A stretch of 64,000 bases of DNA from an uncultured Lachnospiraceae bacterium (lineage in GTDB: Bacteria; Bacillota; Clostridia; Lachnospirales; Lachnospiraceae), in the NCBI GenBank assembly GCA_947384285.1, contig CANDGI010000007.1, forward strand, positions 1-64,000, written 5' to 3'. Below are positions 1 to 64,000 of the stretch, one piece after another. The notes below the pieces were generated by a model. The model saw nothing but the letters and a program-made list of their open reading frames with translations, had not been told where the DNA came from and did no database searches. Every line of letters begins with the position of its first letter. Position 1 is the first letter of the stretch. Made by a program: the position numbers and the translations under genes.

Positions 1-128
1 ATGGTATGGTCACCGATGCGCACTTCGGCGCGTATAATATCTGCCGATATTATACCATAATCACTCCGTGATATGGTATGGTCACCGATGCGCACTTCGG
101 CGCGTATAATATCTGCCGATATTATACT
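1..128. repeat. 72-bp structured tandem repeat, two copies at the window edge
   Basis: Two nearly identical copies occupy 1-56 and 73-128 (period 72). Each unit is full of dyads: ATGGTAT (1-7) pairs with ATACCAT (52-58), TATAATATC (33-41) pairs with GATATTATA (46-54) across a 4-base loop, and ATCAC pairs with GTGAT at 60-72. The second copy ends ATACTAT, which breaks the outer stem. The array may continue to the left of the window. It ends just before the promoter of the carboxypeptidase gene. The sequence fits a palindromic extragenic element; its function is unknown. Confidence 0.8.
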
Positions 129-138
129 ATATCAAAAG

Positions 139-167
139 TTGCAACACAACATCTGATATGGTATACT
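139..167 (+). promoter_or_regulatory. Sigma-A-type promoter of the carboxypeptidase gene
   Basis: A -35 box TTGCAA (139-144) and a -10 box TATACT (162-167) are separated by 17 bases. It is the best promoter match between the 72-bp repeats and the gene at 272, and leaves a leader of about 95 bases. Confidence 0.6.
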
Positions 168-271
168 ATAGAAAATTGTAACAGAATTGTAAAATAAATG
201 AGATATTCTGTAAAATATGCGGAATAAACTTTTAGATTCAAGGATACAAAAGGATTTAAGGAGAAACTTTC

Positions 272-1654
272 ATGAAAAAGAGAAAAAAATGGATAGGAAT
301 ATTACTGGGAGCAGTATGTTTGTTTCAGTTCAATGCTGTTCCTGTCCAGGCAGAGGAGTACTGGCCGGAAGGCCCCCAGATTGCAGGGGAATCGGCAGTT
401 GTTATGGAGGCATCCACAGGGACGGTTTTATATGAAAAAAACTCCCATGAGCAATCATATCCTGCAAGTATTACGAAAATTATGACAAGCCTTTTAGCAG
501 TGGAAAACAGCAGCCTGGACGAGAAGGTCACATTTTCAAAAAATGCAATTTACAGAACAGAGGGTTCCGGCATTTCCAGGGATGTGGATGAAGTAATGAC
601 CATGGAGGAGTGCTTGTATGGTTTGATGCTGGAGTCTGCCAATGAATGCGGCTATGCAATCGCAGAGCATGTGGGGAAGGATTATGAAGACTTTATAAGG
701 ATGATGAATGACAAGGCAAAGGAATTGGGGTGTACGGACACCCATTTCAATAATCCCCATGGACTGCCGGACGAGGAGCATTGGACAAGCCCTTATGATA
801 TTGCCTTGATATCCAGGGAAGCCTTGAAAAATGATATTTTCCGCATGATTGTCAATACGAAGCGTTATACGATTCCTCCTACTAATAAGCACGAGGAAGA
901 GACATATCTGGTGAACCATCATAAAATGCTGACCAATTACCAGGGAGATACCAGGTATCTTTATGATAACTGCATTGGCGGGAAAACCGGATATACCAGT
1001 GTGGCGGGGAGTACATTGGCGACCTTTGCAGAGAAGGATGGAATGACTTTAATCTGTGTGGTTACCAGGGAGCAGGCGCCCAATCATTATCTGGATACCA
1101 GAATACTGTTTGATTACTGCTTTGAGAATTTCCAATTATGGAATGTGGCGGAAAATGAAAAGAATTATACACAGAATATCAAAGAAAATAAAATATTTGA
1201 AAATGAGGAATCTTTTGTGGGGCTGAATGAGGAAGGAAGCATTGTGCTCCCAAAGGCGGCGGCATTTACCGATGCAGTGCCTGAAATAGTGGAAATTAAG
1301 GACTCCAAGGATGTGATTGGAAATATCCAGTATGTCTATGCAGGACGCCAGGTAGGAGGAACGGAGATCGAGGTAACCGGCGCAAAGGTGTCTGAATTTA
1401 AGTTCCATAAAGCAAAGGAGGACAATAAGGAGAAAGGGGAAAAGAAGGAAAATAAAGAAGAAAAGGTATTTAAAATCAATATTAAATACATTGTTTTAGG
1501 GGCGCTGGCGGTTATCCTTTTGATAGGAGTTGGGTTTGGAATCTATTATCTTGCAGATAATTTCTATCTGATTAAATATAAAATAGAATGCAGGAGGCAG
1601 CATAAGATAAGCTTTAAAGAGATAAAATTTAAGAAGGGCAGACGCCGGAAATAA
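272..1654 (+). CDS. D-alanyl-D-alanine carboxypeptidase (penicillin-binding protein, S11 family)
   Basis: This 460-residue enzyme trims the terminal D-Ala from peptidoglycan stem peptides outside the membrane. Residues 1-27 form a signal peptide. The three active-site motifs of the S11 serine peptidases are present: SITK with nucleophile S66 and K69, SAN at 122-124 and KTG at 238-240. A beta-sandwich domain follows to about residue 385. A Lys/Glu-rich linker then leads to a clear transmembrane helix (about 406-427) and a basic cytoplasmic tail, where many relatives have only an amphipathic anchor. A ribosome binding site (AAGGAG) precedes the ATG. It resembles DacF/DacB of spore formers; which paralogue it matches cannot be decided here. 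Confidence 0.93.
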   Translation: MKKRKKWIGILLGAVCLFQFNAVPVQAEEYWPEGPQIAGESAVVMEASTGTVLYEKNSHEQSYPASITKIMTSLLAVENSSLDEKVTFSKNAIYRTEGSGISRDVDEVMTMEECLYGLMLESANECGYAIAEHVGKDYEDFIRMMNDKAKELGCTDTHFNNPHGLPDEEHWTSPYDIALISREALKNDIFRMIVNTKRYTIPPTNKHEEETYLVNHHKMLTNYQGDTRYLYDNCIGGKTGYTSVAGSTLATFAEKDGMTLICVVTREQAPNHYLDTRILFDYCFENFQLWNVAENEKNYTQNIKENKIFENEESFVGLNEEGSIVLPKAAAFTDAVPEIVEIKDSKDVIGNIQYVYAGRQVGGTEIEVTGAKVSEFKFHKAKEDNKEKGEKKENKEEKVFKINIKYIVLGALAVILLIGVGFGIYYLADNFYLIKYKIECRRQHKISFKEIKFKKGRRRK

Positions 1655-1809
1655 ATGACGGATATTGCTCAGCCAAGCTGATGTAACAGTATTTCAATCG
1701 GGTGGGCATGCAGAAAGAAGATGCAGATACTGCCCTGCAGCTGCCCCAGCTTTATTCCAATTAGGCGGCATGCTGGAAAATTAGAGATAGAAAAAGAAAA
1801 TACAACCAT

Positions 1810-1860
1810 ACAGAAAAGAGGCAATATAAGAAAATAAATATATTGTCTTTTTTCTGTTTT
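1810..1860 (+). terminator. Intrinsic terminator after the carboxypeptidase gene
   Basis: A 19-base stem (1810-1828 with 1839-1857, a few G-U or mismatched pairs) encloses a 10-base A-rich loop and runs into a short T tract. The rest of 1655-2009 shows no convincing gene. Confidence 0.6.
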
Positions 1861-2009
1861 ATTCATAATTGACAGGGAAAGTGGATAAGAATATAATAAA
1901 AATGCATGTTTAGTTTGAGGGGGAATCAGATTGAGCGTCTGGTTTAAGGATGATAAGGGATACGATTGCAGAAAAATTTTGAGTGAAGATATATTTGAAA
2001 AGGGACGAA

Positions 2010-2900
2010 ATGGATAAAGAACATGAATTGCAGCAGATTTTAGAAATAAAGCTTGCTGCGGGGAATGGTGCGGAAAAAATAATACAGAAAATTGCTGTGT
2101 CTTCTTTGAGGGAAAAACTGCTTCTTAGAGATGATAAATTCATAGACGAAAAATGGTATCGGGAGCATTTTGTAAATTATCTGGAGTTTTTTTCTCCAAA
2201 AGAAGGACTTGCTGATACGATAGAGGTTTTGGAAGATTTATTTCCCTTAGAATCCTTAGAAGATGGTTTGACAGAAGAGATATCCCAGGAATCTGGGCAG
2301 GAAGAAAAGGAATGCGAGATTTTTTTATATCAAAAGCAGGAGGAAAAATGGGACGAGGGAGGGGGCAATCCCAGAATCCAGTTAAAGATTGTGATGTGGC
2401 CTTTTCAGATTCCCTTTGCACTGGAGCTGGTTCCCTATGATGTAGAATGTCTTCTGCCAGAGGAAAGATTGCTGGAGAGTGCCTTGCCGGAAAAGGTATC
2501 TTATTGCATGTTTACGGCAGAGGAGTATCTGTCCAGGAGCTTTTACCATATCATAGATGATTTGGAGCTGGTTTACAGCATGTCCTGGTACAGTGGCTGC
2601 TATGATATCCTGACAGAAAAAGTTGTGGAAGGAAGAAAGGTGTGCCATAGCTTGGAACAGCTTTTGCTGGAGTATCCGATTCCATTGCTGGAAGAACGTT
2701 TGGAGATGATAGCCAGCTTTGAAGATTATGAGTATATGGAAAAAAGATGGGAAAATTACAGGAAGGGAAAATCATTTCCAGAATGGAAGCAGGTGTTAGA
2801 GCTTTTGATGAGATTTTTTACACCGATTTTGGAAGTGATTCTTAAGGATGAAGTGTTTATCGGGGACTGGATGCCTCAGATTGGCAGGTATCTGGACTGA
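2010..2900 (+). CDS. Hypothetical acidic protein upstream of the symporter
   Basis: A 296-residue soluble protein that I do not recognise. It is rich in Glu and Leu, with an acidic low-complexity stretch around residues 75-110, and has no signal peptide or obvious membrane helix. The reading frame extends back to a GTG at 1983, but that codon has no ribosome binding site. The ATG at 2010 has AAAAGGG five bases upstream and is preferred. The symporter gene begins 27 bases after its stop, so the two are probably co-transcribed. No catalytic motif stands out and no function is proposed. Confidence 0.75.
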   Translation: MDKEHELQQILEIKLAAGNGAEKIIQKIAVSSLREKLLLRDDKFIDEKWYREHFVNYLEFFSPKEGLADTIEVLEDLFPLESLEDGLTEEISQESGQEEKECEIFLYQKQEEKWDEGGGNPRIQLKIVMWPFQIPFALELVPYDVECLLPEERLLESALPEKVSYCMFTAEEYLSRSFYHIIDDLELVYSMSWYSGCYDILTEKVVEGRKVCHSLEQLLLEYPIPLLEERLEMIASFEDYEYMEKRWENYRKGKSFPEWKQVLELLMRFFTPILEVILKDEVFIGDWMPQIGRYLD

Positions 2901-2927
2901 TTTTAGAAAAAGAAAGGGGAAAAATTT

Positions 2928-4334
2928 ATGGATTTTAATACATTTTTGAAGACGGCAGATGATTTGGTGTGGGGGATTCCGCTGATTGTGCTGATTCTGG
3001 CAGTTGGCTTTTTGCTGACCATCCGTTTGCGGGGGCTTCAGATCCGGCGGCTCCCATTGGCAATCCGCAATTTGATTTCGGATGAGTCGGCGGGAGAGGA
3101 AGGCGAGGTATCGGGATTTGGCGCTTTGTGTACCGCATTGTCTGCTACCATAGGAACCGGAAATATTGTAGGAGTTGCCACCGCAATCGTGGCGGGCGGC
3201 CCAGGCGCCTTGTTTTGGATGGTGATGGCAGCGGTTTTAGGTACGGTTACAAAATATACGGAATGCCTATTGGCCATTAAATACCGTATTGTGGCGGAGG
3301 ATGGGCATATTGTAGGCGGGCCTTTTTACTATATTGAACGAGGAATGGGGAAAAACTGGGCCTGGCTTGGCAAAATTTTTGCGTTCTTTGGGGCAGGGGC
3401 TGGATTGCTTGGAATCGGCACCTTTACCCAGATTAATGGGATTACCAGTGCGGTGAACAGCTTTTTTGACCCAGGCAGTCAATGGAGCGTGGAGCTTTTG
3501 GGAAAGGAATATTCCTGGACTGTCGTAATCGCAGGGATCATTTTAACAGCTTGTGTTGCATTGGTATTGATTGGAGGGCTTCAGAGAATTTCCGGGGTAG
3601 CGCAGGTGCTTGTGCCGTTTATGGCAGCTACATATATTACAGCAGCTTTATTGATTCTGGTTTTCCACTACAAAGAAATACCAGGAGCCTTTGTAACAAT
3701 TGTAGAGAGTGCATTTGGATTACGGGCAGCTGCCGGAGGCGCTTTGGGAGCCATGCTGGCTGCTATGCAGAAAGGCGTTGCCAGAGGAATTTTTTCCAAC
3801 GAGGCGGGGCTGGGAAGCGCCCCAATTGCAGCGGCGGCAGTCCAGACAGACGAGCCGGCAGCCCAGGGCCTTGTTTCTATGCTGGGCACGGTGATAGATA
3901 CTGTGATTATTTGTACCATGACAGGGCTTACCATCGTGATTACAGATTCCTGGAACGTTGGCCTGGATGGGGTGGATGTAACCACAAGAGCCTTCCAGAT
4001 AGGTCTTCCCTTTGCGCCGGCGGTTTCTTCTTTTATCCTTATGGTTTGCCTTGTGTGTTTTGCATTTACCACAATCCTTGGATGGGATTATTACAGTGAG
4101 CGGTGCCTGGAGTATCTGACAGGGGGAAGCCAGAAGGCGGTAAAAGCATATCGCTGGATCTATATTCTGGCTGTGCTTATCGGTCCTTTTATGACAGTTT
4201 CCGCTGTATGGACCATTGCTGATATTTTCAACGGATTGATGGCGGTTCCGAACCTGATTGCAATCATTGCCTTAAGCGGCGTGGCTGTGGCAGAGACAAA
4301 GCAGTATCTGAAAAAAATTGATGGCAAGGCGTAA
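2928..4334 (+). CDS. Sodium:alanine symporter family (AGCS) transporter
   Basis: A 468-residue integral membrane protein with about eleven hydrophobic segments, matching the usual AGCS length. It should import alanine or glycine with sodium. Family-typical stretches are visible: SATIGTGNIVGVATAI at about residues 72-87 and NEAGLGSAP at 291-299. The ribosome binding site AAAGGGGA lies just upstream of the ATG. The preceding unknown gene is on the same strand, and the spm genes converge on it from the other side. The exact amino-acid substrate cannot be read from the sequence. Confidence 0.93.
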   Translation: MDFNTFLKTADDLVWGIPLIVLILAVGFLLTIRLRGLQIRRLPLAIRNLISDESAGEEGEVSGFGALCTALSATIGTGNIVGVATAIVAGGPGALFWMVMAAVLGTVTKYTECLLAIKYRIVAEDGHIVGGPFYYIERGMGKNWAWLGKIFAFFGAGAGLLGIGTFTQINGITSAVNSFFDPGSQWSVELLGKEYSWTVVIAGIILTACVALVLIGGLQRISGVAQVLVPFMAATYITAALLILVFHYKEIPGAFVTIVESAFGLRAAAGGALGAMLAAMQKGVARGIFSNEAGLGSAPIAAAAVQTDEPAAQGLVSMLGTVIDTVIICTMTGLTIVITDSWNVGLDGVDVTTRAFQIGLPFAPAVSSFILMVCLVCFAFTTILGWDYYSERCLEYLTGGSQKAVKAYRWIYILAVLIGPFMTVSAVWTIADIFNGLMAVPNLIAIIALSGVAVAETKQYLKKIDGKA

Positions 4335-4382
4335 ACTATGCGTGGGGTTTATACCGCTGTACAGGAGTAATAGACGCAGGTT

Positions 4383-4907
4383 TTACATAATCTGCGCAAG
4401 GATTACGCTTGCGATTGTCCCGATCAGGGTGGTAAAGAGCGCGCCTGCCAGCGTGTAGCGGGTTTTCTGTACCTTCGCAGTCATAAAGTAAATGCTCATG
4501 GTGTAGAAAATCGTTTCAGTGCAGCTCATCATAATAGAAGTTATGGTTCCGTAGTAGGAATCCGGCCCGAATTCCTTGAAAATGTCAAGCACCAGCCCTG
4601 TGGCGGCAGAGGAGGAAAACATTTTCACAATAGAGACGGGAACAAGCTCTGCTGGAAAACGCAGAGGTTCCGTAATCATTCCAAGGGCAGAGGAAAGCAA
4701 ATCCAGGAATCCAGAAGCACGCAAAATGCCTACACCCACCATCAGGCCGATTAAGGTAGGCATAATGCCAATGACTGTCTGGAATCCATCTTTTGCGCCT
4801 TTGATAAAGTCGTCATATACATTGTGATGGTTTAAAAGCCCATATCCCACAATGGAAAAAATCAAAAGGGGAATCATGGCGTCTGATAAGAAAAGGAGGA
4901 TTTTCAA
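4383..4907 (-). CDS. spmB: Spore maturation protein B
   Basis: A 174-residue membrane protein of the nucleoside-recognition (Gate) domain family. It acts with SpmA; in Bacillus the pair is needed for full dehydration of the spore core. Several hydrophobic helices are visible, and the stretch GIMPTLIGLMVGVGILRASG is typical of the family. Its ATG overlaps the end of spmA by 4 bases, which implies translational coupling. It ends about 50 bases from the convergent symporter gene. Relatives also occur in non-sporulating bacteria, so the genes suggest but do not prove sporulation. Confidence 0.93.
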   Translation of the reverse strand: MKILLFLSDAMIPLLIFSIVGYGLLNHHNVYDDFIKGAKDGFQTVIGIMPTLIGLMVGVGILRASGFLDLLSSALGMITEPLRFPAELVPVSIVKMFSSSAATGLVLDIFKEFGPDSYYGTITSIMMSCTETIFYTMSIYFMTAKVQKTRYTLAGALFTTLIGTIASVILAQIM

Positions 4908-5560
4908 TGGAAGATACCTCCTTTTTTCTTTTTAGGTAATTCCCTTTGGGGCATATGGGGAAGGCTGTCTGCATCAGGGGATTTCTCTGGCAGGGCGTAC
5001 ATGAATTTGGCGAATATAATCCCAGCTAATGTGGAAAAAAAGGTGGCAATCATGGCTGGCCCTAAAATGGATGCGGGATTGGCAGAGCCGTACTGGCTGC
5101 GGTAGGCAATCATGTTGACGGGAATCAGCTGGAAGGAGGAAACATTTAAAATCAGGAAAGTACACATGTCCTTGCTGGCGGTTTTGCTGTGATGGTTCAG
5201 ATCCCCCATTTCTTCCATGGCTTTTAAGCCGGCAGGGGTGGCGGCCCAGCCAAGGCCGAAGACATTGGCAATAATATTTGTAGATATGTACTCGTTTGCT
5301 TTGTGCCCTTTTGGGATTGTGGGAAACATAAAGCGGAGGAATGGATGAAGCGTACGGGCTGCGCCGGAGATGATGCCGCAGTTTTCTGCAATGCGCATCA
5401 GCCCCACCCACAGGGACATGACGCCCAGCATGGTGATGCACAGAGCCACAGCCTCTTTGGAGGAGTCCAGGGCTGCGTTGGTGACAGCCGGGAGGTTTCC
5501 GGTAAATGCGGCATAGACGATGCCGATGACAATCATAAAACCCCATAAATAATTTAGCAT
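4904..5560 (-). CDS. spmA: Spore maturation protein A
   Basis: A 218-residue membrane protein, the first gene of the spmA-spmB pair. It has the Gate-type domain with GVMSLWVGLMRIAENCGI near residues 46-63 and the conserved NVFGLGWAATPAGLKAME segment. The C-terminal tail is short and basic. The start has a GGAGAAC-type ribosome binding site. It probably functions in the forespore or mother-cell membrane; the transported species is not known for the family. Confidence 0.93.
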   Translation of the reverse strand: MLNYLWGFMIVIGIVYAAFTGNLPAVTNAALDSSKEAVALCITMLGVMSLWVGLMRIAENCGIISGAARTLHPFLRFMFPTIPKGHKANEYISTNIIANVFGLGWAATPAGLKAMEEMGDLNHHSKTASKDMCTFLILNVSSFQLIPVNMIAYRSQYGSANPASILGPAMIATFFSTLAGIIFAKFMYALPEKSPDADSLPHMPQRELPKKKKGGIFH

Positions 5561-5665
5561 ACTATCAGTTCTCCAAAAAATACAGTTGTTTATATCTTAT
5601 GCAGCAGGGGGAAAATTGTGCAGATTTCAAATTATTTTGATATTTGTTTTATTGGGAAAATGAAA

Positions 5666-5704
5666 GGATGCAGACACAAATTTGAGCAATTTATATCTGC
5701 ATCC
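5666..5704 (-). terminator. Intrinsic terminator after the M42 peptidase gene
   Basis: The perfect 9-base inverted repeat GGATGCAGA (5666-5674) and TCTGCATCC (5696-5704) lies 20 bases past the stop codon at 5724. On the minus strand it is followed by TTTCATTTT. Confidence 0.6.
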
Positions 5705-5723
5705 AAATATCCTAGAAAGAAAA

Positions 5724-6737
5724 TTATTGATACTGGCACAAAAATTCTGCAATCAATTCAATGCACCCTTCCACATCCTTCTTATCGGCAACCTCTGCCG
5801 GTGTGTGCATGTACCGGAGGGGAATGGATACCAATACCATGGGAACGCCCTGGTTGGAAAAATGGATACGGTCTCCATCCGTATAGGTAAGCCCGCTGGC
5901 TGCCTCTATCTGGACAGGAATCTTAAGGTTCGCTGCACATTGCTGCATTTTTTTATTGAGTGCTTTTGCCACGGTGGGGCTGTTGCAAAGAACCGGGCCT
6001 CTGCCAAGCTCAACGGTGCCGGCTTCCGTGGTGTCCTTATCGCCGTAGTCGCTGCAATAGGTAACATCCACCACAACTGCAAGGTCTGGCTTGATTCTGG
6101 AGCTGCACCAGTAAGCGCCGTTTTTGGTGGTCTCCTCCCCTGCCGTGGATGCCGCATACACGCCTGTGGTACAGCCTTTTTCCTTTGCCCTGCGAAGGGA
6201 CTCCATAATGATAAATACGCCCAGCCTGTCATCCAGCGCCCGGGCGGTGAACCTTTCGTTCATCATCTGCCGGATATGGGTATCCAACGCTATCACATCT
6301 CCCAAAGATACCTGTGACAGCGCTTCCTCCTTTGTGCTGGCGCCGATATCTATCAGGAAATCCTTTGCGCTTAATTCCTTATTTTCAAAGGATTCCCGCC
6401 TTGCTTCCACAACGCCGTAGATAATGCCGTGCCTTGTGCAGACCATAACCTGCTGTCCCGGATAGGTGAAAGGGATGATGCCGCCCCGGTTTACCACCTG
6501 GAGCCGCCCCTTATCTGTTACATTGGAAACCACTGCCCCGATTTCGTCCGCATGGGCTGACAGCATAATCCTTGTATCACTTTCGGGATTCAGTACGCAG
6601 ACCACATCCCCGATTTCATCTTCATGTATTTCATTGGCATAGTCTTTCATGTATGCCTTCACAACCTCCTGTACTGGTTCTTCACTTCCAGATACAGAGA
6701 TTTCACTTAATATCTGTTCTAAAAATTCTTCCTTCAT
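5724..6737 (-). CDS. M42 family metallo-aminopeptidase
   Basis: A 337-residue cytoplasmic dinuclear zinc peptidase of the M42 (FrvX/glutamyl aminopeptidase-like) family. The expected metal and catalytic residues are all present: H62 and D64 in SAHADEIG, the bridging Asp in ALDDRLG (169-170), the catalytic and ligand Glu pair in AGEE (201-202), D224 in VVVDVTY and H311 in YMHTPAE. The length is normal. It probably trims N-terminal residues from peptides in a large oligomer. The LacI gene lies upstream on the same strand, but nothing ties the peptidase to sugar metabolism. Confidence 0.93.
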   Translation of the reverse strand: MKEEFLEQILSEISVSGSEEPVQEVVKAYMKDYANEIHEDEIGDVVCVLNPESDTRIMLSAHADEIGAVVSNVTDKGRLQVVNRGGIIPFTYPGQQVMVCTRHGIIYGVVEARRESFENKELSAKDFLIDIGASTKEEALSQVSLGDVIALDTHIRQMMNERFTARALDDRLGVFIIMESLRRAKEKGCTTGVYAASTAGEETTKNGAYWCSSRIKPDLAVVVDVTYCSDYGDKDTTEAGTVELGRGPVLCNSPTVAKALNKKMQQCAANLKIPVQIEAASGLTYTDGDRIHFSNQGVPMVLVSIPLRYMHTPAEVADKKDVEGCIELIAEFLCQYQ

Positions 6738-6863
6738 ATTCTGTAATCCTGCCTGTCTGTTATTTTGCTGCCTGCCCTGCCTGTACTTTTTTATATTCTC
6801 ACAGATTTCATGTCTTGCTGCCTGGAGCGGGGTGGTTCATTTGGAATAGAAATATGTACTGGT

Positions 6864-7862
<999 letters not shown>

Positions 7863-7896
7863 TTACACTCCATGTATAGTTAAAGTTATTTCTATA

Positions 7897-7954
7897 AGCC
7901 AAATGATTTGCTCATATACTTTATTATTTCAAAAGGAAAGCAAATCATTCGGCT
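7897..7954. terminator. Long hairpin between pgmB and the LacI gene
   Basis: A 16-base stem with one mismatch pairs 7897-7912 (AGCCAAATGATTTGCT) with 7939-7954. It sits in the 220-base gap after pgmB. The downstream T tract is weak on the minus strand, so it may be a terminator for pgmB or an RNA processing site. Confidence 0.45.
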
Positions 7955-8076
7955 AAGTATGTTCTTGCGTATAAAACTATTTTTTCAGGATAATTCTAAC
8001 ATATTTGCCCTGGCTTTACAAGTATGGCAGGCAGTACATGTCCGGTAAATCACAATTTTAATGGGATTTTTATCAT

Positions 8077-8715
8077 TTAATTTGTAATGTTTTTTAAGTC
8101 GGAAAATGTAGTTAAATTCCATGTTGCAAGGCCGCAGGAAACAGCGTCTCCGATTGCGGCGCATTCCATGCCCCCGGCAATTGCAGCTTCCAGTCCGGCT
8201 TTTGCATCCTCTACCACAAGGCAGTCTCTGGGCGCTTCCTCCACAAATTGCGCTGCCTTTACAAATACCTCCGGGTCTGGCTTGGAATGTGTAATGTTAT
8301 TTCCATCGGAAACTGCATCGAAGAAACCGCCAAGCCCCAGCTGGTTCAGGATAAAACCTGCATTTTTGCTGGAAGAGCCGATTGCCAGCTTCAGTCCCTT
8401 TTCCCTTAATGCTAAAAGAGTTTCTTTTACCTCGTCTGTAAGGTCTGCGGGGCTCATATTTTTCAATAATTCCTTGTATACCTCATTTTTCTTTGTGGTG
8501 TAGGCTGCCTTATCTTCTTCCTTCATTGTTCCGTCGTAACGCTCTAAAATAATCTCAAAGCTTTCCATGCGGCTGACGCCCCGAAGGCGGTTATTGATTG
8601 TTTCATCGAAGTAAATTCCAAGTTCATCTGCTATTTGTTTCCATGCCATGTAATGGTACTTGTCTGTGTGGCAGATAACGCCATCTAAATCAAAAATAAT
8701 TGCTTTGTACTTCAT
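8077..8715 (-). CDS. pgmB: Beta-phosphoglucomutase
   Basis: A 212-residue HAD-superfamily enzyme that converts beta-glucose 1-phosphate to glucose 6-phosphate in the cytoplasm. The nucleophile D9 and acid/base D11 lie in FDLDGV. The cap contains RGVSR, characteristic of beta-phosphoglucomutases, and SSSKN, SKPDPEVF and VVEDAKAG follow. The frame opens at a TTG (8736), but the ATG at 8715 has AAAGGAA upstream and gives the standard N-terminus. The product of inverting GH65 phosphorylases is its substrate, which fits the GH65 gene two genes upstream. It could also serve the second GH65 gene at 20.9-23.2 kb, whose cluster lacks a pgmB. Confidence 0.93.
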   Translation of the reverse strand: MKYKAIIFDLDGVICHTDKYHYMAWKQIADELGIYFDETINNRLRGVSRMESFEIILERYDGTMKEEDKAAYTTKKNEVYKELLKNMSPADLTDEVKETLLALREKGLKLAIGSSSKNAGFILNQLGLGGFFDAVSDGNNITHSKPDPEVFVKAAQFVEEAPRDCLVVEDAKAGLEAAIAGGMECAAIGDAVSCGLATWNLTTFSDLKNITN

Positions 8716-8810
8716 AATTTTTACGGTTCCTTTCAAAATACAGGTTCATGTTTCGCTGTCTGCATCAGCGCAGAAAAATTCTAAGGCGGAGTCCTCTGTG
8801 GCAGGACGGT

Positions 8811-9680
8811 TTATTCTGCTTCCGGTTCTGCCTGGGTGTCTGCCAGGTTTGATATAATGACAGCAGCAAGGATTATCACGCATCCGCAGATCATCCGGAA
8901 CGTCACCTGTTCATGGAGGATGAGAATCGAAAACATAGTTCCGAATACGGATTCCATGGACAGGATAATGGCTGCCTTTGTCTCATCTACATATTTCTGG
9001 CTTGCTGTCTGTAAAAGATAGCACAAGGTGGTGCTGATAACTCCCAGGTAAAGTACGCTGAGCCATCCTTTTGCGGAAACCTGGAATTTGGTTTCCCCAA
9101 ACAGGAAAAGGCTGATAAAGGACAGAAGGAAGGCGGTCAGCATCTGCACAAAGTTAAGGACTACCGCCCGGTATTTTTTAACGAATTCACTGGTAAAAAA
9201 TATCTGGAACGCAAAGCCCACGGCGCAGACCAGCGTCAATGCATCTCCCGCGCCAAGGGACAGGTTCTTGTCTAAGGACAAAAGCCCTACCCCCGCAATT
9301 GCCATGGCTGCTCCTGCAATGCTGGTTATGCTGATTTTTTTCTTTAAAATTACAAAAGCGATAAATGGCACCATTACCACGTTGAGGGCTGTCAAAAATG
9401 CATTTTTGGATGGGGTGGTATATTGGAGCCCTACAATCTGGAACGCAAAGCCTACGAAAAGGGCAGCTCCCATCAGGGCGCCAGCCCGGACCTCCTTAAG
9501 TTCTATGCCTTTCAGCCCCCGGATGCTTGCGGCGCCCATAAGGACAGAGGCTAACAAGAACCGGATTGTCATAATCTGAAAAGGACGCAGGCTTTCCAGA
9601 GCCATATCACTGGCTACAAATCCGCCGCCCCAAATCACTGTAACAGTAATCAGGCCTGCAATTGCAAGATACTTTTTCAT
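8811..9680 (-). CDS. EamA/DMT superfamily transporter
   Basis: A 289-residue membrane protein with ten predicted helices arranged as two EamA repeats, typical of drug/metabolite exporters. The open frame runs 61 codons further upstream, but that extension is a degenerate direct repeat (see 9730-9830). The ATG at 9680 opens a normal first helix, with AAAGGA 12 bases before it. It sits between the GH65 gene and pgmB in the sugar operon. That could mean export of a sugar by-product or simple co-transcription; the substrate is unknown. Confidence 0.88.
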   Translation of the reverse strand: MKKYLAIAGLITVTVIWGGGFVASDMALESLRPFQIMTIRFLLASVLMGAASIRGLKGIELKEVRAGALMGAALFVGFAFQIVGLQYTTPSKNAFLTALNVVMVPFIAFVILKKKISITSIAGAAMAIAGVGLLSLDKNLSLGAGDALTLVCAVGFAFQIFFTSEFVKKYRAVVLNFVQMLTAFLLSFISLFLFGETKFQVSAKGWLSVLYLGVISTTLCYLLQTASQKYVDETKAAIILSMESVFGTMFSILILHEQVTFRMICGCVIILAAVIISNLADTQAEPEAE

Positions 9681-9729
9681 AATACAAACCATTCCTTTCA
9701 AAAATTCCATTGTGTCCCGTCCGGTGTCT

Positions 9730-9830
9730 GCGAGGCTCATAAGTCCACACATCCGCTTCCAGCCCCGAACGCTTTTTGTTCTTTTCGCCTGGCACCTGTG
9801 AGCCGCATAAGCCCACACATGCTGCAGCAA
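9730..9830 (-). repeat. Degenerate direct repeat after the GH65 stop codon (period 68)
   Basis: Two diverged copies of about 35 bases contain AAGTCCACACAT (9741) and AAGCCCACACAT (9809), preceded by GGCTCAT and AGCCGCAT respectively. They lie between the GH65 stop codon and the EamA start, and account for the spurious N-terminal extension of the EamA frame. Confidence 0.6.
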
Positions 9831-9863
9831 ACGTTTCATGTCTGGATACGGATGGAAAGACAA

Positions 9864-12278
9864 TCATTTCCTCCGGGCTTTCCTTAAAACCCCATTGACC
9901 AGGACATCCATATCGTTCCCTTCCAGGACAGTCACCGTTGCCTCCTGCCTGCCGTCAATGTCAATTTGAAGCCAGCTTTCCGGGCAGTGGATGCAAAAGG
10001 ACAGGTTCTTCCACTCTTTGGGAAGCTTGGGATCAATATGGAGCATTCCGGCATCATCTGTGGATAACCCCGCAAATCCAAATACAACGGTCTGCCATAC
10101 GCCGCCTGCATTTGCTGCATGGATTCCTTCTCTTGTATTTCCCTGGAGATCCACAAGGTCTAAGAATGCTGCTCTTCTTAAATAGCGGTAAGCTCTGGAA
10201 GCATCGCCAACCTTAAGTCCCATTATAGCATAGATACTGGGGCTAAGGGAAGAGCCATGCATGGTACGTTTTTCATAATAGCTGTAATTTTGCTTCATGG
10301 TTTCTTCATCGAACTCTTCTCCCAGAAGGTGAAGCAGCATGACCACATCTGCCTGTTTGATAATCTGCGTCTCGCTTGTCTTTGTGGTTTTTAAGGCTTC
10401 CGGCCTGATTGGCCAGTCATTTTTATCATATTGTTCAATCAGGACTTCCTTCAAGTCGAAATAACCTTCGAACTGTTCCAAAAGCTGGGTGCCTTCTTTT
10501 TTGGGCAGGTAAATTTTTCCCTGCACTTCTTCCCAGGAAGCGATTTCCTCTTTGGTAAGATGAATTTTCTCTGCCAGGCGGACGTAGGCGTCCTTGTGCT
10601 CCTGTTGGAGCATCTCTGCCAGTGCAATCACATAGCGCAGGTTCCATCTTGCCAGATAGTTGGTGTATACGTTGTTATCCACCGGCTCATGCCATTCGTC
10701 CGGCCCTGTGACCTTATGGATTTCGTAACGGTCATTTTCTTCCATATACTGGCAGCGGCTCATCCAGAATCTTGCCGTTTCCATCAGGATTTCCGCTCCC
10801 ATGTCCAGAAGGAAATCCGTGTCCCTGGTAATCCGCACATAATTTGCAATGCCGAATGCCACCGCTGCCGTGACATGGTGCTCATACACGGCAACATAGC
10901 ACCGGTAGCAGGTGCCGTCCGGCTCAATGGTCCAGTCCGGGCACTGCTCAGTTCCGTCATCTGCAGATTCCCAGGGATATTGTGCGCCCTGGTAGCCGTT
11001 TTCTGCGGCATTCTGCCGGGCGGCGTCCAAAAGATGGTAGCGGTAGCTTTCCAGGTTGTGGGCTTTTTTCGGGAAGGTATATGCAAAAAACGGCATCATG
11101 AAAAGCTCGGTGTCCCAGAAGGCATGGCCGCCGTATTCTTCCCCGTGGAGAAGCTTTGCGCCGATATTTATGTGGGAATCAAATTCGCTGGCTGTGCTCA
11201 TCAGGTGGAAGATGTTGAAGCGGATTGCCTGGTTTAAGCTATCATCCCCCTCAATTCGGATGTCCGCTTCCTTCCAGAGGGTTTCGTAGGTTTTCTTATG
11301 AAGGCTGAATTCTTCCTCAAAGCCTGTCTGGACGAATGCTTCCATCTCTTTTTGGATGGTTTCTTTTAATGCTTCCTTTTTTACTTCACGTTCGGTATAG
11401 ATTACGGTATATTTGGTTAATTCCGTAGTTTCTCCCTGGCATACGTCAAAATCCAGAAATTCTACCGCCTGCTCCCCGAAATCATGGAATACATTTGTTT
11501 TGATAACATCTTTTCCCTCCTGGACAGCCTGGATGAAAGTGCCGCAGCCTTCATGGAGGTGGCTGTCCCGGGTTGCCACTTCTAAGTAAGCGCCGCAGCT
11601 TTCCGGCTGGCGGATGTCCCCGGGGGCTGTTTCCAGGCAAGCGCTGCAGCCCTCATCCAGATGGGTATCTTCGGCTGTCTTTTCCCACAGGGGTTCATTT
11701 GCAGCCAGATAAGTATGCTTTACCTTAAATCTGGGCGCATCGCAGAAGTTAATGACAGTGCCGTCAATGATATTTTCTACTTCAATGATTCCGCTGTAGT
11801 TTAATGGGGTAACGTACATCTTTACTGCCATACGGTGCACATGCTCCCGGCTGATAAAGCGCATGCTCTCAATCTGGGTTTCCCGGCCTTTCCGGTCCCG
11901 CAGGCGGACGCTCTTTACAAGGCAGGCGCGCTGCATATCCAGCGCCCGGGCAAAAGAAAGGATCTCACAGTTGTCGATTCCAATCAATTCCTTTTCCACA
12001 TAAAGCCGCAGCGTCAGCCAGTTGGGCATGTTGGCCAGCTCCCGCATAAAAGTTTCTGATTTGTCAAACACGCCGTTGATGTATGTGCAGGGGATGCTCC
12101 TTACAGACCCTTCCTCATGGCTTCCCCTTGTGCCAAGATAGCCGTTGGTTAAGCAGAAAAGGCTTTCATATTTTAAATTTTCTTCCGGGTTGTAGGCTGT
12201 TTGCACAATCAGCCATTGGCTGCTGCTTAAATATCCCTGAAGTTTTTCTGAAAATTGGTTCTTTATTTTATGGCTCAA
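9864..12278 (-). CDS. GH65 family disaccharide phosphorylase with an internal 17-residue triplication
   Basis: An 804-residue inverting phosphorylase of the maltose/kojibiose/trehalose phosphorylase family. It splits an alpha-glucoside with phosphate to give beta-glucose 1-phosphate. The catalytic acid is E528 in GPDEWHEPVDNN, and the phosphate-binding and C-terminal beta-sandwich regions are present (GGVWQTVVFGFAGL near the end). Between residues 204 and 254 the N-terminal domain carries three 17-residue repeats with the pattern D-x-H-L-x-E-G-C, so it is longer than the other GH65 protein here. Translation starts at TTG with AAGGAG 11 bases upstream; no earlier ATG exists. The neighbouring beta-galactosidase suggests an oligosaccharide with both galactose and glucose. 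Linkage specificity cannot be read from the sequence. Confidence 0.92.
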   Translation of the reverse strand: MSHKIKNQFSEKLQGYLSSSQWLIVQTAYNPEENLKYESLFCLTNGYLGTRGSHEEGSVRSIPCTYINGVFDKSETFMRELANMPNWLTLRLYVEKELIGIDNCEILSFARALDMQRACLVKSVRLRDRKGRETQIESMRFISREHVHRMAVKMYVTPLNYSGIIEVENIIDGTVINFCDAPRFKVKHTYLAANEPLWEKTAEDTHLDEGCSACLETAPGDIRQPESCGAYLEVATRDSHLHEGCGTFIQAVQEGKDVIKTNVFHDFGEQAVEFLDFDVCQGETTELTKYTVIYTEREVKKEALKETIQKEMEAFVQTGFEEEFSLHKKTYETLWKEADIRIEGDDSLNQAIRFNIFHLMSTASEFDSHINIGAKLLHGEEYGGHAFWDTELFMMPFFAYTFPKKAHNLESYRYHLLDAARQNAAENGYQGAQYPWESADDGTEQCPDWTIEPDGTCYRCYVAVYEHHVTAAVAFGIANYVRITRDTDFLLDMGAEILMETARFWMSRCQYMEENDRYEIHKVTGPDEWHEPVDNNVYTNYLARWNLRYVIALAEMLQQEHKDAYVRLAEKIHLTKEEIASWEEVQGKIYLPKKEGTQLLEQFEGYFDLKEVLIEQYDKNDWPIRPEALKTTKTSETQIIKQADVVMLLHLLGEEFDEETMKQNYSYYEKRTMHGSSLSPSIYAIMGLKVGDASRAYRYLRRAAFLDLVDLQGNTREGIHAANAGGVWQTVVFGFAGLSTDDAGMLHIDPKLPKEWKNLSFCIHCPESWLQIDIDGRQEATVTVLEGNDMDVLVNGVLRKARRK
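11517..11669 (-). repeat. 51-bp in-frame tandem triplication inside the GH65 gene
   Basis: Three consecutive 51-base units encode residues 204-220, 221-237 and 238-254 of the GH65 enzyme. Shared residues include a Gly-Cys or Ser-Cys pair at the same position in each unit and an acidic start. The copies are about 60-70% identical at the DNA level, so this is not a very recent event. Confidence 0.8.
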
Positions 12279-12293
12279 TTTATTCTAATCTCC

Positions 12294-15305
<3,012 letters not shown>

Positions 15306-16127
15306 TTATTTGATGGAGCCGCTGGTACCCTCCACAATGTATTTCTGGGCAATAATGAAGATGATAATCGGCGGTATAATCATGATAATCGTAATGCACA
15401 GCATAGGGATAATCTGTGTCTCGTGGACGCCCTTAAATGCTGCCAGCCCCAGGGCAAGCGTATATTTGCTTCTGTCCTGTAAGAAAATCAATGGCCCAAG
15501 GTAATCGTTCCATACGCTGATCATATTCAGTACGCCTACCAGAATCAGGGAAGGCTTCAGAATCGGCATAAATATTTTCCAATATATCTGGAATGCGTTG
15601 GCGCCGTCAATGCGTGCTGCCTCCTCAAAATCCCTGGGTACGCCCATCAAAAACTGGCGCATCAGGAAAATGTAATATGCAGACCCGAACCATGCGGGGA
15701 TAATCAGGGGCTTTAACGTATTAATCCATCCAAACATCTTAAATTCCATATACTGGGGAATCATGGTTACATCCCATGGGATCATCATGGTGGATAACAA
15801 CACCATAAACAAAACGTTTTTGCCTTTGAAGTTAAAACGGGCAAATCCATATGCAACCAGGGAGCAGGAAATGACCTGGCCCACTGTGGTTCCTACCGTT
15901 ACCAGCAGGGAGTTCCACAGGAAGGTGCCAAAGGGCTGCGAATTCCATGCGTCCGTAAAGTTCTGCCAGAGCCATTTTGCCGGAAAAAGCTTGGGCGGGT
16001 AAGCAACCGCTTCTGCCTCTGTCTTAAATGCCGTAAACAGCATGTAGACAAAGGGTGATAAAAAGTACAGCGCCATTATCCCAAGCAGGATGTAAATGAC
16101 AATCTTTGATAGTTTAGACATCTTCAT
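15306..16127 (-). CDS. Carbohydrate ABC transporter permease (MalG type)
   Basis: A 273-residue permease with six membrane helices and the EAA-loop sequence EEAARIDGANAFQIYWKIF at about residues 168-186, which contacts the ATPase. It pairs with the MalF-type permease, whose stop codon overlaps its start by 4 bases. No ATPase gene lies in the operon, so a shared MsmK/MsmX-like ATPase elsewhere is expected. Confidence 0.93.
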   Translation of the reverse strand: MKMSKLSKIVIYILLGIMALYFLSPFVYMLFTAFKTEAEAVAYPPKLFPAKWLWQNFTDAWNSQPFGTFLWNSLLVTVGTTVGQVISCSLVAYGFARFNFKGKNVLFMVLLSTMMIPWDVTMIPQYMEFKMFGWINTLKPLIIPAWFGSAYYIFLMRQFLMGVPRDFEEAARIDGANAFQIYWKIFMPILKPSLILVGVLNMISVWNDYLGPLIFLQDRSKYTLALGLAAFKGVHETQIIPMLCITIIMIIPPIIIFIIAQKYIVEGTSGSIK

Positions 16128-17062
16128 GCGCGCTTACCTCCTTTTTTTGCTTTTTTCCCTTTTTTGGCTACGCCGCCGGCTTCTGTCTCATAGAAGACCC
16201 ATGCAGAAGAAGACTTAAATACCAATGCAGTCAAAACCAGTATGATGATAAACATTACCCATGCATTGGCGCTTGCATATCCAAGCTTGTGGTGCTTAAA
16301 TGCGTTGTTGTATGTGTACAGGCCGTAGAAATATGTGGATTTCAAAGGCCCTCCTCCAGTCAGAAGCATAACCAGCGTTACCTGCTGGAAGGAACTGATA
16401 ATAGAGGTAATCAGGTTAAACAAAATGGTTGGCGTGATAATCGGGAGCGTAATGCTGAAAAACTGCCTGGCCGGGCTTGCGCCGTCAATGGTGGCTGCCT
16501 CATACACGTCTATGGGGATATTTTTGATATCCGTGTAAAAGATAAGCATCATGCTTCCTACCCCGAATGCGCTGGCTATGATAACCGCAAGGATTGCCCA
16601 GGCCGGGTCTACCAGCCATTTTGGCCCTTCAATTCCAAGCAAGGACAAAAGGTAGTTCAGTACGCCGTAATCCCCGTTCAGTATCCAGCCCCAAAGGATA
16701 GATACTGCTACGCCAGAGATAACGGTGGGAATGTAGAAAATTGTCCGGAATACCTTTACGCCTTTTACCGGCTGGGTAATCAGCATTGCAAGGAACAATG
16801 CGATAATCATATTAAGGGGTACAAATATTGCTGCATATTTTAAACTAATGACCAGTGATTTGGAAAACTGCTTATCACTTGTAAACATTTCAATGTAGTT
16901 GCCGAACCCTACAAATTCCGGGTCCGCAGCCAGGGGCCAGTCGAAGAAACTCATAATCAGGGAGAATATCAACGGGCCTATGGTAAATACAAGAAAGCCG
17001 ATAATCCATGGTAAGATAAAGAGATATGGAATTGCTTTCTTTGACAATTTTTTCTGTGTCAT
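16124..17062 (-). CDS. Carbohydrate ABC transporter permease (MalF type)
   Basis: A 312-residue permease with six helices and an EAA loop (YEAATIDGASPARQFFSITLP, around residue 187). It starts 27 bases after the binding-protein gene and overlaps the next permease by 4 bases. A Lys/Gly-rich tail follows the last helix. It forms the membrane channel with the MalG-type partner. Confidence 0.93.
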   Translation of the reverse strand: MTQKKLSKKAIPYLFILPWIIGFLVFTIGPLIFSLIMSFFDWPLAADPEFVGFGNYIEMFTSDKQFSKSLVISLKYAAIFVPLNMIIALFLAMLITQPVKGVKVFRTIFYIPTVISGVAVSILWGWILNGDYGVLNYLLSLLGIEGPKWLVDPAWAILAVIIASAFGVGSMMLIFYTDIKNIPIDVYEAATIDGASPARQFFSITLPIITPTILFNLITSIISSFQQVTLVMLLTGGGPLKSTYFYGLYTYNNAFKHHKLGYASANAWVMFIIILVLTALVFKSSSAWVFYETEAGGVAKKGKKAKKGGKRA

Positions 17063-17089
17063 CCCTCAATCCCTCCTATCAGGGGAAGC

Positions 17090-18319
17090 TTACTGCTGTG
17101 CCGCCTCATCTAATACGTCAGATACATTTTCCATCGCGCTTGGGTTGAATACCCGTTCAAAAGAAAGAGACAGGCTTTCAGATAATTCGGACCATCCGTC
17201 ATAAATAAAGCTTGCCGGCGTATAGTCGGAGCTCTGCTCTAACATGGTATAGAATGGCGCATATTCCGGCTGTTCCATGATGCCTTCGGATTCTACCACA
17301 GAGTAAAGCACTGGAAGCTCCATGCCGATTCTCTCCTTGTTCATCTCTTCACTTGTCCAGAATTTAATGAACTCCCATGCAGCTTCCTTGTTCTTGCTGT
17401 TCTTTGACATTGAGATTCCAGAAGAGCTTAAGATACTGATAGAATCCTGGCCTCCAAAGGATGGGATATTTACCACGCCGAAGTTTACGCCGTCTTCTTT
17501 TAAGGTATTGATGGACCAGGAGCCATATACGTACATGCCGGTGCTGCCGGCACGGAATTCATCGGTGCCGCTCTTTTCTGTTGCAGCAGCATACCCATCT
17601 TTTTCCATATCCTGGAACATCTGGAAGACTTCTTTTGCTTTGTCGGAATTCAGGTTGCCGTCTAAGCCGCCGTCTGCATCTACATAAGCTGTCCCGTTGC
17701 TCCATAAATACATTTCATAATCGTAGGGGTCTGGCTTCATCTGGAAGGAAAATCCCTTCTTGCCCTCGCATTTCTCTGTGATTGTCTTGGAAGCTTCGAT
17801 TACGTCGTCCCAGGTCCAGTCATTGTCAGGCTCGTCAATTCCGGCTTCTGCAAAAATGTCCTTGTTGTAGAACAATGCGTGTGTGGTAAATCCAATTGGG
17901 ATGCCGTAGGTGCTTCCGTCGTAGGAATTGTAGTTCCACAATGTGTCATAGAAATTGCTCTTGTAGTCTTCGCCTTCTTTTTCAATGTAGGAATCCAATG
18001 GCTCCAAGCCTTGTGCATATGCTGGGTAATTCCACATGTACATAACGTCAGGCATATCGTTGGAACCCATGCCTGCGGCGATTTTTGTGTCGAATTCTCC
18101 GCCGTATGCTTCCAGGGTTACCTCAATATCATCATGGGCTTCGTTGAATTTATCAACGGCTGCCTGCTGTGCGTCCACATCCTCTGCCTCGTCCCAGGAT
18201 GCGAAACGGATCTTTGCCTTTCCGTCGCTGGTTTTGCCGCCGCCGTCAGAACCGCATGCGCTTAGGAACATGGTTCCTGTCATTGCTAAGACCAACATTG
18301 CTACTAATTTTTTCTTCAT
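17090..18319 (-). CDS. Extracellular sugar-binding lipoprotein of an ABC importer
   Basis: A 409-residue solute-binding protein of family 1 (MalE/MsmE type). The lipoprotein signal ends in LSAC with the acylated Cys at position 22, followed by a Gly/Ser linker and the two-lobed binding domain. The ribosome binding site GGAGGAGG is very strong, as is common for binding proteins that must outnumber the permeases. It is the first gene of the operon and has its own promoter with dyads at 18339-18399. The ligand is unknown; the operon enzymes suggest a galactose- and glucose-containing oligosaccharide. Confidence 0.94.
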   Translation of the reverse strand: MKKKLVAMLVLAMTGTMFLSACGSDGGGKTSDGKAKIRFASWDEAEDVDAQQAAVDKFNEAHDDIEVTLEAYGGEFDTKIAAGMGSNDMPDVMYMWNYPAYAQGLEPLDSYIEKEGEDYKSNFYDTLWNYNSYDGSTYGIPIGFTTHALFYNKDIFAEAGIDEPDNDWTWDDVIEASKTITEKCEGKKGFSFQMKPDPYDYEMYLWSNGTAYVDADGGLDGNLNSDKAKEVFQMFQDMEKDGYAAATEKSGTDEFRAGSTGMYVYGSWSINTLKEDGVNFGVVNIPSFGGQDSISILSSSGISMSKNSKNKEAAWEFIKFWTSEEMNKERIGMELPVLYSVVESEGIMEQPEYAPFYTMLEQSSDYTPASFIYDGWSELSESLSLSFERVFNPSAMENVSDVLDEAAQQ

Positions 18320-18338
18320 AATAGAATCCTCCTCCGTG

Positions 18339-18399
18339 TTTACTTGGTAAAAACATTGTATTATTAATTGGTAAAAAAATCAATATTTAACTAGTTAAA
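18339..18399 (-). promoter_or_regulatory. Promoter of the sugar operon with three operator-like dyads
   Basis: On the minus strand the -35 box TTGATT (18378-18383) and -10 box TACAAT (18355-18360) are 17 bases apart. Three related sites lie 23-24 bases apart: 18339-18351 across the likely start site, 18364-18375 in the spacer, and 18386-18399 just upstream of the -35 box. The last is a perfect 14-base palindrome, TTTAACTAGTTAAA. This is a typical repressor layout. Candidates for binding are the LacI protein at 6864-7856 and the divergent MarR protein. Confidence 0.6.
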
Positions 18400-18553
18400 G
18401 ATAACAAGTTTTACCTTTTTCATAATTTAGCAAAAGATTTTTTGTGCAGTTTGCATAAAAAAGTTGGTATGGACGCCAAAAACAGCAACAGTTCATTAAG
18501 AAGAAGGGCAGATAAAAGTTTTTATTTTCACTCTGGAATCTCACAGGGTGATT

Positions 18554-18562
18554 TGGTATAAT
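18554..18562 (+). promoter_or_regulatory. Extended -10 promoter element of the MarR gene
   Basis: TATAAT at 18557-18562 is preceded by TG at the extended -10 position. A -35 hexamer is weak (TGGAAT-like). It lies 36 bases before the GTG start. Confidence 0.5.
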
Positions 18563-18597
18563 GATATCAAGTATAGATGATACGAGGAGGTATCCCT

Positions 18598-19038
18598 GTG
18601 GACAATTACAATACAATCAATGAAGTTTTGGTAAAGCTTTTTAATGAAATTATGGATATAGAAGCGAAGGCGATTATTACAGAAGAATTCAGGGATATTT
18701 CCAATAATGATATGCACATTATTGAAGCAATTGGGAAAGAGGGAGCCAGGAATATGTCTGCGGTGGCGAAATCCTTGTCGGTTACAGTCGGCACTTTGAC
18801 CATTGCCATCAACAATCTGGTAAAAAAGGGTTATGTGGATCGGATGCGCAGCGAGGAGGATCGGCGGGTGGTGTTGATTTCCCTCTCCGGCAAGGGGGAA
18901 AAGGCATTTAACCATCATAAAAGCTTCCATGAGGAGATGGTAAAGGCGACCTTGGAGGGGCTGGATGAAAAGCAGACGGAGGTCTTGGTGCTGGCATTGC
19001 AGAACTTAAGCCGGTTTTTCCGAGGGTATGGGAAATAG
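18598..19038 (+). CDS. MarR family transcriptional regulator (FabT-like)
   Basis: A 146-residue winged-helix regulator. The recognition region NMSAVAKSLSVTVGTLTIAINNLVKKGYV (split: helix at about residues 56-70) and the wing RSEEDRRVVLISLSGKG are clear. The GTG at 18598 is the start: AGGAGG lies 7 bases before it, while the in-frame ATG at 18577 has none. The N-terminal half resembles the fatty-acid repressors that normally precede fab genes in this group. No fab gene follows here, only the broken antitoxin. It is divergent from the sugar operon, so its true target is open. Confidence 0.88.
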   Translation: MDNYNTINEVLVKLFNEIMDIEAKAIITEEFRDISNNDMHIIEAIGKEGARNMSAVAKSLSVTVGTLTIAINNLVKKGYVDRMRSEEDRRVVLISLSGKGEKAFNHHKSFHEEMVKATLEGLDEKQTEVLVLALQNLSRFFRGYGK

Positions 19039-19105
19039 GGATTTTCAACAAGATGCGAAAGTTTACAAAAGCCTTATATCAAAAATCAGAAAAGGAGATT
19101 TTATC

Positions 19106-19353
19106 ATGTCAACAATTAATAGAACAGCAGCGTGAAAGGATCTTTGCAATCTGGCAGAGAATGTAAACCTTTACAGTGAATCTGCATTGATTGCTGGGAA
19201 AAAGGAAATGCAGTTCTGCTGTCAGAGGACGATTGGAATGCAATACAGGAAACGCTATATCTGAATTCCATGGAAGGCATGGGAGAATCCATTATCAATG
19301 GGGCAGAAACACCTGTGGAAGATTGTGTTCCTGAAGACATAGTGGAATGGTAA
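19106..19353 (+). pseudogene. Decayed YefM/Phd-family antitoxin
   Basis: The start and ribosome binding site (AAAAGGAG) are intact and the first residues read MSTINRTAA, then a TGA falls at codon 10 where a basic codon is expected. Reading through, the frame continues as KDLCNLAENVN and SESALIAGK. A frameshift after that leads into GNAVLLSEDDWNAIQETL and a normal C-terminus ending at the TAA at 19351. This is the typical order of a YefM-type antitoxin: DNA-binding N-terminus, then the SEDDWNAIQETLYL block. One stop and one frameshift make it non-functional. No YoeB/Txe toxin gene follows. Confidence 0.75.
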
Positions 19354-19373
19354 ATGTATCGGATTGTTTTTGA

Positions 19374-19427
19374 ATAGCCGAAAGCCTTTGTTTTCTTGAA
19401 AACGAAAGGCTTTCGGCTATTTTTTTC
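19374..19427 (+). terminator. Strong intrinsic terminator
   Basis: A perfect 16-base stem (ATAGCCGAAAGCCTTT at 19374-19389 with its complement ending at 19420) is followed by seven T residues. It closes the MarR/antitoxin unit and separates it from the convergent glycerate kinase. Confidence 0.9.
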
Positions 19428-19466
19428 CGGTGCATAGATGTGCAATGGCCAAAGCTGTTTAAAAAT

Positions 19467-20600
19467 TTAAAGCTTAAGCAGGCGGAATACCTGCTCTGCT
19501 GTATCTATTAAATTATTTTTGGCATGTTCCGGCTCCATTGCTTCTTTTAATGTGGTGATTTCACGGAGAATCGGAAAAAATGCATCAATGCCCTTCTGGT
19601 TACATTCCTTTGCATCTTTTGCGACGCTTCCAGCAAAGGCAATCACCGGAAGGTTATATTTTTTGGCAAGCTCTGCCACTCCCCCAGGCGCTTTTCCCAT
19701 GGCAGTCTGCCCATCCAGGCGCCCCTCGCCTGTAATTACCATATCTGCCTTGGAAATATACCTTTCAAGCTGTGTCTCTTCCAGGACAATTTGAATGCCT
19801 GACATTAGCGCTGCGTTGGTAAAGGTTAAAAATGCAAAGCCAAGGCCTCCGGCTGCTCCTGTCCCTGGATAATTCTCATCTGCTTTTTGAAATTTTTCTT
19901 TGGCTAACCTGGCATAGCGAAGAAGCCAGGCGTCCATATCCTGTATCATCTTTGGCGTGGCACCTTTTTGAGGGCCGTATACTGCGCTTGCGCCTTTTTC
20001 CCCGCATAGGGGATTCTCCACATCACAGGCAATTTGAAATTCACATTCCGAAAGCTCTTTTTGAATATGTTCCGTTGTGATAGATGCAAGGTTTTTCAGG
20101 CCGATGGCGCCATAAGGAATCTGATTGCCCTCTTTGTCCAGGAAACCAAACCCAAGAGCCTGCAGCATTCCTGCGCCCCCGTCATTGGTGGCGCTTCCGC
20201 CAATGCCTATGAGAAAACGCCGGCAGCCCTTTTGGATGGCGTCTTTTATTGCTTCGCCTACCCCATAGGTGGTGGTGTACAAAGGGTTTCTTTTTTCATC
20301 CGGCACCAGAGTGATTCCTGCTGCCCCGGACATCTCCAGCACAGCCGTTTTCGTCTCTTCTATTATCCCATAGGTACAGTCCACCGGCTCCCCAAGAGGG
20401 CCGGTGACAGATATTGTCTGCAGTACGCCGCCCATTCCATGTACCAGGGCTTCCACTGTGCCTTCTCCACCATCTGCCAGCGGCCTTACCACTGTTTTGG
20501 CCTGGGGATTGGCACGTTTTATCCCTTCTGCGGCTGCTTTTCCTGCTTCCAGGGAGCTTAGGCTGCCTTTCAGTGAATCAATTGCAATGACGATTTCCAT
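19467..20600 (-). CDS. glxK: Glycerate kinase (GlxK type)
   Basis: A 377-residue type I glycerate kinase that phosphorylates D-glycerate with ATP to a phosphoglycerate entering glycolysis. The N-terminus (IAIDSLKGSLSS) and the ADGGEGT (about residues 42-48), GIGGSATNDGG (about 131-141) and GEGRLDGQTAMGKAP (about 274-288) blocks are diagnostic. The start has AGAAGGG upstream. It is the last gene in the same orientation as the ycj-like cluster. There it would consume the glycerate freed by the glucosylglycerate phosphorylase at 29.6-31.2 kb, which strongly supports that substrate assignment. A 316-base gap holding tandem repeats separates it from the GH65 gene. Confidence 0.93.
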   Translation of the reverse strand: MEIVIAIDSLKGSLSSLEAGKAAAEGIKRANPQAKTVVRPLADGGEGTVEALVHGMGGVLQTISVTGPLGEPVDCTYGIIEETKTAVLEMSGAAGITLVPDEKRNPLYTTTYGVGEAIKDAIQKGCRRFLIGIGGSATNDGGAGMLQALGFGFLDKEGNQIPYGAIGLKNLASITTEHIQKELSECEFQIACDVENPLCGEKGASAVYGPQKGATPKMIQDMDAWLLRYARLAKEKFQKADENYPGTGAAGGLGFAFLTFTNAALMSGIQIVLEETQLERYISKADMVITGEGRLDGQTAMGKAPGGVAELAKKYNLPVIAFAGSVAKDAKECNQKGIDAFFPILREITTLKEAMEPEHAKNNLIDTAEQVFRLLKL

Positions 20601-20786
20601 AACTTTTCCCTTCTTTCTTTTGGAATTTTCTGGCTGTATCCTATCTCAATCTAAAGATAACATGTTCCTTCAAATAAAAAAAGATTATGTTTTGCCGGAA
20701 ACGGAAATATACCTTCACTTTAGATAGCTGCAATGAAGGACTCCCGGCCCGAGGGTGCCTGCCCGGTAAGGATTCTCCTTATCCTG

Positions 20787-20916
20787 GCAGGTGGACAGTT
20801 CTTTTTCCGTTGATTGCCGGTTTTATGATAGCAGGTGGACAGTTCTTTTCCGTTGATTGCCGGTTTTATTATAGCAGGTGGACAGTTCTTTTCTGTTGAT
20901 TGCCGGTTTTATTATA
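20787..20916 (-). repeat. Three tandem 43-44 bp copies directly after a GH65 stop codon
   Basis: Copies begin at 20787, 20831 and 20874 and are almost identical (one T-run length change and a few substitutions). The third abuts the stop codon of the GH65 gene at 20917. On the minus strand each unit contains a TATAAT-like hexamer (TATCAT in the copy at 20787). Just beyond the array (20759-20790) is a hairpin with about 13 paired bases but no T tract. The remaining gap to 20600 shows no gene. Confidence 0.9.
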
Positions 20917-23208
20917 TCATCCTTCTATCTCCAGCACTTTTTCCAGGGTATAGCTGCGTCCCTTTGCTTCCACCTGGATTGGCGTACTTGTCTCTGGTTC
21001 ACAGGCCAGAGTTATCTTTTTCTTTTCTATCAGAACATGCACCTGCACGCCCTTGATTATTATACGAAAATCCATAGATTTCCAGCGGTTTGGAAGATGG
21101 GGATTCAGGTATAATACACCGTTTTCGTAGCGGACGCCTGCAAATCCAAAAATCAAGCAGTTCCAAATACCGCCCAGAGATGCAGAGTGGACGCCGTCTG
21201 TACTGTCATGGGGATTTTCGTCCAAATCCACCACCAGGCATTTCTGAAAAAATTCCCAGGACAAATCCATTGCCCCGATGGCTGCACATGCCTGGGCATG
21301 GGCGCAATAGCTTAAGGAGGAGTCATGAATGGTTTTTCCTTCATAGAAAAGTACATTTTTCTTCACAATATCTTCCGCAAACAGATGTGGGAACAGGTTT
21401 AAAAGCATGACCACGTCTGCCTGCTTTAGAACCTGCATATTGACAATTTCTTCCCTGGAGTAATCAAGAAGCACCGCCTGCTTAATCTGGGATGTTTTGT
21501 ATTTGGCAATATTTTTCATGCAGGGCTTGGATAAAAATGTATCGTCCTGGGGAATAATGCCGTCGGCTCCCGGCGTGGCAAGATACATCTTTTCCACAAA
21601 TTCTTCCCATATGCCCAATTCTTTTTCTATGCCAAGCTTCCAGTCCAGGACGGAAAAAATATTCGGCTGTTTCTGCTTCAAGGTTTTTGCATAGTTAAGA
21701 GCTGTTTTTACGCAATAAACTGCCATATAGTTGGTATAGGCGTTGTTATCCACATGTTCTGTGTATTCATCTGGGCCGATGACATCAAAAATTCCATACT
21801 GATGGCGCGTTTCATCCCATTTTGCGCAGGAAACCCAGAACCTTGCCGCTTCAAAAACAATTTCATAGCCGCATTTTTCCATAAAGTCCCAGTCATTGGC
21901 TGCTTGGCGGTATTGTTCCACTGCGTAGGCAATGTCTGCTGTTACATGGTACTCCTTAATGCCGGACCAGACCTTGTTTGCTTTTCCAGTATGTATATTT
22001 AAGGCGGCATAGAGAGGAGTTTCCTCATCGCCGGTTTTGGCTGCTTCCCATGGGAACATTGCCCCTTGGAAGCCATAATCTTTCGCCTTTTTTCTTGCCC
22101 CATCCAATCCTAGGTAGCGGAATTCCAAAATACGTCTTGCTTCCTTGGGATAGAGGTATAACAACATTGGAAACAGGAATATTTCTGTGTCCCAGAACAC
22201 ATGGCCCTTGTATCCCTCGCCAGTCAAGCCCTTTGCCGCAATGCTGCATTCATTGGTGTGCCATGGCGTCATGCCTATCATATGGTATTGGGCAAAACAG
22301 ATTGCCGCTTCCTCCTCCTGGCTCATGCCTTCTACCCGGATGCGGGCGGTATCCCAAAAGCTTTCCATCCTTTTCTGGTGTTTTTCAAACAGGACTTCAT
22401 ATCCAGTTGCACATGCGGCATGTAATGCTTCTTTTCTTTTGTCTGCTGTTATGCCATTTTCCCCTTGGTTTACAAAGGTAATTTTTTCTAAAGCTGCCAG
22501 GCCATTGTCTGGCTTTAGGACGTATGTCCCATATATGCTTCGCCTTTTCAGGCTGAATTCCTTTTCCAAAAGAAGGCCCGCTGCTAATTTGCATTTCACA
22601 GCTTCTATGACTGTGCCTTCTTCCAATTCACTTCGGATTTCCATTACCTCTTTTTCATACACTCTTGCAACGGATTTGTGGAAATGTGATACGCCGCTGT
22701 TGGTAACCTGTCCATTGATGCCTGTCTTAATTTTCAGTTCTCTTATATTGCCGGCAAGGATATGTATCTTCAACGCCTGGACAAAAAGGTTTTTCTGCTC
22801 CATAGAGGCAAATCTTCTGTTTTCAACGGCGATTTTTCTGTTCCCGGAAAGTTCAAATACGTATCGGATCACCAGTTCTCCGCTGAAAAGATCAAGCTTC
22901 CGTTCAAAGGATGTAAGGCTTGCCCGTTCGGGGAGGATTTTTTCACCGTCTGCTTCCAGCTGGAACCAGGTGATATCCGGGCAGTTGACAAGCTCCGTTA
23001 CCTCATCCTCATATGCCTTATGGAATGCACCGCAAAGAAACATTCCTCTTTGTTCTTCAATCAAGGAAAATGGATGTGCCGCCCGCACGCCCAGATATCC
23101 ATTGCACTGGGCAAACACAGATTCTGTCTTCTGTTCGTACTCTGGCAGAAATTCTTTTTCACAAAGCCATAGCTTTCCGGTTTCTTTTTCTGTCTGATAA
23201 TGAATCAT
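20917..23208 (-). CDS. GH65 phosphorylase, YcjT-like (kojibiose phosphorylase candidate)
   Basis: A 763-residue inverting glycoside phosphorylase with catalytic acid E481 in GPDEYTEHVDNN. It lacks the 17-residue repeats of the other GH65 protein in the window. Its position, right after the Gfo/Idh oxidoreductase and in a cluster with two other keto-sugar enzymes, matches ycjT of E. coli, which was shown to be a kojibiose phosphorylase. It would yield beta-glucose 1-phosphate, so it needs a beta-phosphoglucomutase; the only one in the window is at 8.1 kb. Substrate assignment rests on gene order, since GH65 linkage specificity is not obvious from sequence alone. Confidence 0.9.
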   Translation of the reverse strand: MIHYQTEKETGKLWLCEKEFLPEYEQKTESVFAQCNGYLGVRAAHPFSLIEEQRGMFLCGAFHKAYEDEVTELVNCPDITWFQLEADGEKILPERASLTSFERKLDLFSGELVIRYVFELSGNRKIAVENRRFASMEQKNLFVQALKIHILAGNIRELKIKTGINGQVTNSGVSHFHKSVARVYEKEVMEIRSELEEGTVIEAVKCKLAAGLLLEKEFSLKRRSIYGTYVLKPDNGLAALEKITFVNQGENGITADKRKEALHAACATGYEVLFEKHQKRMESFWDTARIRVEGMSQEEEAAICFAQYHMIGMTPWHTNECSIAAKGLTGEGYKGHVFWDTEIFLFPMLLYLYPKEARRILEFRYLGLDGARKKAKDYGFQGAMFPWEAAKTGDEETPLYAALNIHTGKANKVWSGIKEYHVTADIAYAVEQYRQAANDWDFMEKCGYEIVFEAARFWVSCAKWDETRHQYGIFDVIGPDEYTEHVDNNAYTNYMAVYCVKTALNYAKTLKQKQPNIFSVLDWKLGIEKELGIWEEFVEKMYLATPGADGIIPQDDTFLSKPCMKNIAKYKTSQIKQAVLLDYSREEIVNMQVLKQADVVMLLNLFPHLFAEDIVKKNVLFYEGKTIHDSSLSYCAHAQACAAIGAMDLSWEFFQKCLVVDLDENPHDSTDGVHSASLGGIWNCLIFGFAGVRYENGVLYLNPHLPNRWKSMDFRIIIKGVQVHVLIEKKKITLACEPETSTPIQVEAKGRSYTLEKVLEIEG

Positions 23209-23224
23209 ACCTCTACCCCCGCCT

Positions 23225-24262
23225 TTAAAAAATCACAGGTTTTCCTGTTTCTGCAGATTCATACAGCCCGCAGATTATCTTTTGGACATAGGCTCCCTGC
23301 CTGGCAGTTACCAGCAGCTCCTCTTTGCCAAGGCATGCATGTACAAAGTTTGTATCCAAATCCATATGCCAGTCCCTCATTTCAAAAAATGGAAATTCGA
23401 GGTTTACAAGCTGTCCCTCTTCTTCCCCGTAAATCTTCAGTGGAAAAAGGCTGGCGCCCTCTTTGCTTCCAAAGAGCTTGACGCTTCGTATATCCTTTTC
23501 CTCCTGGTTGATGGCAAAGGATGATTGAAGGCTTAAGCTGGTGCTGTCTGAAAACTGGATATATCCAAAAATCCCATCCTCCACGGTAAAACGCTCTGGA
23601 TTCCATTCTCCCATTAATCCTGCTTTTGAGGTTTTCCCGATTCTGCTGCTGCTGGATGCGCATACATAAGAAATCTCGGGATAATCCAGCAGGTATAAAG
23701 CGCAATCCAGCATATGGGCGCCAATATCAATCAAAGGCCCGCCGCCCTGAATCTCTTTGCTGGTAAAACACCCCCATCCCGGGATGCCCCTTCTTCTGTG
23801 CCATTTTACTTCTGTATGATAGATTTCCCCCATCTTACCTTTTGCAATTCTGTCTTTTAAAAATCCAGTATGCCCGCTGGCCCGGAAATGAAAACCGTAG
23901 GATAAAAGTTTTCCTGTTTCTTCTGCTTTTGCAGCCATTTGCTCTGCTTCCTCCACAGTAATTGCCGGAGGTTTTTCACAAAATACGTGGCATCCTGCCT
24001 CCAGGGCATCCAGCGTAATCTGGCAATGGAATTTGTTGGGCACGCAGATAATCACTGCATCTGGCTGCAGATCCTCCAGCATTTTTTTATGTGAGTCGTA
24101 ATAATGTTCTATTTCAAACTTTTTTGCCGCCGTCCTGGCAGTATCGAGACTTGTATCACAGACGCCCAGAATCTCTGCATCCTCCATCACCTGGTAATTT
24201 GGAATGTGGGTCACCTGTGCAATCTGCCCGCAACCGATGATTGCTGCTTTTAATTTCTTCAT
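23225..24262 (-). CDS. Gfo/Idh/MocA oxidoreductase, YcjS-like
   Basis: A 345-residue NAD(P)-dependent dehydrogenase. The Rossmann motif AIIGCGQIAQ is at residues 7-16 and the family lysine lies in CEKPPAI (about 94-100). The C-terminal alpha/beta domain contains GGPLIDIGAHMLD (about 174-186) with the expected Asp and His. In E. coli YcjS oxidises D-glucosides at C3. The gene lies between the isomerase gene and the GH65 gene as in ycjRST. It should generate or consume a 3-keto-glucoside in the cytoplasm. Confidence 0.92.
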   Translation of the reverse strand: MKKLKAAIIGCGQIAQVTHIPNYQVMEDAEILGVCDTSLDTARTAAKKFEIEHYYDSHKKMLEDLQPDAVIICVPNKFHCQITLDALEAGCHVFCEKPPAITVEEAEQMAAKAEETGKLLSYGFHFRASGHTGFLKDRIAKGKMGEIYHTEVKWHRRRGIPGWGCFTSKEIQGGGPLIDIGAHMLDCALYLLDYPEISYVCASSSSRIGKTSKAGLMGEWNPERFTVEDGIFGYIQFSDSTSLSLQSSFAINQEEKDIRSVKLFGSKEGASLFPLKIYGEEEGQLVNLEFPFFEMRDWHMDLDTNFVHACLGKEELLVTARQGAYVQKIICGLYESAETGKPVIF

Positions 24263-24288
24263 CCTGCTTCTCCCTTACCTTGAGGAAC

Positions 24289-25080
24289 CTATAGAAATTG
24301 TTTCATGAAATCTACAGACTCCTGATATGCCCTAAAGGGATCCTTTCCCCGGATTCTCCCTTCATTTACAACCGGCCCGTTGTACCCAATCTCTTTCAGC
24401 GTACCCATATGCCGTTTCCAGTCGATGGATCCTGTTCCCGGCTGATAACGGTGGTTTTCAGCAATGTGGATATGGCCTATATAATCCTTGTATTTTTTCA
24501 AGGTTTCTGAAATATCATCCTCTTCAATTGCCATATGGTAAAAATCACAAGTCAGCTTTACTCTCTGAAATCCTCCCTGGCGGATAATCGCCACAGCATC
24601 CTCCTGGGTGTTGAGGATATGGTCCTGATAGCGGTTTAAGGACTCCAGATAAAGGTATGTGCCTGTTTCCTCTGCTGTCTGTTCAAGCTCTGCCAGAGAA
24701 TCCATAATCGCTTTCACATCCCCTTCATGGCTTCTGGGGGAAACCATTGGAGGAAGCCGGAAGGTAAACATTCCCCAGGCAGCAGGAACCACAACCCCTG
24801 TTCCGCCTGCTTCCTTTATGGCATGCAGGATTGCCTTTAAATCCTCTATGCCGTTTAAACGCTTTTCCTCAATAAAATCTCCAATCCATCCCCGGTATCC
24901 GCCGCAGGCGGTGCAGACGGGAAGGCCTGTCTTGTCAATTGCCTGTTTTACCTTTTCTAAGTTTTCCACCAGTTCTTTTCCGTCAATTTCAAAACATGTA
25001 AAGCCCATGTCCTTGATGAACTGGAATTTTTCTGTCATATCCTTTGGAAAAAAATCTTTATCCTGTGTTCCTAATAACAT
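24289..25080 (-). CDS. Sugar phosphate isomerase/epimerase-like TIM barrel, YcjR-like
   Basis: A 263-residue enzyme of the xylose-isomerase-like TIM-barrel (AP endonuclease 2) family. The E. coli counterpart YcjR epimerises 3-keto-gulosides and 3-keto-glucosides at C4 and has nearly the same length. Likely metal ligands are the Glu in LYLESLNR, the Asp in LTCDFYH, the His in HIHIAENH and the Glu in VVNEGR. The open frame extends to a TTG at 25152, but the ATG at 25080 has AGGAGG 8 bases upstream and gives the family length. The upstream extension contains a degenerate copy of the end of the preceding gene. Confidence 0.9.
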   Translation of the reverse strand: MLLGTQDKDFFPKDMTEKFQFIKDMGFTCFEIDGKELVENLEKVKQAIDKTGLPVCTACGGYRGWIGDFIEEKRLNGIEDLKAILHAIKEAGGTGVVVPAAWGMFTFRLPPMVSPRSHEGDVKAIMDSLAELEQTAEETGTYLYLESLNRYQDHILNTQEDAVAIIRQGGFQRVKLTCDFYHMAIEEDDISETLKKYKDYIGHIHIAENHRYQPGTGSIDWKRHMGTLKEIGYNGPVVNEGRIRGKDPFRAYQESVDFMKQFL

Positions 25081-25099
25081 AGCTGCTGCCTCCTGGGAA

Positions 25100-25205
25100 A
25101 ATCCGCACCCACTTTGGTGCTCTTTTCCAAATACTGATTGATATATGTCCAAATATTGACTTCATATATGTTCTAAGAAAAATCTACGCCCATTTTGATG
25201 CTTTC
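25100..25205 (-). repeat. Degenerate direct repeat across the stop codon of the dehydrogenase gene (period 81)
   Basis: The last codons of the dehydrogenase (encoding SIKMGVDFS and the stop) are echoed 81 bases further on by a segment encoding HQSGCGFSQ in the leader of the next gene. Between them, a 21-base element reading ACATATAT and ending ATATTTGG also occurs twice. Confidence 0.55.
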
Positions 25206-26228
25206 TTCCGGGTGCTGGTCTACATATCTGCAGAAGCCTTCGGCACACTCTGCGAAGGGAACCACCGGGTCAATCAAGTCCTCGCAGTCTAGGTATCCGT
25301 TCATCAAAAGCTCCCAGCATACATCTTCAATCCGCTTTCTGTTCCAGCGGGGATATTCCGGGTTCGGTTCGCTGCATGCCCTGGAAAAAATAATTTTCCC
25401 ATAATTAAAATGTGCTTCCTGTCCAAGCCAGAGCCCCTCGGGAAATGGTTTTGCAAATGCCACATAGGCAATGGTTCCATTGTATGCAAGGCCTTTCAGT
25501 GCGGATTGGAGTGCATGTACGTTGCCGCTTGTCTCGATAATCACGTCTGCGCCCTGCTTATCTGTTAGGCGTTTTATCTCAAGCCCCGCGTCACAGGACA
25601 GGGAATCTAAGGCATAGTGCGCGCCGGTTTTCATGGCAATTTCACGTCTCTTTGCAATGGGGTCAATGCCAATCACGGCAGATGCGCCGATTTTTGCCGC
25701 TATCTGCAGGGCAATCAATCCGATAGCTCCAAGGCCGATGATGACTACACGGTCTCCAGGCCTTACATTGGCATCGCGGATTCCGCTCAATGCAAATTGG
25801 GCCGGGTCATAGCACACTGCATTTTTTGCAGAGGCAGCTTTGCTCATCTTGCGAAGCTTATAGTTGTCTACGGCATTGACAATCTGCGTTTCCTTGATGG
25901 GTCCGTAGGAGCAGACCCTGTCTCCGATTTCGTATTCCGTAACATCCGCTCCCTTTTCTGTAATTGTTCCTACAAACATATTGCCCAGAGGAAGGTCACC
26001 GAATTCGATTCCTCTTGGCTCATCTTCATCCCGCTTTGCAAAGATACGCCATTCCTCGTCAAATTTTCCATCAATAAAAGGCGTCGTACCCCTGAAATCG
26101 GCCAGCTCGGTTCCATGCTTGGGCGCTGCGAATTCCACTTTTATTTTTACCTCGCTGCTGGTAATCTCCCTGTCCTCATATTCCTTCAGTTCCGCAGTCC
26201 TGGGAGCTGTTGCTACTAATTTTTTCAT
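25173..26228 (-). CDS. Zinc-type medium-chain dehydrogenase, YcjQ-like
   Basis: A 351-residue medium-chain dehydrogenase/reductase. The NAD-binding motif GLGAIGLIALQIA is near residues 166-178, and the N-terminal catalytic domain has the KHGTELADFRG stretch where relatives place catalytic residues. In E. coli YcjQ oxidises D-gulosides at C3. With YcjR and YcjS it completes a guloside-to-glucoside route through two keto intermediates. The ribosome binding site AAGGAAGG precedes the ATG. The gap to the permease gene contains a partial 50-bp duplication. Confidence 0.92.
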   Translation of the reverse strand: MKKLVATAPRTAELKEYEDREITSSEVKIKVEFAAPKHGTELADFRGTTPFIDGKFDEEWRIFAKRDEDEPRGIEFGDLPLGNMFVGTITEKGADVTEYEIGDRVCSYGPIKETQIVNAVDNYKLRKMSKAASAKNAVCYDPAQFALSGIRDANVRPGDRVVIIGLGAIGLIALQIAAKIGASAVIGIDPIAKRREIAMKTGAHYALDSLSCDAGLEIKRLTDKQGADVIIETSGNVHALQSALKGLAYNGTIAYVAFAKPFPEGLWLGQEAHFNYGKIIFSRACSEPNPEYPRWNRKRIEDVCWELLMNGYLDCEDLIDPVVPFAECAEGFCRYVDQHPEESIKMGVDFS

Positions 26229-26255
26229 AAAATGAATCCTTCCTTTTCTTATTGT

Positions 26256-26325
26256 CTTAATCTTTTACGCTGCCTGCAGGCGCATGGCGCGGCTGGACAT
26301 GCGGCCTTAGCCTTTTACGCCTCCC
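26256..26325 (-). repeat. Partial 50-bp duplication around the permease stop codon
   Basis: CTTAATCTTTTACGC at 26256 and CTTAGCCTTTTACGC at 26306 are near-identical copies 50 bases apart. The second contains the stop codon of the permease gene and the first lies outside it. The flanks are only partly conserved. Confidence 0.55.
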
Positions 26326-27155
26326 GCGGTGCTTCCACTCTTAATTAAACGCTGGCTGAATCCATACATAATTACAATGGGAAGTGATGTAATTAAGGAA
26401 GCTGCCATCATACGCCCCCAAATATAGTCCGGGGTATTAAACAGTGAGTTTAATCCAATTGGAATCGTCATAAGATCCGGTGAATCGATGAAAATAGATG
26501 CAAACAGCACATCATTCCATGCAATCATGAATCCATAGACGAACACAGATATGATGCCCGACATGGAAAGGGGAACTACGATGCGGAAGATAATTCCCAT
26601 CCTGCTTAAGCCGTCCACTCTCCCTGCTTCTTCCAGTTCTGCCGGAATCGTGTCAAAATAGCTTCTTGTCATGTAAATAGCTGTGGGCAGCGTCTGGACA
26701 ATCATACAGATAATCACGGCTTCCCGGCTGTTGCTCAGCCCGATGGCAGACAGCATTTTGAACAATGGGACAATCAACAGGATTCCTGAAAACATATACA
26801 CCAGGAAAAATATTTCGCTGATAATGCTTTTTCCTTTAAATTTCAGCCGGGATAAAGCGTAACCGCCCAAAATCCCTAAAAGCACCACAATCACGGAGGT
26901 GGCAAGGGCGATATACAAGCTGTTTCTCATGTATTTGGTAAATGGAAAAATATTTGAATTAAAAATATCAAAAAAGTGCTGAATCTCCCAGTTCCTGGGG
27001 ATAATCGTGGGAGGGTAGCCGATGGTCTCTGCTGTTTCCTTCAGAGAAATGCTGAGCATGATGATAAATGGGAACAACAGCACCAATACCACAAGGATCA
27101 CACGGGCATAGAACCAGGTTTCTTTCAGCATTTTTTTATGGTTAGTCTTCTTCAA
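26307..27155 (-). CDS. Carbohydrate ABC transporter permease (MalG type), YcjP-like
   Basis: A 282-residue permease with six helices and an EAA loop (EEAGRVDGLSRMGIIFRIVVP). The frame begins with TTG at 27155, which has AAGGTG 7 bases upstream; the first ATG (27131) lacks a ribosome binding site. It overlaps the preceding permease gene by 14 bases. It is a partner for the YcjO-like permease in uptake of the cluster's glycoside. Confidence 0.92.
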   Translation of the reverse strand: MKKTNHKKMLKETWFYARVILVVLVLLFPFIIMLSISLKETAETIGYPPTIIPRNWEIQHFFDIFNSNIFPFTKYMRNSLYIALATSVIVVLLGILGGYALSRLKFKGKSIISEIFFLVYMFSGILLIVPLFKMLSAIGLSNSREAVIICMIVQTLPTAIYMTRSYFDTIPAELEEAGRVDGLSRMGIIFRIVVPLSMSGIISVFVYGFMIAWNDVLFASIFIDSPDLMTIPIGLNSLFNTPDYIWGRMMAASLITSLPIVIMYGFSQRLIKSGSTAGGVKG

Positions 27156-28029
27156 CTTTCAGCACCTTCTTTCTGATTAGCATAATTAAGGCAAAAATAA
27201 ACACAAATAAAACAATGGAGATTGCCGCTGCTTTGCCAAAATCATGGGTTGCAAATGCCATATCGTAAAGATATACGCCCAACACGTTCACCTGTTTTGT
27301 CAGCAGATACACCTCGGTATAAATATAGAATACCCATATGGTTCTAAGGCTTACGACAGTAACAAGAGTGGGCTTGATTGCCGGATAAGTAATCACTTTA
27401 AATTTTTCCCAGGAGGTTGCCCCGTCAATATCTGCCGCCTCATACAGGCTGTTGTCCATGGACTGGAGGATGGCGGTAAAGGAAAGATATGCATAAGGGA
27501 AAAACTTCCAGATTGCAAATATGGATACTAAAATAAATGCAATAGCAGGCTGGTCGAACCAAAGGGGCGCTTTGTCCGTGATTCCCAGCACATCTATCAC
27601 AAAGTAATTCATAATTCCGTAAATATTATTAAACATGTACCGCCAGGTGAAAATCAGGCAGACAGCAGGAACCACATAGGAAAGAATGATAATGGAATTC
27701 ACCAGCTTCTTTCCGAAAAACGGCCGGTTTAAAAATATAGATAAAATCAGGCCGAGCAGGGTGCTGATGCCTGTCACTACTACGGTAAAGGATAAGGTTA
27801 CCAGTACAGATTTATAAAATTCCGGGTCTTTAAACACCTCAATATAATTCTTAAGCCCGATAAACTCTGAGGGCAGGTTTGGATTCAGGGGAACATCCTG
27901 GCAGCTGATTACGATATTATAAATAAGCGGATAGCCAATCAGCAGTGCCAGCAAAAGGATGCTTGGCGATAGAAGCAGCATCGCAAATTTTGTATCGCTT
28001 CCGCCCAGCTTTTTTTTCTTTTTACTCAT
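27142..28029 (-). CDS. Carbohydrate ABC transporter permease (MalF type), YcjO-like
   Basis: A 295-residue permease with six helices, a very basic N-terminus and the EAA loop YEAADIDGATSWEKFKVIT. Two ATG codons are possible. The one at 28029 has AAGGAAGG at a proper 6-base distance, while the one at 28035 touches it. No ATPase is encoded nearby. In E. coli the cluster carries its own ATPase gene (ycjV), so its absence here is a difference. Confidence 0.92.
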   Translation of the reverse strand: MSKKKKKLGGSDTKFAMLLLSPSILLLALLIGYPLIYNIVISCQDVPLNPNLPSEFIGLKNYIEVFKDPEFYKSVLVTLSFTVVVTGISTLLGLILSIFLNRPFFGKKLVNSIIILSYVVPAVCLIFTWRYMFNNIYGIMNYFVIDVLGITDKAPLWFDQPAIAFILVSIFAIWKFFPYAYLSFTAILQSMDNSLYEAADIDGATSWEKFKVITYPAIKPTLVTVVSLRTIWVFYIYTEVYLLTKQVNVLGVYLYDMAFATHDFGKAAAISIVLFVFIFALIMLIRKKVLKVEED

Positions 28030-28167
28030 TTTCATCCTTCCTTTTAAAAATTGGGAGAGAAAAGATACCCTTGCAGATGATTAGCCGGCAGGTTTTTATC
28101 CTTTAAAAACTGCAGGCAATCCGGCATATGCGTATGCTTCCAGGTACATTCCCTCCCATATGGTTGA

Positions 28168-29478
28168 TTATTTCATCAGTTTCTCAACTGCTGCCTGTGC
28201 TGCCGTAAGCTCTGCGGCAGCGTCGGCATTCTGTACCACTACGTTGTTTATCATTTTGCTGATAACGCCGGTATTGGTAACATCACCCATTTCCGTGAAA
28301 TTCTTGCCGTCAACTGCGCCGAACAGCTGGAGGTTTGCCACAGCATTTGCAATTTCTTCCGTCATATGGACGTATGCCTTTCTCTCCTCTAAATCTGTAT
28401 ATTCCGGCATTTCATCCACAGATTTGATTACTGGCTGGATTCCGCCCGGCGCCATATTCAGCCAGTCTACGTTATTCTCATCTTCCAGCATGAAGCTTAC
28501 AAATTTTTTTGCAGCTTCTGTCTTTGCCTCATCCATGCCTGCCGCAATGCCAAGTACGATGATGCATCCATATGCAGCTTCTGTCTTTCTGTTTGGAAGG
28601 ACTAAGGTTAGGTCATCTGCAAATCCTGCTTTTTTTACATTGCCAAGGATGTACGTAGAATACATCGCCATGGGAGCATGTTTTCCAACAAATGCATCAT
28701 TCACGTCTGCAACTTCTGTTGAGCCAGGCATGGAAAATGCAGCCAGGCTCTTATAATATTCTAAGGCTTCTTTCATTTCCGGCGTATCAATGGTAACGCC
28801 TTTGCTGCCGTCAAACACGTTGGCTCCGTTGGAAAGGGCAAATTGTGAAAATACCTGTTCGGTAAATGCGCTGTCCGATGTGGGGAGGGCAATGCCGTAC
28901 ATCTGGTTTCCTGGATCATGGAAGGCTTCTGCCACTGCCAGCACCTCTTCCCAGGTTGTAGGAACGGATAAGTTTTTCTCTTTTAACATTCCTTCATTTA
29001 CCCAGATTCCCTGTATCCAGCTGCTGATCGGGACGCCTACATAGCTTGCCCCGTCCTCTGTCTTGGTTACTTTCAATGCGCCTTCATAGAATGCGTCTTC
29101 GCCTTTGGCGTCTATCACTTCTTTTACTGCGTCCACATCCGTAAACTGGTTTGCTACGCTTGTCTTTGCTTGATCCTGGCTGTATTCCACCACAGCTGCA
29201 AGCTCCCCGTTTCCTCCCTGGGTTGCAATTTTGGAATCATAGTCGTCCTCATTGACCGGGACAGATTCCACAATAATATCCGGGTTTGCTTTCTGGAATT
29301 TGTCAATGAGCGCCTGGACAGCGTCCTGTCTCTCCTGCTCTACCTGCATGTGCATGAACTGGATTTTCACCTGCTCTCCCTCGGAACCCTTTGATTCATT
29401 GGATTCTTTTCCGCATCCTGCAGCCATTGCTGCTGTCATTGCTGTAATAAGCAATGCACTGATTAATCTTTTTTTCAT
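28168..29478 (-). CDS. Sugar-binding lipoprotein of an ABC importer, YcjN-like
   Basis: A 436-residue family 1 solute-binding protein. The lipoprotein signal ends in AAGC with the acylated Cys at position 22. The frame extends 18 codons further upstream, but the ATG at 29478 has GGAGAGAAGG upstream and begins the signal peptide correctly. It follows the phosphorylase gene in the order of ycjMN. The ligand is presumably glucosylglycerate or a related glucoside or guloside. A gap of 138 bases separates it from the permease gene. Confidence 0.93.
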   Translation of the reverse strand: MKKRLISALLITAMTAAMAAGCGKESNESKGSEGEQVKIQFMHMQVEQERQDAVQALIDKFQKANPDIIVESVPVNEDDYDSKIATQGGNGELAAVVEYSQDQAKTSVANQFTDVDAVKEVIDAKGEDAFYEGALKVTKTEDGASYVGVPISSWIQGIWVNEGMLKEKNLSVPTTWEEVLAVAEAFHDPGNQMYGIALPTSDSAFTEQVFSQFALSNGANVFDGSKGVTIDTPEMKEALEYYKSLAAFSMPGSTEVADVNDAFVGKHAPMAMYSTYILGNVKKAGFADDLTLVLPNRKTEAAYGCIIVLGIAAGMDEAKTEAAKKFVSFMLEDENNVDWLNMAPGGIQPVIKSVDEMPEYTDLEERKAYVHMTEEIANAVANLQLFGAVDGKNFTEMGDVTNTGVISKMINNVVVQNADAAAELTAAQAAVEKLMK

Positions 29479-29555
29479 ATCCTTCTCTCCTTTTCTATTG
29501 TTAACAGAGCCTCTCTTGTCTGTTACAATCAATGTTTGATGTGTTATCTACAGCC

Positions 29556-31244
29556 TCAGCCTTCTTTTATCCAGGCGCATTCCCATGCTTTTAAGGTGAT
29601 TGCTCCCTCTGCCATGCTGCTGGTGAAAAGATTTTTCCCTTTTAATGTGTCATAAGCGATGTTCTGTTCTTCCCCGGACACATTAATCAGCACATGGATG
29701 GTCTCATTTGTCCGGCTGTTCTGCCTGATAAAGTTGATTACCTTTTCATTTTCTTTTCTTACCCGTTGGCTTGCCTGGGGAGAAAATGCGCTTTCTCTTC
29801 TTCGGATTTTCAGTCTCTTAATGATTGTGTCAAAAATCAGCTTCCGGTTTGTATCCTTTTCCAGCTGTTCTTTCAATGTTTCGTAATCCAGCTGTTCCCG
29901 GTTGATTCTCCTTGGTATGCCGGAAATTTCTTTTCCGTAATAATCATTTCTCGACCCTAACAGGCTGTGGATGTAAATTCCCGGAACTCCCTGCAATGAT
30001 AAAAGCAATGTTTCCGCTGCCAGGAATCTTCCGATTCTTTCCTGGTCGGAGCATTCCGGCCCTGCCAATGCGTCCTGGTAATTGATGTTCAATTCATAAG
30101 GGCTTCTGGTTCCATCCCCATTATTTTTATAAGACACCACGCCGCCGTTCCTTAATGTGGCGTTTATCAGTTCCTGCTGCTGTTCTTTTGTAAGAATCCC
30201 TTCCGCAGGACGGATGCCTATGCCGTCATGTGAGCTTAGAAAATTAAAATATGTAACCTCTTCCCCAGGCAGCTCTAACGTTTCCATCCAGTCAGACAAA
30301 GCCTTTGCATTTTCGGAAAGGAAAGTGTGCATGGTAAGGGGAGGAAGTGGAAATTGATAGACTAAATCTGCTTCATCTCCATTTTCTCCAAAATAGCTGA
30401 TATTATCCTTATGAGGTACATTGGTTTCTGTGATGATTCTTGTACCTGGCGCATATTCCCTTAACACATCTTTCATCAGCTTGATTAACTCATGGGTCTG
30501 TGGAAGGTGCATACAGGTGGTGCCAAGCTCCTTCCACAGAAAGCCTATGGCGTCCAGCCGGATAAATTCAGCGCCTCTTCGGCCATACATCACCAGAATA
30601 TCCAAAATCTCTGCCAGCAAAGCCGGGCAATTGAAATTCAAGTCAATTTGATCCTCACTGAAGGTAGTCCAGAGATATTTGCCGCCGTCCTTCGTGTGGA
30701 ACTTTGTAAGAAGGGGCAGGGCTCTTGGCCTGGTAACGCTGCTGTAATCGGCATCTTTGCTGCAGGTAATGAAGTAATCGGTGTAGGGTTCTTCACCTTT
30801 TAAATAGCCTTCAAACCATCTGCTGCTTTTGGAAATGTGATTGATGACAGCGTCAAACATCAGCCCGTAATTTTCTGATAATTTATTGATATGTTCCCAA
30901 TTTCCCAGCTCCTGGCTGATTGCCCTATAATCCACCACTGAAAATCCATCATCAGAGGTGTAAGGGTACATAGGCAGCAAATGTACGGTTTCAATGGCTT
31001 CCTGCACATATTCTTTTAGGAAATCATGGAGAACCTCAAGTCCTGGGCTTTTTTCCTTTACAATAGTATTGCCATAGGTAATAAGGATACTGTCTTTTTC
31101 TGATAATTTTTTTTCTGCTTTTTCTGGTTTTTCATAGGCATCCAGATAGTTTCCTATGAGCCGGATGGCTTCTTTTATCTTATCTGGGTCAGTATATACA
31201 CGCTGTAATCTTGTTTCTAGTTTTTGGATCAATGCTTTTTCCAT
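29556..31244 (-). CDS. GH13_18 phosphorylase, YcjM-like (glucosylglycerate phosphorylase candidate)
   Basis: A 562-residue retaining phosphorylase of the sucrose-phosphorylase subfamily. The nucleophile is D231 in EFIRLDAIGF, the acid/base is E273 in ITETNVPH, and the third carboxylate lies in SSHDGIGIRP. Its length and N-terminal region match YcjM-type glucosylglycerate phosphorylases (about 560 residues) rather than classical sucrose phosphorylases (about 490-505). The expected reaction is glucosylglycerate plus phosphate to alpha-glucose 1-phosphate and D-glycerate. The glycerate kinase at the far end of the cluster supports this. It is the first gene after the LacI-type operators. Confidence 0.92.
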   Translation of the reverse strand: MEKALIQKLETRLQRVYTDPDKIKEAIRLIGNYLDAYEKPEKAEKKLSEKDSILITYGNTIVKEKSPGLEVLHDFLKEYVQEAIETVHLLPMYPYTSDDGFSVVDYRAISQELGNWEHINKLSENYGLMFDAVINHISKSSRWFEGYLKGEEPYTDYFITCSKDADYSSVTRPRALPLLTKFHTKDGGKYLWTTFSEDQIDLNFNCPALLAEILDILVMYGRRGAEFIRLDAIGFLWKELGTTCMHLPQTHELIKLMKDVLREYAPGTRIITETNVPHKDNISYFGENGDEADLVYQFPLPPLTMHTFLSENAKALSDWMETLELPGEEVTYFNFLSSHDGIGIRPAEGILTKEQQQELINATLRNGGVVSYKNNGDGTRSPYELNINYQDALAGPECSDQERIGRFLAAETLLLSLQGVPGIYIHSLLGSRNDYYGKEISGIPRRINREQLDYETLKEQLEKDTNRKLIFDTIIKRLKIRRRESAFSPQASQRVRKENEKVINFIRQNSRTNETIHVLINVSGEEQNIAYDTLKGKNLFTSSMAEGAITLKAWECAWIKEG

Positions 31245-31286
31245 AATAATTATCCAGTCCTTTTATTGCGCTTTTATATTTTTAAG

Positions 31287-31332
31287 TGACAACGTTGTCT
31301 TACTCTGAGATTTTTAAGTGACAACGTTGTCA
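31287..31332 (-). promoter_or_regulatory. Paired LacI-family operators in front of the ycj-like cluster
   Basis: Two copies of the palindrome TGACAACGTTGTC(A) lie at 31287-31300 and 31319-31332, with centres 32 bases apart (three helical turns). Each is preceded by the same TTTTAAG stretch. A central CG and a 14-base dyad are typical of LacI-family sites. They lie between the LacI gene and the phosphorylase start at 31244, and contain -35-like hexamers (TTGACA, TTGTCA) on the minus strand. Confidence 0.85.
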
Positions 31333-31348
31333 AAAGTTGCCACTTAAT

Positions 31349-31440
31349 TCGCTCTCCGGCAACAGAGAGCGGATGCTGTTCGATTCGTAACAATAGAAAA
31401 TTCTTGCGCAGCAGGGCGGCTGTGAAGCCCTTCCTGCAGC
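31349..31440 (-). terminator. Hairpins after the LacI gene
   Basis: Two stem-loops follow the LacI stop codon on the minus strand: one around 31405-31440 (GGCT/AGCC core in a larger GC-rich stem) and a perfect one at 31349-31371 (CGCTCTC with GAGAGCG). T tracts are weak, so termination is only probable. Confidence 0.4.
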
Positions 31441-31449
31441 AGTTTTTTT

Positions 31450-32451
31450 TCAGGTAGATCCTCTTTCCATCAGCTTGCAAGGAAACCGGAATGCTTTGTG
31501 AGATGTTTCCCCTTCCTGGCCGATTTTACTGATGACATAATCAATACAACCCTTTGCAAGCATTTCAAAATCCTGTTCGATGGTAGAAATCGGCGGATAA
31601 TAATATTCACCCAATGCGATGTTGTCGATGCCAAGTACGGCCATATCTTTTGGGATTGACAGGCCCTTTTCATAAATCGCACGGTACACGCCCAATGCCC
31701 TTTCATCCCCGGATACAAAAAATGCCTTGATATCATAAATTTCTAAAATTTCCTTTGCCTTAAGATAAGCTTTTTCCACGGTATCGATTCCTGTAAATAT
31801 GTAATTTACAGTCTGGGTTTCTTCCATAGCGGCTGTAAAGCCTTTCACACGGTTCTGGGTAGATAGGTATTTTTTCTCCCCAACCAGCATGGCAATCTTG
31901 TTAAGCCCTTTCCCTGCCAGATACAAGCCGCCTTTATACCCTACGTCGAAATTGTCCAGGCTGACAGAGGGTACATCCGGATTTTCCGGTTCTCCAAATA
32001 CCACATACGGAATATTGCGGCTTTCAAAATAATCCACCCGGGGGTCTTTGCGGATATTTTCTAATAAAATTGCACCGTCTGCAATGCCGCTTGCAATCAG
32101 ATAGAATCCATCGGTCTCGTCCCCTTCAAAACGCTCGCTGCTTGAAGGAGAAAGGACAATTTTCATGGAACGCTTCTTTGCATAAGTAAACAGATATTTC
32201 AGCATGATTGTATGCCAGATGCTTAGGTGTTCTTCATGGTGGCGTTCTGCAAATACCACAATAATATTTGTGCGGCTCCCCTTTAGGCCCCGGGCAAGCA
32301 TGTTTACCTGATAGCCTTGCTCTTTTATGGTGCTCATGACCTTTTCTCTCATAGCCTCGCTAACATTCGGGCTGTTATTCAGCACTCTGGATACGGATTT
32401 AATTGACACACCGCAGGCTTTTGCAATATCGACGATTGTGACATTCCCCAC
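31450..32451 (-). CDS. LacI family regulator of the ycj-like cluster
   Basis: A 333-residue repressor. The helix-turn-helix is at residues 5-24 (IVDIAKACGVSIKSVSRVLN) and is followed by the LacI hinge and an effector domain. It starts with GTG; GGGAAG lies upstream. Its position at the head of the cluster corresponds in function to ycjW of E. coli. The palindromes between it and the phosphorylase gene, and a matching half-site overlapping its own -10 box, suggest control of both units by the same protein. Likely inducers are the imported sugar or a phosphorylated product. Confidence 0.93.
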   Translation of the reverse strand: MGNVTIVDIAKACGVSIKSVSRVLNNSPNVSEAMREKVMSTIKEQGYQVNMLARGLKGSRTNIIVVFAERHHEEHLSIWHTIMLKYLFTYAKKRSMKIVLSPSSSERFEGDETDGFYLIASGIADGAILLENIRKDPRVDYFESRNIPYVVFGEPENPDVPSVSLDNFDVGYKGGLYLAGKGLNKIAMLVGEKKYLSTQNRVKGFTAAMEETQTVNYIFTGIDTVEKAYLKAKEILEIYDIKAFFVSGDERALGVYRAIYEKGLSIPKDMAVLGIDNIALGEYYYPPISTIEQDFEMLAKGCIDYVISKIGQEGETSHKAFRFPCKLMERGST

Positions 32452-32470
32452 TTACTCTCACTTCCCTTTG

Positions 32471-32512
32471 TCTTACGTTGTCATTATAGCCTGGCTGGGT
32501 ATCTCTTTGCAA
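32471..32512 (-). promoter_or_regulatory. Promoter of the LacI gene with an overlapping operator-like site
   Basis: On the minus strand, -35 TTGCAA (32507-32512) and -10 TATAAT (32483-32488) are 18 bases apart. TGACAACGT, nine bases of the 14-base operator at 31287 and 31319, starts at 32483, immediately downstream of and overlapping the -10 box. This suggests autorepression. The rest of the 32452-32770 gap shows no gene. Confidence 0.7.
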
Positions 32513-32770
32513 GTGTTTTTGTCTTTTTCAGCGTTTCTATCAAATCTTGGAAAGGGATTTTGTGCATTTATGACAAAAGTCTTGTCTGGATATCTCTTCA
32601 TCTGCTCCGGTATTCAGTGGATGGGGTTTTCTTGGCCGGGTATTGCAAATTGGTTTTTCTTGGCGCCCATGATAAATAGTAAAATTATAAAGTAAGTGTA
32701 GATATTCAAATAAAGGCGATATATAATGTAAAGGAAACAAAGTTCACATTTTAGGAGAAAATAGTTTTCT

Positions 32771-33718
32771 ATGATAGAGAGGAACAAAACAACGCCCTCA
32801 ACAATAAAATTTATTGATTTATTTTGCGGCATAGGCGGTTTCCGTTATGCTTCCCAGCAGGCATTCCAGCAGCTGGGAAGCAAAGGGCAATGTCTCTTTA
32901 GCAGCGATATAGATAAGTTTGCCGCAGAGAGCTATCAGGCAAATTTCGGGGAAAAGCCGGCAGGGGATATTACCAAGGTGGATGAAAAAGACATTCCTGA
33001 TTTTGACTTGCTGTTTGCAGGATTTCCATGCCAGGCATTTTCGATATGCGGCTTGCAGAAGGGATTTGCAGACAGCACGAAGGGAACCCTTTTTTTCGAC
33101 ATTGCCCGCATACTAAAAGCGAAACAGCCCAATGCTTTCGTATTGGAAAATGTAAAAAATCTCATCAGCCACGATGGAGGGAGGACTTTTCAAACAATTA
33201 TTCATGTTTTAAGGGAAGAATTGGGATATTTTGTGGATTATAAAATTTTAAATGCCCTTGATTTCGGCCTGCCCCAGAAACGTGAGAGAATTATTATTGC
33301 CGGCGCAAAGAAGCCCTTTGATATGGACTGGAGGTTTGATATTCAGTATGTAAAGACGTTAAAAGATATACTGGAGGATAAAGTGGATAAGAAGCATTAC
33401 GCATCAGAGGAAATCGTAAAAAAACGTAAGGAGATGCACAGGGCAGAGACAACGCCTGCTATTTGGCATGAGAATAAATCAGGAAACATATCATCTTATC
33501 CATACAGCTGTGCATTGCGGGCGGGAGCCAGCTATAACTACCTGCTTGTGGATGGGGAACGGAGGCTGACGCCTAGGGAAATGCTGCGGCTGCAGGGATT
33601 TCCAGATGAATTTAAAATTGTTGTGTCGGATGCGCAGATTAGAAAGCAGGCAGGAAATGCCGTTCCGGTCAATATGGCGGCTAAAGTGATTGAAACGTTT
33701 ATACCATTGGTTTTTTAA
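32771..33718 (+). CDS. DNA (cytosine-5-)-methyltransferase
   Basis: A 315-residue C5 methyltransferase. The conserved motifs are in order: I FIDLFCGIGGFR (14-25), IV AGFPCQAFS with catalytic C87, VI LENVKNL, VIII QKRERIIIAG, IX RRLTPREMLRLQGFP and X QAGNAVPVNM. The target-recognition region between VIII and IX is short (about 80 residues). No restriction endonuclease or specificity gene flanks it, so it is an orphan by context, like Dcm. It transfers a methyl group from S-adenosylmethionine to cytosine; the recognition site cannot be predicted. AGGAG lies 13 bases before the ATG. Confidence 0.94.
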   Translation: MIERNKTTPSTIKFIDLFCGIGGFRYASQQAFQQLGSKGQCLFSSDIDKFAAESYQANFGEKPAGDITKVDEKDIPDFDLLFAGFPCQAFSICGLQKGFADSTKGTLFFDIARILKAKQPNAFVLENVKNLISHDGGRTFQTIIHVLREELGYFVDYKILNALDFGLPQKRERIIIAGAKKPFDMDWRFDIQYVKTLKDILEDKVDKKHYASEEIVKKRKEMHRAETTPAIWHENKSGNISSYPYSCALRAGASYNYLLVDGERRLTPREMLRLQGFPDEFKIVVSDAQIRKQAGNAVPVNMAAKVIETFIPLVF

Positions 33719-33732
33719 ACAGGTATTTTTAA

Positions 33733-33778
33733 AAAGGGGTTATCGGGAAATGATATTCTATTACCCGGCAACCCCTTT
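33733..33778. terminator. Bidirectional terminator between methyltransferase and mgtE
   Basis: AAAGGGGTT at 33733-33741 pairs with AACCCCTTT at 33770-33778, with further GGG/CCC pairs inside. On the minus strand it runs into TTTTTAAAAA and best serves mgtE. Confidence 0.8.
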
Positions 33779-33796
33779 CATTGATCTTCCCACTGC

Positions 33797-35194
33797 CTAC
33801 ACAGCGATATGCAGCACAATGGTAGCGATTTTAAAATAAATCAGGATGGAGCAGATATCCACAATCGTGGAAATCAGCGGGGCTGCCATCAACGCCGGAT
33901 CCAGATGGATGTGCTCTGCAATCAGCGGCAGGGAGCAGCCAATGAATTTCGACAAAATTACAATTGCTATCAGCGCAATGGCAATGACAACGGCCATTTC
34001 CAAGTCCTGGTACTGGATGTAAATCCGCAGCCCGTTTACCACGGCAAGGACAGTGCTGACAAGGATTGCAATGCGGAATTCTTTAAATATTACCCTGAAA
34101 ATATCCTTAAATTTAATCTCGTCCAGCGCAAGTCCCCGAATCATCAGGGTAGAGCTTTGGGAACCGCAGTTTCCCCCGGTTCCGGTCAGCATGGGGATAA
34201 AGGAAACCAGCAGAGGATAAAGCTTGAAGGATTCCTGGTAATGGGTGATGATGGAGCCGCTTACAGCAGCGGAAAGCATCAGCACCAAAAGCCAGGCGAT
34301 ACGGCTTCTGGCATGGGAGAAAGCGGAGGTATTGAAATAGCTGTCCTCCGTGGGGGTCATAGCAGCCATTTTGGTAATATCCTCCGTGTTTTCCTCCTGC
34401 ATAACATCCATAGCATCATCGAAGGTGACGATCCCAACCAGCCGTTCCTCCCGGTCTACCACAGGAATGGCAAGAAAGTCATATTTATTAAAGACTTTGG
34501 CCACCTCTTCTTTGTCCTCATGGGTATCCACATGGATGACGTTGGTTTCCATGATATCTTCGATCTGCATGGAATCTTCTGCCATCAGCAGATCCTTCAC
34601 AGAGACCATGCCGATAAGCTTCCGGTTCTCTGTGACGTAACAGGTGTAAATGGTCTCTTTGTTGACCGCAGTGTGGCGGATACGGCTGATGGCTGCCCCC
34701 ACGGTCATCTCTTTTTTGATATTTACATATTCAATGGTCATCAGGCTTCCGGCGCTGTCCTTGGGGTAGTTGAGCACCTGATTAATCATTTTGCGGGTTT
34801 CTTCATCTGTATTCCGCAGGATTCTTGCCACCACGTTTGCCGGCATTTCCTCAATCATGTCTACAGTGTCATCCAGGAAAATGTCGTCCATCACGGCGCG
34901 AAGCTCCCGGTCCGTCAAAGTGTTAATCAAGGTTTTCTGCATATCGCGGCTCATGTAGGAAAAACTATCCGCAGCCTCCTCCTTGGGAAGCAGACGGTAG
35001 AGCAGAGGAATTTCCTTTTTGTCTATTTCATCAAAAAGGAGAGCGATATCGGCAGAATTCAGGTTGCTCAGCATCTGCCTTAACCGGGAATATTTTCGTT
35101 CTTCCAGCAGCTGTTCCGCTAAATGCTGGATTTCCTCAATTTCCATATCTGTAAAATCCATGTCTTCCATGTTCCTGTTGTCTGTCATTCCCAT
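33797..35194 (-). CDS. mgtE: Magnesium transporter MgtE
   Basis: A 465-residue magnesium channel. The order is the MgtE N-terminal helical domain (about 15-125), tandem CBS domains (about 130-250) that gate the pore according to cytoplasmic magnesium, and five membrane helices with the pore sequence MLTGTGGNCGSQSS. The frame opens 34 codons upstream, but the ATG at 35194 has AAGGAGG 7 bases before it and gives the normal length. The leader carries a promoter and a strong hairpin (see 35321-35422) but no sequence I recognise as the M-box riboswitch. Confidence 0.94.
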   Translation of the reverse strand: MGMTDNRNMEDMDFTDMEIEEIQHLAEQLLEERKYSRLRQMLSNLNSADIALLFDEIDKKEIPLLYRLLPKEEAADSFSYMSRDMQKTLINTLTDRELRAVMDDIFLDDTVDMIEEMPANVVARILRNTDEETRKMINQVLNYPKDSAGSLMTIEYVNIKKEMTVGAAISRIRHTAVNKETIYTCYVTENRKLIGMVSVKDLLMAEDSMQIEDIMETNVIHVDTHEDKEEVAKVFNKYDFLAIPVVDREERLVGIVTFDDAMDVMQEENTEDITKMAAMTPTEDSYFNTSAFSHARSRIAWLLVLMLSAAVSGSIITHYQESFKLYPLLVSFIPMLTGTGGNCGSQSSTLMIRGLALDEIKFKDIFRVIFKEFRIAILVSTVLAVVNGLRIYIQYQDLEMAVVIAIALIAIVILSKFIGCSLPLIAEHIHLDPALMAAPLISTIVDICSILIYFKIATIVLHIAV

Positions 35195-35320
35195 AGCAAT
35201 CCCTCCTTTTTCCAATGAAATGCCCCCTTCCCTTCTTCCAGCGGCAAATCGCCGGAAGGCATTCCGAATCATGCTTAGCCTTCCCTCCTTGGGCATTTTG
35301 ATACCAGGCAGATGGAAAAT

Positions 35321-35365
35321 AAAATCGCTGCGCGGTGGCCTGAAAGGCTGTGGAGCAGCGATTTT
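35321..35365 (-). promoter_or_regulatory. Hairpin in the mgtE leader, possible attenuator
   Basis: A perfect 11-base stem, AAAATCGCTGC with GCAGCGATTTT, encloses a 23-base loop that holds further GGCC/AGGC pairing. On the minus strand it ends in ATTTT. It lies about 25-70 bases after the predicted transcription start and 127 bases before the ATG, the layout of a transcription attenuator. Confidence 0.5.
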
Positions 35366-35393
35366 GTTCCATTGGTATTTCCTTGTGGACTAC

Positions 35394-35422
35394 ATCATAT
35401 CACAAGCGCAGGCAAAAATCAA
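35394..35422 (-). promoter_or_regulatory. Sigma-A-type promoter of mgtE
   Basis: On the minus strand, -35 TTGATT (35417-35422) and -10 TATGAT (35394-35399) are 17 bases apart. The predicted start leaves a leader of about 190 bases. Confidence 0.6.
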
Positions 35423-35511
35423 TTCGGGATTTCTGGGATGGAAACTCCTGCATAATCCAAAAAGGGCAGGCATAAGATAAAAAGAATATACAGCGGGAAG
35501 TATTCTTAATT

Positions 35512-37422
35512 ATGAAGAAAAATTTTTTCGGAAAGAAGCCCAGGTTACGGAAGGAAGGTTTTTTCGGAAAGAAGCCCAGGTTACAGGAGGAAGATTTTTT
35601 CGGGAACAAGCCAAGCTTACAGGAGGATTTTTTCGGGAACAAGCCCAGGTTACAGGAAGAAGATTTTTTCGGAAAGAAGCCCAGGTTACGGAAGGATAAT
35701 CTGAAAAGCAGGATGCTGCTGGCCTTACTGGGGGCGTTGTTGTGCCTGCAGATAGGATGCGGCGCTAAGGGTGGAAGCCAGCAGGAATTTTCCAGTTACC
35801 TGAACCGGATTTTTCAGTCTGAGATTACGGCAAGCACTTTGAATATGCACTACAGCCTGGCTCATCCGGAAAATTATGGAATTTCAAATTATAAGGTTAC
35901 ATATGGAAATGTTTCTGTGGACCGGGGAGCCGAGACAGCGGCCGTTCTGGAAAACTGGAAACAGAGCCTGAAAAAATTTAAGAAAAAAAATCTGTCGGTT
36001 TCCCAGCAGATGGCCTATGATATCATGATGGATTACATTGACAGGGAAATTCCGGCGGGAAAATTCCGTTTGCACCAGGAAATTTTAAGGCCTTCCACAG
36101 GCTTCCAGTCCCAGCTTCCGGTATTGCTGGCAGAATATACGTTTTATGATGAAAAAGACGTGGAGGATTATCTAAAGCTTTTGTCCTGTACGCCGGATGT
36201 CTTTGGGCAGATTATGGAATTGGAGCAAAAAAAAGCTGGGAAAGGCTTGTTTATGGCGGATTTTGCAGTCGATGACATCCTTGCCCAATGCAGTAATTTT
36301 ACCCAGAACCCGGAAAGCAATTATCTCTTGTCTACCTTTGATGCCAGGGTGGACGAGGCAGGTTTCCTCACGCCAGAACAGGCAGAGCAGTATAAAGCCA
36401 GCAACCGCCAGATTGTGACGGGCCAGGTGATACCAGCCTATCAAAAACTGGCTCAGGATTTGTCGGCTTTAAAAGGCTCCGGGAAAAATTCCGGCGGCCT
36501 GTGCGGATTGCCAGGAGGCAGGGAATACTATGAGTATCTGGTAAAGGATACCACAGGATCCGGTTTGTCCGTGGAAGAAATGCAGGATCAGACAGAGGCT
36601 CAGAGAAAACAGGATTTAGAGGATCTGGCCAAAATAGTAAAAAGCCAGCCGGATATTGGGTCAAAATCCATAAACTACCAGCTTCCTACCGAGGAACCGG
36701 AGCTGATTTTAAAGGATTTGCAGGTGAAAATGCAGCAGGATTTCCCGGCACCGCCACAGGTATCGTTTACGGTGAAGGAGGTGCATCCTTCCCTGGAGGA
36801 ATACACGGCGCCTGCCTTTTACCTGACTCCTCCCATAGATGACATCTCCCAAAATTCCATTTATATCAACAAGTCAAAGGGTGATGAAAAAATGCAGCTT
36901 TACACTACCCTTGCCCATGAAGGCTTTCCAGGGCATTTGTATCAGAATGTGATGGAGAGAAGCTGCGGCCTTGCGCCCATCCGCAGCCTATTTGGCAGCA
37001 GCGGCTATGCAGAAGGGTGGGCAACCTATGTGGAGATGCAGTCTTACTATTATGCAGACGTAGACCAGGATGTATGCGCTTTTCTGCAAAAAAACCAGTC
37101 TGCGCTTTTGAGCCTTTATGCCAGCGCAGATATGGGAATTCATTATGATGGATGGACCTTGCGGGATACGGTGGATTTCTTTGCAGCATATCAGATTACC
37201 AATAAGCAGGTCATCCAGGATATCTATCAGTTGATTGTGGAGGAGCCGGCCCACTATTTGAAATATTATATTGGTTATCTGGAGTTCTTGAATTTAAAGG
37301 AATATGCCATAGATAAGTTTCAGGGGGAGTATAGTGATTATAAATTCCACAGCGCATTGATGAAGATGGGGAATGCGCCATTTTACATATTGAAAAAGTA
37401 TTTGGCAGAGTATTGGGGATAG
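35512..37422 (+). CDS. DUF885 family putative metallopeptidase lipoprotein with a repetitive N-terminus
   Basis: A 636-residue protein. Its C-terminal two thirds match the DUF885 family: HEGFPGH (about residues 468-474) is a zinc-peptidase-like motif, and AEGWATYVE (about 502-510) supplies the usual third-ligand Glu. A hydrophobic segment ending in QIGC at about residue 83 looks like a lipoprotein signal, so the enzyme probably sits outside the membrane. Before it come about 60 residues made of five repeats of a 12-residue unit around FFGKKPRLQEE. That is very unusual in front of a signal peptide. The ATG at 35512 has only a weak ribosome binding site (GGGAAG), and an ATG at codon 68 would start just before the hydrophobic segment. 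The true start is unresolved. Confidence 0.85.
   Translation: MKKNFFGKKPRLRKEGFFGKKPRLQEEDFFGNKPSLQEDFFGNKPRLQEEDFFGKKPRLRKDNLKSRMLLALLGALLCLQIGCGAKGGSQQEFSSYLNRIFQSEITASTLNMHYSLAHPENYGISNYKVTYGNVSVDRGAETAAVLENWKQSLKKFKKKNLSVSQQMAYDIMMDYIDREIPAGKFRLHQEILRPSTGFQSQLPVLLAEYTFYDEKDVEDYLKLLSCTPDVFGQIMELEQKKAGKGLFMADFAVDDILAQCSNFTQNPESNYLLSTFDARVDEAGFLTPEQAEQYKASNRQIVTGQVIPAYQKLAQDLSALKGSGKNSGGLCGLPGGREYYEYLVKDTTGSGLSVEEMQDQTEAQRKQDLEDLAKIVKSQPDIGSKSINYQLPTEEPELILKDLQVKMQQDFPAPPQVSFTVKEVHPSLEEYTAPAFYLTPPIDDISQNSIYINKSKGDEKMQLYTTLAHEGFPGHLYQNVMERSCGLAPIRSLFGSSGYAEGWATYVEMQSYYYADVDQDVCAFLQKNQSALLSLYASADMGIHYDGWTLRDTVDFFAAYQITNKQVIQDIYQLIVEEPAHYLKYYIGYLEFLNLKEYAIDKFQGEYSDYKFHSALMKMGNAPFYILKKYLAEYWG
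35515..35700 (+). repeat. Five tandem copies of about 36 bp at the front of the DUF885 gene
   Basis: Units of 33-39 bases share the core TTTTTTCGG, then AAGCC, then AGGTTAC. They stay in frame and encode FFG(K/N)KP(R/S)LQEE-like repeats. Several units include ACAGGAGGA, a near-perfect ribosome binding site, so the array could also act as a leader element. Confidence 0.9.
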
Positions 37423-37431
37423 AATGGAATA

Positions 37432-37481
37432 GGAGTGTACCGGTGTCTTGCTGTTATTATCGGAAGATACCGGTATGCTCC
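37432..37481. terminator. Bidirectional terminator between the DUF885 gene and rsmI
   Basis: An 18-base stem with three G-U or mismatched positions pairs GGAGTGTACCGGTGTCTT (37432-37449) with 37464-37481. The two convergent genes end on either side of it. Confidence 0.7.
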
Positions 37482-37491
37482 TTTCCATCAT

Positions 37492-38340
37492 TTAAAAGGA
37501 ACCTTCCAACAATTTCCCATACACATCCCGCTTGGAAATGCCCCGGTCTTTTGCCACCTGTTTCATGGCTTCTTTCCGGGTCATTCCCTGATTTTCATAA
37601 TGCTGCATATGCTCTTCCAGGGAAAGGGTTTCCCAGCTCTCCTGCTGTTCCTTTATAAGCTGTTTCTGATCTTTTCCCTGAATCACCAACACAAATTCTC
37701 CCCGGGGTTCCTGCTTTTCATAATAAGCAATTGCACCTGAAATGGTGGTGGGAAAGGCAGTTTCATACTTTTTGGTAAGTTCCCGGCAAAGAGTGATTTT
37801 CCGGTCGCCCAGAGCCTTCCACAATTCTTCCAGGGTTTTCTTCAAGTGATGTGGAGCTTCATAGAGGACGATTGTACGTGTTTCCTGTTCCAGGGAGGCA
37901 AGAATTCTGGCTCGTTCCTTTTTATCTTTGGGAAGGAAGGCTTCAAAAGCAAAACGCCTGGTGGGAAGCCCGGACATGGTAAGGGCTGTGATGCATGCGG
38001 CAGGGCCTGGCAGCGAGGTGACGGAAATGCCGGATTCCTGGCAGATGCGCACCAGCTCCTCCCCAGGGTCAGAAATGCCGGGAGTTCCTGCATCGGTAAT
38101 CAATGCAATATTCTGCCCTTGCTGCATTTTTTCTGCCAGCTGGTATGCTTTTTCAATTTTATTATATTCATGGTAGCTTGTCATGGGGGTCTTAATGTTA
38201 AAATGATTGAGGAGCTTTATGGAATTGCGGGTGTCCTCCGCCGCGATTAAGTCCACTTCTTTAAGAACGCGGAGAACCCTCAAAGTGATATCCTCCAGAT
38301 TTCCAATAGGCGTGGCGCATAAATATAATCTGCCCTGCAT
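37492..38340 (-). CDS. rsmI: 16S rRNA (cytidine(1402)-2'-O)-methyltransferase
   Basis: A 282-residue tetrapyrrole-methylase-fold enzyme that methylates the ribose of C1402 in 16S rRNA. The N-terminus GRLYLCATPIGNLEDIT, the AAEDTRNS block and the DAGTPGISDPG loop are all diagnostic. The frame extends 12 codons upstream, but the ATG at 38340 gives the standard start and has GAGG in front. It has its own promoter at 38462-38490 and closes the conserved block that includes trmN6, ricT and holB. Confidence 0.94.
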   Translation of the reverse strand: MQGRLYLCATPIGNLEDITLRVLRVLKEVDLIAAEDTRNSIKLLNHFNIKTPMTSYHEYNKIEKAYQLAEKMQQGQNIALITDAGTPGISDPGEELVRICQESGISVTSLPGPAACITALTMSGLPTRRFAFEAFLPKDKKERARILASLEQETRTIVLYEAPHHLKKTLEELWKALGDRKITLCRELTKKYETAFPTTISGAIAYYEKQEPRGEFVLVIQGKDQKQLIKEQQESWETLSLEEHMQHYENQGMTRKEAMKQVAKDRGISKRDVYGKLLEGSF

Positions 38341-38461
38341 AGTGCAGTCCTCATGTGTGTCTGCTGAATATTTCATAAGTTAGCCCTCAAATAAATCAGC
38401 AAGTTCTGTATCCTGTTGTGAATTGTCACTATACCACTTCCTTTTTCATTATTTTGATATG

Positions 38462-38490
38462 ATTCTAGCATATATATTATTTTCCATCAA
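38462..38490 (-). promoter_or_regulatory. Sigma-A-type promoter of rsmI
   Basis: On the minus strand, -35 TTGATG (38485-38490) and -10 TAGAAT (38462-38467) are separated by 17 bases. Confidence 0.6.
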
Positions 38491-38534
38491 TAGCGGAGAC
38501 AGGAAAAAGCCGTTGCAGGAAATTCACCACAACG

Positions 38535-39272
38535 CTAATACCCATAAATATCATAAATTTCATCGGTATAGACGCCTGGTTCCTTGTATACAATCAACGG
38601 TTTTTCCACGGTAACCCGCGGTTTTCCACCGCGCAGCCCTTCCAGTAAAACCATGTTTGGCTCCTTATCTACGAAAGGATACACCATCTGCATCCGCTTT
38701 GGTTCCAGGCCGTACTGGTGCATCAGCACCATAATTTCTGCCAGCCGGAAAGGGCGGTGTACCATATAGAAGCGTCCCTGTGGTTTTAGGACCTTGGCGC
38801 TTTCCCGTATGACGTCCTCCAGGGTGCAGAGGATTTCATGGCGGGCAATGGCTTTGGCTTCGTTTGGGTTTGTTAAGCCATGGCGGTCTGTCATGTAGGG
38901 CGGGTTGGTGGTTACCACATGAAAAGAAGATGCTCCAAATTGTTTCGAAGCATCTTTGATATTGCCGGTTTCTATGTTGATTTTCTCCTCCAAATGGTTG
39001 TAAGCGACGCTCCGCCTTGCCATATCCGCGCTTTCCGGCTGGATTTCCAGCCCGGTAAAGTGTTCTCCCTCTGTTTTTGCTTCCAAAAGGATGGGGATGA
39101 TTCCTGTTCCGGTTCCCAAATCCAGAACCGTCTCTCCCGGTTTTACCCGGGCAAAACCGGAGAGGAGAACAGCGTCCATGCCAAAACAGAATTTCCGGGG
39201 GTTTTGGATAATGTAATATCCGTTCCGGTGAAGCTCGTCCAGCCGTTCCTGATCCAGTAGTTGTACTGACAT
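38535..39272 (-). CDS. trmN6: tRNA1(Val) (adenine(37)-N6)-methyltransferase-like protein
   Basis: A 245-residue SAM-dependent methyltransferase of the YfiC/YabB family. The SAM-binding motif LDLGTGTGIIPI and the catalytic NPPYM motif of adenine-N6 methyltransferases are present. The ATG at 39272 has AGGAG 7 bases upstream and is preferred to the frame start at 39308. It lies in the same order as yabB in Bacillus, between the RicT-like gene and rsmI. The E. coli enzyme modifies A37 of tRNA(Val); the same target is assumed here. Confidence 0.9.
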   Translation of the reverse strand: MSVQLLDQERLDELHRNGYYIIQNPRKFCFGMDAVLLSGFARVKPGETVLDLGTGTGIIPILLEAKTEGEHFTGLEIQPESADMARRSVAYNHLEEKINIETGNIKDASKQFGASSFHVVTTNPPYMTDRHGLTNPNEAKAIARHEILCTLEDVIRESAKVLKPQGRFYMVHRPFRLAEIMVLMHQYGLEPKRMQMVYPFVDKEPNMVLLEGLRGGKPRVTVEKPLIVYKEPGVYTDEIYDIYGY

Positions 39273-39360
39273 ATAGATACTCCTGTTATTTATATAGATT
39301 TCTGGCACTCCATTTCGTTAGAAATCAGGCATGTTACCCACATGAAGCAAAATGTCATCG

Positions 39361-40269
39361 CTAATGGGTGTCGTCTATCTTGGATTTCCCTTTGTCTTCT
39401 AAAGCAGCTAATTCTTTCAATTCCTCGGCGGAAAGCTTTAAATGTTCTTTTTTGCGTTTGGGCTTGAATCTTAGCTGGTTCACCTTATATTCCCGGATTT
39501 CCTTTTCATCATCTACCTCCACCAAGACTTTTACCGTCTGGCGCAGTACGCTGACGCTTTGGACTTCACCCCTTAGCTTATCGTCTGTAGTGACATAATC
39601 GCCGGTATTGGGAAGGCGGCTGTTGAGATATTCGTAAGTCTCCTCCTCATTTTTCAGGCAGCACATGAGCCTGCCGCAGACACCGGAAATTTTGGATGGG
39701 TTCAGGGAAAGGTTTTGTTCCTTTGCCATCTTAATGGATACCGGGGCAAATTCAGAGAGAAAGGTGTTGCAGCAAAGGGGTCTGCCGCAGATGCCTACGC
39801 CCCCCAAAATCTTTGTTTCATCGCGAACGCCAATCTGGCGGAGCTCAATACGGGTACGGAAAACCGAAGCCAGGTCTTTGACCAGTTCCCGGAAATCAAT
39901 GCGTCCGTCCGCAGTAAAATAGAACAATAACTTGTTGTTGTCAAAAGTGTATTCAGCATCTACCAGCTTCATTTCCATTTTGTGCTTCTGAATCTTTTCC
40001 AGGCAGATTTTGAATGCCTCTTTTTCTTTCTGGTGGTTTTTCGCTTCTATTTTTTCATCTTCTGGAGTGGCAACCCGGATGACAGGCTTTAATGGCTGAA
40101 TCACTTTTTCCGGTTCCACTTCCTTTGGAGCAATCATCACTGTGCCGAATTCCACCCCCCGGGCTGTTTCCACAATCACGTGGTCGCCCAGGCTGATGGT
40201 GTATTTTTGTGGGTCAAAATAATATATTTTTCCAGCAGTGCGGAATCTGACTCCAACTATTTTTATCAT
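39361..40269 (-). CDS. ricT: PSP1-domain protein RicT (YaaT)
   Basis: A 302-residue protein with the PSP1 domain (about residues 60-150), followed by the Cys-rich segment GVGICGRPLCCNTFL and a later GVCGRLMCCLKNEE. These cysteines bind iron-sulfur clusters in the Bacillus RicAFT complex, which stimulates RNase Y-dependent mRNA processing. The C-terminus is highly basic. It starts 3 bases after holB, so the two are translationally linked. RicA and RicF are not in this window. Confidence 0.93.
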   Translation of the reverse strand: MIKIVGVRFRTAGKIYYFDPQKYTISLGDHVIVETARGVEFGTVMIAPKEVEPEKVIQPLKPVIRVATPEDEKIEAKNHQKEKEAFKICLEKIQKHKMEMKLVDAEYTFDNNKLLFYFTADGRIDFRELVKDLASVFRTRIELRQIGVRDETKILGGVGICGRPLCCNTFLSEFAPVSIKMAKEQNLSLNPSKISGVCGRLMCCLKNEEETYEYLNSRLPNTGDYVTTDDKLRGEVQSVSVLRQTVKVLVEVDDEKEIREYKVNQLRFKPKRKKEHLKLSAEELKELAALEDKGKSKIDDTH

Positions 40270-40272
40270 AAT

Positions 40273-41262
40273 TTAATTCTCCTTTATGGTCAGCAGCAGC
40301 AGTTCCATGGTCAAATCAAAATTTACATTGGCATTCAGACGGCGTTTTGCCTTTTCCAATGCTTCGATAATCGTCCCGATTCCTTCGTAGGAGCTTTTGC
40401 TTGCCTGCTTTTTTATATCATAAACCTCATCCTTAAAGATAAGGCGGTTCACATCTGAGGTGGCCTTGTAGAAAATAACGTCCCGATACCAAATCATCAT
40501 AAGATCAAAATAATCGTTAATTTCCAGTTTGTATTGGCTGATTTGTTTTACGGCCTCCATCAGTTCGTATAATTCAATATCCCGAATCCGCTTCAAAAGC
40601 TGCAGGGCAGAATTTTTGATTTCATTAAAATCCTGGGAATCCGCCAGCTGAATGGCTTTTCCCACGTTTCCCTGGGCAAAGGCTGTGCAGATATCGGCTT
40701 TATAGTCTGGTATTTTATATTCCTTCATCAAAAAAGAGCGGATTTTATCATCTGCAACCACTTTCAGGTTCAGGGTAATGCACCGGGATAAAATGGTTGG
40801 AAGAAATATATCTGTATTGGTAGTTAAAAGTAAAATGACGGCATAGGCTGGCGGTTCCTCAATGGTTTTTAAGAGGGCATTCTGCGCCTGCTGGTTCATT
40901 TTTTCCGCTTCATCAATAATGTATATTTTGTAAGGAAAAGCAAAAGGCTTCGTGGCAACGCTGTTGTTAATCTGTGTTCGGATATCATCTACGGAAATGG
41001 TGTTCGGCTTCTCATGCTGCAGGTAGATAATGTCAGGATGCCTGCCAGCCAGAGCCTGTTTGCAGGAGCGGCATTCCATGCATCCTTCCGGCACATGCTC
41101 CTGGCATTGCAGAGCCATAGCAAAGCTTTTGGCCAGAGCCATTTTGCCGGATTTATCCGGCCCATGAAAAATATAAGCGTGGGATATTTTATTCATGGAG
41201 ATTGCATTCTGTAAATGTTCTTTGATTTGTTCGTGTCCGATAATGCTTGAAAAGCCTGCCAT
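40273..41262 (-). CDS. holB: DNA polymerase III delta-prime subunit
   Basis: A 329-residue clamp-loader AAA+ protein. The degenerate P-loop GPDKSGKMALAKSFA is near residue 34, and the four-cysteine zinc module (CQEHVPEGCMECRSC) follows at about residues 53-67. DEAEKMNQQAQNALLKTIEEPP is the Walker B and following helix (about 114-135). The C-terminal domain is the collar. It loads the sliding clamp with the delta and tau subunits. It lies between the yaaR-like gene and ricT as in Bacillus. Confidence 0.94.
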   Translation of the reverse strand: MAGFSSIIGHEQIKEHLQNAISMNKISHAYIFHGPDKSGKMALAKSFAMALQCQEHVPEGCMECRSCKQALAGRHPDIIYLQHEKPNTISVDDIRTQINNSVATKPFAFPYKIYIIDEAEKMNQQAQNALLKTIEEPPAYAVILLLTTNTDIFLPTILSRCITLNLKVVADDKIRSFLMKEYKIPDYKADICTAFAQGNVGKAIQLADSQDFNEIKNSALQLLKRIRDIELYELMEAVKQISQYKLEINDYFDLMMIWYRDVIFYKATSDVNRLIFKDEVYDIKKQASKSSYEGIGTIIEALEKAKRRLNANVNFDLTMELLLLTIKEN

Positions 41263-41382
41263 AAGAATTCCTCATTTCTGTTTAAGTTAAAATTTTCTTC
41301 TAAAATGCAAAGCTGCCGGAGATGAAATGTTTCCTATTTTTCCAAGCACGCTCTGGCATATCATGGTATGAACAATGATGCT

Positions 41383-41823
41383 TTAGGTCGAAATATCCAG
41401 AAGCAGCCCGCGGATTTCCCCTACTTTGCTCAAAATGGAGAGATGGTCTTTCTCATCCTTCACCAGCTCGCTGGCCAGATCATCCAGATTCTTATCCACC
41501 AGTTTTACAATGCCGTACACCCGATGGCGTCCTCTTCGGTCTAAGAAATTCTCCCTGGAAAATTTGTGGGAACGGTTCACCACTTCGTTCATAAAATCTT
41601 TTACCAATTCCCGGTATTTTTTCATATCCCGGATATCCATGTGCTCCGCCAGCTTCTCTCCCTGGGCGGTAATGTCATTCATAAGCCCGTTCAGTTTTTC
41701 CTGAAGTTCTGCTTCCTCCACCTGGCTGGCCAGGGTAAATTTGAAGCTTCCGTCTCCTTTTTCTGTCTGCTGGGGGGCTGCTGCCGGCTGGGGGGCGTTG
41801 ATGGAATCTATTTTAAGCGCCAT
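41383..41823 (-). CDS. yaaR: YaaR family protein (DUF327)
   Basis: A 146-residue, helical, highly charged protein of the YaaR family. It is found next to holB in many Firmicutes, including Bacillus. The central stretch [20 protein letters not shown] and the later [19 protein letters not shown] are typical. The N-terminal 28 residues are Pro/Ala/Gln-rich and probably disordered. No biochemical function is established. It is separated from holB by 120 bases. Confidence 0.9.
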
Positions 41824-41944
41824 GAAATCACCTGCCTTTCTATTATTGCAAATCTCAATGTTTTTATCTTCATTTCTATATAATATTATCGGTTTTTTCC
41901 CTTGGATTGTAAAGTGAAAAAACCCAATTGGGCAATCCTGAACA

Positions 41945-42152
41945 TCTGCTTATATTAAATAGAAAGAACTCGCTGCAGCGGCCAGCGCGCATTGGAAAAA
42001 TTTTGTCCACGTCTGCTTGTATCAAAATAGAAAGAACTCGTTGCAGCGGCCAGTGCGCATTGGAAAAATTTTGTCCACGTCTGCTTGTATCAAAATAGAA
42101 AGAACTCGCTGCAGCGGCTGGCACGCATTGGAAAAATTTTGTCCAAATCTGC
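41945..42152 (-). repeat. Three tandem 67-68 bp copies directly after the kinase stop codon
   Basis: Copies begin near 41945, 42012 and 42080. They share GAAAGAACTCG, the palindrome CGCTGCAGCG (degenerate in one copy) and ATTGGAAAAATTTTGTCCA. The first residues after the TAG of the kinase gene on the minus strand already belong to the array. The rest of 41824-42151 shows nothing else. Confidence 0.9.
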
Positions 42153-42739
42153 TACAGATTGGCACGAATGTAGGAAATAATTTTCCGGGTGCAGAAATCC
42201 AGATTGTCATTGGAAAAGGTTTCGGTAATTTCCGCCCGTTTCAAATTTTCTTCGGAAAAATCTAAATCGTCCGCAAGGAACCTGCGGCAGATTTCCAGAT
42301 ATTTCGGCTGGGATTGTATGCGTTCCCGGTTTAGCGCCCGCTGCAGGCGTTCCCCGTCGTCTACTTCCACATAGATGGGAACCAGGAAGTCTTTGCCGAA
42401 ATATTCCTGCAGCTTTACGTAGGATTCCAGTGTGCCTATAATCAGGTAATGGTTTTTTTCCAAATCAAGCTGATGGTCGTTGACGGTAAAATATTTCCAG
42501 ATGCCATGAAGCGTGTGGTAGGCGCGCAGTTCAATGATTTTCCCTTTGCGTTCTAACTCCTGTTCCTCTTCCTCTGTCAAAAAATAATATTCCACGCCGT
42601 CTCTCTCTTCCTTCCGGGGAGGGCGGGTGGTGTAAGGGATTAATGTTTTCAGGGAAAGAGATGGGTCTAAGAGTATCCGTTTGTATAAGGTATCTTTCCC
42701 GCATGAGCTTTTTCCCATTAAGCAGAATATTTTTCCCAT
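42152..42739 (-). CDS. Guanylate-kinase-like P-loop kinase
   Basis: A 195-residue nucleoside-monophosphate-kinase-like protein. The P-loop reads GKSSCGKDT (about residues 9-17) instead of the usual guanylate kinase GPSGAGKST. The YTTRPPRKEERDGVEYYFL block is clearly from the guanylate kinase family. The start at 42739 has AAAAGGAA 6 bases upstream. In Bacillus the equivalent position next to yaaR and holB holds thymidylate kinase, so this is a replacement or paralogue. Whether it still phosphorylates GMP is uncertain because of the altered P-loop. Confidence 0.85.
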   Translation of the reverse strand: MGKIFCLMGKSSCGKDTLYKRILLDPSLSLKTLIPYTTRPPRKEERDGVEYYFLTEEEEQELERKGKIIELRAYHTLHGIWKYFTVNDHQLDLEKNHYLIIGTLESYVKLQEYFGKDFLVPIYVEVDDGERLQRALNRERIQSQPKYLEICRRFLADDLDFSEENLKRAEITETFSNDNLDFCTRKIISYIRANL

Positions 42740-42904
42740 GGCGTTCCTTTTCATTGTTTTATTCTTATATTTGAAGTGGTGTCAGATAGTCCTTTTATAG
42801 TATATTATAGGTGATAGAAAATTGCAAAAGAAATTATCAAGAATCGCAAAAGAATTGTGGGAATAGTGATATAGGAAAGTGTTCACAAACTTCTATGAAA
42901 TTAA

Positions 42905-42985
42905 TAGCCTATATCTAAAGAACTGTTAAGGAATAACTTTTCATATTTGTAGCAATCGCCAGCCGATGGCTGGCGATATAGGCTA
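42905..42985. promoter_or_regulatory. Overlapping inverted repeats between the decarboxylase and kinase genes
   Basis: TAGCCTATATC (42905-42915) is perfectly complementary to 42975-42985. Inside, ATCGCCAGCC and GGCTGGCGAT (42955-42977) form a tighter hairpin with a 3-base loop. The two share 42975-42977, so they compete for pairing. It may be a terminator of the decarboxylase gene, or a switch; T tracts are absent. Confidence 0.55.
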
Positions 42986-43020
42986 ACCTACCCAAGCAGC
43001 GTGAGGATGGGATAACAACT

Positions 43021-44484
43021 TCACATCTTTACCACCTTAATCTTTTTATTTTCCATATCCTCCAGCCCTTCCACAGACAGCCCCTGCTCCTGGCACAGTG
43101 ATATGGTATGCAGAAGCTTTCCGGTCATAATTTCCCCAGGGGCAACCAGGGGGATTCCAGGGGGGTAGAGGTAGATGTACTCCTGGCTGACGTGCCCGGT
43201 GGAGGCTTTCAGGGACAATAGTTCTGTGTGCTGTTCCATCGCCATGGAAATGGACATGCCGGGTTTTGGAATCTGGTAAATCATTTCCGTGGTCAGAAGC
43301 TGGTCTGGATTGTCCAAATCAGAAAAGCGGTTTTTGTGGTCAATATCATCCAAAGCAGCAAAAAGACGCTTGAGCCCGTTTTCCCGGTCCATCAGGGAGG
43401 ACAGGGCGGTAACATAATGCCCGGAGGACATTTCCATTTGCAGATGGTAGGTCTGCAGCAGGGAGTCGTATAATTCTTTTCCAGTCAGCCCGGTCGTTCC
43501 CACAGAAATTAAAATTTTAGAAAAATCATGGTCAAAACAATTCTCTGGTGTGCAGGAAGCTTTGTCAAAAATTTTCAAACGCCGCAGGCTTTCTGTTTTC
43601 TTATAGAGGTGGCTGAGCATTTGGGTAAATTCGGCCATCTGCCCTAGGCCTTCTTCCTGCATGAACCGAAGGCATTTTTCCATGGAAGCCATCAGCAGGT
43701 AGGAAGGGGAGCTGGTCTGGTAAATATCAAGGAAGCGTTTCACCAGGCTTTCCTCCACCCGTTTGGAATTTACATGGAGCAGCGCAGTCTGGGTCAGGCA
43801 GGGGAGGGTCTTGTGCAGGCTTTGTATCACAATATCCGCCCCGCACCGGAGCGCAGGGGCGGGGAATTTTTCGGAAAACATAAAATGTGCGCCGTGGGCT
43901 TCATCCACAATCAGAGGGATGCCATGGGCATGGGTGATGTTTGCAATGGCCTGGATATCAGAGACAACGCCGTCGTAGGTGGGGGAGGTGATAAACACGC
44001 AGCCTGTCTGGGGAAATTCTTCCAGGGCTTGGGCTACATGGGCGGGAGGGATTGAGCCGGAGATGCCGAATTCCGTAACGGAGGGCAGCAGGTAGATGGT
44101 TTCCAATTCCCTCAAATATGCGGCGTGATAAGCGGCTTTGTGGCTGTTTCTGGACATCAAAAGAGTGCCGCCTCTGGGAAGGGCTGCGCTGATGGCGCTT
44201 AGGATGCCGCAGGTGCTTCCATTGACCAGATAAAAGGTTGAGTTTGCGTTGAAAATATCTGCCGCCCGCATTTGGGCTTCTTTCAGGATGCCTTCCGGGT
44301 GATGCAGGTTGTCAAATCCATCAATTTCTGTAATATCAATGGAATAGGGGCTGGGAAGCATCAGCTTGTCGGTTCGCTTGTGGCCCGGCATATGGAAAGG
44401 ATAGTAATCCGTGTCTGCATAAGCCTGTAGTTTCTGGTCCAGATAAGAGGATTTCTGGAGGGTATAAAATATATTATTGGGCAT
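43021..44484 (-). CDS. Orn/Lys/Arg decarboxylase family protein (YaaO-like)
   Basis: A 487-residue fold-type I PLP enzyme. The PLP-binding Lys is in SLHKTLPCLTQTA, the cofactor aspartate in VDEAHGAHF, and the N-terminal PFHMPGHKR is the family signature. The C-terminal domain ends with YPPGIPLVAPGE. It probably decarboxylates lysine, arginine or ornithine to a polyamine precursor; the exact substrate is not clear. In Bacillus the equivalent gene (yaaO) also begins this conserved gene block. The ATG has AGGAGG upstream. Confidence 0.9.
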   Translation of the reverse strand: MPNNIFYTLQKSSYLDQKLQAYADTDYYPFHMPGHKRTDKLMLPSPYSIDITEIDGFDNLHHPEGILKEAQMRAADIFNANSTFYLVNGSTCGILSAISAALPRGGTLLMSRNSHKAAYHAAYLRELETIYLLPSVTEFGISGSIPPAHVAQALEEFPQTGCVFITSPTYDGVVSDIQAIANITHAHGIPLIVDEAHGAHFMFSEKFPAPALRCGADIVIQSLHKTLPCLTQTALLHVNSKRVEESLVKRFLDIYQTSSPSYLLMASMEKCLRFMQEEGLGQMAEFTQMLSHLYKKTESLRRLKIFDKASCTPENCFDHDFSKILISVGTTGLTGKELYDSLLQTYHLQMEMSSGHYVTALSSLMDRENGLKRLFAALDDIDHKNRFSDLDNPDQLLTTEMIYQIPKPGMSISMAMEQHTELLSLKASTGHVSQEYIYLYPPGIPLVAPGEIMTGKLLHTISLCQEQGLSVEGLEDMENKKIKVVKM

Positions 44485-44504
44485 GGGAAGGCCTCCTTAT
44501 TTTT

Positions 44505-44655
44505 AATATTATGAATACAGAGATCAAGGCAGGATGGCTCTTTGGCACGCAGACTGGGCGGTGCTGCGGTGAACTAAGGACGCCCATGAATCGTTTGCTT
44601 AGCCAAAGGGCTATCCTGCCTCTCCTGTGTGTTGAAATATTGATTGTTCGCTCTA
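44505..44655 (-). repeat. Dispersed palindromic element, long form
   Basis: A 150-base element whose arms, AGGCAGGATGGCTCTTTGGC (44527-44546) and its near-complement at 44602-44621, form a 20-base stem with two mismatches. The ends are AATATTATGAATAC and, on the other side, the complement of AGAGCGAACAATCAATATTT. The outer sequences reappear at 55734-55803. It sits just upstream of the decarboxylase ribosome binding site. It resembles a non-autonomous palindromic repeat. Confidence 0.75.
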
Positions 44656-44919
44656 GCAGTTGTGCAAAGGCATATTTTTATTTTAACATAGATATGCTGG
44701 TTTGGGTAAAAATTTTGGTTTTGTTTTACCAGCTTTTCCAAACACCGGCATCTATATCCTCATTTGTCCATTTGCATTCGCAAACAGGGCAGAATCTTTA
44801 TCCTGTTCCCCCATACTATCAATCTTAAAGCGGGGCCTTATAAGCCAGCACAGTTTGTCAACTATGATTTTTTAAAGTACAATTTACGAATGCCTTGATG
44901 GCAATGCTGCAGCTCCATA
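44656..44919. other. Intergenic stretch without a confident gene
   Basis: No intact gene is seen. On the minus strand a 22-codon stretch (44726-44794) encodes a C-P-V-C-x-C motif followed by a short polar tail and a stop, and could be a zinc-ribbon remnant. A weak stem of GGTAAAA with TTTTACC lies around 44706-44730. Confidence 0.3.
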
Positions 44920-44948
44920 TTGAATTTGAAGCCATACCGTAGTAAAAT
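44920..44948 (+). promoter_or_regulatory. Promoter of the chemoreceptor gene
   Basis: -35 TTGAAT (44920-44925) and -10 TAAAAT (44943-44948) are separated by 17 bases. This fits the main sigma factor rather than the flagellar sigma-28 consensus usual for chemotaxis genes. Confidence 0.55.
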
Positions 44949-45002
44949 AGCAACTAGTGAGTATTCGTATATACGATAGAAAAACATCAGGAGGAATAAA
45001 AG

Positions 45003-46961
45003 GTGAAGGGAAAAAGAAGCATTAGTGGAAGGATATTGTTAAATACACTGATTATGATGAGTTGTATCGCAGCGGCATTTGTTGTGCTGATGACCCGTTC
45101 CATGAAATCTTTGACAGACAGCGTGTTGGCGAATGTGCTTCCTTCTATGACAAAAACAGCATCTCAGAATCTGGAAGGAAATATACATATGCTGGCAGAC
45201 CGGATTTTCATGATTGGGGACAATGCGGCAATCATGGATCCAGGCAGCAGCCAGGAAGAAAAAGAGACAGTGCTTAAGAATGCTCAGGCCGGGATTGAAT
45301 TTGTATGGCTTGGCCTGTATGATGCAGAGGGAAATTTGTTTTTGGACGGTGGCGGCTGTCCGGAGACTTTGCAGGATAGAAGAATATTTTCTGTTATGCA
45401 GGAGACTCAGAATCTGGTGATAGACGATATTTTTGAACATGATGAAGTGCTGGAGCTTGCGTTAGGGCGTCCTATTTTGAATGCAGAGGGTGAACTGAAT
45501 TATTATCTGGTGGGAAGCTATAATTACGATATGCTGAGTGATGTGTTAAGCAGCATTAATATCAGCGGCAATGGGGAAGCTTTTATTGTCAATGCCGATG
45601 GGCAGGTGATGGGGCACAGAAATACAGAGCTGGTGCGGGAAAGCATAGACATGGCAGGGTATCTGGGAGCAGAAGAGATAGAAAATAAGGTAGTGTCTGG
45701 AGAAACAGGGGTCATGGCTTATGAGGATGGGACAGACATAAAATGGGTCAGCTATGTTCCCATCAATGGCACAAACTGGTATTTGGCGATTATTGTTCCA
45801 AGAAATGATTTTATGGGGCCGGCCAATGACAGCATTCGGCTGGGAATTTATATTACGATTGTCCTTTTGTTTGTGGCAGGATTTTTTACGATAAGATATG
45901 CAGCAAAAATTAAACGTTCTCTGCAAGGGGTGACAAACAGGATAGAGCTTCTGGCGGACGGCGACTTGAAATCACCTACGGAAGTCAGCAGGACAAAAGA
46001 TGAAACACAGGCGCTTTCCACGTCTTTGAATCATACGGTAAACAGTATTAATGGATATATCTCTGAGCTTTCCAAGATTTTGTCCAGTATTTCAGAGGGC
46101 GATTTCCATGTATCTGTGGAAGGCGATTTCCAGGGGGATTTTGTTGTTATGAAAGAATCCTTGAACAATATTATTGTTTCCCTGAATAAAATGCTGGCTT
46201 CGGTACAGGATTCCTCCAAAGAGGTGCTTAAAACGGCGGGAATTGTATCAGAAGGCGCAGAACAGGTGCATACCGGTTCCAGTGAACAGTCCAGCTCTCT
46301 GCAGGTCCTGTCAGAGGAGACCAGGGCAATCGAAGAAAATATTTTGGAGGTGGATGAGAATACAAGGCTTGCCAGTGAATTGATGGAAAAAACCAGGCTT
46401 AGCATGGATATCGGGGATGAAAACATGAAAAACCTGTTAAGAGCCATGGAGGATATCAACCAAAATTCATTGGAAATTACCAAGATAAATAAGATATTGG
46501 AGGATATTGCTTCCCAGACCAATATGCTGGCGTTAAATGCTTCTGTGGAAGCCAGCAGGGCGGGAGAATTTGGAAAAGGATTTGCTGTGGTGGCATCAGA
46601 GGTGAGAAGCCTTGCAGCCCAAAGTACAGAATCAGCCAAACAGGCGTCAGAGGTGATAAGCAGTTCTTTAAAGGCCATTCAAAACGGCGTGGTTTATGCA
46701 AAGCAGGCGGCAGAATCCTTTGGAGATATCAGTGATGTGTCAAACAGGATGTCGGATATTACAAGAAGGCTGGAACAATCGGTAAATGTCCAGAAGGAGT
46801 CTTTGGAAAATATGGCAGAGCAGATTTCCCAGATCAGCCATGTGGCACAGCAGAACCTGGATGCCAGCTATGAAAGTGCCACTGCCAGCCAGAAGCTTCA
46901 CAAACAGGCAGAAGGCTTGCAGTATATTTCCGGGCAGTTCCGGTTAAGGAGGGACAGGTAA
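45003..46961 (+). CDS. Methyl-accepting chemotaxis protein
   Basis: A 652-residue membrane chemoreceptor. A signal-anchor helix (about 10-30) is followed by an extracellular dCache-type sensor (about 35-275), a second helix (about 277-300), HAMP region(s) and a long cytoplasmic coiled coil. The signalling tip DIASQTNMLALNASVEASRAGE is near residues 500-521. It starts at GTG with AGGAGG upstream. The next gene, an FMN-binding lipoprotein, starts one base after its stop, so the two form a unit. The ligand is unknown. No other chemotaxis gene lies in the window. Confidence 0.93.
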   Translation: MKGKRSISGRILLNTLIMMSCIAAAFVVLMTRSMKSLTDSVLANVLPSMTKTASQNLEGNIHMLADRIFMIGDNAAIMDPGSSQEEKETVLKNAQAGIEFVWLGLYDAEGNLFLDGGGCPETLQDRRIFSVMQETQNLVIDDIFEHDEVLELALGRPILNAEGELNYYLVGSYNYDMLSDVLSSINISGNGEAFIVNADGQVMGHRNTELVRESIDMAGYLGAEEIENKVVSGETGVMAYEDGTDIKWVSYVPINGTNWYLAIIVPRNDFMGPANDSIRLGIYITIVLLFVAGFFTIRYAAKIKRSLQGVTNRIELLADGDLKSPTEVSRTKDETQALSTSLNHTVNSINGYISELSKILSSISEGDFHVSVEGDFQGDFVVMKESLNNIIVSLNKMLASVQDSSKEVLKTAGIVSEGAEQVHTGSSEQSSSLQVLSEETRAIEENILEVDENTRLASELMEKTRLSMDIGDENMKNLLRAMEDINQNSLEITKINKILEDIASQTNMLALNASVEASRAGEFGKGFAVVASEVRSLAAQSTESAKQASEVISSSLKAIQNGVVYAKQAAESFGDISDVSNRMSDITRRLEQSVNVQKESLENMAEQISQISHVAQQNLDASYESATASQKLHKQAEGLQYISGQFRLRRDR

Positions 46962-46962
46962 T

Positions 46963-47430
46963 ATGAAAGAGAAAAGAAATTTTTTTATAGTCATCTGCCT
47001 GCTGGCATGTATTTTGGTTTCTGGCTGTGGAAGCAAGAAGGCAAAGGATCAGTGGCAGGATGGGTATTATACTGCAATGATGGAGGAATATAGTTTTGGC
47101 TGGAGAGAATATGTCACAATCTGCGTGATGGATAGTAAGATTGCCAGCGTGGAGTACAATGCAAAAAATGCCAGCGGTTTTGTAAAGTCCTGGGACAATG
47201 TTTATATGGGAAATATGAATTCTGTTAATGGGACGTATCCAAATCGGTATACCAGGTTCTATGCGGCGCAGCTCTTGGAGGAACAGAGTGCAGATAATAT
47301 TGATATGTTAGCGGGAGCAAGTTCCTCTGGCGGTAATTTCCGCAGGCTGGCGGCAGCAGTGCTGGAATGTGCCGAGAGAGGGGATACAGAGATTGCACTG
47401 GTTCCGGTGGAGAAGGATGCAGGGGAATAG
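46963..47430 (+). CDS. FMN-binding domain lipoprotein
   Basis: A 155-residue lipoprotein. The signal ends VSGC with the acylated Cys near position 22, and the rest is a single FMN-binding domain. The motif DMLAGASSS (about residues 119-127) corresponds to the flavinylation motif of the family, normally ending in Thr; here Ser replaces it. The family can carry covalently attached FMN and moves electrons outside the membrane. AAGGAGG in the end of the chemoreceptor gene serves its start. Pairing with a chemoreceptor suggests a redox or flavin-linked sensing role (inference). Confidence 0.82.
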   Translation: MKEKRNFFIVICLLACILVSGCGSKKAKDQWQDGYYTAMMEEYSFGWREYVTICVMDSKIASVEYNAKNASGFVKSWDNVYMGNMNSVNGTYPNRYTRFYAAQLLEEQSADNIDMLAGASSSGGNFRRLAAAVLECAERGDTEIALVPVEKDAGE

Positions 47431-47529
47431 AGGAAACTGCGCTGGTTCCGGTGGAGAAGGATGCAGGGGAATAGAGGAAACTGCGCTGGTTCCGGTGGAG
47501 AAGGATGCGGGGGGATAGAGGAAAGTGCG
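47391..47529 (+). repeat. Three tandem 44-bp copies spanning the stop codon of the FMN-binding gene
   Basis: The core GGTTCCGGTGGAGAAGGATG recurs with a period of exactly 44 bases: the GTTCC step falls at 47401, 47445 and 47489. The first copy contains the last codons and stop of the gene. Because 44 is not a multiple of three, the later copies are out of frame and untranslated. The remainder to 47780 shows no convincing gene. Confidence 0.92.
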
Positions 47530-47780
47530 GGGGATATAAAAAAGGGGTTGTTACAGAATAAGAAATGTTTATGATGTTAAGCTTACTGCATAAAAGGAAC
47601 AAGGAAGGCCAAGGTCTGCATAAGCTTTTATAATAGTTTTCTGCGTTTGTTTTCTCTTTTGCAAACTGCATAATGGCATAGCCGCGTTTTGGAGCATAAA
47701 GGGAAAGCAAAATAAAAAATGTTGCTTCTGTGAGAGCACCGTTTTTTGATTATCTCTCAAATCGCTCATCTCCAATCAGC

Positions 47781-47823
47781 TTTCGCGCAATGGATGGATC
47801 ATTCATTGCGCGAAAATTTTTTT
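47781..47823 (+). terminator. Strong intrinsic terminator before the sigma factor gene
   Basis: TTTCGCGCAATG (47781-47792) and CATTGCGCGAAA (47804-47815) form a perfect 12-base stem, followed by A and seven T residues. It shows that the frame open upstream of the sigma factor start is not coding. Confidence 0.9.
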
Positions 47824-47874
47824 GGCACATTCCGGGGGCTTGAAACGTTAAACATTTTGAAAGGGGGTTTTTGT

Positions 47875-48351
47875 GTGTCCTTAGATCTCAGTGAACAGTA
47901 CGATAAAATATACCGCTACTGCTATTTTAAAGTGAACAGCCGTTGTCTGGCAGAAGATTTGACACAGGAAACCTTCCTGCGGTATTTTGCCCAGAATTCT
48001 TATGTGAACCATGGAAAGCAGTTGGCATATCTCTATACTATTGCCCGGAATCTGTGCATTGATTATTACCGGAAACCCCAGAGGACAGTGGCAGAAGAGG
48101 ATTTTTCCCAGAGCGGACAGCAGAAAAATGTTGATAAATTGTCAGAAAACCCCATGGAACATGTGGAAACATCCTTGCATCTACAGATGGCTGTGGATAA
48201 GCTTCCCGTAGAAATGCAGGAATTAATTCTGCTTCGGTATGTGAATGAGCTTTCCGTCCGGGAAATCTGCAAAATAACCGGATTATCCAGAAGCAGCCAG
48301 TACCGGTTGGAAAAAGAGGCGTTGAGACGCCTGAAAAAACTGCTGATGTAA
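47875..48351 (+). CDS. ECF-type RNA polymerase sigma factor
   Basis: A 158-residue sigma-70 family protein with region 2 (YCYFKVNSRCLAEDLTQETFLRYF, in two parts over about residues 17-40) and region 4 (PVEMQELILLRYVNELSVREICKITGLS, in two parts over about 110-140). The GTG at 47875 follows AAAGGGGG; the frame upstream crosses a terminator and is excluded. A membrane protein and an ABC exporter follow on the same strand, so the sigma factor probably controls them. No classical anti-sigma gene is evident. Confidence 0.9.
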   Translation: MSLDLSEQYDKIYRYCYFKVNSRCLAEDLTQETFLRYFAQNSYVNHGKQLAYLYTIARNLCIDYYRKPQRTVAEEDFSQSGQQKNVDKLSENPMEHVETSLHLQMAVDKLPVEMQELILLRYVNELSVREICKITGLSRSSQYRLEKEALRRLKKLLM

Positions 48352-48470
48352 ATGCAAAGCTTTTGAAAATCAGGAATGTGGAATTGCCGCTATGGATGCA
48401 AGGCTTTTTGAAAATCAGGAATGTGGAATTGCCGCTATGGATGCGAAGCTTTTGAAAGCCAGAAATGTGG
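48352..48470 (+). repeat. Tandem 44-45 bp repeat after the sigma factor gene
   Basis: Copies start at 48352, 48396 and 48441 with the shared sequence ATGCAAAGCTTTTGAAAAT and a GGAATGTGGAATTGCCGCTATGG half. The third is partial. The array begins directly after the sigma factor TAA and ends before the ribosome binding site of the next gene. Confidence 0.9.
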
Positions 48471-48494
48471 ATAAATTTCTCAGGAGGGAAGAAA

Positions 48495-49235
48495 ATGTTT
48501 AAAATTACAGAATCACACATAAAAAGGGAAATGAAACAGTTATATCCAGCGCCGGATCCTAAGAGAAAAGAAAAGTTTTTGCGGGAATTGCCTTACCCAA
48601 AGGCCAGCTTTGCCGAGATGGCAGCGGTTCAGATTGGTTATATTCATAAATGGGTATGGGCATTGTCGCTGCTGCTTGCCACCGGAGCGCTGGCGATGGG
48701 GGAATATCTGGCGCCGGGCAGAAATTATGGCAGTCTTTGGTGCATGTCCGGGGCAATGCCCCTTTTAGCAGTGTTGGCAGTGACAGAGACATTTCGTTCC
48801 AGTGCTTACGGCATGGCGGAGCTGGAGATGGCCTCGAAGCACAGCCTGCCCCAAATCCTCCTGATACGGATGGGGGTTATAGGAAGCGTGGATTTTTTTC
48901 TGGCGGCGGCTGGGATACTGTTTATTGTCCGGCAGGGAACCATGGGGATGCTCCGGGCGGCGGTTTATTTGATGGTGCCTTGGCTGTGCACCTGTGTGCT
49001 GGCTTTTCAAATTGAAAAGCATGCCAAAGGCGGGGACACGGTATGGTATTGCACCGCCTGCGGATGCTTCCTGTGTATGGGATGTGTGATAAGCGGACAG
49101 AGCGGAGGAATAATTTATGATAGATCAAAATTTTATCTTTGGCTGGTTGTGTTTTTCGCGCTGTCAATTTGCTTTGCCAGGCAGATTTGGCATATCCGGC
49201 ATGGGGCAGAGGAATGGAATTTGTATTTGACGTAG
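48495..49235 (+). CDS. Hypothetical membrane protein of the sigma factor/ABC unit
   Basis: A 246-residue protein with a cytoplasmic N-terminus of about 45 residues and six hydrophobic segments. I do not recognise a family. The ATG at 48495 has AGGAGG upstream; the frame start at 48465 has none. Placed between an ECF sigma factor and an ABC transporter, it could be an atypical membrane anti-sigma factor holding the sigma factor by its N-terminal tail, or an extra transporter subunit. Both are guesses from position. Confidence 0.78.
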   Translation: MFKITESHIKREMKQLYPAPDPKRKEKFLRELPYPKASFAEMAAVQIGYIHKWVWALSLLLATGALAMGEYLAPGRNYGSLWCMSGAMPLLAVLAVTETFRSSAYGMAELEMASKHSLPQILLIRMGVIGSVDFFLAAAGILFIVRQGTMGMLRAAVYLMVPWLCTCVLAFQIEKHAKGGDTVWYCTACGCFLCMGCVISGQSGGIIYDRSKFYLWLVVFFALSICFARQIWHIRHGAEEWNLYLT

Positions 49236-49298
49236 CAGGGGTATAGAATTGAAATCTGGCATAACTGGAGAATAGAATTTGTATTTGATATAGCAGGG
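49217..49298 (+). repeat. Duplicated segment spanning the stop codon of the membrane protein gene
   Basis: GAATTTGTATTTGA, then TAGCAGGGG, occurs at 49217 and again at 49275 (period 58). The first copy contains the TAG stop of the gene at 48495-49235. Confidence 0.7.
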
Positions 49299-49314
49299 GA
49301 ATGGAGGAATGGAA

Positions 49315-50193
49315 ATGGAATTGATTTTTGACCGGGTAACCAAACAATATAAAAATAAGATTGCAGTGGATCGGGTGTCATTTTCCTTGAAAAAAGGCGT
49401 TTACGGGCTTCTTGGGGCAAATGGGGCAGGGAAAACCACATTGATGCGGATGATGTGCGGGGTGTTAAAGCCGGACAGCGGAGAAATTTTTTATGATAAT
49501 ATTAAAGTGGAAGAGGAAGCATACCGGGATATTCTGGGGTATCTGCCCCAGGAATTTGGGTATTATCCTGATTTTACAGCTATGGATTTTTTGATGTATC
49601 TGGCGTCCCTGAAAGGGATTCCCAAAAAGCTGGCAAGGGAAAAGGCAGTAAAATTATTGGAGCTGGCAGAACTTTCCCATGTGGCAAAAAAGAAAATTAA
49701 GACTTTTTCCGGCGGAATGAAACAGCGGCTTGGCATTGCCCAGTCCCTTCTGAATGATCCGAAAGTCCTTGTGTTGGACGAGCCTACTGCCGGATTGGAT
49801 CCGAAAGAGAGGGTAAAGTTCCGCAATTTGATTTCCAAGCTTGGAAATGACCGGATTGTGCTGCTTTCCACCCACATCGTATCGGATGTGGAGCATATTG
49901 CAGACGTAATCCTGGTTATGAAGGATGGCAGCATTATCCGCAAGGGAAGTTTGGGAGAGATTATAAAGGTCATTGATGGGAAAGTGTGGGAATGTACGGT
50001 GGATGGCCGGGCGGCAGAAAAGCTTATGGAAAAATACCTGCCTTTAAATATCCGGCAGGAACAAGACGGCACGTTTCTTCGCCTGGTATGTGAAGAAAAA
50101 CCAGCAGAGCCGGCAGTAAACATGGACGCAACCCTGGAGGATTTATATCTCTACTATTTCAGCGGAGCAGAGCAGGAGGGAAGAGAGGTATGA
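49315..50193 (+). CDS. ABC transporter ATP-binding protein
   Basis: A 292-residue ATPase with Walker A GANGAGKTT (about 33-41), signature FSGGMKQRL and Walker B VLVLDEPTAGLD. A C-terminal extension of about 80 residues is typical of CcmA/BcrA-type exporter ATPases. Two ATG codons are possible; the one at 49315 has GGAGG 7 bases away. It pairs with the permease that follows and with the preceding membrane protein. The substrate is unknown. Confidence 0.93.
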   Translation: MELIFDRVTKQYKNKIAVDRVSFSLKKGVYGLLGANGAGKTTLMRMMCGVLKPDSGEIFYDNIKVEEEAYRDILGYLPQEFGYYPDFTAMDFLMYLASLKGIPKKLAREKAVKLLELAELSHVAKKKIKTFSGGMKQRLGIAQSLLNDPKVLVLDEPTAGLDPKERVKFRNLISKLGNDRIVLLSTHIVSDVEHIADVILVMKDGSIIRKGSLGEIIKVIDGKVWECTVDGRAAEKLMEKYLPLNIRQEQDGTFLRLVCEEKPAEPAVNMDATLEDLYLYYFSGAEQEGREV

Positions 50194-50250
50194 GAAGCCG
50201 TATGGGGGCTTTGCATATTTTAGAATGCAGCATTGGGAGGAAAGAACGGT

Positions 50251-51492
50251 ATGAGAGAAGTATTTACGTTGGCAGGATATGAGTATCAGAAAATTTTTAA
50301 AAGGCGTTCTACATGGATTGCATTGTTTCTTGTGCTTTTGTGGACGTTGTTTTCCGTTTTTGGCGTTGTTTTCGGGGATTTTTATATGGAAGGGGAGAAG
50401 GTGGCCAGCCATTACCAGATGGCACAGATGGAGAGGGAGGCCTTGGAGCATTTGGAAATCAAGGAATTAAACCAGAAGTTTTTCCAGAAGCAGAAGGAGG
50501 ATTTGAAGGCATTTTCGAAGGAATACCGTGGACTGCTTTTCGGAGAAAAAGCACCAGGGCGCAGAGCCGAAGGGTGGAAGAAATATTATGAATACTATGC
50601 GCCTTATGATAATCTTGGCACGCTGCTGGCTATGATGGACAATCAGATTGGGGGCATCGAAATGGAAGAGGCGGGCGAAAAGGATTTCTATCAGTACAGA
50701 GATATTATGCTGGAAAAAGTTTTTGAGGGGGAAAAGCTTTCTGATGGGGAAATAGACTTTCACAGAAAGGAAAATGAGAAAATAAAAACGCCCTATGCCT
50801 ATGGAAATATGATAGGATATGACAATGTTTTCCGCATGATAACGCCCAATTGTATATTTCTTGCTTTTGCTGCAGCTATTATTCTTGCACCTATGTTTGC
50901 AGGGGAATATACGTCCAATATGGATGCTTTGGTATTGTCTTCCCGGTTTGGAAAAAATAGGCTGATTATTGCAAAGCTTTTGACAGGAATTTCCTTTGGA
51001 CTGTTTTCCTCCCTATGTTTTCTTGGCATTTTTTTGCTGGAGATTCAGACAATTTATGGGCTGAGCGGATGGAACCTGCCGGTGCAGGTGTGCGTTTCAG
51101 GGATTTATCTGACGCTTCCCATTACTTTGCTGGAGCTATTGGGAATTGCCGTTGGCTGCTGTACCATAGCAATTTGTATGACGGCTGTGGCTGTCATGTT
51201 TTGTTCTGCCAGAATGAAGTCGCCTTTTGGTGTGGTTATTGTAAGCTTTGCGTTTATTTCTGCTCCAATTTTTTTGGTTTCTATGGTGGCGGATTATCGC
51301 ATTCTGTTTATGATTGTCAACAGCCTTCCTACATCCATGATGTATCCTGCTGGGGCAGCGTCACATCAGCTTGTATCCGTTGGGAACCATTATTTCTATT
51401 TTTTCCAATGGGTTCCAGTGGTATATTTATGCCTGATGACGGGGCTTTCCTGGTGGAGTTACCGCATATTTCGAAATCATCAGGCCAGGTGA
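50251..51492 (+). CDS. ABC transporter permease (ABC-2-like)
   Basis: A 413-residue membrane protein. One helix at about residues 20-45 precedes a large extracytoplasmic or amphipathic domain (to about 190), followed by five more helices, as in the ABC-2 family. The start at 50251 has GGGAGG upstream. It forms an exporter with the ATPase before it. The large loop region may bind substrate. Possible roles are antimicrobial resistance or lipid/peptide export under the nearby sigma factor (inference). Confidence 0.88.
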   Translation: MREVFTLAGYEYQKIFKRRSTWIALFLVLLWTLFSVFGVVFGDFYMEGEKVASHYQMAQMEREALEHLEIKELNQKFFQKQKEDLKAFSKEYRGLLFGEKAPGRRAEGWKKYYEYYAPYDNLGTLLAMMDNQIGGIEMEEAGEKDFYQYRDIMLEKVFEGEKLSDGEIDFHRKENEKIKTPYAYGNMIGYDNVFRMITPNCIFLAFAAAIILAPMFAGEYTSNMDALVLSSRFGKNRLIIAKLLTGISFGLFSSLCFLGIFLLEIQTIYGLSGWNLPVQVCVSGIYLTLPITLLELLGIAVGCCTIAICMTAVAVMFCSARMKSPFGVVIVSFAFISAPIFLVSMVADYRILFMIVNSLPTSMMYPAGAASHQLVSVGNHYFYFFQWVPVVYLCLMTGLSWWSYRIFRNHQAR

Positions 51493-51594
51493 TTTCGCGG
51501 AGTCAAATTGTAGTTTCAGCTTGGACTCTGGCATAAAGCCTTGTATACTTAAATAAGAAAGCGGATGTAAAATTTTTTCAAAGGAGCATGTGGG

Positions 51595-52098
51595 ATGTAT
51601 CGTTCAATTATTGAGATTAAAAAACTGTATCTGGTGAGACTTTAGCGAATCTACGTAAAACTGCAGAAAAAGCCTTTTCTAATCGGGCTGGCAGTGTCAA
51701 AAATTCCAGTGACAGTTCGTATAGGTTCATATTTAAAGGCGGCGAAGATAAATTTGGCTGTCTCGAAGCGGGCATGCTGGAGCTGGAGGATAAGCATGAT
51801 TTTCCCAGAGAAGTCTATTCGCGGCATTGGGCTGACGATGAGGATCCTGGCGGAAATTGTGGCATTCAGGGTTCAGTGTGCGTTTCTGCCAAGCTCATGA
51901 GTTCAGCGGAAACGGCACGTATTCTTGGAAATCTTGTCAAGAAGAATCCGTGGCTGAATTTGTGCATGCGGGACTGCCGTGAATCCAACATCGGGAAAGA
52001 GTATAGTTTGTCTGAACCGCAGTTTTTACATCATATTGCCGCAAGGTTGCATTTTTTGAGACGTTGGAAAAAGTTGGGAAAAAAGTATCAGAAAAAAA
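51595..52098 (+). pseudogene. Frameshifted and truncated gene of unknown function
   Basis: An ATG at 51595 with AAGGAG upstream opens MYRSIIEIKK, then meets a stop. One extra base in the A6 run at 51619-51624 would join it to a long open frame reading TVSGETLANLRKTAEKAF and onward for about 160 codons. That frame then runs through the promoter and body of the initiator tRNA gene, so its natural end must be missing. A single-base frameshift plus a lost 3' end indicate a dead gene. I do not recognise the product, which is rich in charged residues and has no membrane helix. Confidence 0.6.
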
Positions 52099-52127
52099 TT
52101 GACATTTCCTATATTATGGAATATAAT
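52099..52127 (+). promoter_or_regulatory. Consensus promoter of the initiator tRNA gene
   Basis: A perfect -35 TTGACA (52099-52104) and a perfect -10 TATAAT (52122-52127) are separated by 17 bases, 12 bases before the tRNA. It is the best promoter in the window. Confidence 0.9.
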
Positions 52128-52139
52128 AATAAATATCGA

Positions 52140-52213
<74 letters not shown>

Positions 52214-52287
52214 TTTTCTTTACATAAAAGTGTGTCTGGGAAGCTGTTTTCTGTCTTTAGAAGCTGTTCCAATCAATTTTCAAGAAT

Positions 52288-52612
52288 TTATTTTTCCACG
52301 CCCACAATAACCAATCTGCTGTCTGTGGCATGTCCGTTACAGGTAGAACGCATGACGAAGGATTCCCCTATGCAAGTTCACAGCCAGTATCATAAAGGCT
52401 GTTTTTCTCAATAAAGCCCGCATATTTTTGGAACTCCTGCTCATCATAATTGCAGAAATTATAGCAGCAGAAATTATAGCAGCAGAATTCCTGGTTCTCG
52501 GATATGTCCGTTATGAATACCGCGGCAGCCCGGTATGTGGATTTTTCATAGATGGTATCAAATTCAAAATAATGAAATGCCTCCCTCTTTGCTCCGGCGG
52601 CAAATCATCATA
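52288..52612 (-). pseudogene. Class B sortase remnant
   Basis: On the minus strand the frame reads AFHYFEFDTIYEKSTYRAAAVF, then FQKYAGFIEKNSLYDTG (broken here into parts), which resembles the second half of class B sortases. A stop codon follows CELA; after a frameshift the sequence continues FVMRSTCNGHATDSRLVIVGVEK and stops at 52288. STC with the later Arg are the catalytic residues of sortases. The N-terminal half is missing. A 15-base repeat (about 52455-52490) inserts FCCYN twice. It is dead by at least one frameshift. Confidence 0.62.
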
Positions 52613-52729
52613 AGGCATTCCAAATAATGCTTCGCACCAGCCTTTCTCCTTAATGAAAGAGAATCCTGCTGTATTTCTTTCAAATCAAAGATTTTCAGGA
52701 TGGAGATGGGGTTATAATAAAATGTAATA

Positions 52730-53467
52730 TCATTCATCCAGCAGTCTCCCCACCAGGATATCCCGATGGTTGATAAACATTTCCATAACCTGGTAGCTTT
52801 CCGTATCTTCATAGCCGCAGCGTTTCATTTCTCCGCCATCAAAAGAAATAATATCAGCTTGCGGCATGCCCAGGAGGATTGGGGAGTGGGAAGCCAGGAT
52901 GAACTGGGAGCCGGCTTCTGCCATTTTGCTTATCTGTAAAAATAAGCTGAGCTGCCGCTGTGGCGACAATGCCGCTTCCGGTTCATCCATCAGATACAGC
53001 CCGGCTTCCTCAAAGGACTGGAAATAAGCCAGAAAGCTTTCCCCATGGGATTGCTCATGGAGAGATTTTCCCCCGTACCGGGCATAATAGATTTCTTTTG
53101 GCGTAACGTCCCGGTAATCTTCTGCTTTGCTTGCCACATTAAAGAAGCTTTCTGCCCGGAAAAAGTAATTGGACGCTGCCCTCCGGTATCCTTTGATTAA
53201 GCGGATGCCCCGGTTCAATTCAGAGACATCATCAAAGGTGCTGAAACGGTAGTTCAAATTTCCGCCTTCGGGGTTGAATCCATAGGCGGTGGCAATAGCC
53301 TCCAGCAAAGTGGATTTACCCGTTCCATTTTCTCCTACAAAAATCGTAATATTTTTCTCAAATTCCAGGAAGTTTGTCTGCTGTAATGCAGGGATATCCC
53401 TTAGATAAGAGTCTTCGTCAATTTTGCTCCAGTCAATATGAAGGCTTTGGGTAAATTTATCATTCAT
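52730..53467 (-). CDS. AAA-family ATPase (SMC/RecF-like AAA_21)
   Basis: A 245-residue ABC-type ATPase. Walker A is GENGTGKST (about 45-53), the signature is SHGES (about 140-144) and Walker B is LYLMDEPEAALS (about 155-166). An H-loop ASHSPILLG follows. No membrane segment or partner gene is present. Such small ATPases are common as orphans near mobile or defence genes, and neighbours here are decayed genes. A role in DNA transactions or nuclease partnership is possible but unproven. Confidence 0.88.
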   Translation of the reverse strand: MNDKFTQSLHIDWSKIDEDSYLRDIPALQQTNFLEFEKNITIFVGENGTGKSTLLEAIATAYGFNPEGGNLNYRFSTFDDVSELNRGIRLIKGYRRAASNYFFRAESFFNVASKAEDYRDVTPKEIYYARYGGKSLHEQSHGESFLAYFQSFEEAGLYLMDEPEAALSPQRQLSLFLQISKMAEAGSQFILASHSPILLGMPQADIISFDGGEMKRCGYEDTESYQVMEMFINHRDILVGRLLDE

Positions 53468-53523
53468 AGGGGCGTCGGCCTTTCTTTGTCTTAGTTTTTG
53501 TAATCAGTGTAATGGAAATAATA

Positions 53524-53655
53524 TTAAAAATCAATAGAATGATTGTTGTTTAGAATATCAATCATTTGTCTAGCTGTGATAATAAATGGTTTTTGAGGGA
53601 AGTGTTTTAAACTGCCAGTGATAAGATCCTTCAAAAGGAATCTTCCTTTTACGTA
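53524..53655 (-). pseudogene. C-terminal remnant of a PIN-domain toxin
   Basis: On the minus strand a 43-codon frame begins after a stop and reads YVKGRFLLKDLITGSLKHFP then QKPFIITARQMIDIL before ending at 53524. The pattern D-x-x-x-T-G-x-x-K-H-F-P followed by a hydrophobic strand and ILN resembles the end of PIN-family toxin components. The catalytic N-terminal part is absent. The rest of 53468-53750 shows a bulged inverted repeat around 53680-53735 and no gene. Confidence 0.5.
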
Positions 53656-53753
53656 CTACGGCCCGTGCAAACACATACATTTAGGTTCGAAAAGCCAATA
53701 AAAGGAACCTGATGTGTTAAAAATAAAAATACCGAAAATTGGAAGAATCATTG

Positions 53754-53782
53754 TTGTATTTCCCAAGAATACATATTATAAT
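53754..53782 (+). promoter_or_regulatory. Promoter of the cysteine synthase gene
   Basis: -35 TTGTAT (53754-53759) and -10 TATAAT (53777-53782) are 17 bases apart. No T-box motif was found in the leader. Confidence 0.65.
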
Positions 53783-53862
53783 TTTAAAGGTATTTCCGTT
53801 TATCTCATGGAACATTTGCTGTCCCAGCAGCATATCTGCGGATATAGAAAGGATTTGAGAGG

Positions 53863-54792
53863 ATGATTTATAAAAATATATTAGAAGCAATGGGCAACAC
53901 GCCCTTAATCCGCCTGAACCGTATGCCGGAGCCGGAAAGCGCCCAGGTATTGGTAAAATTTGAAGGATTAAATGTGGGAGGCTCCATTAAGACAAGAACC
54001 GCTTACAATATGATTAAGGATGCAGAAGAAAAAGGCCTGATAAAGGAGGATACCATTATTGTGGAACCCACCAGCGGCAACCAGGGAATCGGCCTTGCGT
54101 TAGTAGGTGCTGTGAGGGGGTATCAGACGAAAATTATTATGCCGGATTCTGTCAGTGAGGAGCGGCGTAAGCTGGTGGAGCATTACGGTGCAGAGGTGGT
54201 TCTCATCCATGATGCCGGGAATATCGGCGCATGCATTGAGGAATGCCTGCAGACGGCTCTTTCAATGGCAAAAAATGATTCCCGTGTTTTCGTCCCCCAG
54301 CAGTTTGAGAATCCGGCAAATCCAGCCGTGCACCGTTCCCAGACCGGATTGGAGATTTTAGAGCAGGTGGACGGCCCGATTCATGGATTCTGTTCCGGTA
54401 TCGGCACAGGTGGCACGATTACCGGAGTAGGGGAAACCATAAAGGAGAAAAACCCTGAAATGGAAATCTGGGCTGTAGAGCCGGAACATGCGGCGATTCT
54501 ATCCGGCGGATCCATTGGAACCCATTTGCAGATGGGAATCGGGGATGGGCTGATTCCAGAAATTTTAAATCAGGAGATTTATGATGATGTTTGTATTATT
54601 ACAGATGATGAAGCCCTTTCCACTTCCCAAAGGCTGGCAGCGGAGGAAGGCATCATGTGCGGAATTTCCAGCGGAACGAATGTGGCAGCTGCTTTAAAGC
54701 TGGCAAAAAAGCTTGGAAAAGGAAAAACGGTAGTCACCATCCTGCCGGACACCGCGGAGCGGTATTTTTCCACGCCGCTGTTTAAGCGCTAA
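53863..54792 (+). CDS. cysK: Cysteine synthase (O-acetylserine sulfhydrylase)
   Basis: A 309-residue fold-type II PLP enzyme that makes cysteine from O-acetylserine and sulfide. The PLP-binding K43 lies in GGSIKTRTA, the substrate loop is EPTSGNQG (about 68-75), and the phosphate cup is GTGGTITG (about 175-182). The C-terminal SSGTNVAAA is also conserved. GAGAGG precedes the ATG. The gene ends in a 4-base overlap with the convergent NlpC/P60 gene. Confidence 0.94.
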   Translation: MIYKNILEAMGNTPLIRLNRMPEPESAQVLVKFEGLNVGGSIKTRTAYNMIKDAEEKGLIKEDTIIVEPTSGNQGIGLALVGAVRGYQTKIIMPDSVSEERRKLVEHYGAEVVLIHDAGNIGACIEECLQTALSMAKNDSRVFVPQQFENPANPAVHRSQTGLEILEQVDGPIHGFCSGIGTGGTITGVGETIKEKNPEMEIWAVEPEHAAILSGGSIGTHLQMGIGDGLIPEILNQEIYDDVCIITDDEALSTSQRLAAEEGIMCGISSGTNVAAALKLAKKLGKGKTVVTILPDTAERYFSTPLFKR

Positions 54793-55703
54793 TTGCACGA
54801 ATCCTGAAGTTTTTTAAACACACTCCCCACAGCATACAGACTGTCAGCCAGGTCTTTCCGGTAATCAGGATCCTGAGGGTTTAAGCTGTTTATGACGCAC
54901 CCAAAGCTAGTGGGATTGCCGGTGGAGTGGATAAATTTCCCATTTCCTAAGTAAAGAGCAATGTGGCCTGGAAAATAAAGAAGATCTGCAGGCTGTACTT
55001 GGGAAAATGGTATTTCCCGGACAGGATACCCATCCACGATAGCCGCGTCCCGGTAAATCAGGAATCCGCACATATAATAACTCATAAAGGTAAGGCCGGA
55101 ACAGTCAATGCCTGCATGGGTTTTTCCGCCCCAGCGGTATTGGACGCCTAAATAGGATTTGGCATAACCAATAATGGCAGAACGGAGCTGCCGCTGAGCC
55201 TGCAGTCCGTCTATAGCCTGAGAGGGATTCAGCAGGCATCGGCTGTTCCCCAAGGAAAGCCGCGTATTTATCATGCATTCCGATGGCAGCAGGGAAATTG
55301 AAGGGACATAACCGCAGATTTCCCCTGCTGTTCTTATTTTCTGCCATCCATGTTCAGGCTCTCCAATGGGAACCACTGTACTGCCCATAAAAAGCGTGGA
55401 TAAGATTTCAGCCTGAACCTTCGGTTCTTTTAAAATATCCGTAATTCCTCTGCAAAGGATGGCAAGCCGGTTCTTGGTATGCTCCCAGGGATTCCAGCAG
55501 ACATATTCCTCTGGCAGAATATCCCGCACATCCGAAGCATCCAGCCATCCATCATAGCCGTAATGCGTCGTAATCTGCAAAAATTCACCCTGTTGCTGCT
55601 GCACAACCACAGGCCACCCCGATAAAAGCTCATCAGAAATGCGTTTTTCTATGGGATTTTCATAAAGAAACGTATGAGAAGCAATAACAATGGCTGTATG
55701 CAT
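54789..55703 (-). CDS. NlpC/P60 family cell-wall endopeptidase with SH3-like domains
   Basis: A 304-residue peptidoglycan hydrolase. Two SH3b-like regions occupy the N-terminal two thirds (WLDASDVRDI and SLLPSECMIN), and the cysteine peptidase domain follows. Catalytic Cys lies in GIDCSGLTFMSYY and His in GHIALYLGNGKF. No signal peptide is seen, so it may act on imported peptides, like YkfC of Bacillus. The ATG at 55703 has a perfect AGGAGG; the 42 codons upstream are the dispersed element at 55734-55803. The dipeptidase gene lies upstream on the same strand, which fits a muropeptide recycling pair. Confidence 0.92.
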   Translation of the reverse strand: MHTAIVIASHTFLYENPIEKRISDELLSGWPVVVQQQQGEFLQITTHYGYDGWLDASDVRDILPEEYVCWNPWEHTKNRLAILCRGITDILKEPKVQAEILSTLFMGSTVVPIGEPEHGWQKIRTAGEICGYVPSISLLPSECMINTRLSLGNSRCLLNPSQAIDGLQAQRQLRSAIIGYAKSYLGVQYRWGGKTHAGIDCSGLTFMSYYMCGFLIYRDAAIVDGYPVREIPFSQVQPADLLYFPGHIALYLGNGKFIHSTGNPTSFGCVINSLNPQDPDYRKDLADSLYAVGSVFKKLQDSCN

Positions 55704-55733
55704 AAACCTCCTCCTGCGATTAGAAATATTCCA

Positions 55734-55803
55734 AGAGCAGACAATCAATATTTCGATACCCAGGAAAGGCAGGATGGCTCTTTCCGTCCGTATTCGTAAT
55801 ATT
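55734..55803 (+). repeat. Dispersed palindromic element, short form
   Basis: This 70-base element begins AGAGCAGACAATCAATATTT and ends GTATTCGTAATATT, with AGGCAGGATGGCTCTTT inside. It matches the two outer parts of the element at 44505-44655 (about 80% identity in the shared parts) but lacks its internal loop and one arm. It lies between the NlpC/P60 and dipeptidase genes. Confidence 0.75.
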
Positions 55804-55840
55804 AAAACTTCGCTGCAGCGCCGGAACATTTCTTATTTTT

Positions 55841-56815
55841 TTACAATAATTCCTTATAAAATGCCAATGCATTTTGATAAAAAATCTTATCAATCTCTCC
55901 TTCGTGGAATCCGCTTTTTTTCAATTCCTGTGCTAATAATTCCATATAGCCGCAGTTTTTCAATTCCAGATTGTTGTCCATTCCGTCAAAATCAGAACCA
56001 AGCCCAATACAGTCTATGCCGCCTACATTTGCAATATGCCGGATATGCAGCACAATATCGCTGACATTGCTGTAATAGCATCCCAGGACATTGGGTGTTG
56101 GGGAGAGGAAAGGCCCATAGTAGTTGGCGCCGATGACGCCGCCATGTTTTGCAATCCTGCGGATTAGCTCATCCGGCAGGTTGCGGCCCCGGTGGCAGAG
56201 GGAACGAGCATTGGAATGGCTTGCGCAGAACGGTTTCTTTGCAAGCCGGCATACATCCCGGATTCCAGCATCTGATAGGTGGGAGACATCGGGGATTATG
56301 CCTAAGTCCTCCATTTTTTCCAGAAATTCCATGCCCAGGGAGGTCAGTCCTTGTGATTGTGACAGATGGGCGGCCACAGGCTCGCCGGGAAATCCCAGGC
56401 TGTTAGGGTAATTCCAGGTGAAAGTCATCATCCGTATGCCAAGCTGATAGAATTCCTCTAATTTTTCCAGGCTGCCCTCACAGGCGTCCCCTTCCTCTAA
56501 GGTCATCAAAGCAGACATTTTTCCTAGCTTCTGGTTGTGGGAAATCTCAGAATAAGTGGTAACCATTGTTATCATATCCTGGTTTTTCTCCATTTCTTCC
56601 TGGAAAATCTGAATCTGCTGTTTACATTCTTCGTAAGGAGAGGAAGTTCCTTTCAAATCAAGAAACATGGCAAAATTCTGGAGCAGATAACCAGCGTTTT
56701 TCATTTTTTCCAAATCAACCTGAAAATGGTTGCTGCGCAGTTTCACAGGCTTTCCCTGTTTCCGTTCTTCATAAATGCGGGAGATGGTGTCGCAGTGCAT
56801 ATCTATAATATTCAT
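55841..56815 (-). CDS. Membrane dipeptidase (M19 family)
   Basis: A 324-residue zinc dipeptidase related to renal dipeptidase. The metal ligands are visible: H and D in MHCDT (residues 6-10), the bridging Glu in LEEGDAC (about 121), His in DVSHLSD and His in SHSNARSL. Such enzymes cleave dipeptides with D-residues at the second position, as in peptidoglycan turnover. The gene precedes the NlpC/P60 gene by about 140 bases on the same strand. The start has AAAGGAGG upstream. Confidence 0.93.
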   Translation of the reverse strand: MNIIDMHCDTISRIYEERKQGKPVKLRSNHFQVDLEKMKNAGYLLQNFAMFLDLKGTSSPYEECKQQIQIFQEEMEKNQDMITMVTTYSEISHNQKLGKMSALMTLEEGDACEGSLEKLEEFYQLGIRMMTFTWNYPNSLGFPGEPVAAHLSQSQGLTSLGMEFLEKMEDLGIIPDVSHLSDAGIRDVCRLAKKPFCASHSNARSLCHRGRNLPDELIRRIAKHGGVIGANYYGPFLSPTPNVLGCYYSNVSDIVLHIRHIANVGGIDCIGLGSDFDGMDNNLELKNCGYMELLAQELKKSGFHEGEIDKIFYQNALAFYKELL

Positions 56816-56958
56816 AAATCATAGCCTCCTTTGGTTATAGTATACTATGAAAATAAATGGTTTCCTAGGAATTTTTTGAAGTATTTTCCAGATAAAGCTC
56901 GTTTTTTTCTTAGGATGGCAGTTTGCAAAAAGTAAGATATCTGTAAGATAAGGTTATA

Positions 56959-56974
56959 TTTTTCTTAAGAAAAA
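56959..56974. promoter_or_regulatory. 16-base perfect palindrome before the efflux operon
   Basis: TTTTTCTTAAGAAAAA is a perfect dyad 50 bases before the first efflux gene. A related half, TTTTTTTCTTAGG, lies about 55 bases further upstream. A regulator site is possible; the AT content makes this uncertain. Confidence 0.4.
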
Positions 56975-57023
56975 GCTGTTAAACTGATAAAAAACAAAAA
57001 TAACAAAGAAAGAAGGGCGCAGG

Positions 57024-57713
57024 TTGGAAACGTTAATCAAGGTTTTGGATATGTGTAAAATTTATAATCCCGGTGAAAATGAAGTGCGGGCACTGGATCA
57101 TGTAAGCCTGGAAATCAACAGGGGTGAGTTTGTGGCTATCATCGGCCACTCCGGATCCGGCAAATCTACATTGATGAATATGCTTGGATGCTTAGATGTC
57201 CCTACCTCTGGTTCTTATTATTTGAACGGGAAAGATGTCTCTATGATGAAGGATAATCAGCTGTCAGAAATACGGAATCAGGAAATTGGGTTTATTTTTC
57301 AGGGGTTTAACCTGATTGCGAACCTGAATGCCATTGAAAATGTAGAATTGCCTTTGATTTACCGTGGAATTGGAAAAAGGGAGAGACACAGGCTGGCAGA
57401 GGAAGCATTAAAAAAAGTAGGGCTGGAAAAGCGGATGGGGCACAGGCCTTCCGAAATGTCGGGTGGGCAGCAGCAAAGAGCTGCCATTGCCAGAGCAATT
57501 GCGGCAGAGCCGCCGGTGATTTTAGCAGATGAACCCACCGGAAATTTGGATTCTGCTTCCACCCAGGAGATTATGGAAATTTTAAAAGGATTGCACCGCG
57601 CTGGGAGAAGCGTTATCCTGATTACTCATGATAATGAAATTGCAGCTCAGGCAAAGCGTGTGGTGCGGATTTTGGACGGAAGGATTGTGGAAGATTATTA
57701 TAACAGTGAATGA
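57024..57713 (+). CDS. ABC transporter ATP-binding protein (LolD/MacB type)
   Basis: A 229-residue ATPase with Walker A GHSGSGKST (about 41-49), the signature MSGGQQQRAAIARA and Walker B VILADEPTGNLDS. This matches the LolD/MacB/FtsE class that works mechanically across the membrane. The frame begins at TTG with AAGGG upstream; the next ATG would cut the first strand. It heads an operon with an HlyD-like adaptor and a MacB-type permease. Confidence 0.93.
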   Translation: METLIKVLDMCKIYNPGENEVRALDHVSLEINRGEFVAIIGHSGSGKSTLMNMLGCLDVPTSGSYYLNGKDVSMMKDNQLSEIRNQEIGFIFQGFNLIANLNAIENVELPLIYRGIGKRERHRLAEEALKKVGLEKRMGHRPSEMSGGQQQRAAIARAIAAEPPVILADEPTGNLDSASTQEIMEILKGLHRAGRSVILITHDNEIAAQAKRVVRILDGRIVEDYYNSE

Positions 57714-57790
57714 TTTGGCAGACATGCTTTAGTACTACAGCGAACTTTTTATGTATCGGGACGTGGACGGAAAGTCAGGAGGATTTGGTA

Positions 57791-59461
57791 ATGAAGAAGA
57801 AAAAAGTATGGAAAATTATAGTTTCCGCGGTAATCGTGATTGCAGTGATCGGCGCAGCGGCGCTAAACAATGCAAGGTCTGCTGGGGAAGCGGCAGGGGA
57901 GGCTATGAAGGTGGAAGCATTTACCGTGGAGACGGGGGATGTGTCAGAAACCATAGAAACCAATGGAACCGTGGTCAGCGGAGAGCAGAAGACCTTTTTT
58001 TCTCCGGTGAATGCCAAGGTGGAGACGGCAGATTTCCAAACCGGGGATATGGTGAAGGAAGGGCAGAAGTTAATCACCTTTGATTTAAAAGATTTGGAGG
58101 AGCAGAACCAGAAGGCGGAGCTTACGGTAAAGGCGAACCAGTTAGGCTATCAGGATTCTGTCAACAAATCAAATGAAGCGGCGGTAAAGCAAGCCCAGGC
58201 ACAGGCAGCCGCCTCTTCCCTCCAGAACCAGGTAGATGCAAAGAAGCAGGAAATTGCGGATTTGACAGCTGCCATTGCCGGGGAAGCCCAGGCACAGGCG
58301 GCTGCCCAGCAGCAGGAACAGGAGAAGATCAACGCCCAGGTTAGTGAACTGCAAAAGGAGTTAAAGAAGGCGGAAAAGGCGTTGGAAAAATCCAAGGCGG
58401 CATACGAGAAAGCAGCCGCCCAGCAGCAGGAATCACAGGTGAATTTTGATGCGGCGGCAGCTTCCGGGAATGAGGAAACATTGGAGGAAACACGGGAAGC
58501 CCTGAATGCCGCCAATGAAGCGCTGGCAGAAGCAAAAGGGGATTTCGAGGCAGAACAGGAAATCGTAAATGGCCTGAATGCCCAGATTACAGCATTGCAG
58601 CCAGGGGCGGCGGAGATTGCAGCCAGTGATGCAGGCGGCGGGGAATTACAGCAGAGATTAGAAGCAGCCCAGGCAGAGCTGGCAAATCTACAGGCAAACC
58701 TGGAAGCGCAGAAATCTATGGCGGAGGCTGACGCTGGAACCTTGAGCAGTGCGGCAAGGGCGCAGATGCAGACCAATAACAATCTTGCAGAGTTAGAGAG
58801 CAAATCCTTAGAGGAATTGATTTTGCAGGGCCAGCAGGGAATCTGTGCAGAGTTTAACGGGGTGATTTCTGATAATCAGGCACTGGAAGGGGCATCCGTA
58901 TCCCAGGGAATGCAGCTTTTTACCTTGCAAAGCATTGATAATGTCAATGTGGAAGTGACTTTGTCGAAAAATGTATATGATAAAGTAAAAGAGGGGCAGA
59001 AGGCAGAAATTACTTTTGCAGGCCAGACGTATCAGGGAACGGTTACAAGAATCAGCAGGATTGCCACAGGCGGCATGGCGGGTACCAACCAGGCGGCTGT
59101 AGCGGCGGCAGGAATCCAGGCTTCGGTACATTTAGATAACCCGGATGACAACATCTTTCTGGGCGTAGATGCCAAAGTAAAAATTCTGGCAGCAGAGGCA
59201 AGAGATGTGGTGATTCTTCCCATAGAGGCAGTGAATATCGGAAAAGACGGAACCTTCTGCTGGGTATGTGAGGATGGAGTTTTGGCAAAGCGAAGCATCA
59301 AGACGGGCGTAACCTCGGATGAGTGTGCAGAAATTACAGAAGGGATTGGGGCAGGGGAGCAGGTGATTGCAGATCCGGGCAGCCATGAGGAGGGTGACAG
59401 CATTACCATCCGGGAAGCTGGCGGCATAGAAGATGAACCTGAAAAAAGCAGTGAAGAATAG
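57791..59461 (+). CDS. HlyD/MacA-like efflux periplasmic adaptor subunit with a long coiled coil
   Basis: A 556-residue protein with one N-terminal membrane helix (about 6-25). The biotinyl-lipoyl-like half-motif (about 50-100) is followed by a long Ala/Gln/Glu-rich coiled coil (about 105-330), then the second lipoyl half, a beta barrel and a membrane-proximal domain (EAVNIGKDGTFCWV). The hairpin is longer than that of many adaptors. The ATG at 57791 has AGGAGG upstream; the 27 codons before it are not real. It would link the ABC permease to the thick wall of a Gram-positive cell. Confidence 0.9.
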   Translation: MKKKKVWKIIVSAVIVIAVIGAAALNNARSAGEAAGEAMKVEAFTVETGDVSETIETNGTVVSGEQKTFFSPVNAKVETADFQTGDMVKEGQKLITFDLKDLEEQNQKAELTVKANQLGYQDSVNKSNEAAVKQAQAQAAASSLQNQVDAKKQEIADLTAAIAGEAQAQAAAQQQEQEKINAQVSELQKELKKAEKALEKSKAAYEKAAAQQQESQVNFDAAAASGNEETLEETREALNAANEALAEAKGDFEAEQEIVNGLNAQITALQPGAAEIAASDAGGGELQQRLEAAQAELANLQANLEAQKSMAEADAGTLSSAARAQMQTNNNLAELESKSLEELILQGQQGICAEFNGVISDNQALEGASVSQGMQLFTLQSIDNVNVEVTLSKNVYDKVKEGQKAEITFAGQTYQGTVTRISRIATGGMAGTNQAAVAAAGIQASVHLDNPDDNIFLGVDAKVKILAAEARDVVILPIEAVNIGKDGTFCWVCEDGVLAKRSIKTGVTSDECAEITEGIGAGEQVIADPGSHEEGDSITIREAGGIEDEPEKSSEE

Positions 59462-59530
59462 GCGGCTGGGATAAGCCGAAGATATTCAGTTCCATGGTGT
59501 GGCAAGGCGGCTGAAAAAGCAGTGAAAATT
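59439..59530 (+). repeat. 71-bp duplication spanning the stop codon of the adaptor gene
   Basis: CTGAAAAAAGCAGTGAAGAAT at 59439 (given in part) recurs with few changes at 59511, followed in both by AGGC-GCC-rich sequence. The period is 71. The first copy contains the adaptor stop codon. Confidence 0.75.
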
Positions 59531-59585
59531 AGGCAGCCCAGACAAGGGCGTATCAATCTGGATAGGGAAATCGCGAGGTGTATCT

Positions 59586-60821
59586 ATGGGTAATATGATG
59601 GAATATATAAAAATGGCATTTAAAAATATTACTGCCAATAAGGGACGTTCTTTTCTGACCATGCTGGGCATTATTATTGGAATTGCTTCTGTTATCATGG
59701 TAATGTCGGTGGGAGACGGCACTGCCAACGCTATGAATTCGGAGGTGGCAGACCTTGGCACTGGGCAGATTAACGTATACTGCAGTGATGATTCAATCAA
59801 CGCAGAGGCATGGATTACGCCGGAGGATTTGCAGGCAGTCCGGGAAAGAATCGAGGGGGTGGATGGGGCAACGCCCAATGACGGTTCTTCTGGAAGCACG
59901 GTGACCGGAAAAGGGGAATTTGCGGTGCAGTTAAGCGGCGGAACGGAGGATATACAAAAATCCATGAATTATAATATGAAACGTGGCGCTTATTTTACCG
60001 GGGCAGATGTGGAGGAGGGAAACCGTGTCTGCGTGATTACAGACAATGACGCCAAGCGTCTGTTTGGCTCAGATGATGTGGTGGGCATGGACATTGAAGT
60101 GACGATAAATAATATCACTGGCAGCTACCGCATTGTGGGCGTGAACCAGCAGAAAGAAAACAGCGGATTTGTCAGCTATACCTATGAGGGAATGCCGGTG
60201 GCGCTGGAGGTGCCTTATACTTCTTTTGAGAGTTTTGGCTGGGAAAGCGATTCCTTCTACTCTGCTGTGGTGTTTGCCAATGATAAGGCCAGCGGGGAGG
60301 AAGTGGCAAGAGATATCATCCACCTATTGGAAACCAGGCATCAGTGCGCAGGGGAAGATTATTATCAGATTCAGAGTTTCCAGGACATGGTGGCAGAATT
60401 AAACGGGATGCTGGCGATTGTAACAACATTTATTTCCTGTGTAGCTGCAATTTCTTTGATTGTAGGCGGTATCGGCGTGATGAACATTATGCTGGTGTCG
60501 GTAACGGAGCGCACCAGGGAAATTGGAATCCGCAAATCCTTGGGCGCCAAAACCTCTTCTATTTTAATGCAGTTTTTAGCGGAAGCGGCAATCCTTACCA
60601 TTGTAGGAGGGATAATTGGGATTCTGCTGGGCTTGCTTGGAGCGGCAGGCGCCTGCAGCCTGATGAGCGCTTCCATGGGAAGCACGATACATCCAGGCAT
60701 CAAGGCCAGCACAATTTTGGGAGCAACGCTGTTTTCCTGCGGAATCGGGGTGTTTTTCGGAATTTACCCAGCCAGGAAGGCTGCAAAGCTAAGCCCCATC
60801 GAAGCGCTGCGGAGAAATTAA
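59586..60821 (+). CDS. MacB-like ABC transporter permease (FtsX family)
   Basis: A 411-residue protein with an N-terminal helix (about 18-40), an extracytoplasmic MacB core domain (about 45-270) and three C-terminal helices of the FtsX fold (RTREIGIRKSLGAKTSSILMQF is the cytoplasmic coupling loop). It completes the ATPase-adaptor-permease set at 57-60.8 kb. Family members export peptides, lipids or macrolides; the substrate is not evident. GAGG lies upstream of the ATG. Confidence 0.93.
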   Translation: MGNMMEYIKMAFKNITANKGRSFLTMLGIIIGIASVIMVMSVGDGTANAMNSEVADLGTGQINVYCSDDSINAEAWITPEDLQAVRERIEGVDGATPNDGSSGSTVTGKGEFAVQLSGGTEDIQKSMNYNMKRGAYFTGADVEEGNRVCVITDNDAKRLFGSDDVVGMDIEVTINNITGSYRIVGVNQQKENSGFVSYTYEGMPVALEVPYTSFESFGWESDSFYSAVVFANDKASGEEVARDIIHLLETRHQCAGEDYYQIQSFQDMVAELNGMLAIVTTFISCVAAISLIVGGIGVMNIMLVSVTERTREIGIRKSLGAKTSSILMQFLAEAAILTIVGGIIGILLGLLGAAGACSLMSASMGSTIHPGIKASTILGATLFSCGIGVFFGIYPARKAAKLSPIEALRRN

Positions 60822-60921
60822 AATAAGGCCGGGGAACAAAGCCCGCAGCGGCGATCAGTAACCCTGGCCAGGATGGGGCGGCTGGTAAATGGTTTTCTGC
60901 ATATTTTCCTCAAAAGCTGTC

Positions 60922-62853
60922 TTAATAAGTGCGGAATAAATATTGATACGGAACCTCTCCCAACTGTCCTGACAGCTTTTCATCCAGCTCTTTCCATAAG
61001 CTTTCAATGGATACTTCGCCTTCCCTGATATCTTCTGGCAGGATTCCTCCATTCTCTGTCAACAGCGCTGCAGCTTCTTCGTAACGTCCAAGCTGATGCA
61101 GTGCCAATACATGATAGAGTTTTAACCGTTCCATCGTTTGTTCCTCTGTATCTAATTCCTGGTATGCTTGTTCCATAGCTGCATATGATTTGTTCATCAG
61201 CAGCAGCTTAAAACATTCCTTTAAATAAGAGATATCCTTTTTCCTCATGCCAAGCCCCTTAAGGATCCAACGGGCAGAGGCTTGGGACTGGCCTTTGCGC
61301 AGATACAGGCATCCCAGGCCATGGCATACCCAGGGATTTTCTGATAAACGGGCGGCTGCGGTAAGTGTCTGTTCTGCTTTTTCCAGGTCTCCATTTATGT
61401 AGTATTGGACGCCTAGATGATAATGTGCATACCAATTTTCTTTATTCTTATCGCCAATGGTTTTTTGAAGCATTTGAAAGACAGCATCATCCTGGAAAAA
61501 TTCATCCGGTTTTTCCAGAGGACTCTGGCAATGCAGCAGGCCTGTTTCCCGGAACTGCATCCATTTTTTCAGTCCTTCCTCTTCCAAAACAAATTCCAGA
61601 TGGTTTGACATTTTATCCTGTACTTCCATAGCACCGAAGCCGCTGCCTTTTTGTATCAGCCTGCCTCTTGTCCGGGCCATCTCTTTTGTATCCTTAAGCT
61701 TTTTTTCCAGCCGTTCAAACCGCTGCTCTGCTGCCAGCTGTTTTGTAAGCTGTTGGAAGGCCTCTTCATGAGAAGCTGCCATCTGCTCTGGAGCCAGCTG
61801 AACCGGCCCATACTGCTCCATCCATTCCCAAGCGGTAAGGGGTCCCATAGGAATGCATCCGTACTGGGTTTTTCCAAGTCCAGCCTGAATCTCTATATAA
61901 TTTCCTGCATCCTGGGTCAAAAATTCCTGCCAGTGCCTGGAAGCAGGCGTATGCCCCCAGGAAAATAACTTGCGGCTCTTTAGCCTTTTTGTTGATATCT
62001 GTAAAAGACCATACCCTTTTTCATTTACATTGGCAATATATTTGGGTTCCGCCTCCTCTATATCAAAGAAATAGTCCACAGAGACTGGAATGTTATTATA
62101 ATGGAGCATATCGGTTCCTTTTACATAGGGGATATCCACCTTGTATACCCTGTCGTTGTCAAAAGTAAAAGCCTTTCTGGCCGGAACAATGATTTTTCCC
62201 TTTTCAAATTCTGGAACTGCCATATTGCTCCACCAGTACATGGGCGTCACATTCTGGGTTTCGTTCATAATCCGCATTCTGCAGTTTAGGACAGGCTCCT
62301 TTGGCTCCATCCAAAAATCCATTTGGTAATAAACCTTACGGATACGTTCATATTCATACATCCGAAGGACTGGAACATCCCCATTTTCCACAACAGCTGC
62401 GTAGAGAGGCGCTGTTGTGTAGGGCGTATGCCCAATAATGCCGATATTCCATTCCACTCCTCCGCTGAACCATGCATTGCGCACTGCCAGATTGCGGAAT
62501 TTTAATACATCGTTGGTATAAAGAAGGTTTTTGCCAGTCTTTTTGTCCGTCAGTGACCACAGCCTTCCTCCATATTCTAACAGAAAAACAGCTGTCAGGC
62601 ATTCATTCTCCAGTACAGCCGTCTTGATTTCTTTCGTCTTAAGGTTTTTTGCATACTGATTAAACTGCCTGTAGGGATAGGCATTGTTAAGCCTGCCGTA
62701 GCCTCCGTAAATATCGTCGTCCTCCTCCAGGTCAAATTTTAATCGGTTTTGTAAGATTTTTTCCCCGATTAAATCCGGGATGCTTGCTTCTTCCCCCAAA
62801 TCTGTAACCGGAATCTTTAAATCATTAAAGTACAAGGCAGCCTTTTTGTCCAT
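60922..62853 (-). CDS. DUF5107 and tetratricopeptide-repeat protein
   Basis: A 643-residue cytoplasmic protein. The N-terminal half (about 60-320) matches the DUF5107 family, which has a beta-sandwich fold related to sugar mutarotases (EYGGRLWSLTDKKTGKNLLY, in two parts, is conserved). The C-terminal half contains several TPR helices (YAHYHLGVQYYINGDLEKAEQTL, in two parts). The open frame begins at 62898, but the ATG at 62853 has AGGAAG upstream and is preferred. Related proteins often occur near glycoside catabolism genes; no sugar gene adjoins it here. Its activity is not known. Confidence 0.8.
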   Translation of the reverse strand: MDKKAALYFNDLKIPVTDLGEEASIPDLIGEKILQNRLKFDLEEDDDIYGGYGRLNNAYPYRQFNQYAKNLKTKEIKTAVLENECLTAVFLLEYGGRLWSLTDKKTGKNLLYTNDVLKFRNLAVRNAWFSGGVEWNIGIIGHTPYTTAPLYAAVVENGDVPVLRMYEYERIRKVYYQMDFWMEPKEPVLNCRMRIMNETQNVTPMYWWSNMAVPEFEKGKIIVPARKAFTFDNDRVYKVDIPYVKGTDMLHYNNIPVSVDYFFDIEEAEPKYIANVNEKGYGLLQISTKRLKSRKLFSWGHTPASRHWQEFLTQDAGNYIEIQAGLGKTQYGCIPMGPLTAWEWMEQYGPVQLAPEQMAASHEEAFQQLTKQLAAEQRFERLEKKLKDTKEMARTRGRLIQKGSGFGAMEVQDKMSNHLEFVLEEEGLKKWMQFRETGLLHCQSPLEKPDEFFQDDAVFQMLQKTIGDKNKENWYAHYHLGVQYYINGDLEKAEQTLTAAARLSENPWVCHGLGCLYLRKGQSQASARWILKGLGMRKKDISYLKECFKLLLMNKSYAAMEQAYQELDTEEQTMERLKLYHVLALHQLGRYEEAAALLTENGGILPEDIREGEVSIESLWKELDEKLSGQLGEVPYQYLFRTY

Positions 62854-63146
62854 ATCTTCTGCTCTCTTCCTTTCTATGGATTGTGAATGTATTTTCATTG
62901 TCTTTATCTTGCATGGAGAACCTCTTTGTCCATAATCTCCAATGCCTGCTGTTCAAGGCTGCAGGCATCATATCTTTTGCATGGAAAACTACCAACAGTA
63001 TAGAACATATGCTCTGTTTTTTCAATGTGTTTTTGCGCATTTTATGATTTTGCAGATTCCCTTCATAAAACTTTATTTTCAAAATGTACTGGAAGATTTT
63101 CAAAAGATGCGGTAGGATATAAATATAATGATAAGGAGGATTTCAA

Positions 63147-63887
63147 ATGGGAAATCAGGAAAGAGAAGAAAAAATTAAAAAATTTCTGGACATGGTGGGA
63201 CAATCGGATAACATTGTGTTTTTCGGGGGCGCAGGAGTATCCACGGAAAGCGGCATCCCGGATTTCCGCAGCGTGGACGGGCTTTATAACCAGCAGTACG
63301 ACTATCCGCCGGAAACCATTTTAAGCCATACCTTTTACCGGAGAAACACAGAAGAATTCTATCGGTTTTACCGGAATAAAATGCTATGCCTGACGGCGCA
63401 GCCCAATATGGCGCACAGAAGGCTGGCAGAGCTGGAGGCGGCAGGTAAGGTAAAGGCAGTGATTACCCAGAATATTGACGGCCTGCACCAGCTGGCAGGA
63501 AGCAGGAAAGTGCTGGAGCTCCATGGCAGCGTCCACCGGAATTACTGTGAATCCTGCCATCATCTGTACGATGCGGAATATATGTTAAACAGCGAAGGCG
63601 TCCCCCATTGCCAGGAATGCGGCGGCGAAATCAAGCCGGATGTGGTGCTGTATGAGGAGGGCTTAAACAACCAGACCATACAGGAGGCGGTTTTTTATAT
63701 CAGCCATGCGGATATGCTGATTATCGGCGGAACCTCCCTGGCAGTCTACCCGGCAGCAGGTTTGGTGGATTATTACCAGGGAAATAAGCTGGTGCTTGTA
63801 AATAAGACAGCTACGCCCCGGGATAGCCAAGCAGATTTGGTTTTGCAGGAAAGCATTGGAGAGCTGTTTGGGAGGATTATCCTATAA
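63147..63887 (+). CDS. cobB: NAD-dependent protein deacylase, Sir2 family
   Basis: A 246-residue sirtuin. The NAD pocket [15 protein letters not shown] is at residues 28-42. TQNIDGLHQ and the catalytic His in [10 protein letters not shown] follow, and four zinc cysteines lie in CESC and CQEC. It removes acyl groups from lysines using NAD. AAGGAGG precedes the ATG. The DUF951 gene follows 18 bases later. Confidence 0.94.
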
Positions 63888-63905
63888 GGAAAGCCAAGGA
63901 GGAAG

Positions 63906-64000
63906 ATGATGCCGATACCGTTTGAAGTAGGAGATATTGTCCGTCTGAAAAAAAAGCATCCCTGCGGCAGCCAGGAGTGGGAGGTGCTCCGGGTAGGAGC
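63906..64000 (+). CDS. DUF951 family protein, cut by the window edge
   Basis: The first 31 residues are visible: MMPIPFEVGDIVRLKKKHP then CGSQEWEVLRVG. GD-I-V-x-L-K-K-x-H-P-C-G is the hallmark of the small DUF951 family (about 60-65 residues) common in Firmicutes. AAGGAGGA precedes two adjacent ATG codons (63906 and 63909). Function unknown. Confidence 0.85.
   Translation, partial: MMPIPFEVGDIVRLKKKHPCGSQEWEVLRVG

Follow-up and report, generated by a model that had tools for sequence, protein, structure and literature searches.

Short tandem duplications at stop codons and elsewhere in the genome of a Petralouisia-like Lachnospiraceae bacterium

Why do short tandem repeats in this piece of DNA lie so often at the 3′ ends of genes? 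The first-pass annotation listed nine places where a unit of about 43-81 bp is repeated at, across or just beyond a stop codon, and it proposed a recurrent process that targets gene 3′ ends, with slippage at transcription termination as one possible cause. The stretch in question (hereafter the window) comprises bases 1-64,000 of contig C7 (107.5 kb) from an assembly of 3.23 Mb in 74 contigs with 83 % completeness. The source species is Petralouisia-like, and its GH65 gene has a close match in Petralouisia muris (80 % identity). We sampled the source genome in 40 stretches, which together with the window amount to 863,457 bases or 27 % of the genome, and 12 other genomes with 20-200 kb each, one genome per species. 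The genus set consisted of the source genome and 28 other genomes, and G015 was placed in the same genus as the source genome. Genes were called using our own dicodon caller and not taken from an annotation, resulting in 50 called genes in the window. Of the TRF rows we kept those with a period of at least 25 and a score of at least 100, and only the best one where rows overlapped. The places in the window were tested by offset scans and 400 dinucleotide shuffles each.

Arrays and eroded duplicates in the window

Five clear arrays recovered by TRF lie at stop codons or span them, and a sixth lies within a gene. Together with the weaker repeats they are as follows (edges are relative to the stop codon).

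20787..20916, minus strand: 43-bp unit in 3.0 copies (TRF 96 % matches, score 237), beginning one base past the stop of gene 20917-23208 (minus; GH65 domains by Pfam); edge 0
41945..42153, minus strand: 68-bp unit in 3.1 copies (TRF 91 %, score 348) at the stop of the guanylate-kinase-like gene 42152-42754 (minus); edge -2 nt
47394..47529, plus strand: 44-bp unit in 3.1 copies (TRF 95 %, score 244), the first copy containing the last codons and stop of gene 46963-47430 (plus); edge -37 nt
48352..48471, plus strand: 44-45-bp unit in 2.7 copies (TRF 45 x 2.7, 89 %, score 196), beginning one base past the stop of a sigma-70-like gene ending at 48351 (plus; Pfam Sigma70_r2/r4); edge 0
49206..49302, plus strand: old array, 29-bp unit in 3.3 copies (TRF 67 %, score 103), starting inside the final 30 nt of gene 48495-49235 (plus); edge -30
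35514..35697, plus strand: in-frame array, 36-bp (12-codon) unit in 5.2 copies (TRF score 245; also 69 x 2.6, score 248; recovered by find_repeats as well), encoding the N-terminus of the product of gene 35512-37422 (plus; Pfam DUF885)
9728..9820, no strand: eroded duplicate at offset 68 (25 nt at 84 %, above 400 shuffles), between the stop at 9864 (minus) and the start of the next gene
25098..25209, no strand: eroded duplicate at offset 81 (31 nt at 77 %, above 400 shuffles), lying in the gap and extending across the stop of gene 25173-26228 (minus)
59443..59546, plus strand: eroded duplicate at offset 71 (24 nt at 88 % and 33 nt at 79 %, above 400 shuffles), spanning the stop of gene 57791-59461 (plus)
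26256..26325, no strand: claimed 50-bp repeat, unconvincing (15 nt at 87 %; shuffle P=0.02, uncorrected for 50 genes)

Eight of the nine places of the first-pass annotation exceeded all 400 shuffles, the one that did not being 26256-26325; five of them are clear TRF arrays, and those at 9730, 25100 and 59439 are short eroded matches. The position at stop codons holds for the five arrays, but 9730-9830 lies only loosely at one: a distance of 43 nt separates its end from the stop at 9864, and it extends to the called start (9740) of the following gene. The array of an 81-bp unit described at 25100-25205 was not recovered by TRF, which gives only a 22-nt double there (22 x 2.0, 25126-25171). The repeat at 49217-49298 is real, but its unit of 58 is twice the best-fitting period. 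The three loci noted for a 43-45-bp period do share it, but their units are unlike in sequence. The in-frame array in the DUF885 gene was absent from that annotation. Rfam gave two matches in the window, neither of them inside an array; a match to the GA-cis RNA (RF02987) is located at 52569-52653 (minus strand), near tRNA-Met at 52140-52213.

Tandem duplications in genes and in gaps across the genome

Tandem duplications are dense and real in the source genome. The 863,457 sampled bases contained 89 arrays, 49 in genes and 40 wholly or partly outside them. Collapsing the arrays to one copy dropped two of the 89 as overlapping, leaving 34 outside and 53 inside genes (87 in total), as it also shifted some rows from outside genes to inside. 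The distance of repeats to stop codons, a check suggested with the first claim, gave a clear result: 24 of the 34 collapsed outside arrays are within 10 nt of a stop, compared with 7.9±2.4 at random and a maximum of 13 in 300 runs. A stop was covered by 16 collapsed arrays (6.6±2.3 at random) and a start by three (6.7±2.3 by chance), and nine were found within 10 nt of a start, which is at chance and not below it (8.1±2.4). Before collapsing, 31 of the 40 had an edge between -80 and +20 of a stop and 13 of the 40 of a start, and only three of these 13 were not also near a stop. Divergent gaps, with 22,240 of the 118,426 gap bases, held a single array of the 34. Array rates per kb were 0.340 outside genes and 0.066 inside (0.197 once tripled for frame).

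The TRF periods of the 40 outside arrays range from 29 to 79, except for one array at 108 that by eye consists of shorter units. In the same 863 kb, a second detector gave 46 duplications that were not entirely within genes: 17 at periods of 25-44, five at 45-64, 15 at 65-74, five at 75-84 and none at 85-400. The periods outside genes thus have a sharp end near 80 bp and form two clusters (25-44 and 65-84) with few values between. A slight difference in period separates arrays inside genes from those outside (KS p=0.044).

Arrays inside genes keep the reading frame. The period was divisible by three in all 49 from the source genome and in 25 of 26 from the 12 other samples, the exception being a TRF period of 142 in G023; for the 40 arrays not wholly in genes, remainders of 0, 1 and 2 occurred 18, 9 and 13 times. 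Along the genes the distribution was even (KS p=0.75): counting by quarters from the 5′ end in 35 complete genes gave 14, 12, 12 and 9 arrays, two of the 49 being omitted as they lie in truncated genes. Four of these 47 are within 100 nt of the stop and seven within 100 nt of the start. In G042 the quarters held 3, 4, 2 and 1 (p=0.18). A dense cluster of in-frame arrays occupies a few neighbouring genes at about 69-73 kb of contig C2 (L010) in the source genome.

We compared gene ends and gene interiors using one tandem score on 220-nt pieces, with gene middles taken from genes longer than 500 nt. Among 676 stops, 673 starts and 560 gene middles, a score of at least 20 was reached at 42, 24 and 7, and a score of at least 13.5 at 61, 43 and 11, respectively. 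Of 325 stops without a start within 110 nt, 31 (9.5 %) carried the signal; the figure was 12 of 322 (3.7 %) for starts without a stop within 110 nt and 1.25 % for gene middles, or 3.75 % once tripled for frame. Stops are therefore about 2.5-fold above both starts and the frame-corrected interior, and starts equal that interior. The value of 3.75 % is a lower bound, since tripling assumes that every in-frame duplication survives; some in-frame insertions cannot, so the true birth rate in genes exceeds it, and selection may close the gap between stops and interiors. The excess on the stop side could be caused by selection or by a mutational preference.

A second test asked where arrays lie within their own gaps. 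It omits periods of the dispersed families, rows without two neighbours and divergent gaps, which left 30 of the 40 rows from the source genome and 8 of the 12 from G042 when nothing was barred; with a bar before starts there were fewer, since some gaps then had no allowed place. In the source genome 26 of 30 arrays touch the stop compared with 18.8 expected (P=0.0001). With 20, 50 and 80 nt before starts barred, the stop was touched by 24 of 28 arrays (18.1 expected, P=0.0011), 19 of 23 (15.0 expected, P=0.012) and 15 of 19 (12.3 expected, P=0.057), respectively. A strict bar before starts is not real, as 23 of the 40 arrays are within 80 nt of a start (13 of 40 within 20 nt). In G042 there was no stop excess within gaps: 6 of 8 arrays touch the stop against 5.2 to 7.3 expected, and with 80 nt barred 2 of 4 against 3.9.

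Arrays in related genomes and dispersed families

Array counts in the sampled DNA of each genome were as follows.

Source genome, 863 kb: 49 inside genes, 40 outside
G042, 180 kb: 10 inside, 12 outside (nine with an edge between -80 and +20 of a stop)
G022, 160 kb: 1 inside, 4 outside (two at stops)
G044, 160 kb: 2 inside, 3 outside (none at stops)
G014, 180 kb: 2 inside, 2 outside (none at stops)
G024, 160 kb: 3 inside, 1 outside (at a stop)
G003, 160 kb: 6 inside, 1 outside (not at a stop)
G023, 200 kb: 1 inside, 0 outside
G041, 160 kb: 1 inside, 0 outside
G037 (order-level outgroup), 160 kb: 0 inside, 0 outside
G006, 40 kb: 1 outside (at a stop)
G015, 20 kb: 1 outside (not at a stop)
G018, 20 kb: 0 outside

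Among the nine relatives sampled with at least 160 kb, only G042 is as rich in arrays outside genes as the source genome, and in the first 40 kb of it to be sampled, array edges lie at -2, -2 and -9 relative to stops. With six coding arrays and one other, G003 indicates that the two densities are not always linked. At the junctions tested, G023 (C1; L130-L133, L176-L181) had the most similar DNA (87 and 83 %), yet its 200 kb hold no outside array, so the trait seems quick to change.

Gene pairs shared between genomes allowed a comparison of single junctions. None of the four arrays of the source genome at shared gene pairs was matched in G023 (23 shared), G014 (20) or G044 (21), and none of three in G024 (35 shared junctions). 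In G042 an array was present at two of the three junctions with arrays in the source genome (20 shared, Fisher P 0.046) and in G022 at one of six (19 shared, P 0.54). Between species, each represented by one genome, arrays thus come and go. The recurrence proposed in the first-pass annotation is borne out: copies range from near identical to eroded in the TRF alignments, and the arrays of the source genome are mostly missing at the gene pairs shared with relatives.

Two relatives with the GH65 gene (L068 and L069) have no array in the 500 nt downstream of it, where their sequence differs. The gap at 41945 measures 328 nt in the source genome and 52-215 nt in ten relatives with both neighbours, and no array was found at this junction in the six relatives tested. 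At 47394, similar C-terminal codons are present once in G023 and G024, in line with a stop-spanning array that leaves the gene whole. The junction at 48352 has a 78-bp array in G042 and none in G023, G022, G024, G014 and G044. At 49206, arrays with other periods occur in G042 (33 x 4.5) and G022 (35 x 3.2) and none in G023, G014, G024 and G044; by eye, the units of the source genome and G022 both seem to include the last codons of the gene. These shared last codons and the differing periods (29, 33 and 35 in the source genome, G042 and G022) make separate origins likely.

We searched for further copies of the units of arrays outside genes in the sampled DNA. Of 52 units from the source genome and G042, 41 had no other match of at least 25 nt in the sampled DNA of the source genome, G042, G023 and G022, and all five clear outside-gene arrays of the window are among them. 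The other 11 match elsewhere. A dispersed family of about 78 bp, which includes five TRF arrays with periods of 77-79 bp and is often arranged head to tail (e.g. L039:19031-19213), has at least 51 copies in the source genome, at least 82 in G042 and at least 45 in G022 among the matches listed, and 0-11 in the 26 remaining genomes. Copies stand at the start of several contigs, so the family probably breaks assemblies. It is most numerous in the array-rich species, and the two may have a common cause. A second family of 72 bp (15 copies in the source genome, 17 in G014, 16 in G044 and 4 in G042) does not follow array density; its tandem copies form the very end of the contig at window positions 1-131.

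Selection, mutational preference and the first duplication

The most economical account of these data is, in our view, a lineage-specific and genome-wide birth of minisatellites under selection (probability about 0.6). Stretches of about 25-80 bp would be duplicated in tandem all over the genome at an unusually high rate, and selection would decide which copies stay. Inside genes only in-frame copies would last, and near starts and promoters fewer duplications would do so, while those after or across a stop would accumulate. Extra copies behind a stop should be nearly harmless because the first copy still holds the complete gene, and as the copy inside the gene is held fixed, the array edge would fall at the stop. 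Further copies would be gained, lost and homogenised by slippage between existing ones. The arrays are spread over genes and gaps, pass a frame filter, are absent from shared junctions in several relatives and differ in density between species. The frame filter and the even spread along genes speak for a general process under selection, and we infer that the 3′ bias stems from selection and not from mutation. This account carries one assumption at the other end of the gene: a start-spanning duplication also leaves a whole gene, so avoidance of starts would require an effect on expression. The clustering at stops claimed by the first-pass annotation is thus real, but an aimed mechanism is not required by the data. 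If the account is true, we have a natural example of a plain mutational process which, together with selection, imitates a targeted one. The cause of short tandem duplication is searchable by genome comparison, given 40 outside arrays per 863 kb in the source genome, 12 per 180 kb in G042 and 0 per 200 kb in G023.

The arrays resemble known bacterial minisatellites or VNTRs in their head-to-tail units (about 25-80 bp here, within the usual 10-100 bp), commonly 2-5 copies, in their occurrence in gaps and in genes with the frame kept, and in being present or absent between species. They differ in the high density and strong lean towards 3′ ends in this lineage. In the matched texts of the open-licence papers listed, we found no description of this 3′-end pattern.

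A mutational process that itself prefers gene 3′ ends, for example where termination, R-loops or ribosome release expose single strands, would also account for the clustering within 10 nt of stops, the higher signal at isolated stops than at isolated starts, the excess within gaps (P 0.0001 to 0.057) and the array edges in the window (0, 0 and -2) and in G042. It fits less well with coding arrays, which are spread evenly along genes without enrichment near stops, or with G042, which lacks the excess within gaps. In the array-poor species the few arrays lie mostly off stops (0 of 2 at stops in G014, 0 of 3 in G044, 0 of 1 in both G003 and G015, against 1 of 1 in both G024 and G006 and 2 of 4 in G022). 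Convergent gaps, which contain two 3′ ends each, show no excess, with two arrays in 51 gaps compared with 31 in 571 same-strand gaps, although these are small numbers. For termination slippage in particular, the gaps that hold the arrays at 48352 and 49206 are 143 and 79 nt long and separate same-strand genes, and scanning 41800-50300 for terminators gave 11 sites, one of them inside an array, where 9.6±3.4 were expected. Since the gaps are same-strand ones, the scan is near chance and convergent gaps have no excess, termination is not favoured as the cause. We consider a 3′-end preference rather unlikely; if true, it would represent a novel type of mutational hot spot. A more speculative and likewise rather unlikely version is a duplication process of narrow product size (periods outside genes in two clusters at about 29-48 and 64-79 bp) that exists in some lineages of the genus and fires more often at 3′ ends, perhaps on DNA that transcription and replication have left single-stranded, in which case each gene end would be a small nursery of new sequence.

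Alternatively, the units could derive from mobile repeats of the REP, MITE or MIRU-like type that insert behind genes and are then amplified in tandem, and the 78-bp and 72-bp families show that dispersed repeats exist in this genome. As an explanation of the arrays in general we hold this to be improbable, given the 41 of 52 single-site units, and for the window arrays it is refuted within the sampled DNA (27 % of the genome): the dispersed copies typical of REP or MITE elements are found for the two families and for none of the five clear arrays. MIRUs are likewise short repeats between same-strand genes and sometimes tandem, but they form one family, whereas here most units are mutually unrelated and lie at stops. 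According to the matched text of PMC12548453, MIRUs appear to be mobile and to enter at start codons, where they carry an ORF coupled to the gene. MITE families carrying a minisatellite, as the matched text of PMC4596501 describes for Porphyromonas gingivalis, look similar to the 78-bp and 72-bp families, unlike the single-site units. A role downstream of the gene, be it in spacing, in mRNA stability or in translational coupling, would agree with the arrays in same-strand gaps and with the junction at 49206, where the source genome, G042 and G022 all have one, but the units fold like controls, the window arrays have no Rfam match and several relatives have no array at these junctions, so we regard it as highly improbable. 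That the arrays are an assembly artefact is scarcely credible despite the 74 contigs, the 83 % completeness and contigs that start with dispersed repeat copies, as most copies in the window differ by point changes, which assemblers do not invent, and arrays at low density are found also in G044 with five contigs and G024 with four.

Regarding the first step of minisatellite birth, three arrays of unique sequence in the source genome (C4 29567, C5 43096 and C5 65124), all having 1.9-2.1 copies that match at 95 % or more, were informative about end homology, the copies of other arrays being partial or eroded. In all three the self-match is exactly one period long, and the first step therefore seems to need no homology at the ends. 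Our best guess is that the first duplication would arise by replication-linked joining with little need for homology, followed by slippage between the copies. Unprocessed flaps, as in rad27 yeast and in polA 5′-nuclease mutants, lead to short tandem duplications, and their size range and absent end homology would fit. However, the PolA 5′-nuclease domain is present in the source genome and its relatives, being detected in 28 of 29 genomes including G042, and in an alignment of 10 sequences this region is well conserved in the source genome.

Other candidates for the birth mechanism were also rejected. Ku, required for Ku-dependent end joining, was found in 0 of 29 genomes of the genus, with a positive control search in Bacillus subtilis. 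A defect of mismatch repair is not indicated, MutS_III being present in 28 of 29 genomes including the source genome and G042. The REP transposase (Y1_Tnp) had a match in 18 of 29 genomes; in the source genome only a weak fragment below the cut-off was recovered, so no link to the arrays is seen. Hairpin-driven slippage was dismissed on folding, as the 44 units with periods other than 77-79 had a mean z of -0.18 compared with -0.03 for 60 controls. The eight units of 77-79 bp had a mean z of -1.46.
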